From Rhytidiadelphus loreus (lineage: Eukaryota > Streptophyta > Bryopsida > Hypnales > Hylocomiaceae), in contig OX344762.1 of NCBI GenBank assembly GCA_947034895.1, positions 34,204,760 to 34,268,759 of the forward strand: DNA of 64,000 nt. The letters are read 5' to 3'. The notes beneath the pieces are model-generated. The model saw nothing but the letters and a program-made list of their open reading frames with translations, ran no database searches and was not told the origin of the DNA. A program made the translations under genes and the position numbers. Positions within the stretch are counted from its first letter, which is position 1, and each line of letters begins with the position of its first letter. Below, one piece after another: positions 1 through 64,000 of this stretch.

Positions 1-696
1 TACGCTACTCAGATCCATTGTCGACAATTCGTTTCAAGAATGATGCATAGTGGCAAGTCTCTTTAGACACTCTATTATGCTTTCTTTCGCTACTACATCT
101 TGTCGTGGTAGAGATAGTGACTTTGAGGAATTAGAGAGATTTCTAGATAGGCCCCTACAAGATAGTGATTTGACAATATCTGTCTCGCCAGATGCAATCC
201 GGGCAGAATAACTTTGCTTTTCAGCATTGACATTGGGAGACTCTCCTTCTGACTCCGTAGACAATTCTACAATTGGATCTAATCTCTCCTCTTTCACAAT
301 AGGAAGTATTGTAGGCATGTGTAGGACCAGCAGAGCAACTCTAGGTGTACTGGGTGACACGGCATTAGGACTACACGGCATATCAACTGTAGAACCATCA
401 AATTGGCGACTCTGGATTTCTGTACATGCACCTAGCATAGAGAGTGGAAGTCCATATGCTCTATAGTTCCCAGGACCAAGGTACCAGCAATGAATGCCAT
501 CCTCCACTGACCTCGGAACTGGGACAGATTGTAGCCCTTCCCTTGATTCCGACCTTTTCTCTTCCTCGACATAGATGGAGGTTTCTACAAATCTATAACG
601 AACGTGCAGAAGGTGACAAGGAACTCTAGCACGTCCACCGTCTACTACCGGGAACACAAGAGGAATGTCATGACCATCAACTCTAAGCCAAGCCAT
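1..696 (-). pseudogene. MULE-2 transposase, N-terminal part (window edge)
   Basis: The reading frame opens at ATG 696 and matches the first 220 codons of the MULE-1 transposase (25788 onward) at about 90% by eye. In MULE-1 the frame continues with a CGA arginine where this copy has TGA (34-36), so this copy is truncated after 220 residues. The change is what deamination of a methylated CpG would give. The N-terminal region itself has no domain I recognise; it is Ser/Pro rich after residue 90. The catalytic part lies outside the window. Confidence 0.8.
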
Positions 697-1783
697 CGCT
701 GAACCCTACGAAGACACTTCAAGAACATTCAAAATTGAATCCAACACAAGAAACAAGGTAAAGAATCAAACTTTGGGTCTTGTAAGATTGGGGTTCCTCT
801 TGGCCTTATATTTGGCCAGTCCTAGGTATTCTTGGTTCATCAAATATTCCAATACAAAGCGCCAAATTCTTGGTGTTAAGATCATTATTGCAATGATACT
901 GCAATTGCTATGAAAACAATAATATCATTTTGGAAACTGAATTGAATTCATTATATGACAATAGAAGATAATTAGCCTTGCCTCGCTATTAGTGATTCAG
1001 AGAATAATTCTATATAGAAAATTAATGCTGATAGCGGACTAGGGATTTCTATCTACAATATTCTCAATTAATGTGAATGCTTGTTAGACGAGGAAATGAA
1101 AATTCTGTATGATTTAAGTAGTTAAAAACACCCACATAAAATTCCATTTCATATTTTAGGACATGACCTCTACGATTTTCTGATATCATTTCGTAGAATT
1201 CCTTTATGGTATATCAAATTAAATTAGTCGCAGCATTCATAAATTTGCAATTACTATTATTGTATTTGATAGATCAAGAAAGTATCATTACTGTAAGTCC
1301 ATTTTTGAATTGTATGACCCTTTTTTCTCAAAATCATAGTGAGTTAAACAAACCTCCAGTTAGTGCAGGGCTGCGACATTCAATTTTGGTACATCATTTA
1401 CGACATATCAACACACGGCACTTTGAATGAGCATTGGTAACTGGGAATCTTGGTACTTGTAAATATAGGACACGAGGTATCCTTAATTTCTTTCACTTCG
1501 TATCGAGGGTACATTTCAAAAACCCGTCATAGCCGCCAATGTCAGAGCCTCCACGGGGATATTATTTTGATGGCACACCTATAAATCTGACAGAAGTAGG
1601 CACTATTCAAAACCGCGAGGTGCATCTCATCAATGGTGGATTAAATAAGACGGCTCTTCCTTGACCTACTGCGCCTAATATAGAAAGGCCCACTTGTGTC
1701 CATCATCCTCATTCTCATAGTTTCACTTCCATTTTCATGCCGTAGTTGAGAGCATTGAGTCTTGTTCTTTTTCTTCTCCCTCC
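697..1783. promoter_or_regulatory. Divergent intergenic region between MULE-2 transposase and gene Y
   Basis: About 1.1 kb separates the transposase start (696, minus) from the start of gene Y (1784, plus). The same arrangement and spacing recur in MULE-1 (24695-25787), so it probably holds a bidirectional promoter. It is AT-rich; short open frames here are not conserved in the other copy. I see no clear TATA box that I would assign to either gene. Confidence 0.5.
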
Positions 1784-2089
1784 ATGCTTGTAGACAACCT
1801 AGATGTTGATTTGATTAGTTTGAAGCCAAGTCGGAGAGGAAGAAGGTGTGGGTCGTTGTACTTCTCATCTGCCAAAGCATTGAGACGGTCTAGGATGACA
1901 AGAGGAGGGAGAGTGCCGCCAAAGACTGCCGAGCCAATACCTGCAGATCTCTGGCGAGTTCTCTGCTATGAACCAGGGAGCACTGTCGGAGAGGAGGATG
2001 TCCCTGCCGAAGGTGTCAACGATACTCAAGAGGTGGCAACGAAAAACAGAAGTTCAAAGCGTGGCAAAAGGGCAGCGGACGTTTCAATT
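1784..2089 (+). CDS. Gene Y, exon 1 (MULE-2 copy)
   Basis: The frame ATG 1784 to 2089 encodes 102 residues, Arg/Lys rich with an SRMTRGGRVPPKT core. The MULE-1 copy (24392-24694) encodes the same sequence with scattered replacements and one two-residue difference, so the frame is under constraint. It ends at a good donor, GTAAGA (2090). Splicing in phase to 7090-7179 and then to 46292 gives one 309-residue protein. No known domain. The intron that follows now contains the 3.5 kb element at 2421-5946. Confidence 0.6.
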
Positions 2090-2489
2090 GTAAGAAAATT
2101 TGAGATTGGTCTTCAAAGATTGTGTAGTCTTATCTTGTAATCATCTAGAATGAATATCTTTTGATGTTGAGCATCAATCATAGAGAGGTCCATAGAGCAT
2201 TGAGCGGTGCGCAATATCAGTTTAGATTTAGAGTGCCGCATTGAGTTGGAAGAATAAAACCAGTCATTCTGTGCTTAAGAACAGTGCATATTATGCCAGT
2301 TAGGTCCTTCAAGGCACATAAGCTTCTTTCCTTGTCAATTGGAACTTCCAATAAAACTTTGTTTGGATTCCAAAAGAACAGAAAGTGGAAACCATGTAAA
2401 TTACGGAATAGGTAGAGCTCTGTCGCAGCGTGAATTTTTGGTTTTGTTAAGTTATCTTAAAATTTGGAACGGAAGTTCTCTGTAGGAAC

Positions 2490-2700
2490 ACCAATCCGGT
2501 TTAGGGATAAGATAGAACCGGAAATTAGTGAGGAACGCAGTTAGGGAACTAACCGGATTCTAGTCTATTACGGAATCTGTTTGGACCGGATTGGGCAATC
2601 TGAACCGGATTGGTTCTGTCCGGATCAGATCTGGAGGACCGGATTAGGTCAGGAGCGGATTAGGGTTAACCGGATTAGGTCATTTGACCTAATTTCTGGC
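2490..2700. repeat. Interspersed ACCGGATT / CCGGATTAGG repeats
   Basis: Short words built on CCGGA recur every 10-30 bases here and again at 4680-4810 and 5440-5800, that is, on both sides of the coding region of the 3.5 kb element. They are absent from the surrounding MULE DNA. They could be protein-binding sites or mark LTR-like flanks. Confidence 0.55.
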
Positions 2701-2719
2701 GGCGCTGAGAGCCTGGGAC

Positions 2720-2727
2720 TATATAAG
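2720..2727 (+). promoter_or_regulatory. TATA box-like TATATAAG upstream of the element ORF
   Basis: TATATAAG lies about 300 bases upstream of the open frame, after the CCGGATTAGG repeats and a GGCGCTGAG stretch. A second one, TATATAAA at 4893-4900, lies downstream of the coding region in a similar GGCGCT-rich context, followed by a similar T/G-rich leader. Confidence 0.4.
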
Positions 2728-3034
2728 GAGAGGCCTTGCCAGTTAGTATCCCTTTTCTACCTTGAGCGCTGAGGCTTGTTTTCATGCTTGAGGCTGTTTT
2801 GTGTTTCCTCTTTGTGATTTCTCTTCAGATTTGTGAGGTAGGACGTCATTAGTGAGTAGTTCATTTGGGCGCTGTGGGGTTGGACATCCACAGTTGCAAT
2901 TTGTTGCTTTCCGGTCAGGACCAGGAGGGAAAGTAAGGAACGGGACGTGCGGCTAGGAGCGGAAGTAAGGTAGTCTCTAGGAGGTGCTTGAGCGCCTCAG
3001 GAACGCGTCCATGCCGTAGCTATGCAGGTCAAGA

Positions 3035-3946
3035 TTGAGCCTGGTCTTGACAAAAGTAAAACTCCAGAAGGTGGTTCCGGTTATTCCTTCGACAGAACCG
3101 GAAAAGATCGCGCTGATGGAGGATCTCGCGAAGATGGGGTGCGCTGGTTTGGCTGAGAAGCCTTGGGGTTTCAAGGAAGAGCGGGTTGTCCGCGAGCTGT
3201 TGGGGAAGCTATCGAACCAGTTCGATAATACGGTTAGAGGAAGTCCGGGTCGCTGGACAGAAGAGAAGTGGAAGGAAGTTTACAAGTTCCGGTCGGGAGG
3301 CTCAGGAATGGCCAGCCGGAAGGAGGAGTACATCAAGGAGAAGTTCTCGGGACCAGCGAACCCGAAGGACGGATACGCGGTGGACGATTGTGAGGATGAT
3401 CGGAACTGGAACCTACTCAAGTTCCTGATTCCGATCTTCCATCCGGAGAAGCCGACAAGAGTGACGGTGACTCTCGGCAACACAATCTTTGGTGCGCTAA
3501 CCGGAGAGCAGAAAGCGGATTGGGCGCGGCTCATCAGTGACTTGGTTTCCAATTTGGTGCCTCGAGTAGGGAAGAGTAGGCCCACGCCTCTGTCCCCCTA
3601 CCTGTTTCACATGTATCATCACGATCAAGTTCTGACTGACACGGAGGAGAAGACCTGGCGATCTCAGGAGTCGATTTTGAAGTATGGAGAATCGGAGACG
3701 GATGATGAACCGGAAGAAGAAGGTTCCGGAACGGAACTGGAAGATGACGAGACAGATGATGAGGAGGAGTCGTTGAAGAGGACGAAACAACAGAAGACGA
3801 CGCCTCCGCACGGAAGAGGAACGCCGTTTGGCGAGACTTCAGAACCAGAACGCCGACCGGATAAGAAGCCGGTCTCAGAAGGAAGTGATTCGGTTGACCC
3901 TTTCGGTGAACTGGTGGAGAACCTCTCCATGATCCGGGGAGACTAG
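3035..3946 (+). CDS. Gag-like or unknown ORF1 of the 3.5 kb element
   Basis: An open frame of 303 codons. The first in-frame ATG is 3116, so the true start is either there, at a non-ATG codon, or upstream through a frameshift: an ATG at 3022 opens another frame. The protein begins with a folded-looking region containing KPWGFKEERVV, W-E-E-K-W and a hydrophobic TLGNTIFGALTGEQKADW segment. It ends in a highly acidic tail (EPEEEG, ELEDDETDDEEE) and a charged, Pro-rich region. No zinc knuckle, protease or polymerase motif is visible. The stop is a single TAG (3944-3946), and the same frame continues into ORF2. Codon use is more GC-rich than its neighbours. Confidence 0.6.
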   Translation: MSLVLTKVKLQKVVPVIPSTEPEKIALMEDLAKMGCAGLAEKPWGFKEERVVRELLGKLSNQFDNTVRGSPGRWTEEKWKEVYKFRSGGSGMASRKEEYIKEKFSGPANPKDGYAVDDCEDDRNWNLLKFLIPIFHPEKPTRVTVTLGNTIFGALTGEQKADWARLISDLVSNLVPRVGKSRPTPLSPYLFHMYHHDQVLTDTEEKTWRSQESILKYGESETDDEPEEEGSGTELEDDETDDEEESLKRTKQQKTTPPHGRGTPFGETSEPERRPDKKPVSEGSDSVDPFGELVENLSMIRGD

Positions 3947-3964
3947 GAGTGTAAGAGGATCAAG

Positions 3965-4663
3965 TTGGAGAAGATTGGGAAACTGATTGGAGCCCAATTG
4001 GATAGTCTGTTACCCGGAAAGGTAGCAAACTACATCAGTAATCCGGAGGAGAATCGGAAACTGAGGGAAGAGAATCGTCGGCTGCAGGATGAAGTCGACT
4101 TGTTGAAGGGGGAGATCGTCACCTTCAAAGAAGATATGGCCGCCACTAGGGAGATGGCGGATGCGACCCAGAAGACAGCGAAGATGATGAAGGAGACGTT
4201 CGGAGAATCTGGAACGTTGGTCGCCAAAGCAAAGCTGTTTGATGAAGGTTTTCTGGTGGACAAGAAGCTATCCGGTTCCCGGATGGTCCGGATCCTGACA
4301 GACTTCGCCGAGAAGGTTGAGGCAGTTATGAGGGAAGCTCGGGAAGCTGCGGACCGAATGGAGATGAGTAGCGTGAAGCTGACCGGAACTGTACTCTCAA
4401 GGAGTATCCGGCTTTCGGATATTTCCTTTCTTGAGTCGTTTCCGGGAGGAACAGAGTTAAACCGGGGGAAGGATGCTACTCCCCAGTCGAAGAAGGAACG
4501 GAAACCAAGAGGGACTGGATCTGCTGAATACATCAAGTTGAATTCATCGCCAGAGCGACCGGATCCTCCTACTGGTGAGAGGGCCAGGAACTTACAGGAG
4601 GTCTTCGACGAGCTTCCGCTTGAGACCGTTAGCGTCACATTGGAGATGGGCATGGGGTCTTAG
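3965..4663 (+). CDS. ORF2: coiled-coil continuation of ORF1 after an in-frame TAG
   Basis: This frame is identical to that of ORF1: after the TAG come six sense codons, then a protein beginning near LEKIGKLIGAQL. The first ATG is codon 58, so independent initiation would lose the coiled coil. Residues 25-100 have a heptad-like charged helix (NRKLREENRRLQDEVDLLKG). The C-terminal half is basic, then Pro-rich. Either UAG readthrough makes a protein of about 540 residues, or TAG is a recent nonsense mutation. Function not recognised; it resembles a structural (Gag-like) polyprotein more than an enzyme. Confidence 0.55.
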   Translation: MEKIGKLIGAQLDSLLPGKVANYISNPEENRKLREENRRLQDEVDLLKGEIVTFKEDMAATREMADATQKTAKMMKETFGESGTLVAKAKLFDEGFLVDKKLSGSRMVRILTDFAEKVEAVMREAREAADRMEMSSVKLTGTVLSRSIRLSDISFLESFPGGTELNRGKDATPQSKKERKPRGTGSAEYIKLNSSPERPDPPTGERARNLQEVFDELPLETVSVTLEMGMGS

Positions 4664-7089
4664 TGTAAAGTAGTTTTGTAAATACCGGGTGTTATGACCG
4701 GATTGTAGTTAGGAACCGGACCGGATTGGATCCCGGTCTGTTAGGAAGGAACCGGATTAGTATTCCGGTCTGCTAGGGTTCTGAACCGGGTTAGCATTCC
4801 GGTTTTGCCAGCGAGGCTTATCCCGGAAATCCAGCGTGGGTTGCCTGCGAGGATTTTCTGGGGCGCTTTTTGCTTTTTAGCGCTTTATAGTGTATATAAA
4901 TTCATTCTCTGCGGAGGAGAATGAGAGTCTTCTTTTGTTCAAACTTCTTTTGTATTCTATTTGCTCCTTGTTTGTGTATTCTCCCGCGGTTGGCAGGGCA
5001 GATTGGTGAGGAGTTAGGAGCGCATTTAGAGTTTGGATTGGGATTTCTCCCCTTTGTGTTCTTGTTTTGGTTTTGAGTACATGAAGGCAGGTAGTAAGAG
5101 TTGGGAGTGCTTTCTAGTGCCTCAGCACTGCTAGGATTCAGTATTCCGGTTGAGGAAGCCATTGCTAGGCTAGGCGTATAGGGAAAGAGTCCTTAGGCGC
5201 GCTAGAACTCGTGGATAGGAAATCCGGTCGAGTGTCCGAACTGTTGTGAGGCCTCATTGCTGTAGTGGCGAACGGAAGAGTCTTAGTTGATGTTGGTATG
5301 GGCGGTTGTACTTGCAGACACCTACCTTAGTACGGCCGGAACTTGGCATCAAGGTCATTGTAGTATGTGTGGATCGTACGGGGGGTCTTTGTGTGACCTG
5401 TGATCTGGATTGTTTTCTGGATTACTGTGAAAGATCAAACCGGATCCGGATTAGTGTAGGAGATTGGGAGATTGAGAAGTGGATCTTCAGCCACTATAAG
5501 TCACGGAAGGAGCGGTGGGCCTGCCACTCTCAAATTCAAGCGGCGACCCCTCTGATGGTAAAACAGAGGCAAAATTAAACCGGAATGGTTACTGGAGCGA
5601 GTGGGAGTAGACCGGAATTGAGAGGTCTAAGAGTTGTAACCAGGACCGGAAGTGTAAAGGTCTTGGTTTTATTGCAGATTGACGGACCGGATTACTTCTT
5701 GGTCCGGATTAGGTCTGGAACCGGAAGATTGTAGGAAGTCTGGTAGTTATTTCTATGGGTTTTGTTGTTTCCGGTTGCAGTTGTAGGACCGGAAAGGTGT
5801 TGTTGGAGACTGACTTAGCTTAGAATCGTAAATAGGGTGAATACTTCACAGAATCTCGTGGGTTCGATCTTTAAAGTCACTTTTGTTATACTTTAAAGTG
5901 GTTTTTGGTAGTATAACATGGGAATTGCGTATCCTGTGCTGCGACAAGCTCATATTTTTATCTAGTATATTCCTTAATAATAAAGGAAATATGAAGCTTA
6001 TTTTGTAATCAAAAGAATTCAACCCGCTTAGAATTTCAAATCCTAAGATTTCAACCATATAAAATTTTAAATCTTGGAAGCGTAAATTTGCGGTTTCGGG
6101 GAATTACAGAGTCCATTTAAACTTCCAAAATTCATTTTTAATTTTAGAAAGCTTCAGAAAACATTAAACATCTAGGATTTGCTGCCAATTGCACTTGTCT
6201 TAGAAGAGAAATCAGTAAAAAATGGTTTACAAATTTTCATCTATCCATTAATGAGTTCTAGCTTTTAAATGGCCAATTTATGGTCTTGTCACCTTCCGCT
6301 GGACGAGAGATGTCTACAGCACCTACAAGAGGGTTTATAAAAACCAAAATCAGCCATGTGTGAGGAAAATGGAACGACCTCTCCGTTCACAAGTGGCTTA
6401 TCCGCATGAATTCACAACCATGTAGATCATACACCGTCAGATTTCATTTTAATATTTCAATAACCGGATGAAATCAGTCAATCACCAAGTTCTTGATTAG
6501 GTGGGGTACGCCGTCACGAACGTGAGCTTCAACGTGAGCAGCATGAATGTGCATAGCTGAACGTGAGCATTTACGTGAGTATGTAAGGAAGCAGATATCT
6601 TGAAACTGAATCTTTGTTGCTTGAACTCAATCCTTCAATCCAAATCAGAATGCTTCACTGCTAGTAAATTTAATGCCTTCACCCGCATGTTGCCAAAGGG
6701 ACATCGCAGAAGTTGCAATCTCAGTTGTCTAAGTTTCATCAGTGCTTGAAGTGCCATCTCTCAGTGTATGCCCAACGAGAATCTCTGAACAAGCAGACAT
6801 ACTCCAGTCTCACTCCTGTAGGTGGATTTCACCCGCGCGGCACATGTCAAAAAACAGAAAGGGGAATCATGGACTCCCGCCGAGCTCCAGAAAATAAGTA
6901 AAGAAACTACCCACGCAAAGTCCAGCGATCCGAAAATAGCCCACCGCGAAAATCGTGGAGCCTCTCAACTGCAATCCAGTCTCCTCTTCAACCCTCAACC
7001 CTAGCCGCAATCTCTCTCCTTCTAGTTTGCACACCGCGCGACTCACACACAGGTCCACTCACACACAAATACAATTTCCATCTTTGCAG

Positions 7090-7179
7090 GGTACGATGAC
7101 GAGGAGTACAAGAAGCCACGGCCGTGGAGGCACGCAAGACCCACCTCCTCTTCCAACACGCCCTCGTGCGCTCCCGCAG
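7090..7179 (+). CDS. Gene Y, exon 2 (MULE-2 copy)
   Basis: A short exon bounded by TTTGCAG (acceptor) and CAG/GTACTAG (donor), 90 bases in phase 0. It encodes GTMTRSTRSHGRGGTQDP and 12 more residues. The MULE-1 exon at 22827-22916 has the same length and phase, with synonymous and conservative differences. If exon 1 is not used, translation could start at the ATG at 7096. Confidence 0.6.
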
Positions 7180-7258
7180 GTACTAGCCACTCCGTAAACA
7201 ACCCTGTCATTTCAATTTTCAATTCAAATGAATTGGTCTTGGTCTCGCGAGCAATCCA

Positions 7259-7690
7259 GTGAAGGCTGCGTGACCTCACTCTGAGGCTGCCCAGTCACGC
7301 TGAGGTGAGGCCGAGACGCTGCCGCCAATGTGGCTGCGGGTGAGGCCCCAAGGGATCACACCCCTCACCGCGCACTTGGTTTCCATTTTTTTTTCAATTC
7401 TTGGGAGTCCTAGCTGGTTGTTTTAGTTGTGCCTTGGATCCGAGGGTGGACCGGGCTCCCGCTGGGGGACCTGCTCCATCTCAGTCAGACACGGACAGTT
7501 GGTTCTCCTAGCCAGGCCCGTCACAAAAAAAATTTCGAAACAAAAAAAAAAGGGTGGTGCGCTTGCGGTCTAGCCCGTGAAGGCTGCGTGACCTCACTGC
7601 GAGGCTGCCCAATCATGCTGAGGTGAGGCCGCGACGCTGCCGCCAATGTGGCTGCGGGTGAGGCCCCAAGGGGATCACACCCCTCACCGC
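7259..7690. repeat. GC-rich tandem repeats in gene Y intron 2
   Basis: Units start with GGCTGCGTGACCTCACT and contain CCGCCAATGTGGCTGCGGGTGAGG. They begin at about 7259 and 7569, and a third begins at about 45927, beyond the hAT insertion. Spacing is 310 and about 331 bases once the hAT is removed. A related pair lies in the same intron of MULE-1 (22255-22760). The hAT inserted in a CTCACCGC word of this array. Confidence 0.7.
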
Positions 7691-7849
7691 CAGGGTTGTT
7701 CGCTGCGACAGCGCGATAGACAGACGTCGCGCGACATCTAGTAGAGCCCGCGCGACATCACGAAAAGTCAAATTTACCTTTGACTTTACAGGAAATTACC
7801 CCCCTCCAGGTGGATGCCACATGGCATCCACTTGGCAAACTGGAGGGCG

Positions 7850-8175
7850 CGTACGGGTAGGAGAGTGCGGGTAGGGGCGACTGCGGGTGGGCGACTACGG
7901 GTGGACGAGGGCGACTGCGGGTGGACGAGGGCGATAGCGGATGGGCGATTGCGGTTTTCTGAGGGAGACCGCGGGTGGGCGACTGCGGGTTTGGGAGGGA
8001 GACCGCGGGTTCAGGAAGTGGTCTTGCGTGGGCGACTGCGGGTGCGCAAAAGGTACCTAGACCTAGTGGTGGACCTGAAGTCGCCCAATTTGGACCCGCG
8101 GTCGCCCTCTCGAGACCCGCTGTCGCCCACGTTGGACCCGCAGTCGTTGGATACGCAATTACCCTATCCGTACTC
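7850..8175. promoter_or_regulatory. CCCGC(A/G)GTCGCC motif cluster in front of X1 / left hAT end
   Basis: Many copies of GGCGACTGCGGGT and variants run head to tail to about 8050, then reverse-orientation copies such as GACCCGCGGTCGCCC follow to about 8150. The cluster lies within 150 bp of the hAT left end and just before X1, so it may serve as subterminal transposase sites, promoter elements, or both. Confidence 0.7.
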
Positions 8176-8185
8176 GCCCCCCTAG

Positions 8186-10651
8186 ACCACTGTACACACT
8201 CCTGGTGCAATTAGGAAGGCTGCCAAAGACAAGACTAGAAAAAGGAGGGGTAACATTCACAAGAAGCGATGGCATGTGTTGCACAATGATAACCATCTAG
8301 CTTTCAAAGGGTGGAACGAGGAGCCAGAGCCATGGAGTATGCAGGTGTGCGAAGACTACATTGAATGGTGTTACATCGGGAAGTTCTTTCGGGCATGGCG
8401 CCATCATCACAACCGACACAATAACAAGGCAAATTTGAAGTATTGTGAAAATCCAGCTTTCATACGAAGGTGTTTAGAATTGTGGCAGGTCCTCTACAAA
8501 ACCCCTTTTGTAGATAGGAATGAGGCCCCTTTGTTCATTGCTAGAGGTGCCTATGCTGAGGTCGCCTTGAACAAACAAGTTGACTGGACCACGATCAAAG
8601 AAAGTACCTACGTGGAGCGTCCAGAAGTTGGAATAATTCCAAGAGGGGTTCTGAAATTTCCAGAGGGTGGACTTGGGCCTTTTCGAAGTGATCCACAAAA
8701 CAAAGAAACTCAAGAGGTGGACACGGAAGAATCAGAAGACGATAATGATTCAGATGGCACACGGATTCCTAAGCTTGTACGAGTGAAGGAGCAGATTATC
8801 ACCCCCGTTCCAGTTCCAATTCCAGTTCCAGTTCCAGATCCAAATGTTCAAGCCGCTTCATCATCACGGGGAAAGAAGATGAAACATCCTGCCAAGGTGC
8901 GACGGTCCACCACGAAAATCAGATTGGCATCAGCCTCAACCACAATTGCGACTCCAATCTTGCCACCACAAGACGCCAGCAACGTCTTCGACTTTGCTTT
9001 AAGTGACGACTCACCCGTATGTGCCACAAGTCACATTCCCATTCCACAATCTAAATCTGATGTTGTTCACAATGCGATGACATTGGCGAAGGCTCTCGAC
9101 CTCTTGAAGACCAAGGATGCACAAATTGCAACCTTAGAAGGTGATGTGAAGAAATGGCGGTCTACATGTGAACAAAAAAATGCTCTCATTTCTCAACAAT
9201 CGAAAGAATTACAAGGCCTTCAAGAAAAAGAGCGTCAGACTTTCACATTGTCGGACATGGACGACACCTTTGTTGAGCAGAATCCACATCACTTGGACAA
9301 GCTTGTTGGGGACCTCACCAGCGATGTCATTCACCTTTCTCCTCCTGCCAAGCGTACAAAGCGTTCTTCAATTCTTCCAATGGCACCGCTTCCGTTCGTC
9401 TCAAGAGATACTAGTAATCCGCACGTTGATGGTTTGCAAAGGACTCAGGATTCACTTTCGTTTCCTGCCATTCCACATCTACAATCATCAAAGGAACTTG
9501 ATTTGGCTGAGGAAAATAGAATACTTTGAGAGAAGTTGGCAGTGTTGGCAGCGACATACTATCATTGGAAGGTCGTGTGTATTCTCTCCGTGGATCGATC
9601 TCAACAAGTTGCGAAAGAGCTAGACAAAGTTTCGAAGAATTTTGTAGCAAATGCCCCTAAACGAGAGAATGGATTGACATCATGGGCATTGATGGAGGAC
9701 ATGTTTTCGGATAACATGTCCATGCTTGACGTGGCGGAAAAAAATGTCATAGATTGGGCACAAAATGGTTGGGACCATGGAAATCAGATGTCTAGTCACT
9801 TCAACGAAAAAGACCAAAGTCTATTGTGGCCAAAGCCAGCTCATTTCGTCTTGGATCATACCAAATGCCCCATATGTCTAGAACAATTTGGGCCAGAAGG
9901 AGGATGGGCACTTGGATCATGTACACATGTGTACCATCCTCAGTGTCTCATCACCCAATGTCTGATTAGACGACGATGTGTGATTTGTGCAGCACCATTC
10001 CATGATCGCTTGTATACCATGTTCAACTTGATGACTTACATGCCACCTTCTTGGGAACACAATAGAGACACGACGACAGAGACCCAATTTTGGGGACGAG
10101 ACTTGCTTTGGAGTTGGCGAGAAGGCCTACATGATCAAGAAATGGGAGTTGCTGCCTCACAATTGAATTGGGAAACGGACCCGCGTGAAATTCTAAGAGT
10201 GGCATTCAACCTTATGGGAAAAAGAGCTCACAATGCAGGGAAGAGGGCGGGTTTTTTTCAATGCCTTGGTGGATATTTTGATAAGACATCCCAAACCTTC
10301 AAGTGGAGTGCTCATCCGGAAGGACACCGTTGGAATTTTGAAGGTGAACAAGGGGCTAATTGTGATGAAAATGCCACTCTAGAAGACTTGAATAGTATGG
10401 CTTACCTCGACTCAACATACGGGCCTTTTTACCAAAGCCAAGCACTCGATTATCTATTGGAGTTACACTCTCCGCAAACTAAAAGGACACTTGAAGCTCT
10501 CAAGAACTCCAATGTCTTGGAATCTATTTTACAAGCAGATGGACCTGCTTCAAGGACTCGTGCTAAGAAGAAACTCGTTGTTGGAGAGTCCAATGATTAC
10601 GAACAAGGTGCAACGAGTGGTTCTCAGAACAATCCAATGGACTTGAACTAA
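8186..10651 (+). pseudogene. X1: novel N-terminal domain + coiled coil + RING-H2 protein, one in-frame stop
   Basis: The frame is open from 8186 to 10651 except for one TGA at 9527-9529; about 820 residues in all. It starts with a basic tail (KAAKDKTRKRRG). Next is the shared X domain: EPEPW, EWCYIGKFF, RHHHNRHNNKANL, RRCLELWQ and VDWTTIKE, at codons 40-160. A (CCAGTT)-coded Pro-Val repeat, a coiled coil around EGDVKKWRSTCEQK and then the RING follow. The RING is C-x2-C, C-x-H-x2-H-x2-C, C-x2-C at 9866-9988, a classic RING-H2 suggesting an E3 ubiquitin ligase. No in-frame ATG precedes the X domain, so a 5' exon or alternative start is likely. The TGA fits a CGA codon after deamination. Confidence 0.75.
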
Positions 10652-12322
10652 ACATTTCTATGAGATACTTACTTCAACGGTGGTTCTAGTTAATCGTAGT
10701 AGTATACAAGATGTAAGGCCCATAGTATAAGGGCCGTAGCATATCCATACTCGCACACTGTAGTACTCTAGCAAGAATTAGGGTTAAGATGTTGGCTTCT
10801 AAAACTATACCGCCTTGGCTGTGTATTGTACTACTGTGCTTATCGACAACAACCTTCTATTGCTTTGGTTTTGAAGGTTTAGGCATACTTATACATTTGT
10901 AGCCTAAAATGTAATTGGGGAAATGCAAATACATTTGTTGTAGTGCCTCGCACAATGATTCTATATACGGTCCCCACAAAATTGCAATCTTCAAATCTTT
11001 TAATGAATTTTTTCTTTTTGGATTTTTTTCTCATACAACATGTTTTTGTTTACATGGAAAAATTTGATTCATTCCATTCAGATTTTTTATGAGAAAGTTA
11101 TGGACCATTTTGTTTGGTGGGCAACTTGAGTCTACAGCTTCTTCTTTTAAAAGTTGCTTGTAGGATTTGTTTCTCCATGCAATTTCTACAATCTAAAAAA
11201 AATTAGTTCCGGTCACATAGTTAACTTCACTTGATAGCACACTCTCACCATTTTCATTTCATTTTAGAGATATTCATTATTTAAATTTTACAACTAGATC
11301 TTACCTACTTCTACTCAACAATTTCTTAAAGTATCCAAAATTGTTTTTGAAAATTGTTTTTTTCCCACATATAACCATAGGATCTTACACCTTACTAGTA
11401 TGAGAATGTGTGGAAAAAATTTCAGAATTTTTCATCTTACAGATTGCAAGATATCTGCATTTAAAGTGAAAAATACAATTTTTTCAGCACATTGCTGGAC
11501 TACATTATTTGACTTTGAACATTTTTCACTTTAATTTCTTGCACTACAGAGTTTTGAGCTTTAAACAAATATAGTGGAGAATTGAGTTGAGAGTCTAAAT
11601 AAAAAAAAGGTTTTCAAAAGAACTTAATTTTCATTCTTCAAAAAATTGTATAATAGAAGTACATATGAGGTTGAATGAAAATCTATTTTCTTTCTAAGAT
11701 AGAATTAAAATGCACTAATCCCCACAGTCAAATTGTTCTAGCAAGCAAACTAAACCATGTGAAACTTCTTTTCTTGAACAATTGCCAAAATTGCGTTCCT
11801 AAATTAATCTTACAAGGTATTTTTTCCACCAGAAGCTCTAATTGCCCAATAAACAAGATTGTCCATAACTTTCTCATAAAAAATCCAAATGAAATGAAAA
11901 AAAGCTTTCCGGATAGACAAAATTATAATCTATGAGGGAAAAAAATTTAGAAAAATAAATTCAAATGCTTGTCACATTTTTTTGCTGCCCATTCTCCCCT
12001 GCTTTGGAGTTTGGACTATATGGGCATAACTTTTGTTCCCGGGCACCGATTGGAAAAAAAGTTATATTACCACAAAGGTAATTGTTTTTTCTATCTTCAA
12101 ATAAAGTTTCAAAAATTCAGTCCAAAATTTCAGCCCGTAGGTACCATCTTTGACATCCATTCTTGCAAAGACACCAAATTCATAGCCCTCGTATTCAAAA
12201 TATAATAAAAACATATGTACATTTCAAAAACAAAGGTGTGAATTTTTTTATTCCACAAAAACTTTGGAAAATCAAAAATTGAAAGGCCAAAATGTTTTTT
12301 TCTACCACACTAGATCCAACTA
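10652..12322. repeat. Gene-free 3' flanks of X1 and X2 with an inverted repeat
   Basis: No gene is visible. The segment around 11030-11150 (core TTTTTTATGAGAAAGTTATGG) is repeated in inverted orientation around 11830-11960. The two arms lie at equal distances from the X1 stop (10651) and the X2 stop (12323), and the symmetry centre is close to 11487. X1 and X2, with their 3' flanks, therefore look like an old inverted duplication. Confidence 0.65.
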
Positions 12323-13765
12323 CTAAGCACTTTTTTCACTATTCACAAAGTCACTTTCTTTGGGCTCCGGTCTCATTCTTTGAAGTTCCGCACGGGTGGC
12401 ACCTATGGCTTTCACATTCCACTTGCGCCATTCCTTAAAAAAAAGGATGTGGTGCTCCAAGTCCAATATGCCCTCATGCAACAACTCTTGTTTTTTCTCT
12501 AGTAGCTTCACCAAATAAAAAAGCGTTGCTCTTTCTTTTGTATTGCTACCATAATCCGGAGCTAAAGCCAAGATGCCCTTTTTTTTGGCTTCTTGTAAGG
12601 CATCATCATAATATTCCATCTCTAGCTTATGTATTTGAAGATTCAAGCTTCTCCTTTCGCTTTGATGGGACCATTTCTCACGTTGCAAAAGATCAAGTTT
12701 ATTTTGAAGCACCGCTAAATCATCGGAAATGTGTGCTCGCCCCTTTTCGATCTTCTTGAAATAATTTACTCTACTTTTGTTTAACTTAGAGTAAATCTTC
12801 TCATTTTCAGCAATGGCATTTTCAGTCGCCGCGAACTCCTTCTTCAACCCATCCACAACAGTTGGATTCACTGGAAGATGTTGTACCTTCTCTTTCAAAT
12901 TCATAAGATCCACTACTGTTGAAATCAAAGCTGCTCGTGCACTTTCGATCTTAGTGCCCAACATCTCCAAATTGTCTTCCGAACCATTGTCACTGCTTCC
13001 GCTAGACCCAATGTCTGCACCAGAACGGTCCACATTGATCGGTACATGAACAACTAAGCTTTGTTTTTGAATCTTGGACAATGATTGCGGCTCCTCAAGC
13101 TTCCTCTTTCCCTTCTTGTCAACTTGAACGTCCTCGGCCACCTCTTGTTTTTCTTTGCCAATGTCTTCGTCGTCACTCTCAAAAGAATATCCATCGTATT
13201 CGTGAGTGTGCTCATCTAAGCTAGAAGTTGAAGACCATTGAACTTGGTCATCACCAACAGCCAACTTGCTAGGCTTTGCCTCTAAAAGCTTCTGATTTGC
13301 TTGAAGAAGTCCTTCTTCATCCAACACTATCGGTGTGTCCGGGCGGTCACCGATAGGAAGCTCCTTCAAGGTTGTCCAATCTACCTTTTTCTTCAATTGA
13401 ACTTCAACGTACACCATTTGCACAAGATAGAAAGAGAAGTTGTCATTTCGATAAGGCTGGGACTCCAAATAGAATTGCTGCCATACCTCCAAACACCTTC
13501 GCTGGAAGACAACACTCTTGCAGTAAGCCAAATTTGCCTTATTAGACTTCACGTGCAAAGGGTGTCGCCAAAACGGGAACAACTTGTTGATGTGGCACCA
13601 ATCCACATATTTGTTTACAGTTTCATATGTCCAAGGCTCTGGTTCTACTTCCCATCCCAAAAAAGCCTTCATCTTTGGATGCAACAAGATGGGTACACGC
13701 TTCTTGCGAGGTTTGCCGCTCCTTTTATGATCCTTGTCACGAACCGCCTTTTTGGTGAGCCGAAG
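12323..13765 (-). CDS. X2: X-domain coiled-coil protein
   Basis: The frame is open from after a TGA at 13766-13768 to the TGA stop at 12323, about 480 codons. It shows the same order as X1 and X3: basic tail (KAVRDKDHKRSGK), then EPEPWTYETVNKYVDWCHI, KLFPFWRH, NKANLAYC, FQRRCLEVWQQF, MVYVEV and VDWTTLKE. An acidic linker and a long coiled coil (NKLDLLQREKWSHQSERR) follow. There is no RING. No in-frame ATG lies before the domain; an ATG at 13814 opens a 25-codon frame in +1, so a frameshift or a small 5' exon is likely. A motif cluster and the shared module lie upstream (14000-14830). Function unknown; the conserved Trp, Cys and His residues suggest a compact domain, perhaps DNA or protein binding. 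Confidence 0.7.
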   Translation of the reverse strand, partial: LRLTKKAVRDKDHKRSGKPRKKRVPILLHPKMKAFLGWEVEPEPWTYETVNKYVDWCHINKLFPFWRHPLHVKSNKANLAYCKSVVFQRRCLEVWQQFYLESQPYRNDNFSFYLVQMVYVEVQLKKKVDWTTLKELPIGDRPDTPIVLDEEGLLQANQKLLEAKPSKLAVGDDQVQWSSTSSLDEHTHEYDGYSFESDDEDIGKEKQEVAEDVQVDKKGKRKLEEPQSLSKIQKQSLVVHVPINVDRSGADIGSSGSSDNGSEDNLEMLGTKIESARAALISTVVDLMNLKEKVQHLPVNPTVVDGLKKEFAATENAIAENEKIYSKLNKSRVNYFKKIEKGRAHISDDLAVLQNKLDLLQREKWSHQSERRSLNLQIHKLEMEYYDDALQEAKKKGILALAPDYGSNTKERATLFYLVKLLEKKQELLHEGILDLEHHILFFKEWRKWNVKAIGATRAELQRMRPEPKESDFVNSEKSA

Positions 13766-13999
13766 TCAGTATCTTGACATACCGTGTGGCGGTTGAGAGT
13801 CCTCGCCCTCCATAACGATCACTTCGTCTCAAAAATAGCCAACTAAGTACTATGCGGTTTAGGGTTGCAAGCCTAAACTGTAGGTGTAAGAAATGCTAAA
13901 CGTAATCCTATCACATTTAACATTTACAAAAATACAATGTTCTCGTGAAACACCCTATGTCATCCAAGTGTGAATAAAATGAGCCGTGCAAAGGGACAA

Positions 14000-14201
14000 C
14001 CCCCCCCCCCAACTCAAACCCCTAGCTTCTGTGCACGCATTCAGCCACGTCAGCAGGTGAAAGACAGTGCGCAGAATGCCAGGGAAAATGAAATGGCGAT
14101 TGCGGGTGGAGGAGAACGCTGATGTACTCGAGGTCGCCCCTGGGGCGCGTGCGGGTCCTGAAGTGGGGCGAGTGCGGGTCAAAGCAAGTGCTCCAGGGCA
14201 A
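14000..14201. promoter_or_regulatory. X2 upstream module and first part of its motif cluster
   Basis: Reading on the X2 strand, motif copies (GACCCGCACTCGCCCC and similar) come first. They are followed by a block with TTTCACCTGC, GTGGCTGAATGCGTGC and GGGGTTTGAGTT at 14000-14080. Very similar blocks stand upstream of the kinase, X3 and the small Cys/His gene, so this looks like a shared promoter or 5' leader. The cluster resumes at 14660-14830 beyond the MITE. Confidence 0.6.
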
Positions 14202-14276
14202 CAGGGTTGTCACCGTCACGTCCTGTCCGTCCGTCAGGATTCAACCCTGGCGTCCGTCAGGATTAAAAAAAAAAAA

Positions 14277-14312
<36 letters not shown>

Positions 14313-14659
14313 CCCGCTGGACGGTCCGTCCGTCGACCTTGATGGGTGGTCTGTCCACCTTGACGGGTAGTCCGTCCACTGGGACGGTCGGGCCGTCACC
14401 TGGACGGTCAAATTGTCGACCTGAACGGTGGACGGACTAGCCGTCCAAAAAAAAAAAAAAAAAAAAATTTTTTTTTTTTTTTTGACGACCTGGCTGTTCA
14501 CTGGTTTGCTCCAGGGTGCCAAACTGGCTGTCAAAAAAAAAAAAAAAATTTTTTTTTTTTTTTTTTTTTAGGGCTGACGGCAATACCGACTCGTCAGGAC
14601 GGACGCGTCATGACATCCGGACGTGAAAAGCCCACGTCACGTCCGGATAGACAACCCTG
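14202..14659. mobile_element. hAT-type MITE, 458 bp
   Basis: It begins CAGGGTTGTCACC and ends GATAGACAACCCTG, flanked by CAGGGCAA (14194-14201) and CAGGGCGA (14660-14667), an 8-bp duplication with one mismatch. Its first ten bases, CAGGGTTGTC, match the giant hAT's right terminus, so it could be mobilised by a related transposase. Internally it has long A/T homopolymer runs and GGACGGTCCGTCCGTC-type words. It sits inside a motif cluster. No coding capacity. Confidence 0.8.
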
Positions 14660-14830
14660 CAGGGCGACCGCGGGTCCTGAAGTGGAGCGAGTGCGAGTCA
14701 GTGCAAGTGCTCCAGGGCGACCGCGAGTCCTAAAGTGGGGTGACTGCAGGTCTGGACAGGTGCTCCAACGCGACCGCGGGTCTAAGGAGCCCAGACGAGT
14801 GGGTGACCGCGGGTCCTGGGCGACAGCGGG
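14660..14830. promoter_or_regulatory. Remaining part of the X2 motif cluster
   Basis: About eight copies of GCGACCGCGGGTCC and variants alternate with GTGCTCCAGGGCGACC words. Before the MITE inserted this was continuous with 14100-14201. Confidence 0.6.
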
Positions 14831-15683
14831 TCCATCTGTTAATGCATGGACTTTTCTTTTCTTTCTTAGTACATGTTTATAGATTGTGATATTTTTTTTC
14901 CATTTTTCCTTGCATTGGGAAAGTGGCGATACTAAATGTTACGGAGGGGCTCCAAGCTTCAACATTCATCCACGTACTGGATAGAAAATGTGATACTAAG
15001 TATCTAAAATTCTATTTTCATTTACATTGTGGCGATTTCATCAAAGACTTTTCTAGAAGTTGAAGTTTTTCTAGCAATTTCATCCAAAATTTTCCTAAAA
15101 AATTCCTATAGCTTATAGCTAGCGTAAATTTTTTGTTGCTTTTGAGCACCAAATCGCAAGGGAAAAAAAAAGGATTGTGAGCTCAATCCCATTTGTGTTG
15201 CAAAATTTATGGAATACTAGTTTATACTTTATACTATATTTGGGGAGCCATTAGGGTTGAGGTGGGTTGTGGTACAAATGGATTCCTTATTGATTATCTG
15301 AACAGAAGTTAAATCTTTGCAATTGTTTTAGAAGTTGTTGTTAACCAATTTTTTTGTTATTAATTAATTTCATTGTTAATTCTTAATTTTATTGTAAATG
15401 ACTAATTTCATTGTTAATGACTAATTTTATTGTTAATAACTAATTCAATTGTTAATAACCAATGTTATGATTATTAACCATTGCAATTGTAACAATAATG
15501 TCTTTGTAATTGTTTTGACATGAGATGTTCATTATGTATTTTTGAATGTAGACTCAAATTACATACTATGTTACACACACTAATTTTGATAAATTACATG
15601 CCTAATAACCAAATTTCTTGTATGGACACAAATCTATAAATGAAAGTCATTGTTGAACTTATATCATACTCCAATGAACCATC
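14831..15683. other. AT-rich hAT interior without a gene
   Basis: No coding frame supported. There is a loose tandem of TTGTTAATNACTAAT-like words at 15350-15490. The stretch ends at the target site of MULE-1. Confidence 0.5.
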
Positions 15684-15693
15684 TATGAAAGAA
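15684..15693. repeat. Left target-site duplication of MULE-1 (TATGAAAGAA)
   Basis: Ten bases identical to 30991-31000 and immediately outside the CAGGGTTGCTA terminus. A 9-11 bp duplication is typical of Mutator-like elements. Confidence 0.9.
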
Positions 15694-16135
15694 CAGGGTT
15701 GCTATTGTGCGAGCCTAGGAGCGGGAGCTTGTGAGCCTGTGAGCCTGTGAGCCCGTGAGCAGGAAATTTTTGTGATGGAAAATTTTGTGTCGGAATTTGT
15801 ATTTGATCAAAAAATTTGTGACGAACCCATGACCGTGGACTTTGGGACAACTGAAGTTCTATGACCATGGATTTAGAAAACATTTGAGGTCCACCAAATT
15901 AAGGATCATTTGTGCACATTTAGAGGCACTTCCATTTTTGTTTGAGAACATGTCTAATATAAACTGGCTTTTAGTGTGTTCAGGGATTTAGCTAGGGTTG
16001 TAGGAATAGGAAGGTAAAGAAATGACCCCAAGATGTATGCACTCCTTTCCGTACTACTATTGATAATTTATCATTAGGGTTCTTTTTTAATTCTTTTATA
16101 TTTTTATTTTTATCGTTCCACTACTTAGTACTTTG

Positions 16136-16345
16136 CAAAACCATGAAAACAGCTGGGAAATAACTATGACAATTAATTGTGACAATTAGTTCCTAGCTGC
16201 ACCTTCACAGTGCTTGATGAAGCACATGATGAAAGTTATATGAGAGCTCATGCTTTCACACCCAATCCTTATGGGATATTTGAACAACCATCTTCAATTC
16301 CTACACCCATTCTATGCATTGTATATTGCATTGATTGTACCTCGT
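16136..16345 (+). repeat. Dispersed repeat, copy A
   Basis: A segment of about 210 bp starting CAAAACCATGAAAACAGCTG, with an AATTAATT-centred imperfect palindrome near its start. Other copies are at 37657-37870 (same strand) and 58728-58940 (opposite strand). The first and last are at equivalent positions in MULE-1 and MULE-2; the middle one is independent, in the hAT. Confidence 0.7.
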
Positions 16346-16609
16346 TTTCTCCAATTTTTTTCCAATACTAAATACTTATCCTTATCCTTATACCCTTAAG
16401 GTTTAGGGTGTAAGGGTTCATTCTCCACATTTGTTCACTAATTAGTCTGTTTCTTTGGAGATATTTTTTCATTACATTTTTTTTATGTAAGAGAAATATC
16501 AAACATCAAACACATTGCACCGAACTTGTAGCCATAAAACACACCAATCAAATCAACATAAAAATGAATACACATAGTTCAACTCATAAGATGTGTCAAT
16601 CTTATGAGT

Positions 16610-19600
16610 CTACGTCGCTGTGGACTCTATCATAGAAACCTCACCCGAAGATGACTGTGGAGTCTCTTCTCCCTCAGAAGCTGAAACATCTAAAAAATGA
16701 ACCACATTTGCAGCATATTTGGGTAAGCAAGGTTTTGGTTCTCTACAACCATTTCGTTCATACTATGATGCCATCTTCTCGGCATACATTGGAAGATCGT
16801 AAGACTTTTCCGGACTCAAAATGAGTCTTCGTATCTTCTTCATACGATGTCCGTTTGTCACTCGTTCGTTCCTTCAAATACAAAGATCTCAATGTTAAAT
16901 CCTTGGAATTCATGAAATGCAAGACATATTGAATACAAAAACACACAAGTCAGTATTGAATACAAAACTTACTTACTAGGTCTAATGTTGCTGGTAAACA
17001 CCATTGGCTCCACGTGCACAGAATCTAAATCAAGAGCGGCAAAAACTTCTTCTGGAGCTTGTGTCACCCCTTCCATTTGAGTGGCTTTCTTCATCGGCAG
17101 GAGAATCCCATTGAAGATATTCTCGTCCTTCTCCAAAGCCACGATATGCCGCCCTATGCCACGACATGTAGTAATCGATGCTCCTGCAAGAGAAGCATGT
17201 GACGATTATAACTTCAATATGTGAAGGCAGTATGCGAGGTACATGGTAAGGTTGTTCACGAATAAACATTTCACATCAAAACTATCATTTGAAAGCATTA
17301 GCTAACTTGTAGCTGTGGTGCAGTCGAGAACCACATCTTCTTCGTCGGTGCACCCTTCAATGAAGAATTGTAGAAATCTTGCATCTTTCTCTCGCGGTCC
17401 GCGCCAAGGCATTTTGGATTCCTTCTCGACCAACATTGTCTCCTCCGTGATATAATTGATGACCATGTCTTTCTTCTGCATATTCCACTTGGCTTTCGTC
17501 ATGGCCCTCGTCTGCCTAAACTTGAAATCTGTTGGCCCTTTCTCACCTATGTCCTTCACGAGAAGGGTAACTCCGAACTTCATAGTCTGCCAAAATGAAA
17601 ACAAAATGTTAAGTACAAAAATGAATGTTTCTAAAATAATTGACATTCACATTGCAAATTTTCACAAACTTACCGTTTGTCTAGGGTTAATACCCGATGC
17701 TAGGTCCAACTGGTTGAATTCCAACCACTCCTTCTTCATCACCAATTTCTTGAAAACATTCCGTAATCCTGCAAACATACGGCGCGACTGAAGGCTGTAC
17801 GAGTGAAATACAAGAATACAGCCATTGTCTTGTAAGTTTTCCTCGGCAAAGTGAAATGCATTTTGCATTCCCGCACAGGTTGGGTCCGAGTTCCATGGCG
17901 GAACGCGCTTTTCAGAGATGAGTGGCACAGGGAGGTTCTCCTGGCAGTCAAAAATAATGAGATCCACCAAAGGCTCCCGGTTGACCCTACCGTCAAACGA
18001 GCGAGCTTTTCTTGCATTCATCTACAATCAAGTGATTGTTCATGTTACTAGAGAACTCAAATTGTAACAACTTGCTTCCAAATAAGAATTGAAATTATAA
18101 ATTGAACTTGAAGATTAGGCATACCTTTTGAATGAAGTCCATGACTTCAGTATAGCAATTCGGTGCTGAACTCCCCAAATTGTCCATGATGTCAACAATA
18201 GACACGTTCAAAATCAATTCCTTGGATTTCACATCATCATCGTCTAGTACAACAACCTGCGTACCTTGCGTTACCATTTCCTCCGTCCACTCTGCAAGAA
18301 CGGCCTTCCTCTTCATCCCGCTCTGAGTTCCCTCAACCAACTGCGAGCTCTGATCCACCGCTGATGATGTTGGAATGCCGGTATCACCATCTTCGTTTTT
18401 TTTCCCCTTTGCCTTTGCTTTCTCCTCCTTCTCCAGTTGCTTCTCCTTCTCCTTCTCCTCCAGCTTTGCGAGACGCTCTGTCTCCTTCTTCTGCTTGTTG
18501 TCCAAAGCCATTTGGAGACGGGCCGCTTTCTTTTTGTCAGCTTGGTCCCTTTTGGCAATTGCCTTCTTCCTTTGCTCATCGGTGAGGCCTGCAAACTCGT
18601 CCACAGCTAGATCAACCGCTCCAATGCCCTCCAAGGAATTTCGGAGTTCTACCTCCAACGGATGCGTGTACGAAATGGGGCAGTCAATGTACCATCCACC
18701 GCCATTGAGATGAGCGGTTGTAAACGTTCGAAGTTGATTCGGTGTGTACATGCAACTAGCAGAAGTGCGATCTAGAAAGACCGAAAGGAATGGAGGAAGG
18801 TCTACCCTCTGGATTGCTCTTTTTCCTTCAAGTTCAAACTTGAAATATCTACAGCATGAATTACCAATAACATTAAGGAAGAACTGAAAAAATCAAGTAA
18901 AACAAAAGAAAATTTGAAGCCCATGTTCTCCAAATTACAAATTAACGATTCAAACGTATCGAAAAAAATTGAGGTCAAAGATTTTTATTCTACATCTTTG
19001 AGGGGGCAAAATGGGGGTCCCTGTTCAACTCTTACAATATGCTTCGGATACGAGGCATGTTCTAGACGTTGTACAGGGACCCCTTACAGTGGTTTAGTCC
19101 AGAATTTTGTAAAGGATTTTTTCTTCAAGATTATGATTCTTAGCCCCTCAAAAATGACATATTACATTCATATTCTCACATTCACACATGTAATGTAATA
19201 GTTGATGAACTTTGGAATACTGCCATATAGAAGTACGTGATAAAGAAGAGGGCGTTGAAATGTTCAAAGTATGATGAATAGCTTAGGGTTTTAGGGTCAT
19301 ACCGGAAAAGCACCCTCTTCACGGCTTGTTGGGATCCCTCATACGCGTTGAAGTTGTCGCTTTTCTTGAAGTAATTAGCTCCTCTCAAATGCGCCAAAAA
19401 ACCTTGATCCCATATTTTTCTCCTCCAGTCTTCCAAGTATTCTGTTAATGTCTCTGGATGCAGTGGAACGTTCATGTCGATGATGATGTTGTCCTGTTTG
19501 ACAACTTCCTCAAAGTATTGCACAACTCCATCTTCGATCTGTGAAAAGGAAATACATATTAGAAATCCTTGATTACATATTGAAATGCAAGAATTTGAAA

Positions 19601-21270
19601 ATTCTATATGTCTTTGAATACCAATTTTGATAGCTATCAAAATAAAAAAAATTGCAAAGATATGCACTTACCCCACCGTACCAAACACAACAGTTCAAGA
19701 AAGGACCGAGCAATGTCTCTAATACTGGCCTAGGTGGAAATCGTCTGGCATCACGTGATGGTGTAGATGAGTTCCACCACTTCAGGAACTTGATTTTGTG
19801 ATCAATTGTGGTATTGCAAGTGGCCACCATTTGAAGCTTTTCCAGAGTCATCTCTGGGACCTCATTGGAGCTCCAGTGCTTCTCAATCTTTACAAAAATA
19901 AAAATAAAAATAAATAAAAATTCACTTTCACATCAATATGAATGGCAAACATTGACAATAAGGGTTATAATTTCACCTCCACTAGAAAACCAGGCTTATT
20001 AGCTGGATGGGCCACAGCAACCAACTTTGACATTTTGACATTCAGTTTGCTGGTCTTTTCATTTGCTCCAGTCCTCATTGCATGCGCAAGTTCCTCTGGA
20101 GTTTTGTCATCCTCCGGCGTTGTTTCATTGTACCTCCGAACCGCTGCATCAGCGGACTGAGCAATCTCTTGCTGCAAAAGTAGGATGTAAATGACATATG
20201 AAATTGTTTGTTAAAAAAATTCCTCAACAAATATAATAAATAAAATGGAAATTACATTTGTATAGATCCTCACTCGGAAGACAAACGAAGTGAACACTTG
20301 CAATGGCATAGAATACCAAGTTTTCTTAGTCTTATATGCTCCACACAATCGAAGCTCCGACGGCCTCAACATCTCCTTGAACCTCTCTATGGGGAGGAGT
20401 CCATATTTTTGAACCCTGTACAATGTGTGGACCAGATTGGTCTTCACATGCGAGTCTTCGGTGGATCTAGAAAATATAGAAACAATTTTGAATGAGTTTT
20501 TTCCTAAGACAAGGCAACATTTTTTAATCAATGTAAACAAATTGAAGGTGAATTTTTTAATGGGGTAAACAAGATACTTACTTGTTTATGTCATGCATGA
20601 CATGCATGACAAGCTCGATTTTGCCCTTTGTATCAAGTACAATCGAGTCAACCGCATAATGCCACTCCTTCTCCTTGGAGTGTTTTTTGTTGATGAAGTT
20701 CATCCACGAGATGAGTCTGTGATTACCATCACAAACATAGAACTTGAGGTTCTTCAAGAACCTCAGATCTGGTACGGAGTCCACACTAGCGTTGAAGGTG
20801 TCATTCTTTTCCTTCCATAGTGGATCCCACTTCTCCATCTCCTCATCCATGAATTGTGAGCTCTCTCCGGCCTCATCCGTAGTGGTAACGTAGAAAACTG
20901 CCGCTCCATCTCGATAACCCTTACTGAATTCGTGCTCTAGAAAATCAAGATCGTATGAGAGTGTCGGCCTCACCATGGGCATAGGCACCATTCGGCAAAG
21001 CGGGATCTGGAGCCGGAAAAGGTGATCCGGCTTCATCCTCAGTGATGCAATGGTATTCACCGAGTCCACCTTATGGTATTGTCGGAGATCATCTTCTAAG
21101 AAGTCCTTGTCATCTGCCTCCAAGACATCATCGGCCTCCTCTTCTTCCATCATGTCTTCATCCCCTTCTCCATCCCCTTCCCCTGCAATGGGCGGTTGAT
21201 TTGACTCTCCGGTGTTTGGAGTTTCTTGAATGGTTTCTTCAAGCCAAAGGTTTGTGGGAGTCCCATCCAT
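16610..21270 (-). CDS. Gene Z, MULE-1 copy: ParB-like + coiled coil + methyltransferase-like protein
   Basis: Ten exons with GT-AG borders and consistent phases: 21270-20582, 20466-20274, 20165-19977, 19887-19672, 19538-19303, 18848-18125, 18021-17674, 17586-17307, 17183-16973 and 16871-16610. Residues 80-230 look ParB-like, with FYVCDGNHRLISW at about 181. Exon 6 is a Lys/Glu coiled coil. Exons 7-9 follow the beta-class DNA methyltransferase order: LVDLIIFDCQENL, then FAEENLQDNGCILVFHSY, then GPREKDARFLQFFIEG and DVVLDCTTAT, then GRHIVALEKDENIFNGIL. The DPPY and glycine-rich SAM motifs are not canonical. A TAG at 16763-16765 (CAG in MULE-2) removes the last 51 residues, giving about 1064. 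Its start directly follows an acceptor-like TTGCAG. Confidence 0.65.
19013..19085. repeat. Intronic foldback element, MULE-1 gene Z intron 5
   Basis: Bounded by GGGGGTCCCTG and CAGGGACCCC, with an eroded inner palindrome (TGCTTCGGATACGAGGCATG). The MULE-2 copy at 56046-56117 keeps a perfect 30-bp inner palindrome. Confidence 0.65.
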
Positions 21271-21484
21271 CTGCAAGTTTAGATTATAAAATTAATCAAT
21301 ATAGAGGGACATGCATCCGCAAATGCCCACTAACATATAAATAATAACATAACGGTAAACCATATATAAATGAACAAAAGAAGAATGAAGCACTCGAAGG
21401 CAAAGAACTTGGTTCAAAATGTATGTCGGCCATACACTATGCTCTCAAGCAATATATCCTCAAAACAAATCCAGTACAATGGAA

Positions 21485-24400
21485 TTAGTCAATATCTACA
21501 TCTTCCTCTGAGTCAAAGCTCAAGTGAATGAAGATGGGTTCTCCTAATCCTTGAAGTCCGCTACGTGCACAATCACATGTCTCCTCCATCAATGGACCGT
21601 CAATGGTGATGGACATGTGTGTGTTTGAGGTGTACTCTATGTCTGAACTCTTAGGAGACATGAATACGACTGGTCTCTCTATAGCCCCACTAAGGATTAA
21701 ATCAAGACGTCTACGTTTTAATGTAGGCGTATAGTAACGAGTACACATTCGTGCTCGTGTGTCACTGACTCGATTTAGCACAGAGCTCTCAAACGCATCT
21801 ACGGCTTGATCAACAGCGTTCATCACATCATCAAAACTTACAAGTAGAGCTTCATCAGCTTCCTCATCTTCAACGCCTCCTTCTTCCTCGTAATCTTTGG
21901 ACACCTCCATATTTGCATCCAGTGGTGTTAGAGGCTCTGATGTACCAGCCTCATGAGTTCCAAGGATATTAGGAGGTGTGAGCGTTGGCGATGAAACATC
22001 TTGACCGCGTCTTGCTCTCTAAAAAAATGAAACATTGATAAAATAAGAAATGGGTGAACTCAACCAGATCCCACCAACTAGTGGATTCCAATTGATTGAA
22101 TTTAGCAAATCCTGACACAACTCGATACACCATTGCCAACCTTTACAATTTCAAAATCAAAATGGAATAAAACTTATACAGTATTGGTTCCGAGACACCA
22201 ATCGTAAGTGCAAGAGAGGACGCCTATGATTCAAACATCCAGTGCACCCATTCAAGGCCCGGGGTGCCAATCCCGCGGGGCCTCACCCGTAGCCTAGGCT
22301 GGGTTGGTGGCGAGCACACAAGCACCCATCAGCCGGACCCACTGGAGCCTCGCAAGCACCCTGGATTGGAGCGCCACAACGCACTCGCGAAGCCCTCACA
22401 GCCAAGGCCATGGAGGCGCGACCAACTTCATTTTTTTTTGGGAAACATTTGAGAGACGGGCTTCACATTGTGAACCCACCCCAAGACTGACTGGGATTCG
22501 GGCAGGTCCCCCACTCGGGTCCCGTACACCCTCGGATCCGAGACACCACTGACGAACAAATGCAGGACCCCCTAAACGAAAAAAAAAATTATAACGTTGC
22601 GCAAGGCCTGGGGTGCCAATCCCGCGGGGCCTCACCCGTAGCCTGGGTTGGGTTGGTGGCGGGCACACAAGCACCCATCAGCCGGACCCACTGGAGCCTC
22701 GCAAGCACCCTGGACTGGAGTGCCACGACGCACTCGCGAAGCCCTCACAGCCAAGGCCGTGGAGGCGCGACCAACATTTTTGAAATTATAATTGGAGAGA
22801 TGGGTGGTCTTCTGAGAAAATTGTACCTGCAAGAGTGCACGAGGGTGTGTTGGAAGAGCCGCTGGATCTTGCGTGCCTCCCCGGCCATGGCTTCGCGTAC
22901 TCCTGGTCATTGTACCCTGCAAGGTTGGAAATTGAATGTGTGAGTGAATGGACCCGTTCATGAGTCGCGCGGTGTGCAATCTAGAAGCTGGAGATTGCGG
23001 CTAAGGTTCAGGGTCGAAGAGGAGACTGCTTTCCAGACGGGAGGCTTCACGATTTTCTCGATGGGCTCTTTCCGGAGAGCTCACCTTTGCGTGGATAATT
23101 TTATCTCCGATGTTAACTCATGTTCTAGCGCTTGGCGGGAGTTCTAGATTCCTTTTTCTATTGCTTGACACGTGTTGCGGGGGGGAGATCGACATGCAGG
23201 AGTGTGTCTTCTCCAGCTGCGACTGCTTGTTCTCAGATTCTCGATTGGCATACACTGGTAGATGGAACTTGAAGCACTGGTGAAACTTAGTTAACTGAAA
23301 TGGAAACTTTGAGATTTTCCTTAGGCAACTTACGGTTTTAGGCATTCCATGTACTATCAGTGAAGCTTTTTGATTTGGAGACCAGGATTGAGCTCAAGAA
23401 GGGAAGCATTCAGTTTAAAGCCATCTGCTTCTTTACATACTCACGTGTGAATACTCACGTTCAGCTATGCACATTCATGTTGGTCACGTTCAAGCTCACG
23501 TTTGTGACGTCGTACCCCACCTACTCAAGAACTTGTTGATTATAGAAATATGAAAATGCAATCTGACGATGTATGATCTGCATGGTTTTGAACTCATGAG
23601 GATAAGTCACTTGTGAACGGAGTGGTAGTTCCATTTTCCTCACACACCTCTGATTTGGTTTTTATTATCCGTTTTGTAGGTGCCGATGACATCTCTCGTC
23701 CAACGGAAGGTGACAGGGCAAATAATCGGCCATTTCAAATCTACAACTCATTAATAAGTACATGAAAACTAGTGAACCAGTTTTTATTGAATTATCTGTC
23801 TAAGACAAGTTTAATTGGCAACTAATCCAAAATGTTCAATGTTTTCTGAAGCTTTCTTAAATTAAAAATGAATTTCGGAAGTTCAAATGGGCTCTATAAT
23901 TTTCCTAATCCGCAAATGTACACTCCAAGGATTTAAAATTCTACGTAGGCTGAAATTTAAGGATTTCGAATTCTAAGTGGGTGGAATTTTCTTGATTACA
24001 AAATGATCTAGATATTTCCCTAATTCGAAAGGAATAAACTAGGAAAAAATACAAGGACTAACCATTCCGCAGTTTACATGGTTTCCATTTCCTGTCCTCT
24101 TGGAATCCAATGAAAGTACAATTGGAAGTTCCAATTGACAAAGAAAGAAGCTAAGCTGCCTCTAAGGACCCGTGTACCTAACTGCCATGATATGCGCTGT
24201 TCTTAAGCACAGAATGACTGGTTTTAATCTTCCATGTCAATAAGGCACTCTAAAACTAAACTATTAATGCACACCGCTCAATGCTCTATGGACCTCTGTA
24301 TGTTTGACGCTCAAGATCAATAGACATTCACTCTAGTTGATTACGAATGAAGACTACACAATCTTTGAAGAGCGATCTAAAATTTGCTTACAATTGGGAC

Positions 24401-24694
24401 GTCCGTTGCCCTTGTGCCACGCTTCGAACTTCTGGATTCCGTTGCCACGTCTTGAGTTGCACCAACATTGTCAGCAGGGGCATCCTCCTCTCTGACAGTG
24501 CTCCCAGTTTCATAGCGAAGAACTCGCTGGAGATCTGCAGGTATTGGAGCAGTCTTTGGCGGCACTCTCCCTCCTCTTGTCATCCTAGATCGTCTCAACG
24601 CTTTGGAAGATGAAAAATACAATGACCGACGCCTTCTTCCTCTCCGACTTGGATTCAAACTAATCAAATCTACAGCTATGTTGTCTACAAGCAT
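21485..24694 (-). CDS. Gene Y, MULE-1 copy: 308-residue unrecognised protein
   Basis: Three exons: 24694-24392, 22916-22827 and 22018-21485, all phase 0. Borders are ATT/GTAAGC, TTGCAG/GGTACA, CAG/GTACAA and TTTTTAG/AGAGCA. The predicted protein is 308 aa. The N-terminus is basic (SRMTRGGRVPPKT); the middle is GRGGTQDP, then Pro/Thr rich; the last part is acidic (EEEGGVEDEEADEALLVSFDD) followed by RVSDTRARMCTRYYTPTLKRRRLD and an acidic end. All three exons are conserved in MULE-2. No known domain. It lies 215 bases upstream of gene Z on the same strand and diverges from the transposase, a layout like the accessory genes of some plant MULEs. The first exon assignment is less certain than the last. 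Confidence 0.6.
22255..22760. repeat. Two GC-rich tandem units in gene Y intron 2
   Basis: Two copies, starting near 22255 and 22604 (about 350 bp apart), of a unit with GGGGTGCCAATCCCGCGGGG, CACACAAGCACCCATCAGCC and GCCAAGGCCATGGAGGCGCG. The equivalent intron of MULE-2 has related but diverged units at 7259-7690 and 45717-46140. Confidence 0.7.
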
Positions 24695-25787
24695 GAAGGT
24701 AGCAAAAAACGCATAAGAATCAATGCTCTCTACTACGGCATGAAAAAGGAAGTGAAACCATGAGAATGAGGATGATGGACACAAGTGGCCCTTTCTATAA
24801 TAGGCAGATTAGGTCAAGGAAGAGCCGTCTTATTTAATACACCATTGATGAGATGCACCTCGCAATTTTGAATAGTGCCTACTTCTGACAGGTTCATAGG
24901 TGTGCCGTCAAAATAATATCCCCGCGAGAGGATCTGACATTGGAGGCTATGACGGGTTTTTCGAATGTACCCTCGTCTTGAAGTCAAAGAATTGTTGTGG
25001 ATACGTTGTGTCATGTATTTTCAAGTACCAAGATTCACAGTTACCAATGCTCATTGAAAGTGCCGCGTGTTGAAATGTCGTAAACGATGTAACAAAATTG
25101 AATGTTGCAGCCCTGCATTAATTGAGGGTTTGTTTAACTCACTATTATTTCAAGAAAGAAGAATCACATATTACAAAAACAGACTCACATTAATGATACT
25201 TACTTGATGATCAATCAAATACAATAATAGCAATTGTAAATTTATGAATGTTGCAACTAATTTACTTTGATATACCATAAAGGAATTCTACGAAATTATT
25301 AGAAAAAATCGTATAGGTCATGTCCTAAAATATGGAATGGAATCCTATGGATGTGTTCCTATCTATTGAAGTCATGCGTAGTTTTCATTTGCCCATGTAA
25401 TAAGCATTCACATTAATTGAGAATATTGTAGATAGAAATACCTAATTCACCATTTGAATTAATCTCCTATAAAGAATTATTCTGTGAATCACTAATGTTG
25501 AGGGAGGGCTAATTATCTTCTATTGTCATATAATGAATTCAATTTAGTTTCGAGAATGATATTATTGTTTTCATAGCAATTGCAGTATCTATGCAATAAA
25601 GATATTCACACATGAAATTCGGCGCTTTGTATTGGAATATTGGATGAACAATGAATACATAGAATTGAACAAATAAAAGGCCAAGAGGAACCCTAACCTT
25701 ACAAGACCCAATGTTTGGTTCTTTACCTGGTCTCTTGTGTTGGATTGAATTATCAATGTTGTTGAAGTGTCTCCATAGGGTTCAGAG
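24695..25787. promoter_or_regulatory. Divergent intergenic region between gene Y and transposase (MULE-1)
   Basis: About 1.1 kb of AT-rich DNA, conserved in inverted orientation at 697-1783. It separates the oppositely directed starts of gene Y (24694) and the transposase (25788). Short frames here are not conserved between copies. Confidence 0.5.
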
Positions 25788-28700
25788 ATGGCTAGGCTTA
25801 GAGTTGATGGTCATGACATTCCTCTTGTATTCCCGGTAGTAGACGGTGGACGCGCTAGAGTTCCTTGTCACCTTCTGCACGTTCGTTTTAGATTTGTAGA
25901 AACCTCCATCTATGTCGAGGAAGAGAAAAAGATGGAATTAGGGGAAGGGCTACAATCTGTCCCAGTTCCGAGGTCAGTGGAGGATGGAACGCATTGCTGG
26001 TACCTTGGTCCTGGGAACTATAGAGCATATGGGCTTCCACTCTCTATTCTAGGTGCATGTACAGAAATCCAGAGTCGCCAATCTGATGGTTCCACGGTGG
26101 ATATGCCGTGTAGTCCTCATGCCATGTCACCCAGTACACCTAGAGTTGCTCTGCTGGTCCTACAGATGCCTACAATACTTTCTCTCGTGAAAGAGGAGAG
26201 ATTAGACCCTATTATCGAGTTGTCTACTGAATCAAAAGGAGAGTCTCCCAATGTCAATGCTGAAAAGCAAAGTTCTTCTTCCCAGATTGCATCTGGCACG
26301 ACAGATATTATGAAATCGAAATCTTATAAGGGCCCGTCCATAAGTCTCTCTAATTCCTCAAAGTCTCTATCCCTACCGCAACAAGATGTAGTAGCGAAAG
26401 AAAGCATAATGGAGTGTCTAAAGAGACTTGCCACTATGCATCATTCTCGAAACGAATTGTCGTCAATGGATCTGAGCACCGTGAAGCACCAGCGGGTTCC
26501 ATTTCTTCCACCTGTATTCAACGGGGATATCATCTTCGAATTGCCTCCTTGTGGGTCATCTTCATCTTCGTCGGCGGCCAAGAACTTGGAAGGAATGGAC
26601 AAGCACTATGATGGACATCCGTGGTGCAAGCTAATGACCACAAACATTCACAACTTAGACAACCTCAAAATCCGTAAGTCGTACTGTGCTGGCCATCTTT
26701 CTTGTCAAAATGACAATTGTGAGTATTTAAAGAGATCTTCAAAGCGAAACAAAACTGAGTGGAGTGCTATACTGTGTTTCGTTTTACTGCTGGTGGGTGT
26801 CCCCCAAAAGAATGTACCCTAGTTTGCAAGGTTTGCAAGATGGCACCAACGTGTCTTGACACATGCAAGGCTAGGATATACTTTGTGTACACTGATAACC
26901 CAGAAATGACTAGGGCCGCTATTCACTTTGGAGAGCATGGCCACCCTGTTGCTAAAGGCATGTATAGAGATTCTACTGAAATGATTTGCAGACTCATTGC
27001 GGAACAAGTGGCCAAAACATCCATGGCCACGAACTCCGCAATCACTCTCTCTACTAGTAAAGACTTCTTGGCAAGCTTCCTATTTCACGATGGAGAGGGA
27101 GAGAAAGAGATGCTAAAAGCGGAAGAAATGGAGGAGGTCGTGGACCGCTTCCAATATTTGAGTAGTCCAAGTATTCGCAACGTCATCTCCTCTTTCCGGT
27201 CTAACAACCGAGGAGGAATAATCGACAACATTATGACCATGAAGAAAGAGTCAAAGTTTGAATTCATACATGACAGCGTCTTCCCAGGTCAAGGCAAGGA
27301 AAAGGTATACATTTTCAAGATGCTTACTGAGGGACCAGGAAGTGGAGTCGACCTTGTAAGGCGAATGCAATTGGAAGGGGATCTGCAGAATGCGTGGTTG
27401 ATGTTCGACCACGTGAAGGAGTGGACCACAATGGCTTGCCACGTGTATGATACCGAGTACAAGAAGGTAATGACTATTGCAATGTGCGACATGCCGACAT
27501 GCAATCTGAAGATACCGAAGTTCAAGTACAATTTTGGCGAAGCATAAACGCAGTCATGCATCGCCACGGAGTGGAGAACCCTAACTTTAAAGGATTTATG
27601 GCAGACAACGCTATGGCCAATTGGAATGCGGTCCGCATTGTCTACGGAAGTGGTTCTGCCAATGTTGAAATGGAGAATCGCGAGAGGACCTGTTTGTTGC
27701 ATTGGAGTACCTCTCTTCACAAGCATACACAAATATACATCAAGGAAGCATTTCAACAACAACATATTACTTTGTGTAAGCAATACAAAGATTCAAAGAA
27801 TATGGACCAAGCGGAGGTTCGTTACCTTGCAATACAGTCTTGGTGGTTGTCATCTGGAGCTGCCAACGAAGAAGCTCTACATCACTTACAACACTGGCTA
27901 GCTTTCTGGCATTTCCGGTATCGCCAATGGGGAGGCTTCATGGACATGGTGAGTGAATCTTGAAATTGAATTAGTAAAAGTATTTTAAGTTGTAAGACTC
28001 ATATTGTAATTAGAAGTTGAACTTCCTTGATTTTTATTTTTTATTTTTAAAAATGTATTGGGCCCTTTAAATCTCTGTGGTACCAAAAATGAGGGGTCCT
28101 CAGAACGCTATAATAACATGCCTCGGATCCGACGGATGTATTTCTGTTGTCAGCATGACCCCCTGATTTTTGTTCTTGGATGAAAAATATCCAATGTTGG
28201 TAGTACAGAATGTTAAATGTCACTAATTTTTTCAATAGATAAGAATTTATGGAGTAGCAATAGGAATCATTGGAAGTCCTTCTTCTTATGAAACTATATA
28301 GTGAATGAAGATAAATTATTTATAAGTTGCCAATTACTACTTTTGTGAACGTCCATTTCTCACTATTTTATGGTCCTTTTTGAAATATTTAGAAATTGAA
28401 TTTGGAAGAGATGTTGGACTTGCCATCGTGCAATTTATCCGAAACGGTGCACAACAAGTGGCTACAAATGTCTGGAAAGCGAGGAAACAACTTGTTTGAT
28501 GCCACATGTGATGACAGTATCCGTGCTTGGATGCAAATGACAAACTATCGTGCATACCTGAATGGATACGTGTTGGGATCAGGGCCGTCCAAAGGGGAGC
28601 TGAGATTGAGAGCTGCTAGAAGAAGTGGAGATCCCAAAAAGATTGCAGAGGTGCTAAATACATTGCTTGGAGCAGAGGGGGTGGGAACCAGAGTACCACA

Positions 28701-29781
28701 CTTGGAAGGAAAAGAAATATTTGGCAATACAAAGAGGAAGTTGGACGTGCCCATTGGTGATGCAGGAGATTCACATAGGCCGGACAAAATCAACTTTTTT
28801 CAACCCCGTGTGAGAACGAGGTCCAATACAAGTGTTTCTGAATCTTCTAGAGACAAAGGTAAATACTCTCAAGCAAATACTTTGGGACATGTTACGGTAG
28901 CATTTGAAAGCGATTGTGATACATCAAAATGGCACATTGCGAGAATCAGCCACAGATCTGCCGCCAAATGTCAAGCTCAACAACAAAGATCAAACATCAA
29001 GTGCACCAGCAAGATTGCAAAAGGGAAGAAGGGAACTCCAGCCCCTACCTACCGCGGTAGAAAAGAAGAGTATGGGAGTAAGCGACAGGTGGTGGTAGAT
29101 TTTTGGTTTTGTTGGGATGACATCGAACGATGCGTGAAAGGTACAAAACGGAAGTGGGTTCTCGATTGGCCGGAGGTACCAAAGGTTTGGCCTGTTTTGT
29201 CTGGAACTAACCTAAACCGAGAAGAGACATTGTTATTGCAGCATGCATGATTTTGCCTCCAAGAACGACCAATACTGTCGCCACGTCAATTGTTCAACAT
29301 GTCAAAGATTTTCAAACCTACTTTGTATGACCACCCTCCATCGAAGAACACAAATGTGTATACAACTGTGAGGAATAGTAGAGCCATTCGAAGGATTGCA
29401 AACGCACCTTCTGCAGAACAACGGAACAAGTGGGAAAGTGCAGGTAATGTGAGAGGGCAAATTTTAGGAGTAACATTGCTCCCTTTCCCAGGCCTTGGTG
29501 CAATAGTGGAGTTAGAGACAGGGTCAGAGCCAAACAAAAATGCATATCGAGTTACAATAGGCCAATTCCCAGCGTGCACATGCCCAGACTTCGTGAATAT
29601 GGCAATTTCTGCTATTGGAGGTCGACAGCAGTACGTGAATTGCAAACACTTGTACTATTTGTACAGGTACTTTTGCAAGATGGATGTCAACAAAGATAAT
29701 TTCATTCATGCACCAAGTTATAGCTTCAATGAGTTGAAGCTACTGCTAGTTCGAGCTGGAATGATCACACTTCCAGAATAG
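25788..29781 (+). pseudogene. MULE-1 transposase with SWIM zinc finger, disrupted
   Basis: Coding starts at ATG 25788. Residues from about 290 hold a Cys-containing stretch (SYCAGHLSCQNDNCEYLKR), then the MULE region (LVCKVCKMAPTC, RAAIHFGEHGHPV, DLVRRMQLEGDLQNAW, MADNAMANWNAVR). An intron runs 27949-28392. The end is a SWIM finger, CTCPDFVN..., with VNCKHLYYLY (C-x-C...C-x-H). Three lesions: a frameshift between about 26757 and 26820; an 8-bp tandem duplication CGACATGC (27487-27502) that shifts frame; and TGA at 29248-29250, where MULE-3 has a glycine codon. Without these it would be a protein of about 1,170 residues acting in the nucleus on the MULE ends. Confidence 0.85.
28092..28164. repeat. 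Foldback-like element in the transposase intron
   Basis: Within intron 27949-28392: GAGGGGTCCTC and GACCCCCTG ends around the words AACATGCCTCGGATCCGA, shared with the intronic foldbacks in gene Z. Confidence 0.5.
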
Positions 29782-30990
29782 GCATGGATACATTTTCCAA
29801 TGCACTTCAATTGTAATGCACTCATTTTTATATATTACAATTGAAATGATTTGATGCATATTTTCTCATTTAAGTTCCATTTCCATTTCCAATCGGGTAC
29901 CCATTTTGTCCATTTTCTCCGTAATACTCTCCATTTTGAAGGTCCACTTTTATTCTTCATTATGGCTAAACCACTGCCTACCTTTTCTTCATTTGTCTTT
30001 GGAGATGTAGGCCATGTTTGACTATTTACTCATTTTATTTTCTACAAGGTCTTCTAGAATATTAAAAATCGCCAATCCATTACCCTAATGAAACCCATAA
30101 AATGCACCTCTTAGTTATTTTAAAATCCAATAACAACAGGTGAAGGAATGCACTTGAAGATGACAGTAACTTGCTTACCACTATGATTTAAAATAATCAT
30201 GTCACCCTAATCATTTATGCAATAATGATAAACATGTGATTGTATTTGTATGATGATGACATTGATTTGAATTAGGTAAATTTTACCATATTAAAACTAC
30301 ATGGCCAATGGAAAGCTCTAATCACAATTAATTATAATGGCCCAATGGATGCACTGAATTGTGATAGTCGACTTCCCATTGGTTTTGTAGATGTATGCTG
30401 ATTTGAACTCAGTCCTTTTACAGCATCTCACATAGCCAACTACAACTGGTATGGGATATGTTGCACGCAACAATGTTAGTACGTGAGCGATAAGTGCTTA
30501 TAAGTGCTAAAAATGTAGAAGTCCAATGCTCTAAGTTCCTATCCATGTGTCCCAAAATGATTGGCATTTTGGAACACGCCACTATAAGACTGATCAGATC
30601 CTAAACCCTTAGCATCAATGAGAAATGACTCCCACCCTCAAGCTGACCCCTCATTTCTTTTTCTAATTTTTTTTTGGACAACACCGCGGGCACCACCTCC
30701 CTTTTCTAATATTTTTTTTAACTAAGGTTTCTCCTAAACCTTTGCCTCAGGAAGAAATGACTCCTGGTCTCACTATCTGGTAGATTATTTGTACTACAAA
30801 GAATTCGAACACTACATAAAATATTTACTGACCCACGGTAATAGGATACACGATTATAGGTCCCAAATTTACCATTAATAGCAAATAAAATTCAACTTTT
30901 TGATTTTTTTGGTATAAAAATGGGAATTTTTTGGTTCTAGGCTTTAGGCATACAGGCTCACGGCTCCAAGCTCGCACACTAGCATCGTTG
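29782..30990. other. MULE-1 3' flank and right terminal region
   Basis: No gene seen. AT-rich DNA leads into the right terminal region (about 30830-30990), which has CACGGTAATAGG and CAGGCTCACGGCTCCAAGC words mirrored in the left end (CATGACCGTGG, GTGAGCCTGTGAGC). Confidence 0.6.
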
Positions 30991-31000
30991 TATGAAAGAA
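30991..31000. repeat. Right target-site duplication of MULE-1
   Basis: TATGAAAGAA, identical to 15684-15693. Confidence 0.9.
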
Positions 31001-31905
31001 TGTGTGTTTTTATCAATTTGGATGACATATACCAAAAAAAAGAATATGGTAGGAAAACATTATGCTACTAGGAAGAATATATATGGTAAAACCAGATTTA
31101 CATTTATTATTGAATTCAATCAATTCATTCAAGTTTTCTCGAATTGTGTGTTTAATAAATGACAAAGATTATGGCTACATATCTTTTTTGCAATATCCAC
31201 TCTTGTTTCATTGTCAAAAAAAAAAAATGGTGGCAAGAAGTCAATGAACTTCCTTTTTTCCAAATAAAATAAATAGGAAGAGAGCGAAAAAGGTTAAATA
31301 AATAAATAAAACATCTCTCATCTATTTTGAAATAGGTAAAGTACGAATAAAAAGGAAAAGTCTAAAAAAGTCTAAAATTTATGTTTCCTATATTTGAATT
31401 AGAATAAATAGGAAAAAAAACCCGACTTGTTTTTATTTTTGGAAATAGAAAAAATAATAAGAGAATGTAAATGATGTATGACTTACATTTTTTTAGGGAT
31501 TGAAAAAACAACCATTTGAATTCAATGATCATGAAAGTAAAACTCCTTTCAATTGCATACTAGCACATTTTATTCAAGAAATAATACAAGTCTTCAACAT
31601 CAATTACCAACTAATTTATTTTCATTTTCTTATTTTCCTTGCGTCCATTATATACTACGGAATCAAAAAGGACCAAGAACATTTGAATTCAAAAGTTGTT
31701 ACACTTTGCATAACAATGTGTAAAAGGCCATATTCAATATATACAATTTGACAAATAGCCCATTGAGTAATTGTTTTTCTAAAGACAAGGCGCATAGCAT
31801 AAAATTCCTTCATATATTATAGGAAAATATTACAAAGTAAGCAACACATAATTGGCCACCAAGCTCATTGCTTGTACCACTAAAGTCTTGCTCTAGACTA
31901 TCCTA
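31001..31905. other. AT-rich hAT interior without a gene
   Basis: Very AT-rich, with several short lineage-less frames and no motif I recognise. The last hundred bases are probably the 3' untranslated region of the kinase gene. Confidence 0.45.
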
Positions 31906-33498
31906 TTACAAAGGTGAGTCTCGGAACACCAATTCGGGGGGCATCATGGACCATGGTGGAGACATAAGGGAATTTGTGATCTCTATACACGTTGGTCTCT
32001 TCTTTGGGTCAGTGTTCACGAGTTTACGCAACTTCATTCTAAAGTACATTGATCCCTCGCGGTTCTTGAACAAATCCTTGTCCCAATCGTCCATATCACC
32101 AATTCTCATCCATTCGGTCAACTTCCCAATAGAATACGAGTCTGACTGTTGCGTATATTTATACCGTTGTTGCATGATCGGTATGCTTGTATCGGAATTT
32201 GGAGGTCCATATGCATAAAACAACTCCGGGGCAACCCACCAACGACCTTCTCGGTATTGATCCCTCTCGGCCTCAGATGGCTTTCCAAAATGTGAAGGCG
32301 CATTTTCGTCAAAACGACTTGATATTCCAAAATCACAAATTCCAATGTTGATTATGTCGTTTGAATAATCCGGAAAATGCAACATGATGTTCATGGGAGA
32401 CAAGTCATTGTGTAGCACGCGGCACTTGTGCATGAGATTTGTCACATATACTAAAGCCCATGCCAACTTTGCCTTGTGCCTTCGGAAGAGACCAAGTTCT
32501 TTTTGTTTCTCTTTAGGAAGTCTTGTGGCTTTTTGCATTTCATGCCAGTCAATGGTTGGTGATACAGAACGATCTAAATGCCTCAACTCATTCAAATGGC
32601 CCCCATTCCACCACAAAGTGTACACTTCATTCGTGCGAGAATGAATGGCAAAAAACTTAATGATGCCAGGGTGGTTCAAAGGGCATGCAAGGGCCTCCAT
32701 GGATCGTTGCGCTCTCCCCTCGCGCGGGTTTATTGCCTTGGATACTTTCCCAGCAAAAGTGATGTAGCTTGGAATTGTATCCATTCCTTCAATGCGTACC
32801 TTACGCACTTTTGCATACCCCCCTTCACGTTCAAAAGCACTAAGGGGCACCACTTTCGCCATATCGGGGATCCACGTGATACACAATCCACCATCTCGTG
32901 CAAATGCTGCTTGCACTGCTGCATTTTTCCACTTAAAACCCCTTGCCGAGCCTCTTGCCAATTTCTTCACTACGTTGGACCACCACTCCATCTTTTGGCG
33001 GAATGCCTTGATGTCTTTTGATTCCTCTACTATTGGAAGTAACGGTCGATGTTCCTCCATCAATTTCTTGGTATTGAACATCACCGCTTTCAATGTGTTA
33101 TCAAGCCATTCAAATAGTCTCGAAGAATATGTCAAGTCAATGTCTGCGAAATCATCGGATCCCTTTAGCTTGGTTAAAATCCGTGCCTGTAAATCGTTTG
33201 GCAAGGCCACACTACCAGTTGTAGAACACCTCAAATAGCTTGCCTCCAAGAATTGTACACTTTTCCTTGCGTACCACTGGAGACACACTTTGTATGCATA
33301 TCGGGTATAACTTGGGGGAGGATAGTTGGAGTCCTTGTCATGTGCTGACTTCTGCTTCTTGCCCTTCCGTCGCTCTTGACTCCCTCCTTCTTCGTTTTCA
33401 TTTACAGCTATCGGAACCTCGAAAAAAATTGGATCATCGAGGTCCAGATCCCATAAAGACTTTCTCCTTGTAGTGTTGCCTTCATGTGGAAAAGCCAT
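31906..33498 (-). CDS. hAT cargo protein kinase, 530 aa, intact
   Basis: A single uninterrupted frame from ATG 33498. Residues 1-220 are charged and of unknown fold. The kinase domain covers about 220-515: glycine-rich-like EREGGYAKVRKV, beta-3 lysine in FAGKVSK (about 251), helix-C glutamate in QRSMEAL (268), catalytic loop LHNDLSPMN (D365, N370), DFG at 389-391, and APE in WVAPELFY (423-425). The subdomain IX Asp is in DSYSIGK. All residues needed for phosphotransfer appear present. 'HND' replaces HRD, as in several atypical families. A motif cluster and the shared module lie 40-530 bp upstream. Being the least damaged cargo gene, it is a candidate for recent selection. Substrate unknown. 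Confidence 0.85.
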   Translation of the reverse strand: MAFPHEGNTTRRKSLWDLDLDDPIFFEVPIAVNENEEGGSQERRKGKKQKSAHDKDSNYPPPSYTRYAYKVCLQWYARKSVQFLEASYLRCSTTGSVALPNDLQARILTKLKGSDDFADIDLTYSSRLFEWLDNTLKAVMFNTKKLMEEHRPLLPIVEESKDIKAFRQKMEWWSNVVKKLARGSARGFKWKNAAVQAAFARDGGLCITWIPDMAKVVPLSAFEREGGYAKVRKVRIEGMDTIPSYITFAGKVSKAINPREGRAQRSMEALACPLNHPGIIKFFAIHSRTNEVYTLWWNGGHLNELRHLDRSVSPTIDWHEMQKATRLPKEKQKELGLFRRHKAKLAWALVYVTNLMHKCRVLHNDLSPMNIMLHFPDYSNDIINIGICDFGISSRFDENAPSHFGKPSEAERDQYREGRWWVAPELFYAYGPPNSDTSIPIMQQRYKYTQQSDSYSIGKLTEWMRIGDMDDWDKDLFKNREGSMYFRMKLRKLVNTDPKKRPTCIEITNSLMSPPWSMMPPELVFRDSPL

Positions 33499-33544
33499 GT
33501 TGTACTTAAAAACAATTCAAAACCGTAGTTCAAAATTTGTAGAT

Positions 33545-34025
33545 TGAAAGGGCAAAAATTCCCCCTCCAATTGAAACCCCAGCCCACGGGCTCGCATCTA
33601 GCTACCTGAAGGTAGGTGAAAGACAGTGCGCAAGGCTAAAGTAAGGTGAGAATCGGAAGTGGGGCTAACGCTTAAGTACCCGAAGTCACCTCAGGGCGCG
33701 TGCGTTTGGGTGACTGCGGGTCAGAAGAGGGGCGACTATGCATTTTTGGAGCTCGGAAATGGGCGACTGCGGATCGTGGGCGACCGCGGGTACCAACTAA
33801 ACCATCCCGAAACTTGCACACGCGGTCGCCTACAAAGATGTCTCCTTGACCCGCAGTCGCCCCCTACACGCAGTCGCCCTACTAGAGATTGAGTTTGCAT
33901 TTTCCAAAAAATTAGTCTTCCTCCTTGACCCGCAGTCGCCCCCTACGCGCAGTCGCCCTGATTCAAATGTGTTTCTCTCTGTGTCGATGACCCGCGGTCG
34001 CCCCTGACCCGAGGTCGCCCTAAAC
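33545..34025. promoter_or_regulatory. Kinase upstream module and motif cluster
   Basis: On the gene strand, many GACCCGC(A/G)GTCGCCC motifs lie at 33690-34020, followed by TGCGCACTGTCTTTCACCTA and a GGGGTTTCAATTGG block nearest the gene. The order matches that upstream of X2 and X3. Confidence 0.65.
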
Positions 34026-34324
34026 CAACAACCATTTTGACCCAACACTAATTAGCATCTGCAGCATATTCTAATTGATTTTTCCTTATCTCACATACTA
34101 AATTGGTAATAAATGTTAGGCTTCAGTTCATATCAAAGACATGGCAAGGCAATGGAAGAATTATTCTCACAATGTGAAGGGGTTCCCAAACCCTAAACCC
34201 TAGACCCTAGACCTTGGAAAACAATAATAAAACTTTTATCTAGAATCAAATCCTTAAACCTACATAAAATACTTACACATCCTACACGAGATGTAGTATT
34301 TTAGACCTAAAACAGAATCATGTC

Positions 34325-34870
34325 TTTTTTGTCTTGTTGAAATTGTATAGAAAAAGGAGAAAGCAACATATGATCAAAGGGAATTAGAAACAATAAAGGA
34401 GGGGTCCCCAAAAAAACACCATCTTGTGAAACATGCCCAAATAAATCTAATTACACCTCCCCACTATTAGAATGTACATAAAACTTTCATTTGGAACTTC
34501 TTGCCAAAAGAGTGTTGGAGAGCTAATGCAAAACCTAGGATTTGTTTGTCTTGTTGAATTTGTAAAGAAAATGGAGGAAGCAACATATGATTAAAGGGAA
34601 TTAGAAACAATAAGGGAGAGGTCCCCAAAAAAACACCATCTCATGAAACATGCCCAAATAAATCTAATTACACCTCCCCACTATTAGAATGTACATAAAA
34701 CTTTCATTTGGAACTTCTTGCCAAAAGAGTGTTGGAGAGCTAATGCAAAACCTAGGATTTGTTTGTCTTGTTGAATTTGTAAAGAAAATGGAGGAAGTAA
34801 CATATGATTAAAGGGAATTAGAAACAATAAGGGAGAGGGGTCCTAAAAAAAAAAACATCTCGTGAAACAT
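34325..34870. repeat. 217-bp tandem repeat, about 2.4 copies
   Basis: GTCTTGTTGAA recurs at 34331, 34548 and 34765 within otherwise near-identical units that include CACCTCCCCACTATTAGAATG. Non-coding. A short CCCTAAACCCTAGACCCTAG stretch lies just before it (34190-34210). Confidence 0.85.
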
Positions 34871-34879
34871 GCCCATACC

Positions 34880-35590
34880 CGCACTCGCCCCAAGCGTGGT
34901 CACCCTAGAACCCCAGGTCTGATTTTGGAAGTGATCTGGGGACTCGCGGTCGCCCCCTATGTGCAGTCGCCCTGATGGAAGGGAGGAGATTGCATTTTCA
35001 AAAAGTTTGGTCTCCCACCTTGACCCGCACTCGCCCCCTACGCGCAGTCGCCCTAATGGAAGGGGGGAGATTGCATTTTCAAATAGTTAGGCGTCTCCCA
35101 CCTTGACCCGCAGTCGCCCCCTACGCGCAGTCACCCTGATGGAAGGGGGGAGATTGCATTTTCAAATAGTTAAGCGTCTCCCACCTTGACCCGCAGTCGC
35201 CCCCTACGCGCAGTCGCCCTGATGGAAGGGGGGAGATTGCATTTTCAAAAAGTTTGGTGTCTCCCACCTTGACCCGCAGTCGCCCCCTACGCGCAGTCGC
35301 CCTGATTGAGGGCGGAAAATTATTTGGTGTCTCCCTCCCCCTCCATATGGGCGACTGCGTGTAGGGGGCGACTGCGGGTCAAGGAGTTTGTATTTTCTCC
35401 TTGACCCGCAGTCGCCCCCATGCGTAGTCGCCCTGATGGAGGGGGGATTTTGAAATGTGTTTCCCCCTCGAGGACCCGAGGTCGCCCTTGAAAGACGCGA
35501 GGGATCCTTGGACCGGACCCGCGGTCGCCCCACGCGCAGTCGCCCTAGTATCCTTGTTAGGGTTAACGCATGCGCCCCTGGCGACCGCGG
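34880..35590. promoter_or_regulatory. Largest motif cluster, with tandem units of about 80 bp
   Basis: Five tandem units of about 80 bp repeat GACCCGCAGTCGCCCCCTAC, then GCGCAGTCGCCCTGATGG and GGGGGGAGATTGCATTTTC, up to 35310. Both motif orientations follow to 35590. Next comes TTCACCTGCCTTGTAGTGGC, then TGAATG (35645-35680), the shared module seen before other cargo genes. The small spliced gene at 36090-37108 lies downstream. Confidence 0.7.
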
Positions 35591-36089
35591 GTATTTCATG
35601 GGTTGTTCCAGCCTGTGGTCCATAATTTTCATAACTGCGCCTTGTAGTTCACCTGCCTTGTAGTGGCTGAATGTGGGCCCAATGTTGTGGAGGTCTCGTG
35701 GTTTTTTTGGTTTCCAACAAACAACCAATAATACAGCAGACACTTCTTGTATACTTCAATGAACCCAAAATCTTTTCCATTAGTTTAGGATAGTGAGAAT
35801 ATCAAAGCCATTTGATGTAGAGGGCCTTGAAACAACAATTGCATTCATTGTGGCAAAGTTGTTGAATAATAAGGATGCACATACAAATGGGTGTGAAGTC
35901 ACCGAAAAAGGGTACACTGAATTTACATTTAAAACAATTAGCAGTTCAAATGAAAATGATTCATTTGATTCTTCATTGATTCTCTTTCATTTTTGGGTGC
36001 TATAGTAACGTAGGGGGGCTTCAATTGTTATGTAGTCTATTCAAATTTTGCATTGCTAATGATTAGTTATTTGGCTCCTTACAGGCTTA

Positions 36090-37108
36090 ATGGCAGGTGT
36101 TCAATTTAGCAAGTGCTCAGAGGAAGTCATAATTATTCTCGACCATGAATATTTCTGGTAAAAATTTGTTTAGTTTGCCTTTGACTTCCTTATTGTCATC
36201 CACTTGTATTGTAGACAATGTCTTTTTAATAGGTGGGAGAATCACCATGACAATGACTATTCTATTAGAATTGATTTGTGATCTTTGAAATAGGATTAAG
36301 GACTTTTGGAAAGGCTACAAATTGTATTGCTTTGCTCATTATGGCCAGTGCAATGAGTTTAAAGGCCATTTCCAAGCCAGCAAAATGGGTGAGTAAAATA
36401 TTACCCTTCATTTTGTATAGGTGATTTGAATCCTTGAATAATGAAATGAACATGTATTAATGAACAATTCTAATTGGATAGTTGGTGGTGGACATTTCAT
36501 CTCACTATTAGTGCTTATTTGCTGCAGGACGAGTGATGTGTTTGATACAAAACACACGCGATATTGTTTGGGGAGCCAAATTTGATGAGGCCATTAGGGA
36601 GGGGTGGGCCATGATGGAAGAATATGTGTGGGTTCGGCAAGGAAAAGATTGCACAAACCTCAGGTTCGGGTGTTCTAGTATAGAACTTGTATTATAAGAT
36701 TATATGCTAAAAATACCCATATGTAGTTGTTATGTTTTAATATTCATTGATATGGGGGGCCGGGAGATGCAGGGCTTTATTAGAAGAATTTGAGGATGTC
36801 GAGAAACTTTCCGAGTCTGAGAATGGATGCTTGTTGTTACAACTCATTAAGGTTAGTGCAATGTGTGGATACCACAACACGAGTTAATATACTTGCTAGG
36901 TTAATATTGTTTGTACCCCATTCTGTGAATATCATATGTACTAATGACAATTCCACCTTAGGATGATGAGCACGGGACGGAACGCGCATTTACACAATCT
37001 CTGAGCGTTCAAATCAACACCACGGATATCTTTGAGCGGACCAATAATAGGTTAAACCAAGCGCGCGCAAACTTGGACAACCTTGTGCCACGGGCAAATC
37101 GTTCGTGA
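36090..37108 (+). CDS. hAT cargo: small six-exon Cys/His-containing protein
   Basis: Exons 36090-36157, 36294-36388, 36528-36663, 36773-36851 and 36962-37108 join in phase with GT-AG borders into a frame of 174 residues from ATG 36090. That exon's acceptor is at 36083-36084, so at least one 5' exon exists, perhaps around 35793-36000. Residues 23-54 read WKGYKLYCFAHYGQCNEF, KGHFQASKMG, with a C-x2-H...C...H pattern that could be a small zinc finger. Then RVMCLIQNTRDIVW, an acidic Leu-rich helix (LLEEFEDVEKLSE) and NNRLNQARANLDNL, coiled-coil like. No stop in any exon. Family not recognised; a DNA-binding accessory role is speculation. Confidence 0.6.
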
Positions 37109-38360
37109 CTAGAGACATTGTTGTGGTGCATCAAATGGCAGCCTTGTACCATGGCATAAGACCCTATTTTGATTTTTGAAGTGGGATCATAGAAAGAAAT
37201 AAGTTATTTATGAAGATAATAGTACTAAAGTCATGCTAGACATGTGAAATAGCAATGTGCTTGACAAAGAACTTCATTTTACATTTCTATACTATGATTT
37301 TGCTAAACAATGCATGGATTGTTTATCTCAGATGGATGGTCATATTTTGCTAAACAGTCCATGGTATATGAATGTTTAATTGGTTAGTGCCCAATACTTT
37401 AATGGTTTACATATGTGACCCCCCCCAAAAAATATATACCCATAAATGTGACCCCCCCAATAAAATATATACCCATAAATGTTGTGCCCCGTTATTCTTG
37501 GTTCACAAGTTTGAAATCCCCAAATATTGAAAATGTACAAATGTATGCCCTTGATTTAATCCCTTTGTTTGTAAATATGATGGCTACACTTTTAATTAAT
37601 ATGAAACAAGTTTTATTGTTTGGATACCTATGAATGTACACATAAATAAAATTTGAACAAAACCATGAAATCAGCTGGAAAATAGCTATGACAATTAATT
37701 GTGACAATTAGTTCCCAGCTACACCTTCACGGTGCTTGATGAAGCACATGATGAAAGTTATATGGGAGCTCATGCTGTCACACCCAATCCTTATGGGATA
37801 TTTGAACAACCATCTTACTACACCTATCCTATGCATTGTATAATTGATTATATTGAGTTTTGTTCTCTCACGCAATTTATAATGTGTCAATCACACCTCA
37901 CCATAAATGAATAACAGGTATTTATCCCTCAATTCCCAAACCCCTTCTTTTGGAGCTCTCCGAAAGTGGTCTACATTGATCAAGAATCCCACATTCTTCA
38001 TAGTTGGATCTTGTTTTACAATGGATTCACCATACAAATTCAAACTAAACATAATAGAGATTGCATTGGAAAATAAAATGCAACCATGTGAATCATGGAT
38101 GGTAAATTTCTTATGTTTGATTATTTTCTTATTGAAATTGCAGAAGTGATGTTAGGGTGGGAATCCTCTTTTTGCATGTCAAATCTAATAAGTTGCAACA
38201 ATAATTAATAAAATGGCTAAAGATGCATAACCCAAATTTTTAAATAAAAGATGAAAAGGTGCAATACATTTTTATGAAGTGCATTGGTAACTCAAATTTA
38301 TGTCCACAATTTTGTGTAAGAGAACTTCAAAGTGAAAGTCTTAGAGGTTCAGAAATTCAA
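37109..38360. other. Gene-free stretch with dispersed repeat copy B
   Basis: AT-rich. A short direct repeat (GTGACCCCCCC...AATATATACCCATAAATG) occurs twice at 37414-37481. Dispersed repeat copy B is at 37657-37870. No coding sequence supported. Confidence 0.5.
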
Positions 38361-38364
38361 AATC

Positions 38365-38790
38365 CTGCCCTGTACCCGCAGTCGCCCACCCGCGGTCGCC
38401 CCACTGTCAGGGTCCAGAAATTACTCTGTGGTACCCCACACGCGGTCGCCCATCCCCACTAGCCCCAGACCCGCAGTCGCCCTACCCACAGTCGCCTTCG
38501 ACCCCAGTACTTCTATAGCCTTAGACCCGCGGTCGCCCATCCCCACTAGCCCCAGACCCGCAGTCGCCCTACCCGCAGTTGCCTTTGCAGTCGGCCCCTT
38601 AGACCCGCAGTCGTCCTACCCGCGGTCGCTCTCAGACCTGCACGCGCCCCTTCCCGAACTCGCCCTAGGGCGATTGCGAGTTAATTAGTTGTCTTCCCAC
38701 CCGACTTCGCCACTTTCCTTTCTTGCTGCGTATTGCCTTTCACCTACTTTACAGTGGCTGATTGCGTGCCCGGGAGCTTGGGTTTTGAGT
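38365..38790. promoter_or_regulatory. X3 motif cluster and shared upstream module
   Basis: CCCGCAGTCGCCC-type motifs run at 38370-38680, including an imperfect tandem unit with CCATCCCCACTAGCCCCAGA. They are followed by TTGCCTTTCACCTACTTTAC, GTGGCTGATTGCGTGCCC and GGGTTTTGAGTTTCAC (38730-38795). This is the clearest example of the module. Confidence 0.7.
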
Positions 38791-38909
38791 TTCACTTACA
38801 TGTGGCTCATGTTCTTGATTTTACTCCATCACTCACTAATCGCTAGATAATACTTTGCGGTTTAGGGTTAAGTTTAGATTCCTTGCCCCAAATCTCGAGA
38901 GCATCTCCA

Positions 38910-40517
38910 ATGGCGGACCACAAGAAGAAGACCAAAGCAAAAGCAGCCATGCACCCTAGGCAACGACGCATCCTTTTGGACCCAGCGTGTGTGGCCTACC
39001 GAGGTTGGGATCGCATTACGGGCCACTGGACCGCCAAGACTTGTAAGTCCTTCGTGGGGTGGTGCCACATCGACAAGTTATTCCCCTATCATCGGCACTA
39101 CACGAATCGGCGCAACAATACGGCCAATTTGCATCCATGTCGTAATGATGCGTTTGTGCAACGATGTATCGAAATTTATTGATACTTGTATGGCACATAT
39201 TTAGTGCCCAGGAGCGAAGTCCCGTATTTCATATGTGCAATGGTGTATGCGGAACTCATTTTGTTTCGAAGAGTGGATTGGAGATCAATCAAGGGAGTGA
39301 AGCATGCTCGCCTTCTACCCACAGAAGACATTCCAAGGGCGGCTCTATCTGCCAATCCACGTGAAGGGCTAGGCCAGAAGAAAAACTTGAAGGAGGGAGT
39401 GCCTGATGAGCAGTTTCAGTGGACATCATCTGATTCATCTTCCGGAGAGGAAGACAACCTTGGTGAAGACCCTCCAATGGAGCCTAAAAACATGGCGAGG
39501 GCGGCTTCTACTTCACAAAATGTACGTCCCCCGAGAGTGGAAGAAGAGGGTGAACCAGCTAGGCAACCACAAAATCTTGATGTTTTGCCTCTTGCTTTGG
39601 TGAATCCAATTACAGTCCCTTGCACTGAAGAAGACGAAGTTTTGCAGTATGTGCTTGCATGCGTACAAGAAGCAAAAGATGATGTTTTTTATACAGAGAT
39701 GGAAATGGAAGAAGATGTTAAGCCTTCTTTGTTCCAATTGGATTGTGTTGATGACATGTACCGAAGTGAGGAATTCGTTGAAGATGGAACTGTCCCTGAC
39801 ACAGTAATGTTAGACACCAAAGTTGTTTACAGAGCTCAACTCAAGAAGCTTCTAAATGAGTTGGATGAAAAGCATCTAGAATGTGAGAAGCTTCGCAATC
39901 AAGAAACGCAAACTTTGAGTGGAGATATTGTAAATAGCTTACGCGCTGAACTTGAAAGTCGGCAAGTTCTTTTGTCAACGCAAATAACAAAGATTTTAGA
40001 CTTGGAAGCATTTTACCTTAGATTCTCTTCTCGGCATGCTGGAGGATCTAGTTCTTCTAGCAATGAGTTTGCGAAAGAACGGCTTGCCAAAATTATGGAA
40101 GCATGCAAGTTGGAGGAAGATCAGATAGACTTGGAGAAGCGAGGGTTGGAAGAAGCACGATCAAGATTAAATTTCTTGAAAGCATTAAAGGACAAAGCCC
40201 CCCTTGACCGTGTTGCAGAAATGTGTGGTTGGAAAGACGTGGCTACTAAACAAACATTGTCTCTTACGGAAGTAGTTGACTTGAAAAAGAAGCTTGGGGT
40301 TTCTTTGTCATTGGATCCAAAATTGGAAGAACATCGGGATGCACTGAAGGTGCTTTTGAAGTTCCAAAAATCATACAAGCAATATTGGTTAGCACAGAAG
40401 TTGGGGAAGGATGACCGATACCTTAGGATTTTGCTATTGGAAGGTAGGAAAGTCTTGTATGAGATGGAACGTGAGGCTCATGACCGCAAAGAAAAGGGCA
40501 AAATGGATGTTGAATGA
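38910..40517 (+). pseudogene. X3: X-domain coiled-coil protein with one in-frame stop
   Basis: ATG 38910 follows the shared module closely, so it is the best-supported start in the family (MADHKKKTKAKAAM). The X domain follows: SFVGWCHIDKLFPYHRHYT, NTANLHPC, FVQRCIEIY, MVYAELILF and VDWRSIK. A TGA at 39180-39182 interrupts it in a place where X1 and X2 read on; the frame then stays open to 40517. Total length about 535 residues. The second half has acidic and long coiled-coil segments (LKKLLNELDEKHLECEKL) like X2; no RING. Function unknown. Confidence 0.7.
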
Positions 40518-41090
40518 TTTTCATTTTTAGCACATTTTTGAGGAGTATGTATATTCCATATTATGTATATATAAAAGGATATTATCCATTTTGAACATTC
40601 CAATGCAAGCACATTGAATTCTATGTAGTTCCTTGACAAGAGTACATAAATATAGATATGAATTTTTGGTTATTTATGTTTGCAATGTTGTGAATACTAG
40701 AATATTCTAGGAATTTTGGCAGAAAAATGACCTTGGGAGTTCGGACTTTAGGAATTAAAAGAGAATTAAAAAAAAAGGAAAATTAAAAACTTGCCTGATT
40801 GGAAAAGAACTTGTTATTGAAGTTCAGAGCAATTGTCACGGCTAGGGTGAATTGACCTACTCATTGCCACTCCAGGGCAAACACTAGAATTTTTTATTTT
40901 CAAGGCTTAATTTTTTTTTGGAAACTCTAAATTCATAGTTTCGATTATAGGCCCCAAATTACCTCAGGGGGATGCAAGAATTATAAAAAAAAATGGCACA
41001 ACATGGGGGCTTTTATATCAAACCTAAGCTGACTGGGGCAATAAGGGGGTTAATTCTCCACCGCAGGCAAGGCCAATCTGTCGCCTCACA
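40518..41090. other. Gene-free spacer downstream of X3
   Basis: AT-rich, no coding frame or repeat recognised beyond short homopolymers. Confidence 0.45.
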
Positions 41091-41210
41091 GAGGACCCGC
41101 GGTCACCCTTGTACCCGCAGTCGCCTGTTCCTGGACCCGCAGTCGCCCATCACCTGACTTATTTCAGGTTTTTGGACCCGCATTCTCTCATGGGGCGACC
41201 GCGGGTCCAA
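41090..41210. promoter_or_regulatory. Small motif cluster upstream of the hAT transposase
   Basis: Four or five motif copies (GGACCCGCGGTCACCC, GTACCCGCAGTCGCC, GGACCCGCAGTCGCCC, GGGGCGACCGCGGGTCC) end about 130 bp before the transposase frame. The transposase thus shares the motif with the cargo genes. Confidence 0.6.
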
Positions 41211-41340
41211 GGAGTTTTGTTGTATAAAGTTCTAGAGATACCCCTTGTTTTATCACCTTGGCTCCGTTGATAAAACTCTTGTCTTGGACCTTCGAAAGAG
41301 GCTTCATGCGGACGTTTAACTTCTTCGGAGGGCAACAACC

Positions 41341-44300
41341 GTGTTTAGAAGGGTTTACAAGACCACTTTAAACGGGTTGCTTTGTCATTACATCTTCCAT
41401 AGTATTAGTGTGATTATTGTAGTCATTTTCTTTGAAGACCCAGTGTTGATCTACTACATGGCTGGACAAGGTGTTGGGAGGGGGGGGACCATGAATGATA
41501 CGCGGAGGTCCACAAAGGATTGGGACCCTTGGCTAGTACCGTGCACCCCAATTGATAATTCCCCCCATGCTCGAAAATGCGTGTTTTGTGGGTGGAGCAA
41601 AGCATTTGTACGAAAGAGAGCATTGATTCACTTTGGCTATGGCGGCTCGACTACATCGGAGCGTTGTAAGGAGATCCCTAGAATTGTACGAGAAAAGTTT
41701 CGGACTGGCGAGGGGCAAGTTCCAAGGTCCATGAGTTACGAAGAGATGTATGATGCACCGACTAGACATGATGCACCAGTTAATGTTGCAGAGTCTATTG
41801 TCGCACCTGCGTTGGATGTCGAAGAAGAAGGGTCTCTCAATCCCTTTGAATCAAATGCAAGACCAAATCCTATGCCTGATTCAGTAGATTCTACTGGAAC
41901 AACGCTTGAGAGAAGGAGGAACATGCCATCTATTTCTCAGCAAAGAAGCATGGATGAATCATTACAGACGGGCCACAGACAAGAGTTGGATAGGTTGTGG
42001 GCTTCTTTCTTTTACGAGGCGAACATTTCATTTAATGTTGTGCGCCACCCGGCCTTTGTGAATGCTGTTAAATAAATTGCAGCAGCTGGATTCGTGTACC
42101 AACCGCCACCGTATAATGCGATTTGCACGAAAATGATAGATGTTAAGAAGGCATCGGTTGAAGCCATGGTCTCGGAGCGGACGAGGGTTTCAATAAGTCA
42201 GTATGGAGCGACAATTTGTTCAGATGGTTGGTCCGATACTAATTCGCGGCTGTTACTGAATATGATGTTGGTGTGTCCCGCCAGGGATGTCTTTTTGGGA
42301 TCAGTGGATAGTATTGGGAAGAAGAAGGATATATCTTACACAACTAAGACAATGGCACGATACATTGAGGAAGTTGGGCCTACCAACGTTGTGCAATTGT
42401 GTACGGACAATGCTGCAGTCATGACGGGGGCGATGGTAAGGTTGGAAGAAAGGTACCCTCACATTTATAGGCAGGGTTGTGCGGCACACATTTTGGACTT
42501 ACTCTTAGAAGACTGGGGAAAGGATCAGAGAGTAAAGGAGTTGGTAAAAAAGGCTTCATCAATTGTGAAGTTCATCAAGAAATACCAACATACTTTGGCG
42601 TTGTTTCGGAGATTTTCACCAAACAAAGTGTTGAGACTTGAGACTTCTAAGCAAAACACGTTTTGCCACAAATTTCTTGATGATTGATCGTTTGGTAGAC
42701 TGCAAGCAAGTAGTGCACAACGTAACACTGGATGAGACATACATGACCTTCGAGTTGAGTTTGCAAAACCGCAGAAATGGACATTTCATTATGGGCAAGG
42801 CCAAACTTGCAAGGCAAGATATCCGTTCAGAAGAGTTCTAAGTTCAGTGCGACAATTTCCTCCATATGGTAGAGCCCGTGCTACTTTGTCTTCGTCATTT
42901 TGATGGAAAAGTCCCGGCAATGCCGAAAGCTTTAGTAATGATGACAGCCTTGAAGGAGCACGTTTATTCTCTCAAGAATGCTCCATTTTTCCTTGATCCA
43001 GTGGTGGCAACACGATACGAGAAACAATTTGATGCTCGTTGGAAGTTGATGATTACTGACCTACACTATGCGGGGGCACTACTAAATCCATACTTGAGTG
43101 ACGTAGAGGCTATTCATAACAATGGCTACACGAAGGGAGCTTTGAATCGAGTCATACGAAAACTGAGCGTACCATTGAACGTGTCAGTGGTGGAAGCAAT
43201 GCAGGAGCTAACTCAATTTGAAGAGAAGACAGGTGCATTCAATCCTTTACATGAGGCTCCCGATAGCATTGAATGTCAATTATTGCCTCATCAATGGTGG
43301 AATCGTGTGGGGGGCAATGCTCTTCCAAAAATTGCAAAGCGAATTCTCGGTTTGACGTGCTCTGCATCTTCGTGTGAAAGGAATTGGAGCATGTATTCCT
43401 TTGTGCACAATAAAGTGCGAAACCGCTTGGCCACGACAAAGGCGGAGACATTGGTGTATATCTACGCAAACAGCAAACTTGAACGTCAAAAACGTGGACA
43501 CAACCCAGCCATTTTTTACGACCAGATGCTTGCAGATGGAGATGATGAGGACGAGCGTGATGGGCCTTTGTCTTCAGGGGAAGAAGACGACGTTGTTCCA
43601 AATTTTATGAGAGAATGCGAGAACCGCAGGGATGAAGAGGATCGGTTGCGCTACAATCCTTGGAATGCAATGGTTAGACCGCCACATAGTCCTCCACGAC
43701 CAATATACGGGAATACATTTGACTTTAGTGACGATGGGTATGTTTCTCCTGGAAATTCACCTGTACGCAGTCCACCGTAGAACATCGTGCACACTATGGA
43801 TGCAATTTTGCCGGCACATGCATCACAGAGGAGGGAAAGCACCCCCGACAACAACGACGAAGGCGTACCTATTCCCATGGCACCCGTAGAGGAAGAAGCT
43901 AGATCTCCAATATCAACTAGTTCGCCTCCGAATATGGCCTGCAATTTAAGAAGCAATGCACAAGTTCCAATGAGAAGCGAACATGAAGAAGAGGCCATCG
44001 AAGTCAATGAAGTTGTACACGAGGGAATACCAAATCCCGTTGTATTGAACGCATCTACCCTCAGAACAACTGTTACTACAGATGATGATGATGATGTGCC
44101 ATTGGCATATGTTATGAATCGAAGTCGGAATGTGCCGTTGAATCCAGAGACGACTACAATTGTGGCAACAGTGAGGAGGTCTATCCCAACCCTTCCAACA
44201 AGGCCACCGGTGCGTGAAGGTGCTCTACGGACGATTGATGAAGAGGCTCACGGCTCAGCTCCACAACCCACTCAACCTTCATCCGTGTCTGGCCCTAGCG

Positions 44301-44740
44301 AATCATCATTAGGAATCCAGGGGCGCAACAGTAGAGGCCAAAAATGGCGTATTAGGAGGGTTGACGAGAGGGGACCTCGAAACCCTAAACGACCCACTCA
44401 AATTGTCCAACGGTGTACCATTGGAGCGGGATGTTCCATCCAGAATGTTGGACAATCAAGTAGAGGAGGGCGACACCTTGCATCCAACATGGATGGAACT
44501 ATGGATGCATTGAGGCTCACGAAACGACTTGTGCAAACTGAAGGGTTAAGTGGTGTAGATACAGAAGTTCAAAATCTGAACTCAGAGGTAGAGTGTGAGG
44601 TACAAATCGAAGTAGTAACAAGGGAAGATGATGAAATCGAAAGCTCAGGCGACAACAAGAGCAACGAAGAGTCTTACAAAGATACAAACCCTAATGCTGA
44701 TGAGGTGCCGAGCAATTCCACATTCATGCCTGGTGACTAG
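41341..44740 (+). pseudogene. hAT transposase (BED, DUF659, hATC), disrupted
   Basis: A BED-type finger (KCVFCGWSKAFVRKRALIHF) lies at about codons 79-98. The DUF659 catalytic region has ICSDGWSD, VQLCTDNAAVM and QGCAAHILDLLLEDW. Downstream are the HQWWNRVGGNALPKIAKRIL segment and the hATC dimerisation motif SCERNWSMYSFVHNKVRNRL. An acidic, Pro-rich tail follows, and the same frame continues 317 codons to 44740 after a TAG. Lesions: TAA 42073-42075, a frameshift near 42640-42660, TAA 42839-42841, TAG 43778-43780. The intact protein would cut and join the CAGGGTTGT ends with 8-bp target duplications. The last TAG could instead be the genuine stop, but the open frame after it argues otherwise. 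Confidence 0.85.
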
Positions 44741-45250
44741 AATACTAGAGAAGTAGACAATAATTATAATTATAGTTATAGTTATAGTTATAAGGTTTAG
44801 CTTATATGTTAGGTAGCAAATCTTTGTAGTTCAAGCTTTGAGCCTTCATCCTGATGTGTATGGATTTTGTAATGCTTCATCAAGCATATGAGCATATTAG
44901 AGTGAGGGACAGATTACCGGTTTTAAAATATATGTTGAGTTCTAATTGGTAGGCAGTTAGGTGATGACTGCAACGAGGTTATAAAAGTGCAATGCAAGTA
45001 TGACTACATTTGAAGTCCGCCTCAAAGCAATATCGATGACTTATTAATATAATTGTTGTTGACATTATTATTGTGGCCTTATATTGGGTGAATTTTTGGA
45101 ATTAGAGAAGTTGTCCAATTTACATTTCATGGGCTCTATTATTTGCACTTGTAAATTGTAAACCCCAATATAACGTAGCACCTAATTCTGCGCTTATAAA
45201 ACACCTATGTGACGTGTTACTTCAAAGACTGAATATGCCAAACTGAAATC
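44741..45250. other. Gene-free stretch after the hAT transposase
   Basis: Contains a short (TATAGT) microsatellite near 44765-44792. No gene seen. Confidence 0.5.
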
Positions 45251-45254
45251 CTAA

Positions 45255-45708
45255 ACTGAACCTGCGTTCGCCTTGAAATACGCGGTCGCTGTCTGCTGCT
45301 CCGACCCGCAGTCGCCCCTACCTGTCGGACCCGCGGTCGCCCTCAGTACCCGAAGCCGCGGTCGCCCCTTAACCCGAAGTTGCCCTAAAGCCCCTGATCC
45401 GCAGTCACCCACTCACCCGTAGTCGCCTTCCACCCTAAACCTGCAGTCGCCTCAATTTTTCCACCCGAGGTCGCCCAAGGCAGACCTGCATGCGCCCACA
45501 CCCGCAATCGCCCACACTAGCTGTCCACGTCAGTTCTGAAGCCCTGCCACGTAGGCAAAATCTATTTACCATGGGGTAAAATTTTTTACCCCTCCGCGAC
45601 GCGATGTCAAGTAAACTCGACACTTGGTGACACACGACACGCGACGTCAGACGTCAGACGTCATACACGACGCTTAAACCCAAAAATATGTCAGACAAGA
45701 CAACCCTG
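45255..45708. repeat. Right end of the giant hAT: motif cluster and terminal inverted repeat
   Basis: Motif copies GACCCGCAGTCGCCCC and GACCCGCGGTCGCCC run at 45255-45510, all in one orientation. A GACGTCAGACGTCAGACGTC stretch at 45644-45663 is followed by the terminus ACAACCCTG. The left end mirrors this with CAGACGTCGCGCGAC. No coding sequence. Confidence 0.75.
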
Positions 45709-45716
45709 CTCACCGC

Positions 45717-46291
45717 GCACTTGGTTTCCATTTTTTTTTCAATTCTTGGGGGTCCTAGCTGGTTGTTTTAGTTGTGCCTCAGATCCAAGGGTGGACGGGG
45801 CTCCCGCTGGGGGACCTGCTCCATCTCAGTCAGACGCGGACGGTTGGTTCTCCTAGCCAGGCCTGTCACAAAAAAAAAATTTCGAAACAAAAAAAAAAGA
45901 GTGGTGCGCTTGCGGTCCAGCCCATGAAGGCTGCGTGACCTCACTACGAGGCTGTCCAATCACGCTGAGGTGAGGCCACAACACTGCCGCCAATGTGGCT
46001 GCGAGTGAGGCCCCAAAGGGATCACACGCCTCACCGCGCACTTGGTTTCCACTTTTTTTTCAATTCTTGGGGGTCCTAGCTGGGTTTTTTAGTTGTGCCT
46101 CGGATCCGAGGGTAGACCAGGCTCCCATTGGGGGACCTGCTCCATCTCAGTCAGACACGCTCCATCTGAGTCAGTCAATCAGCAAGTGGTATCAAGATTT
46201 TCTAAATTCAATCAAATAGTTATACGCATTGGTTGAAGGGATATGGTTGAATTTATCGATTTCTCACTTTATCAATGTTGCATTCTCTCAG
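45717..46291 (+). other. Gene Y intron 2 (MULE-2), continuation after the hAT
   Basis: GC-rich tandem units continuing from 7690, then an AT-rich end with acceptor TTCTCTCAG at 46283-46291. The 64-74 codon frames here are not conserved. Confidence 0.6.
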
Positions 46292-46410
46292 AGGGCAAGA
46301 CGCTCTCAAGATGTTTCATCACCAGCGCCAGGACCACCTAATATGTTGGGAACTCATGAGGCCGGTACATCTCAGCCTCAAACACCACTGGATGCAAACA
46401 TGGAGGTATC
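46292..46410 (+). CDS. Gene Y exon 3, 5' part (MULE-2), split by MULE-3
   Basis: This piece matches the first 119 bases of MULE-1 gene Y exon 3 (RARRGQDVSSP-like, GTHEAGTS, TPLDANMEVS). MULE-3 begins at 46411, and the exon resumes at 53205 after the duplicated TGGAGGTATC. Removing MULE-3 restores a 534-base exon of exactly the MULE-1 length. Confidence 0.8.
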
Positions 46411-46734
46411 CAGGGTTGCTAGCGTGTGAGCCTATGAGCATGAGCCTGTGAGCGGGAATTCTTTTTTGTAGTATAAACAAGTTGGGACCTATGACCGTGG
46501 ATTTATTACATTATAAATTTCAGGAAATGTGAAGTCATTTTAATGAAATTTGACGCACTTGCAAATGTATTTTGAAGATATTTTTTGCCACAAGCAAATG
46601 CAGTCATTTTTATAGACATTATGATGAAAAAAATCCAAATGAAAATAGCAAATGTCCAAAATGTAGCTATAAAATACACAAATCCACTCATAATTCTAAA
46701 ATCCACACATTATAGTTTGACTCAAGAGATATGT

Positions 46735-48290
46735 CAATCTCAAGAGTCTAAGTCGTAGTGGATTTGGTTATAGAACCTTCAATTGTTGATGGCTTTAAAG
46801 TCTCTCTACCCTTGGAGGCACTGCCATCTATAAATCCAAAATTTTCAAAGCATAAGGATCTTTATGGCGTTTTGGTTCAGAGCAGCCAAAGTTCGCAAAT
46901 GTTGATGCCATCTGCTCGATAGACACAAGAAGGTGAAAATTCTTCTCTAGACTGAAGAAAAGACTTTGTGCCTTTATCATCCTATCTACTGATGTCAATT
47001 CCATACAGCTACAAATAGATGTAAAACAATGTTAAACTTACAAGCTTAAAACTTGACATGAAAAAAAAGGATATGAAAAATTGTTAGCTTACTTGCAAAA
47101 TTTTGACTTCTAAGCAAACTTGAGAGGTGCCATAGTCGTAGTGTCTAGACCTTGGAATATCACAACTAATAGTGGCGGTCATGTTATTACTACAATTGAG
47201 GTGCATTTCTTCATGCGTTTGACAATGGCGTGAAAAAGGTCCTTGTCCTCTTCCAATGCTACAATGTGGTAGCCTATGCCATAACAAACAATAATAGATA
47301 CACTTGAAATTAATATCATATATATTAGTTCAAAGATTCACTTTGCAAATTAGACTTAGAATCCATAGTAATTGAATTCAATAGTCACCTATAGTTGCAA
47401 TGCAGTCTAAAATTCTAAAGTGTGTGTGAGCCTCTTCTAAGAACTCAAGACCGTAAGCAGAGTTACCTACCATGACTAACTTGATCATCTTCAAGTACAA
47501 CTTGGTGGACTTTTGCTTAGCTCCCAATCTCATGGCATTTGCAATGATGAGTTTAGGGTTCCTTTTGAAATGGGATTGTCTCATTACACTTTCATTTTGT
47601 AGCATCCATTGCAAGTACAATATGTTGTTGTACGATTCAAGTGACTTTTCAATTAGAAAATAATATAAATTAATCAAATTACAAACTACAAAATAATAAT
47701 TTGAAAAACAACAATCCTACATAATCTAAATCTCACCTAAAACATGAAAGTTAGAAAAATGTCAATTGGCATCCAGTGTCAAGTTTTTCTAGATGTATGG
47801 AAAACATATTTCTTCACATCTAATGTCCTCAACATCTTTATAAACTTGGACAAGGATAGAAGGTTGTACCTTTGCACTCAATATAATATGTAAACCAATT
47901 TGGTCTTTATATGGGAGTCCTCAATGGATTTGGATTTCAATTTGATCTTGTCTTTGGTATTGAGAACAATACAATTCACTGTAATAGGCCAAGACATCTT
48001 TGTTGGATGAAGCTTAGAAATATGACTCATCCACGCCAATAGACAATGAATTTTGTTCCATGTAAAGAACTTCGACTTCTTCAAAGAATAGAATGGAGCA
48101 TGACTTCAGTAGCTTTCTTAGTTGACTTGTTACTAGATATCTCGATGTTTGCATTTGTCGAAGTCATTGTTATAGTGGACTTGCCACATCCGCAACAAGA
48201 ACTATGTTATGATGTACCTTTGAGGTTGAAGCTTGACCCACATCTCCTCATTGCACTTAAACAATTGAATCTACACGAGACAACAAGACA
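46735..48290 (-). pseudogene. Gene Z remnant in MULE-3
   Basis: Recognisable pieces in the gene Z order on the minus strand: part of exon 1 (LLAWMSHISKLH, then VNCIVLNTKDKIKL) fused to exon 2 (IEDSHIKTKLVYILY). Next is exon 3 (ANAMRLGAKQKSTKLYLKM), joined to a piece like the end of exon 8 (ILDCIAT). Sequence like exons 9 and 10 follows near 47090-47290 and 46740-46990. The methyltransferase core (exons 5-7) is missing. Reading frame broken throughout. Confidence 0.7.
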
Positions 48291-49044
48291 ATGTTAACAA
48301 TTGAACTCTAGACAAGAAAAAAAAAAATTTACAAAGTACAAAATGAAATGTATAATTTTTAACAAGAAAATTAAAATAATTTATAAAACAAAATCTCTAA
48401 GCTATGTTTCTCATCAAATAATCTTGGTTTAATATAGAGTCACTATAAAGATCATCAATAATATATGCAAAGATGTCACATTAAATGAATTTAAGAAAAT
48501 CCAAGAATTAATCAATGTCAACAAAAACTATCTTAGTACCACAAACTTCTCAAATTTGCCTAACACTAGAAAAAATTAATGAATGAAACCATCCTTGGCC
48601 CACAAAAGTATCACTAAATAGTAATGGCCCAAAAAAAACAAAATTCAAATTCAAAAGCATGACGCACCACATGTGTGATGTACCATGCTTATAGCCCCCC
48701 CACCGTGTCTTGCAAATTGACTCCAACATTGAAAATTCCTAAATTCTTGAAACAGGTATCAATTCTAGGAGATTTAGCAAAGGCTTGTCCAAAGTTAGTC
48801 GGAGGTGATTGACCTAAGAAGAGACTACAAAGCCCCCCTAAGAATCGGTAACCGATTGGTTTTTATTTAAATTTCATCCATCCATTACATTTCATTTTCA
48901 AAAACATATTAAACTTTAATCCAAAGTTACTAAGCTTCATACTCTTCAATCCAAACCACAATCACTAATTTGAACTAAAATTTAAAACTAGTAATTCAAA
49001 TTCCACTAGCCTTGAAGCAAAACAAAGAGGCATTTCTTTTTTTT

Positions 49045-49174
49045 TTTGACCGAAAATAGGGGGTCCGGCTGGTAGCTCGAAAACCTCAGTCGGACCCGAC
49101 GGGGTTCTTCGAGCTACCTGGTGCTAACCCCGTTTTTGGTACTCGAAAAAAAAAAATTAAAAAAAAATTAAAAT

Positions 49175-49206
<32 letters not shown>

Positions 49207-49715
49207 GACCGAAAATACGGGGTCCGGCTGGTAGCTCGAAAACCTCAGTCGGACCCGACGGGGTTCTTCGAGCTACCTGGTGCTACCCCCGTTTTTGGTA
49301 CTCGAAAAAAAAAAATTCAAAAAAAAAAAAAAAAATTTTTTTTTTTTTTTTTTTTTTTTGACCGAAAATAGGGGGTCCGGCTGGTAGCTCAAAAACCTCA
49401 GTCGGATCCGACAGGGTTCCTCGAGCTACCTGGTGCTACCCCCGTTTTTGGTACGAAAAAAAAAAAAATTAAAAAAAAAAAAAATTAAATGTTTTTTTTT
49501 TTTGACCAAATATAGGGGTCCGGCTGATAGCTCGAAAACCTCAGTCGGACCCGACGGGGTTCCTCGAGCTACCTGGTGCTACCCCCGTTTATGGTACTCG
49601 AAAAAAAAATTGAAAAAAAATTGAAAAATAATAATAATAATAATAATTCTTTTCTTCTTTTTTTTAACCAAAAATAGGAGGTCCGACTGGGAGCTCAAAA
49701 ATCTCAGTCGGGTGT
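49045..49715. repeat. Tandem array of hairpin-forming units between poly-T and poly-A
   Basis: Four full units and one partial unit of about 150 bp: near 49050, 49206, 49359, 49503 and 49667. Each reads ACCGAAAATAGGGGGTCCGG, then GGTAGCTCGA, CAGTCGGACCCGACGGGG, TCGAGCTACC and CCCCGTTTTTGGT. The GGTAGCTCGA and TCGAGCTACC arms, the inner GTCGG/CCGAC arms and the outer ACCGAAAA/TTTTTGGT arms can pair, giving one long hairpin per unit. T tracts precede and A tracts follow each unit. Confidence 0.85.
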
Positions 49716-51164
49716 AAGGTAGCAATGTTTAAATCAAGTTTGTTTGTCAATGCTAGATGGGTTGTTTGTTTTGGGTATAATGACAAACTACAACCTTTTT
49801 TCATCTCTACAGATTGTGTGTGAACAATAGTGCTATATCTTTTAATCTTCATAATCTCGCTTCTCAAAATTTGAATATTTCATTCTACTTTGAGCTATTG
49901 TATTTCAATGTCTTGATATAAGTCTTCACCTTAAGTTTGATTGCCTTCTCTCAATTTAACTTTAGTACTCATTGAGAACCATCCAACTTTCTTTCAAGAT
50001 ATTGTATGTTGCCTCCGACTTTTTGTGCTCATCATAGCCTTTAGAAATTTCAATAGCTTATTTATGAATCAACAATGCAATAGTGAGTTGCAGAAAAATA
50101 TTGTTATCCCATTACAGAATTCAAACAATAGAAAGAATCCAAATTTACACACGTGGAAAACTATAACAAGTAAATACGAAAACCTACCTTCATCATTTAT
50201 TCGAGTATTGCCTTTGCAACTCTTTAGAACTCTAGTTGGAGTTGTACTACCTTATTTGCATTTTCTTTTATTGTATTCGTACAACAATCAACCATGTTAA
50301 ATTTTAATTCAAGAATCTTGTTTGTGATTTTTATACTCTACTTCTATGGCTCTATACATTTAACTTTACTTGTGGCAATCACAAGAATCTCATTTTCAAT
50401 TTCAGCAACATTCCAAACTAGATGTAAATCACTTTGCAATACATAGTAATGAAAAAGGTTGTTAAAAAAATCACAAGACCTAGCGCTACTTGGCATAACC
50501 TTTATGACTTTTTTATTACTATTGCTTTCATATTACAAAAGCTAATTCCGCATCGTTGGAATGTTAGGTAATTTAGCCTATGACAGGCCAACTTTGGACC
50601 AACCTAATGTAGGTGAAAAAAAATTTGTGAAGTAAATTTCAGAAGATACATGTATAGCTAAAGAATTTTTGGACCTGCAATAAGGTGATCAAAAATTGGC
50701 TTGTCAGAGGTTGAGTTATCTTACAACAACTATGGTTGCCACCCAAAGTTGTTATATCCCCATTAGTAGATTTGAATGCCGAAATATGAGCTGTTGCACT
50801 TGATAAGTTTTTTCTAAAGTGGTTGTCCAAGCTCTCAATGTCTAATTAACTTTCTTCTTCTTTTCACATTTGTAATGTAGCCCTTCACCAACCAAACAAC
50901 AAATTCATCATTGGTAACCTACTTAGATCCATAAATTTTAGAGTATAACAATACAAGAGTACAAGTATATGAAAACAAAATTTGCATTGGGATTCAACAA
51001 TGTATAGGTTGTGCTTGGTTTGGAGCACTTTCCAAACACGTCCTCAATATTTGCGTCAGTGATGAAAGCAATATTTTCAGCAAATGTAGGATTAAGTTCA
51101 TTACTACTCAATGGTGCTAGCATATGAACTTACAAGCCTTGAGTCTAGATACATAGGTACTCTA

Positions 51165-51385
51165 CAACTATTGGAGATGTTTATAACATACATATTTATA
51201 ATATAAACATCCTTAAACTATAGAAAGTGCGTATAACATAGACACCTATAATATAATTAGGCATCTATAATGTAAATATCCTATAACCATAAAAGGTGCT
51301 TATAACATAAGTACCTACAACATTGACACCTATAATATAAACATCCTATAACTATGAAAGATGCTTAAAACATAAGAGTCTAGGC
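51165..51385. repeat. Imperfect tandem repeat of about 60-70 bp units
   Basis: Words GTGC(G/T)TATAACATA, CACCTATAATATAA and CATCCTATAACTAT recur in order about three times. Non-coding, inside MULE-3. Confidence 0.6.
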
Positions 51386-51563
51386 TTCTATATTCATGGA
51401 CTCGAGCTCCCTAGGTTCACAAAATAGCAATCGTGATCTATTACCTATTGTAAACCCCTTTCTTCTTAAAAAAACCTCTTTGTTTGTGCGTTGTGAAAGG
51501 CAATCTCTTCTTCACATTGATTGGGACAAATCTTAGTTGAGATGAGACATTAGTACATTACTA

Positions 51564-52108
51564 TTGCAACATGTTGGCTTATGTCTGCAAGAATACCTTA
51601 CTTTGTCCCCATATCGAGTGTTCAATATGATTAACATATTCAAGAATGTGTTGTATATTCAACCACCTCTACATGATGCAAATGTGTATCTAACGGTCCG
51701 AAACAATCAAACCATATGGCAAATTGCAAATGTACCAACTACAAAACAACATAACAAGTGAGAGAGTGCTGGCTATGTCAAAAAAAAATACTAGGAGTAA
51801 CATTGTTGCCTTTTCTAGGACTAGGTACAATTGTTTAACTAGAGATTGGATTTGACCTTAATAAAAACGTGTATTGAATTACAGTGTGTACATAATCCTC
51901 ATGCACATGCTCAAACTTTACAAACATGACAATTTTAGCCATTGGAGGTCGTCAAAAATACATTAATTGCAAGCACACATACTACTTATATTGGTACTTC
52001 TGCAAAATGGACATCTATGAAGATAAATTCATTCATGCACCAAATTATAGCTTCAACGAGGTGAAGTTTCTTTTAATTAAAGTAGGAATCATCACGATTT
52101 TAGAATAG
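51564..52108 (+). pseudogene. Transposase SWIM-region remnant in MULE-3
   Basis: Matches the last exon of the MULE-1 transposase: GLCLQEYLTLSPYRVFNM, NVYLTVRNNQTIWQIANVP, then after a stop and a small shift TILAIGGRQKYINCKHTYYL and FIHAPNYSFNEVKFLL. Stops at about 51760 and later show decay. At the position of the MULE-1 TGA stop this copy has GGC, which helps identify that stop as a lesion. Confidence 0.8.
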
Positions 52109-53204
52109 TCTTGGCCATATTTTTTTATATACTTCTTTTGTGTTGTATTAAAATTTAGTACGATTGAAATGATTTAAAGTATATAGAATGCAACAATCCT
52201 ATGCATCCTTGAAATGTAGGAGTGTGTTTACAAAGTTAAATATTTTTTAAAAAGAAGCTATATAGTCCTAAAACCTGTAATTGTGAACCCTAATTTGAAA
52301 AAGACACATGAATATATATCCATTTAAAAAAATAATAATTTGGTCTCTCTTTTTTATTTCAGATATTTTTATTGTTTGTTTTTATTCTTTTTCTTTTATT
52401 CCTTTTTAAATCATTTTTTTTCATTTTTTTTTTCATTTTTTTCATTTTTTTTTACTGTGCTCTCATTTTTTCCCTTCATTCTCCAATTTAGGAGACATAA
52501 TTATTTTTAATAATGATTCTCTTATAATCCACTACTTAGTCATTACTTTTTTATTTATTAGTCTATTATTTGTATTCCAATTTTTTCCAATTTTTTCGGA
52601 AAGATGCCTTTTCCATTTATATATATTTTTTCTTAAATAATGGTCACTACATTAGATTGGAATACATTTGTGAGAGGTTAATGAGACTTGAATGTGGTGA
52701 CTGAGGTTTGAATCCTATGAGGCCCCAAATTATACTGGTGCATATGATATCTATAATGAGCTGCAAGCAAAGCGTTTATGTAGAGTAGCATTAGTGGATG
52801 CTAGATTATACTTATTGTTGTGTTTGTGAGTCACATTAGCCTAATATATTCTATTGTGTTCTCAAAATAACTTGTGAGTGCCTCGACATAAAAATTGTAG
52901 TAGTTGAATTGAATACTGAATTGTGTACCACAATATAAAGTTGTTTTCTGCTAGAAATGAATAGTGACAATTTTTGAAAAAAATATTGAAATCCACGGTT
53001 ATAGGAATAACGGTCATAGGTCCTAAAATTTACTAAAAATAGTATATTTTCTTCTCCATTAAAATTATTTTTTTCAAAAAAAATACTTTTTGGTAAAAAA
53101 GTTGAAAAAAATAAATTTCAAGGCTCCCCGCTCACAAGCTTCCCGCTCCCCGCTCACAAGCTCCCCGCTCCCCGCTCGCACGCTAGCGACGTTGTGGAGG
53201 TATC

Positions 53205-53619
53205 CAACGATTCTGAAGAAGAGAAAGGTGTTGAAGACGAAGAAGTAGACGAAGATTTACTTGTAAGTTTTGATGATGTGATGGATGCAGCTGACCGCGC
53301 CGTTGATGCATTTGAGAGCTCTGTTCAAAGTCGAGTCAGTGACACACGAGCACGAATGTGTACTCGTTACTATACGCCTACATTAAAACGTAGACGTCTT
53401 GATTTAATCCTTAGTGGGGCTATAGAGAGACCAGTCGTATTCATGTCTCCTAAGAGTTCAGACATAGAGTACACCTCAAACACACACATGTCCATCACCA
53501 TTGACGGTCCATTGATGGAGGAGACATGTGATTGTGCACGTAGCGGACTTCAAGGATTAGGAGAACCCATCTTCATTCACTTGAGCTTTGACTCAGAGGA
53601 AGATGTAGATATTGACTAA
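53205..53619 (+). CDS. Gene Y exon 3, 3' part (MULE-2)
   Basis: Resumes exactly after the right target duplication of MULE-3 and ends at TAA 53617-53619. The C-terminal 100 residues are nearly identical to MULE-1 (SDTRARMCTRYYTPTLKRRR, SSDIEYTSNTHMSITIDGP). Gene Z starts 215 bases downstream, as in MULE-1. Confidence 0.8.
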
Positions 53620-53833
53620 TTCCATTGTACTGGATTTGTTTTGAGGATATATTGCTTGAGAGCATAGTGTATGGCCGACATACATTTTGAACCTAAACCT
53701 TTGCCTTTGACTGTTTCAGTCTTCTCTCGTTCAATTATATATGGTTTACCGTTATGTTTTTATTTATATGTTAGTGTGGATTTGCGGATGTATGTCCCTC
53801 TATATTGATTAATTTTATAATCTAAACTTGCAG

Positions 53834-56800
53834 ATGGATGGGACTCCCACGAACCTTTGGCTTGAAGAGACCATTCAAGAAACTCCAAATACCGAAGAGT
53901 CAAATCAACCGCCCATTGCAGGGGAAGGGGATGGAGAAGGGGAAGAAGACATGATGGAAGAAGAGGAGGCCGATGATGTCTTGGAGGCAGATGACAAGGA
54001 CTTCTTAGAAGATGATCTCCGACAATACCATAAGGTGGACTCGGTGAATACCATTGCATCATTGAGGATGAAGCCGGATCACCTTTTCCGGCTCCAGATC
54101 CCGCTTTGCCGAATGGTGCCTATGCCCATGGTGAGGCCGACACTCTCGTGCGATCTTGATTTTCTAGAGCACGAATTCAGTAAGGGTTATCAAGATGGAG
54201 CGGCAGTTTTCTACGTTACCACTACGGATGAGGCCGGAGACAGCTCACAATTCACGGAAGAGGAGATGGGGAAGTGGGATCCACTATGGAAGGAAAAGAA
54301 TGACACCTTCAACGCTAGTGTGGACTCCGTACCAGATCTGAGGTTCTTGAAGAACCTCAAGTTCTATGTTTGTGATGGTAATCACCAACTCATCTCGTGG
54401 ATGAACTTCATCAACAAAAAACACTCCAAAGAGAAGGAATGGCATTATGCAGTTGATTCGATTGTACTTGATACAAAGGGCAAGATCGAGCTTGTCATGC
54501 ATGTCATGCATGACATAAACAAGTAAGTATCTTGTTTACCTCATTCAAAAATTCACCTTCAATTTGTTTTCCTTGATTCAAAAATGTTGCCTTGTCTTAG
54601 AGAAAAACTCACTCAAAATTGTTTCTATAATCTCCAGATCCACCGAGGACTCACATGTGAAAACCAATTTGGTCCACACATTGTACAGGGTTCAAAAATA
54701 TGGACTCCTCCCCATAGAGAGGTTCAAGGAGATGTTGAGGCCGTCGGAGCTCCGATTGTGTGGAGCATACAAGACTAAGAAGACTTGGTATTCTATGCCA
54801 TTGCAAGTGTTCACTTCGTTTGTCTTCCGGGTGAGGATTTAACATAATGTAGTTCCCAATTACTCTTATTATATTTGTTCAGGACTTTTTTTTTAAATAC
54901 TTTCATATGTCATTTACATCCTACTTTTGCAACAAGAGATTGCCCAGTCTGCTGATGCAGCAGTTCGGAGGTATAATGAAACAACATTGGAGGATGACAA
55001 AACTCTAGAAGAACTTGCGCATGCAATGAGGAGTGGAGCAAATGAAAAGACCAACAAACTCAATGTCAAAATGTCCAAGTTGGTTGCCGTGGCCCATCCA
55101 GCTAATAAGCCAGGTTTTCTAGTGGAGGTGAATTTATAACCCCTATTGTGAATGTTTGCCATTCATATCGTTGTGACTTCAAATTTTAATTGACTTTCTA
55201 TTTTTTTTTGGAAAGATTGAGAAGCACTAGAGCTCCAATGAGGTCCTAGAGATGACTCTGGAAAAGCTTCAAATGGTGGCCACTTGCAATACCACAACTG
55301 ATCACAAAATCAAGTTCCTGAAGTGGTGGAACTCATCTACACCATCACGTGATGCCAGACGATTTCCACCTAGGCCAGTATCAGAGACATCGCTCGGTCC
55401 TTTCTTGAACCGTTGTGTTTGGTATGTTGGGGTAAGTGCACATCTTTGCATTTTTTCATTTTTTTAGCCATCGAAATTGGTATTCGATGACATATAATTT
55501 TAAAATTCTTGTATTGCACTACGTGTTCCAAGATTGCTAATATGTATTTTCTTTTCACAGATTGAAGATGGAGTTGTGCAATACTTTGAGGAAGTTGTCA
55601 AACATGACAACATCATCATCGACATGAATGTTCCACTGCATCCAGAGACATTAACAGATTACTTGGAAGGCTGGAGGAGGAAAATCTGGGATCAAGGATT
55701 TTTGGCGCATTTGAGAGGAGCTAATTACTTCAAGAAAAGCGACAACTTCAATGCATACGAGGGCTCCCAACAAGCCGTGAAGAGGGTGCTTTTCCGGTAT
55801 GTCGTTAATACCCTAAGCTATTGTTTATATTCAAAAATTACAACCCCCTCTTCAATATCACGTACTTCCATATTGCAGTATTACAAAGTTCACCAAACTA
55901 CATTTCAGTTCATAATTTTAGAACACAATACGCTAGAAATCAATGAATTTTGTTTGATTGTTCTTACTATTTAGATTTCAATTTCTGTATGTTCCAAGAA
56001 GAAGAAGAAGAAAACCTGTTTGAAATCAAAGAAGCTAACAGTGTAGGGGGTCCCTGGACAACCTCTAGAACATGCCTCGGATCCGAGGCATGTTCTAAAA
56101 TTTGAATAGGGACCCCCTTTTTCCCCTCAAAGATGTAGAATAAAAGTCTTTGACTTCAAATTTTTTGATACATTTGAATCCTTGATTTGTGATTTGGAGT
56201 ACATGGGATTCAAATTTTCTTTTGCCTTACTTGATTTTTTTAGTTCTTCCTTAATGTTATTGGTAATTCACGCTGCAGATATTTCAAGTTTGAACTTGAA
56301 GGAAAAGGAGCAATCCAAAGGGCAGACCTTCCTCCATTCCTTTCGGTCTTTCTAGATCGCACTTCTGCCAGTTGCATGTACACGCCGAATCAACTTCGAA
56401 CGTTTACAACCGCTCATCTCAATGGCGGTGGAGGGTATATTGACTGCCCCATTTCATACACACATCCGTTGGAGGTAGAACTCCGAAATTCTTTGGAGGG
56501 CATTGGAGTAGTTGATCTAGATGTGGACGAGTTTGCAGGCCTTACCGACGATCAAAGGAAGAAGGCAATTGCCAAGAGGGACCAAGCTGACAAAAAGAAA
56601 GCGGCACGTCTCCAAATGGCTTTGGAGAACAAGCAGAAGAAGGAGACGGAGCGCTTGGCAAAGCTGGAGGAGAAGGAGAAGAAACTGGAGAAGGAGGAGA
56701 AAGCAAAGGCAAAGGGGAAAAAAAACGAAGATGGTGATACCGGCATTCCAACATCATCAGCGGTGGATCAGAGCTCGCAGTTGGTGGAGGGAACTCAGAG

Positions 56801-58511
56801 TGGGATGAAGAGGAAGGCCGTTCTTGCAGAGTGGACGGAGGAGATGGTGACGCAAGGTACGCAGGTTGTGGTACTAGACGATGATGATGTGGAATCGAAA
56901 GAGTTGATTTTGAACGTGTCAATTGTTGACATCATGGACAATTTGGGGAATGCAGCACCGAATTGCTATACTGAAGTCATGGACTTCATTGAAAAAGTAA
57001 GTCTAAACTTCAAGTTCAATTTATAACTTCAAATTTTATTTGAAAGCAAGTTGTTATAGTTTGAGTTTTCTAATAACATGAACAATCACTTGATTGTAGA
57101 TGAATGCAGGAAAAGCCCGGTCATTTGATGGTAGGGTTAGTTGGGAGCCTTTGGTGGATCTCATTATTTTTGACTGCCAAGAGAACCTCCCCGTGCCACT
57201 CATCTCTGACAAGCGCGTTCCGCCATGGAACTCGGACCCAACCTGTGCGGGAATGCAAAATGCATTTCACTTTGCCGAGGAAAACTTACAAGACAATGGC
57301 TGTATTCTTGTATTTCACTCGTACAGCCTTCAGTCGCGCCGTATGTTTGCAGGATTACGGAATGTTTTCAAGAAATTGGTGATGAAGAAGGAGTGGTTGG
57401 AATTCAACCAGTTGGACCTAGCATCGGGTATTAACCCTAGACAAACGGTAAGTTTGTGAAAATTTGCAATGTGAATGTCAATTATTTTAGAAACATTCAT
57501 TTTTGTACTTAACATTTTGTTTTCATTTTGGCATACTATGAAGTTCGGAGTTACCCTTCTCGTGAAGGACATAGGTGAGAAAGGGAGCACAAATTTCAAG
57601 TTTAGGCAGACGAGGGCCATGACAAAAGCAAAGTGGAATCTGCAGAAGAAAGACATGGTCATCAATTATATCACGGAGGAGACAATGTTGGTCGAGAAAG
57701 AGTCCAAAATGCCTTGGCGCGGACCGCGAGAGAAAGATGCAAGATTTCTACAATTCTTCATTGAAGGGTGCACCGACGAAGAAGATGTGGTTCTCGACTG
57801 CACCACAGCTACAAGTTAGCTAATGCTTTCAAATGATAGTTTTGATGTGAAATGTTTATTCGTGAACAACCTTACCATGTACCTCGCATACTGCCTTCAC
57901 ATATTGAAGTTATAATCGTCACATGCTTCTCTTGCAGGAGCATCGATTACTACATGTCGTGGCATAGGGCGGCATATCGTGGCTTTGGAGAAGGACGAGA
58001 ATATCTTCAATGGGATTCTCCTGCCGATGAAGAAAGCCACTCAAATGGAAGGGGTGACACAAGCTCCAGAAGAAGTTTTTGCTGCTCTTGATTTAGATTC
58101 TGTGCACGTGGAGCCAATGGTGTTTACCAGCAACATTAGACCTAGTAAGTAAGTTTTGTATTCAATACTGACTTGTGTGTTTTTGTATTCAATATGTCTT
58201 GCATTTCATGAATTCCAAGGATTTAACATTGAGATCTTTGTATTTGAAGGAACGAACGAGTGACAAACGGACATCGTATGAAGAAGATACGAAGACTCAT
58301 TTTGAGTCCAGAAAAGTCTTATGATCTTCCAATGTATGCCGAGAAGATGGCATCACAGTATGAACGAAATGGTTGTAGAGAACCAAAACCTTGCTTACCC
58401 AAATATGCTGCAAATGTGGTTCATTTTTTAGATGTTTCAGCTTCTGAGGGAGAAGAGACTCCACAGTCATCTTCGGGTGAGGTTTCTATGATAGAGTCCA
58501 CAGCGACGTAG
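53834..58511 (+). pseudogene. Gene Z, MULE-2 copy: ParB-like + methyltransferase-like, one nonsense codon
   Basis: Ten exons as in MULE-1: 53834-54522, 54638-54830, 54939-55127, 55216-55431, 55561-55796, 56279-56996, 57100-57447, about 57544-57814, 57938-58148 and 58250-58511. Together they total 1111 codons in one frame. TAG at 55228-55230 replaces the TGG of MULE-1 in exon 4, which would stop translation after residue 361, leaving only the ParB-like part. The exon 8 acceptor CAG of MULE-1 is CAT here (57532-57534); the next AG, at 57541-57543, would keep the frame but drop three residues. The C-terminus is complete here, unlike in MULE-1. Confidence 0.75.
56046..56117. repeat. Intronic foldback with a perfect 30-bp palindrome
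   Basis: GGGGGTCCCT and AGGGACCCCC ends enclose a perfect palindrome at 56067-56096 centred on GGATCC (half-site AGAACATGCCTCGGA). It sits in gene Z intron 5, and related elements occur at 19013-19085 and 28092-28164. Confidence 0.8.
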
Positions 58512-58727
58512 ACTCATGAGATTGACACATCTTATGAGTTGAACTATGTGTATTCATTTTTATGTTGATTTGATTTGTGTGTTTTATGGCTACAAGTTCG
58601 GTGCAATGTGTTTGATGTTTGATATTTCTCTTACATAAAAAAAATGTAATGAAAAAATATCTCCCAAGATACAGACTAATTAGTGGACAAATGTGGAGAA
58701 TGAACCCTTACACCTTGAAGAATTGGA

Positions 58728-58940
58728 GAAAACGAGGTACAATTAATGCAATATACAATGCATAGGATGGGTGTAGGAAGATGGTTGTTCAAATATCCCA
58801 TAAGGATTGGATGTGAAAGCATGAGCTCCCATATAACTTTCATCATGTGCTTCATCAAGCACCGTGAAGGTGCAGTTGGGAACTAATTGTCACAATTAAT
58901 TGTCATAGCTATTTCCCAGCTGTTTTCATGGTTTTGCAAA
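58728..58940 (-). repeat. Dispersed repeat, copy C
   Basis: The MULE-2 counterpart of 16136-16345, in the opposite orientation, between gene Z and the element end. Confidence 0.7.
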
Positions 58941-59279
58941 GTACTAAGTAGTGGAACGATAAAAATAAAAATATAAAAGAATTAAAAAAGAACTGCAATG
59001 GTAAATTATCAATAGTAGTACGGAAAGGAGTGCGTACATCTTGGGGTCATTTCTTTACCTTCCTATTCCTACAACACTAGCTAAATCCTTGAACACGCTA
59101 ATAGCCAGTTTATATTAGACATGTTCTCAAACAAAAATGGAAGTGCCTCTAAATGTGCACAAATGATCCTAAATTTGCCATCCCTTAAATGTTTTCTAAA
59201 TCCACGGTCATAGAACTTCAGTTGTCCCAAAGTCCACGGTCATGGGTTCGTCACAGATTTTTTGATCAAATACAAATTC

Positions 59280-59378
59280 CGACACAAAAATTTCCATCAC
59301 AAAAATTTCCCGCTCGCGGGCTCACAGGCTCACAGGCTCACAGGCTCTCGCTCCTAGGCTCGCACAATAGCAACCCTG
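59280..59378. repeat. MULE-2 terminal region
   Basis: Three GCTCACAG units followed by CTCCTAGGCTCGCACAATAG and CAACCCTG, the mirror image of the MULE-1 left end at 15694-15775. Confidence 0.85.
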
Positions 59379-62300
59379 AGTATTTGGCATCCAGAACGGC
59401 AGTTGGGCATTTCTATATGTTCACAAAAGTGTCCAACTTGCCAAAAACAAGGTTATTTGAGATTCAAAGAATTTTCTTTACCAAGGCATGTTCATGACTT
59501 GCAATATGATTGTTATTTCACATCCACGGTTTACATTTGTGCAACCAAAAATGGATGTGGTGCAACATTTTCTATCATGGATGAAGATGTTGTTTTAAAA
59601 AACAACATCATTCCTTATGAGGCATTTCTAAAATGTCCTGTGCAAGTATTTCATACAACTGCTTGGACTACTTCTTTAGTTCAATCAATGTATGATTTGA
59701 CAACAAGTCGAGCAGGAATTAATGATTTTATAGCTATGGTAAAAAAAGCTCGCACATCTTACTTTATGTTGCAGTCCCTAGCATGGAAAGGACACATTGA
59801 TTATTACAATGGGGTAGTATGGGGTCACTCTTACACTTTATTAAAAGAGACTTTCCCGGTTCTTCCTATATTTTTCCAACATTGCAATGGATTCAATGGA
59901 ACATCAGGTCCTTCAAGGCAAATTGCAACATCCATATTTGAAGCCATAACAAGCCAACAAAAAAACTTTTTTCAACGGTTTGAAGGTGGTTTGACAGGGT
60001 CACATTTAGCAGCGGATCATCATCATAATGTACCTGCTAGAATTCAAATGGATGATCCTACAACAGGTCAAAAATTTGCATCTATAGATGGACTATTTGC
60101 TGTTATGAATGAACGACATCAAATTATTGCTCATCGGTGGACTAATTCTACAACAAATGAAGAACGTATAGACCTTGCCAAAGAATTGAAGTTGCGATAC
60201 TCTGAGTGGTCGCAAAATATTGATCTTGTTATGTATTTGGATAAATGTTGTGATGATTGTCAATGGTTCAAAGTAGCATTTCCACAAAGTTGTATTTTAC
60301 TTGATGATTTTCATTTGATTACTCGATATCGAGATAATTCAAATGCAACAGACAAATCTCGACATTCTTTGTTCATGAATAATGTGTCGAAGATCATCAT
60401 TGGACATGGAAGTCAAATGCAAGAAGGTTCTATCATTTATGTAGAACTTTCAGCTTTCATTGAAAGTTTTCAAAAATTTGAATCACATTTATCAGCACCT
60501 AAACGAGTTATTAGAGAGCTATTGATAAGATGTCATGAGACACAAAAGAAACACTTTATGAAGTGTTTGAATCCTCCCATGCAGCTTCCACATGAGATAT
60601 TGGATTGTTTTTTCAGACGTTTATTACGGCGTGGCTCTTCAAGGAATGAAAACTTCTGGCGACACCTTCGAGCTTCATTTCCAGAGTCATGTGGGATTTC
60701 ATTTGGTGATGCACTCACTACTGCATTAGTATGTGGATGGAATTTTCATGGAGAAGTGCAATTCAATGATAAATGGGCATACTTACCTATATCAACAATG
60801 CACATTATTTTGACACAAGACTTAGCCCTACGTTCTAGGTCTAATTTGTCTTATGTAGATGGAGTGTGTACCATGTTTTGCCCACTGCCATTATCGCTAC
60901 ATGATTGTGATAATCAGTTTGGCATCACCAAATCCTATTTTGACTCATTGCCAAGGTTGCCAACATTGCCTCATGTTTTGTCTAACAAAGAAAGAGGTTT
61001 CAGTATTGGCATTACATCATTGGTTGATTATGCTATTTGGGATAGCCACACATTTGATCCAGTTGCAGAGCTAGTGGTTAATGCTACACAACAAGTTCAT
61101 GATGGAAATTTGGACTTGGATAGCCATCACATTGCATCAAATGAAGAAGATCATGTTATTTCTAGAAATGTTCAAAAAAATATTGGTAATCCATTGAAGA
61201 GACAAAGGATTGCAAATGTTCATGTTCATGGCTCAGCATCAAGTCACAAGAAAAGGTCAGGTTCTCTTAATACACTTAGCAATCACAGATTTAGCGCCTT
61301 TGATAGCCTTGCACTATGGGATTCAGTCATGGGCCTATCACCTATGTTTAATCCTTTAGAGCAGCGAGTTTTGCGATTTATTGCTATGCATTGTTTTACA
61401 GAAGAACCACTTTCTAACTTGAAAGATTTTCCACTCCAAGGTTTCAATTATAATGCACTCTTTCGAGTTTGGGATGTATGCATTTCTGCCATTCGACAGA
61501 GTGATTTCTCTTTCAAGGCCTATTTGCGTCCTAAACCATTGCAAAGTTTAAAACAACAATTGTTTGATATGGTTGCAATAGTCCAATTCCAAACTACATT
61601 TCAAACTACAGTACGAACTTCAAGCATTATCAGCACCCTTCATACAACAACTTCATATCTTAGACAAGAAGCACAAGTTGTGCAAGATATTGGTGCGTCA
61701 CATGTCATTCATGAAAAAGAAAATGTATGCATCCCTGATATTACTAGTATTCCATCTGCGGCAAATGTCCTACCTCCAACTTTACGATATTCTACATTAT
61801 CACCAGATGAAGCACTATTGGCTATGGTAAAAGATGAGCAAATTGTCTCAAAGTTAGTTTGTTGGAAAGTTTCTATAATGCCTCAATGGAATGCTTTAGC
61901 ATCCAATGGTATTATGGGATTTTGTACATGTTCAGATGAACAACTTCGAAGACGGTATAAGTATTTACAAACTCAACTTCCAATCCTACCATCTTCTAAT
62001 TCTAATGTTGTAGTGATATTTATGAAGATATCACAAAAGAGGTTGAGATGCAAGCCAAACTTGAAATCATAGCAGATTTACCAACATCATTGCCTTTGAT
62101 TGATTCAGATTCTTTTCAAGTACCAAGATCAGAATCTATATATGAGCCTCCACTTTGTAGTCAACTTCCAAGTCTTCATGACATTGATTCGGCAATTGTA
62201 CCATCTGCACCAAAAGGCACTCCATATTCTGAAAAAGAGACACAATTGTTTTCATATTTATTGCATCATCAAAATGAAAAGAAACATATCAAACCAAAAA

Positions 62301-62457
62301 ATTGTACTACAGTTGATTGGAAAAAGTTTGCAATATGATGGAAATATTATTGTCAAGTAGAAAACTGCCTTGGAAATTCTAATTTCCATATCCGAGATCA
62401 ATTTCAATTGAAACAAAAAAAGAAAGATGAAGACAAAAGAGGAAAACAAAAAATGTA
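59379..62457 (+). pseudogene. Outer DDE-like transposase gene, 3' part, interrupted by MULE-2
   Basis: The frame is open from the MULE-2 border (SIWHPERQLGI) to 62072, about 900 codons. A Cys cluster comes first (SQKCPTCQKQGYLRFKEF). Next are candidate catalytic carboxylates: SIDGLFAVMNERHQIIAHRW, VMYLDKCCDDCQWFK, CILLDDFHLITRYRD and SSRNENFWRHLRA. This layout resembles a large DDE-type transposase family seen in several eukaryotes, whose formal name I cannot assign. A frameshift near 62010 moves the frame to 62338, where a TGA (62336-62338) is followed by more coding-like sequence to TAG 62457; the end (SEKETQLFSYLL, VDWKKFAI, WKYYC) looks SANT-like. The N-terminus should lie left of the window. 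Confidence 0.65.
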
Positions 62458-62870
62458 GTAGATATTATGTGCATTCATGTTAGAATTTTGTGTATTTCAT
62501 TTAATATATAGATTTAGGGTACATGTAAAACTATGATAATTTAGAGATTTAGTTATCATATTGATGCTTCTTATGAAGCATTGGTTTTCATTTATGTATG
62601 TTCCTATTTGAACGCATGCTTTCTTTTGTAGAAATAAAATTACAACTTTTATTGCAATCATTTTGTATTTCCTTTACTTCACTATATGATTTCATTTATT
62701 TTCACTTCATTTTAGATCATTTTATTCACTATATAGAGTTTATAATCAATTAATCACTATTGATTTCTTTTCTTCAATAATGATATATGATTTAATATTT
62801 TTTTCTTATTTGCAAATATCATAATTAAAAAATAGTAATACTTAATAGAAGAACATTTACCATTAAATTG

Positions 62871-62905
<35 letters not shown>

Positions 62906-63700
62906 GCATTGAACATTGTTTTAGAATATCTAATTTTCATATTTCTAAATCGTTTTAAAGATTTATTTAATTATTTAGAGAATATGAAAATGATTTATGA
63001 ATTTAATTTAAAACTTTTGTTTCTTCTTAAATACAAAGATTTTTTTGTTATTATCTTCTAAAAAAATTTAAGATTGATGTAATTTTTTAAGGTTTCACTT
63101 ATAAACAGCTAGTGTGGCATTGTGCACTTGTCCAAGTCTTTTCCATAATTTACCTATGTATTCTTTTAATTTTTAATTTTTAGAATAATTCATCCTTAAT
63201 TAAATTAAATTTATAGAAACAAAATTCAATTGGAAACCTATAACTTTCACACTTAAGAACCGAAAGTGCAAAACAATTTTGGAGCATTTCTACCCATTGA
63301 GAACTTTTTTATGATGCCAAAAATGACATTAAAACTACTATATTTCATTTTTCATAATTTTATTCAATATATGGTCTTAAAAATTGCTCACAAATCCATC
63401 AAACATCCAAAAGCAATGATACAACTTTAGTACAACCCTTCTCGAGTCAAGCTTTCCAATGTTGTAAAGAGAATGACTAGTAAGTGCACATTTGAGGATG
63501 TCTCAACATTACATACAATTACATACAAAACAAACTAGTAGAAATGTTACCATTGTATTTTTATTTTTATTTTTATTCAACTTTTACTTTGCGTACATAA
63601 ATAAATAAATAAATAAAGGTTGCAAAGCCAACACTCTCGATTTCATAATGAATCAAGAGGTAAAATGCTCTTCTTTAAAGTATTGATGTTAGATTTGTTT
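62458..63700. other. AT-rich gene-free flank
   Basis: No coding sequence seen. Includes the (AT)n tract at 62874-62903 and a short (AAAT)n at 63596-63618. Confidence 0.55.
62874..62903. repeat. (AT)n microsatellite
   Basis: About 15 consecutive AT dinucleotides. Confidence 0.95.
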
Positions 63701-63717
63701 TTATTTGAATTAAAAGC

Positions 63718-64000
63718 TCAATTCTCTTCTTTCTTTTTCTCTTTTTTTCCTTTTTTTCCCTCCCCCTCTTTTTTCCTTTTTATCTTAGAGTAGGTCCCGG
63801 CAGCCCCCCCAAGCGTCCGACCTCTGCCTGTTGTTAGGCCCCCTACTATAGTACTGTCTGTACGTAGTCCCCCCTCGCCCCCTTGTTCATGTACATCCGT
63901 TTCGAGCTCAGGAGTTGTGCGACCTCCAACACCTATTGAGGTCGCAAACATAAACCACGCGAGCTACTAAAGGAGGCATTTCGTAGCGGCAGTACATGTT
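63718..64000. other. Pyrimidine tract and GC-richer segment at the window edge
   Basis: A C/T-rich tract (63720-63785) is followed by sequence of different composition (GGTCCCGGCAGCCCCCCC, then GAGGTCGCAAACATAAACC). It could be the start of another element running off the window; not enough is visible to say. Confidence 0.35.

Follow-up and report, generated by a model that had tools for sequence, protein, structure and literature searches.

Positions 7691-45708 of the window (the whole 64,000-nucleotide stretch of Rhytidiadelphus loreus DNA analysed here) form a 38,018-bp unit, a single hAT insertion flanked by a perfect 8-bp duplication, and the genes inside it are a conserved accessory set of the element. 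hAT elements are usually regarded as small, transposase-only units. The recurring accessory set suggests that the transposon is equipped with a control system of its own, and we regard a giant hAT family with fixed accessory genes and a motif-addressed control system as the best explanation of the sequence data, with a probability of about one half. The boundaries of the insertion are as follows.

7683..7690, no strand: left 8-bp target-site duplication, CTCACCGC (sequence read)
7691..7699, + strand: left hAT terminus, CAGGGTTGT (sequence read; genomic left-end comparison)
45700..45708, - strand: right hAT terminus, ACAACCCTG, which is CAGGGTTGT on the minus strand (sequence; right ends of fetched copies)
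45709..45716, no strand: right 8-bp target-site duplication, CTCACCGC (sequence read)

The outer 9 bp of both termini are identical and 24 of the 60 outer positions agree, forming short terminal inverted repeats. We compared all pairs of end-like 9-mers in the window (at most one mismatch), allowing at most two mismatches between the flanking 8-mers; two pairs passed, the 7691/45708 pair with no mismatch and a pair at 14202-14659, enclosing 458 bp, with one mismatch. The element lies in a tandem array with a period of ~320 bp, in which CTCACCGC is also present at 7364 and 46030; segments 7364-7690 and 45709-46037 are 93% identical, and removal of the element plus one duplication leaves array periods of 319 and 321 bp. 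Because the perfect pair is unique and its removal restores the array periods, both ends belong to one insertion, as the first-pass annotation had proposed, and an origin of the ends from different insertions, which it had named as a refutation, is excluded. The empty site that it had suggested looking for is displayed by the tandem array itself, since the insertion sits within the repeats.

The window is densely nested, containing MULE-1, MULE-2, MULE-3, and a 458-bp hAT-like insert. MULE-1 and the 458-bp insert lie inside the hAT unit.

14202..14659, no strand: 458-bp hAT-like insert with CAGGGTTGT ends and flanks CAGGGCAA/CAGGGCGA (end-pair test)
15694..30990, no strand: MULE-1, nested and not part of the hAT element, with a 10-bp duplication TATGAAAGAA (sequence read)

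MULE-1 measures 15,297 bp (15.3 kb), and its subtraction gives 38,018 - 15,297 - 10 = 22,711 bp for the hAT element, in agreement with the earlier estimate of ~22.7 kb. MULE-family termini starting with CAGGGTTGC were considered as hAT ends and rejected; where both ends are readable (MULE-1 and MULE-3), they are flanked by 10-bp duplications.

Six genes were located in the unit, listed from left to right.

8207..10651, + strand: X1, with an X domain, a coiled coil, and a RING; in-frame TGA at 9527-9529; start region absent in the window copy (relatives, Pfam)
12323..13813, - strand: X2, with an X domain and a coiled coil; in-frame TGA at 13766-13768, close to the N-terminus (9 relatives)
31906..33498, - strand: protein kinase with an uninterrupted 530-aa frame (Pfam 1.2e-12; alignments)
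36090..37108, + strand: Cys/His gene, spliced from five GT-AG exons identified by eye (exon matches in other copies)
38910..40517, + strand: X3, a diverged X-family protein; in-frame TGA at 39180-39182 (comparison with X2)
41458..44740, + strand: hAT transposase with DUF659 and the hAT dimerisation domain, broken in the window copy (Pfam)

X1 has 34 relatives (best 66% identity over 99%). Its C-terminal half is the RING, with a Pfam match of 8.3e-6 whose score is slightly under Pfam's cut-off, and ~218 bp found at its start in other copies are absent from the window copy. The transposase, RING, kinase, and spliced Cys/His gene of the first-pass annotation are confirmed by Pfam and by the exons, but X1, X2, and X3, which it had listed separately, are paralogues (X1 and X3 are 26% and 19% identical to X2). 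The Pfam scan of X2 and X3 gave no match above a cut-off. The transposase matches DUF659 at 8.1e-35 and the hAT C-terminal dimerisation domain PF05699 at 1.3e-5, above the cut-off; its N-terminal frame (244 aa), tested for a BED-type zinc finger, yields a weak Zn ribbon (0.19) as its sole Pfam match at E ≤ 1. The transposase is interrupted by stops at 42073, 42839, and 43778 (TAA, TAA, and TAG) and by a frameshift near 42660-42690, and X1, X2, and X3 carry one in-frame stop each, with the kinase frame open. The window copy is decayed; the family is probably autonomous in kind and the window copy is not. A reassignment of TGA, considered for the occurrence of exactly one TGA in each X gene, was rejected because these positions are mostly sense codons elsewhere (not a stop in 6/6 other copies for X1, 5/5 for X3, and 5/6 for X2) and because the three transposase stops are TAA, TAA, and TAG.

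Six further copies (c1-c6) were fetched from the 407-Mb source genome. All six have the same gene order and orientation as far as they are readable; X1-RING, X2, the kinase, and the Cys/His gene are found in every one, with all five Cys/His exons matched at 90-100% identity, and X3 and the transposase are found in five. The four copies without large inserts measure 22,402, 22,549, 22,793, and 22,912 bp. The target-site duplications, 8 bp long, are perfect in the window copy, c2, c3, and c4 and agree at 7 of 8 positions in c5 and c6, so that right ends with matching duplications were read in five of the six copies, the right end of c1 lying outside the fetched stretch. The left flanks are all different and the duplications differ from copy to copy, which points to past mobility only. 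Forty genomic left ends were scored among 951 candidates. The genome contains at least 81 full-length copies of the kinase, and 61 of the 81 best-scoring ones have no in-frame stop. Twenty kinase loci were sampled; 16 show a hAT left end at the distance expected, and none was found within the 1.1 kb fetched at the other four. The search proposed in the first-pass annotation, for other copies with the same ends, 8-bp duplications, and genes, is thereby answered in favor of one giant hAT element with a multi-gene set; cargo genes in copies without hAT ends, its second refutation, were not seen, with the four kinase loci leaving this part less complete.

The kinase residues K251, E268, H363-N364-D365, N370, D389, and G391 are invariant in 7/7 sequences, down to 26% identity, and the aspartate D365 is absent in two of 22 aligned kinases (P0019 and P0038). 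The kinase frames are open and, judged from these alignments, the predicted active-site residues are largely conserved. The mean dN/dS values, moderate and derived from 6-7 copies, are 0.41-0.59 for the accessory genes, 0.41-0.96 for the transposase core, and 1.15 for the transposase tail; shared and private variants showed no significant difference (p 0.28 for the accessory genes and p 0.58 for the transposase).

A second, divergent family is represented by an element of 14,794 bp with a perfect duplication TTCCCAAC, which contains a transposase (PF05699 3.3e-10, DUF659 8.6e-28), an X-RING protein, a kinase, and an X protein. Its kinase has no APE motif, scores under Pfam's cut-off, and is 27% identical to that of family 1. 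One genome holds at least two high-copy hAT families (~15 and ~23 kb) that share the core of transposase, X-RING, kinase, and X protein despite this divergence, and that each mark their genes and ends by a different motif. The term cargo, used in the first-pass annotation, holds in that a multi-gene set is carried, but it suggests passengers; since the set turns up in each of the fetched copies, and its core again in a second, deeply diverged hAT family, we prefer "accessory genes of the element". Manipulation of the host or of the element by these proteins, which that annotation also suggested, stays a hypothesis.

The 15-bp motif GACCCGCAGTCGCCC has 75 matches in the 22.7 kb of hAT DNA and none in MULE-1 and the flanks, 41 kb together. 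Arrays of the motif stand at both element ends and precede every gene, and its clusters occupy corresponding places in the fetched copies.

7875..8149, no strand: left subterminal array, also upstream of X1
14094..14832, no strand: array preceding X2, interrupted by the 458-bp insert at 14202-14659
33708..35593, no strand: two arrays, 33708-34020 and 34876-35593, in the interval that separates the divergently oriented kinase and Cys/His gene
38373..38682, no strand: array upstream of X3
41094..41207, no strand: array upstream of the transposase
45303..45513, no strand: right subterminal array, in opposite orientation to the outermost one on the left

Family 2 has a private motif of its own, GCGGACGGC, which occurs 61 times in its 14.8 kb, in clusters at the two ends and in front of the genes; 14.5 kb of neighboring family-1 DNA contain it once. 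Furthermore, a putative promoter module of ~70 bp precedes four genes of the window copy.

14008..14076, - strand: module of X2 (leave-one-out E 1.5e-11)
33564..33634, - strand: module of the kinase (leave-one-out E 6e-10)
35633..35702, + strand: module of the Cys/His gene (leave-one-out E 2.7e-7)
38725..38794, + strand: module of X3 (leave-one-out E 4.9e-11)

Two of the four, the kinase and Cys/His genes, resemble neither one another nor the X genes. Within the window there is no other match below E 1, and none at X1 or the transposase. The module was recovered at 4/4 genes in each of c2-c6 and at 3/4 in c1, and family 2 gives a single chance-level match (E 0.93).

Motif-addressed control is the likeliest role of the accessory set. 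Each of the two complete families has its own short CpG-containing motif, so that termini and promoters would carry one address. A DNA-binding protein encoded by the element, either an X-domain protein or the transposase or the two together, would bind this motif, keep the element promoters active against host silencing, and couple expression to transposition, and the RING protein and the kinase may act as effectors that remove or modify chromatin or repair proteins at the bound sites. The identity of the binding protein, the regulation by the arrays, and the targets of the RING and the kinase are inferences. No structural relative of the X domain was found, so that its DNA-binding role is only putative. 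More tentatively, and with considerable doubt, these families might represent an unrecognised giant hAT clade in which X-domain DNA-binding proteins co-evolve with a private CpG motif while a RING ligase and kinase disarm silencing, an independent hAT counterpart of VANDAL/VANC with enzymatic effectors.

hAT transposases themselves bind short subterminal repeats, as described in PMC3143072, so that a part for the X proteins at the arrays is not required. The arrays might be transposase-binding repeats only, spread to internal promoters by recombination, with the transposase autoregulating the element and the X, RING, and kinase proteins favoring transposition through other targets, such as the cell cycle or DNA repair. 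This is a serious contender, though short of an even chance: the outermost arrays are inverted to each other as transposition ends would be, and motif and transposase both vary between families, but arrays lie upstream of genes as well as at the ends in both families. The X proteins differ between families just as the motif does, so that the data do not separate the candidate binders.

Genes kept for helping the host, in the manner of fungal Starships, would fit the kinase and RING as plausible effectors, and accessory genes have been described in other giant elements (PMC12506042, PMC10175614). We consider such host benefit improbable, as every fetched copy has the same set, with its core recurring in family 2, the promoters bear the element's own motif and module, and the kinase copies far outnumber the about five at most given for Starships in PMC10175614. 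A chance composite of several transposons or captured host genes between two hAT ends, which the dense nesting of the window might evoke, is refuted for the entire gene set and retains a negligible probability, because other copies repeat the same ends, genes, order, and spacing with other duplications, four of them at 22.4-22.9 kb. If the motif does address an element-encoded regulator, sequence-specific transposon control would become testable outside VANDAL/VANC, and the families would supply naturally occurring motifs matched with their binding proteins. If the kinase and RING are long-term transposon partners, one would also ask what such a cut-and-paste element has to phosphorylate or ubiquitylate.

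Like Ac, Tol2, and Herves, the elements described here have 8-bp duplications, short inverted termini, and a hAT dimerisation domain, as well as subterminal repeat motifs of the kind described in PMC3143072. However, the two families measure 15-23 kb, compared with 4.4 kb for Tol1 and 4.7 kb for Tol2 (PMC10175614), contain five accessory genes in family 1 and three in family 2, and have arrays also upstream of internal genes. In the case of the Arabidopsis VANDAL elements, VANC proteins are reported to bind a short motif in non-coding tandem repeats, varying by family, and to remove silencing (PMC5735166). The family-specific arrays in non-coding regions and the accessory gene beside the transposase are similar (PMC5735166, PMC10398659), but VANDALs are MULEs with a Mutator-type transposase, in contrast to the DUF659/hAT domains, and here the set includes RING and kinase genes and anti-silencing is putative. 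Starships are likewise giant elements with recurrent accessory gene families (PMC12506042), but their 5' edge bears a tyrosine recombinase captain and their copies are few, whereas here a hAT transposase is found in many copies, X1 is the first gene from the left end and the transposase the first from the right, and nine frames scanned gave no Pfam match to a DUF3435 captain. ToxhAT, also named as a cargo-carrying hAT and now ToxTA, has a 2-bp TA duplication and 74-bp termini, and its authors place it in Tc1/mariner (PMC12506042). Pack-TYPE plant elements are Class II elements with extra genes, described as hybrids with captured chromosomal sequence (PMC13317346); in contrast to such non-autonomous elements, the element described here encodes its own transposase gene, and whole genes recur as a set across copies and families.

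The window element is a hAT transposon, judged by its duplication length, termini, and transposase. Its left end, CAGGGTTGT, lies at 7691 and its right end, the complement of CAGGGTTGT, finishes at 45708, with the 8-mer CTCACCGC on both sides as a perfect duplication. The target was a tandem array with a unit of ~320 bp, in which CTCACCGC occurs again at 7364 and 46030; after removal of one duplication, the array units measure 319 and 321 bp, and the units flanking the element (7364-7690 and 45709-46037) are 93% identical. The array itself is thus an internal empty site, so both ends derive from a single insertion, as the first-pass annotation had proposed. Without the nested MULE-1, the hAT measures 22.7 kb. 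What sets it apart as a variant among hATs is its size, the accessory genes that recur with it, and the layout of its motif. Other elements and frames in the window are the following:

14202-14659, hAT-like insert of 458 bp, containing poly-A/poly-T blocks and repeats of another motif (GTCCGTC type)
15694-30990, MULE-1, nested in the hAT, duplication TATGAAAGAA
46411-53194, third MULE-like element, inside the outer MULE copy (MULE-2), ends CAGGGTTGC and GACGTTG
59403-62072, open frame of 889 aa, transposase-like by eye

The source genome, that of Rhytidiadelphus loreus, comprises 407,041,205 bases in 489 contigs; five large contigs measure 94.4, 89.9, 84.8, 75.1, and 50.7 Mb, and six contig ends carry TTTAGGG-type repeats, the plant type, at two and N at four. 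A search with a 610-bp left-end query found at least 40 left ends (best 40 of 951 candidates scored), from which six further copies of this family (family 1), c1 to c6, were fetched; they rank 2 to 7 by left-end score and are hence a non-random sample. X1, X2, the kinase, and the Cys/His gene (each of its five exons) were matched in all six, in the order and orientation of the window (the c6 kinase over 431 of 530 residues). X3 and the transposase were also matched in five, the exception being c1, whose right part is interrupted by another element and which shows no right end with a duplication within the fetched stretch. Right-end duplications are perfect in c2 (ATCTGTCC), c3 (GATGCAGC), and c4 (GTCAAGAT) and match at 7/8 positions in c5 and c6; c2-c5 span 22,402-22,912 bp and c6 25,634 bp, with its Cys/His gene interrupted. 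The same genes, order, and ends in other copies bear out the earlier claim of a giant multi-gene hAT, but its word "cargo" gives way to a conserved accessory system, whose function we infer.

Searching with the family-1 kinase gave at least 81 copies, including that of the window (best 81 of 1360 candidates scored), all full length with 96-100% identity and 61 of them stop-free. At 20 better-scoring, stop-free kinase loci absent from the left-end list, 1.1 kb was read at each expected left-end position; 16 had the end (13 exact CAGGGTTGT, three with one change), preceded by 16 different 8-mers.

The X1, X2, and X3 proteins have an N-terminal domain in common, which X1 combines with a coiled coil and a RING. 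A search of the protein collection at E up to 0.001 found 34 relatives for X1, the best with 66% identity over 99%, and its seven RING ligands (C554, C557, C572, H577, C580, C591, and C594) are invariant among 20 aligned sequences. X2 has nine relatives there. The kinase scores above the Pfam kinase cut-off and has 51 relatives at E up to 1e-5, and is distant by sequence from solved kinases (best phmmer E 1.4e-4). A small five-exon Cys/His gene and the DUF659/hAT transposase complete the set.

The motif GACCCGCAGTCGCCC, counted with at most three mismatches on both strands, has 75 matches in the hAT's own DNA and none in MULE-1 (15.3 kb) or the flanks (26.0 kb). It forms clusters at each end and upstream of X1, X2, the kinase, the Cys/His gene, X3, and the transposase; c2-c6 have clusters at the same seven places, and c1 at the first four of them. 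Between array and gene, X2, the kinase, the Cys/His gene, and X3 have in common a gene-oriented module of ~70 bp. A profile of any three finds the fourth (E 1.5e-11, 6e-10, 2.7e-7, and 4.9e-11), with no additional match below E 1 over the 64-kb window. All four modules are found in c2-c6 and three in c1. Neither the kinase gene nor the Cys/His gene resembles the X genes, so this module, a putative promoter, is common to genes of the element that are not related to one another.

Decay shows that the family member in the window is dead or dying: X1, X2, and X3 have one stop each, the transposase has three and a frameshift, and the X1 start is deleted. Two of these six stop sites are each shared with one other copy (X2 with c6; transposase 42839 with c3), and the remaining four are a stop in no other copy compared. 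Across aligned codons, leaving out the window's own stop codons, the other copies hold 20 further stops, each private to one copy; the kinases of c1, c3, and c4 account for eight. The mean dN/dS over pairs of copies is 0.41 and 0.56 for the X1 halves, 0.59 for X2, 0.47 for the kinase, and 0.53 for X3, and 0.62, 0.96, and 0.41 for transposase pieces, with 1.15 for its tail; on these values the accessory genes appear to be under at least as much constraint as the transposase, although shared and private variants (6-7 copies) did not differ significantly.

A second, diverged family is nested in c1 as a 14,794-bp copy with ends CAGGGTTGACGA/CTGTCAACCCTG and a perfect duplication TTCCCAAC. Its transposase is spread over three frames and has DUF659 and hAT dimerisation domains; further open frames encode an X-RING protein (1120 codons), a kinase (492 codons, 26.6% identity to that of family 1, below the Pfam kinase cut-off), and an X protein (377 codons). 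The family-1 motif is absent from this copy, and the family-1 module gave a single chance-level match (E 0.93) in three family-2 stretches. The family-2 motif GCGGACGGC (at most one mismatch) occurs 61 times, once in isolation and otherwise clustered at the left end, upstream of the transposase, X-RING, and kinase genes, and in the interval from the X gene to the right end. The family-2 kinase has at least 87 copies (best 87 of 1141 candidates scored), all full length with 95-100% identity. Three of ten sampled loci were full stretches: two have all four genes in matching order, and the third has no transposase. Four of the ten showed both ends, two of these four with perfect duplications. Two family-2 kinases, at G000:C5:48077319 and G000:C5:48093461, are 100% identical and lie 16 kb from each other in opposite orientation, which may reflect a recent local duplication. 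Next to c4 are parts of a third family: an X-RING gene that resembles X1 in two stretches (34% and 54% identity) and, in head-to-head arrangement with it, a kinase gene (33%). A third motif separates the two genes; neither the ends nor a transposase of this family could be located. In the kinases of the three families and four from the collection, the catalytic lysine, the helix-C glutamate, and the HND loop are invariant in 7/7, as are N370, D389, and G391. Against this conservation, the aspartate D365 is missing in 2/22 aligned kinases and the family-2 kinase has no APE motif.

On this layout, termini and putative promoters bear one shared address per family, and that address has changed between families with the layout kept. 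For this reason we favour an element-wide control system, in which an X protein or the transposase, or the two together, would bind the address, and the RING and kinase would act as effectors. In the simplest rival, the arrays are bound by no element protein but the transposase; hAT transposases do bind subterminal repeats (PMC3143072), and the sequence data fit either reading.

The ~320-bp target array appears to be part of MULE-2, which extends beyond the left edge of the window and has its right end at 59378. MULE-1 is a second, inverted copy of that family (15694-21909 versus 53195-59378, 92.6% identical). This family is also giant (MULE-1 and the outer copy), with its own tandem arrays of ~320-350 bp units (7204-7690, 22253-22775) and several frames beyond a transposase region that is SWIM-like by eye; a Pfam scan of the frames gave no match above cut-off, and possible VANDAL-like accessory genes are worth checking. 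The third MULE-like element has an apparent 10-bp duplication, TGGAGGTATC, at 46401-46410 and 53195-53204. No Pfam family matches the 889-aa frame, even with E allowed up to 1, and the 458-bp insert is perhaps a derivative of yet another family. A piece of ~200 bp at 37658-37855 is 90-94% identical to parts of MULE-1 (16136-16339) and MULE-2 (58740-58936), possibly a short element inserted in both.
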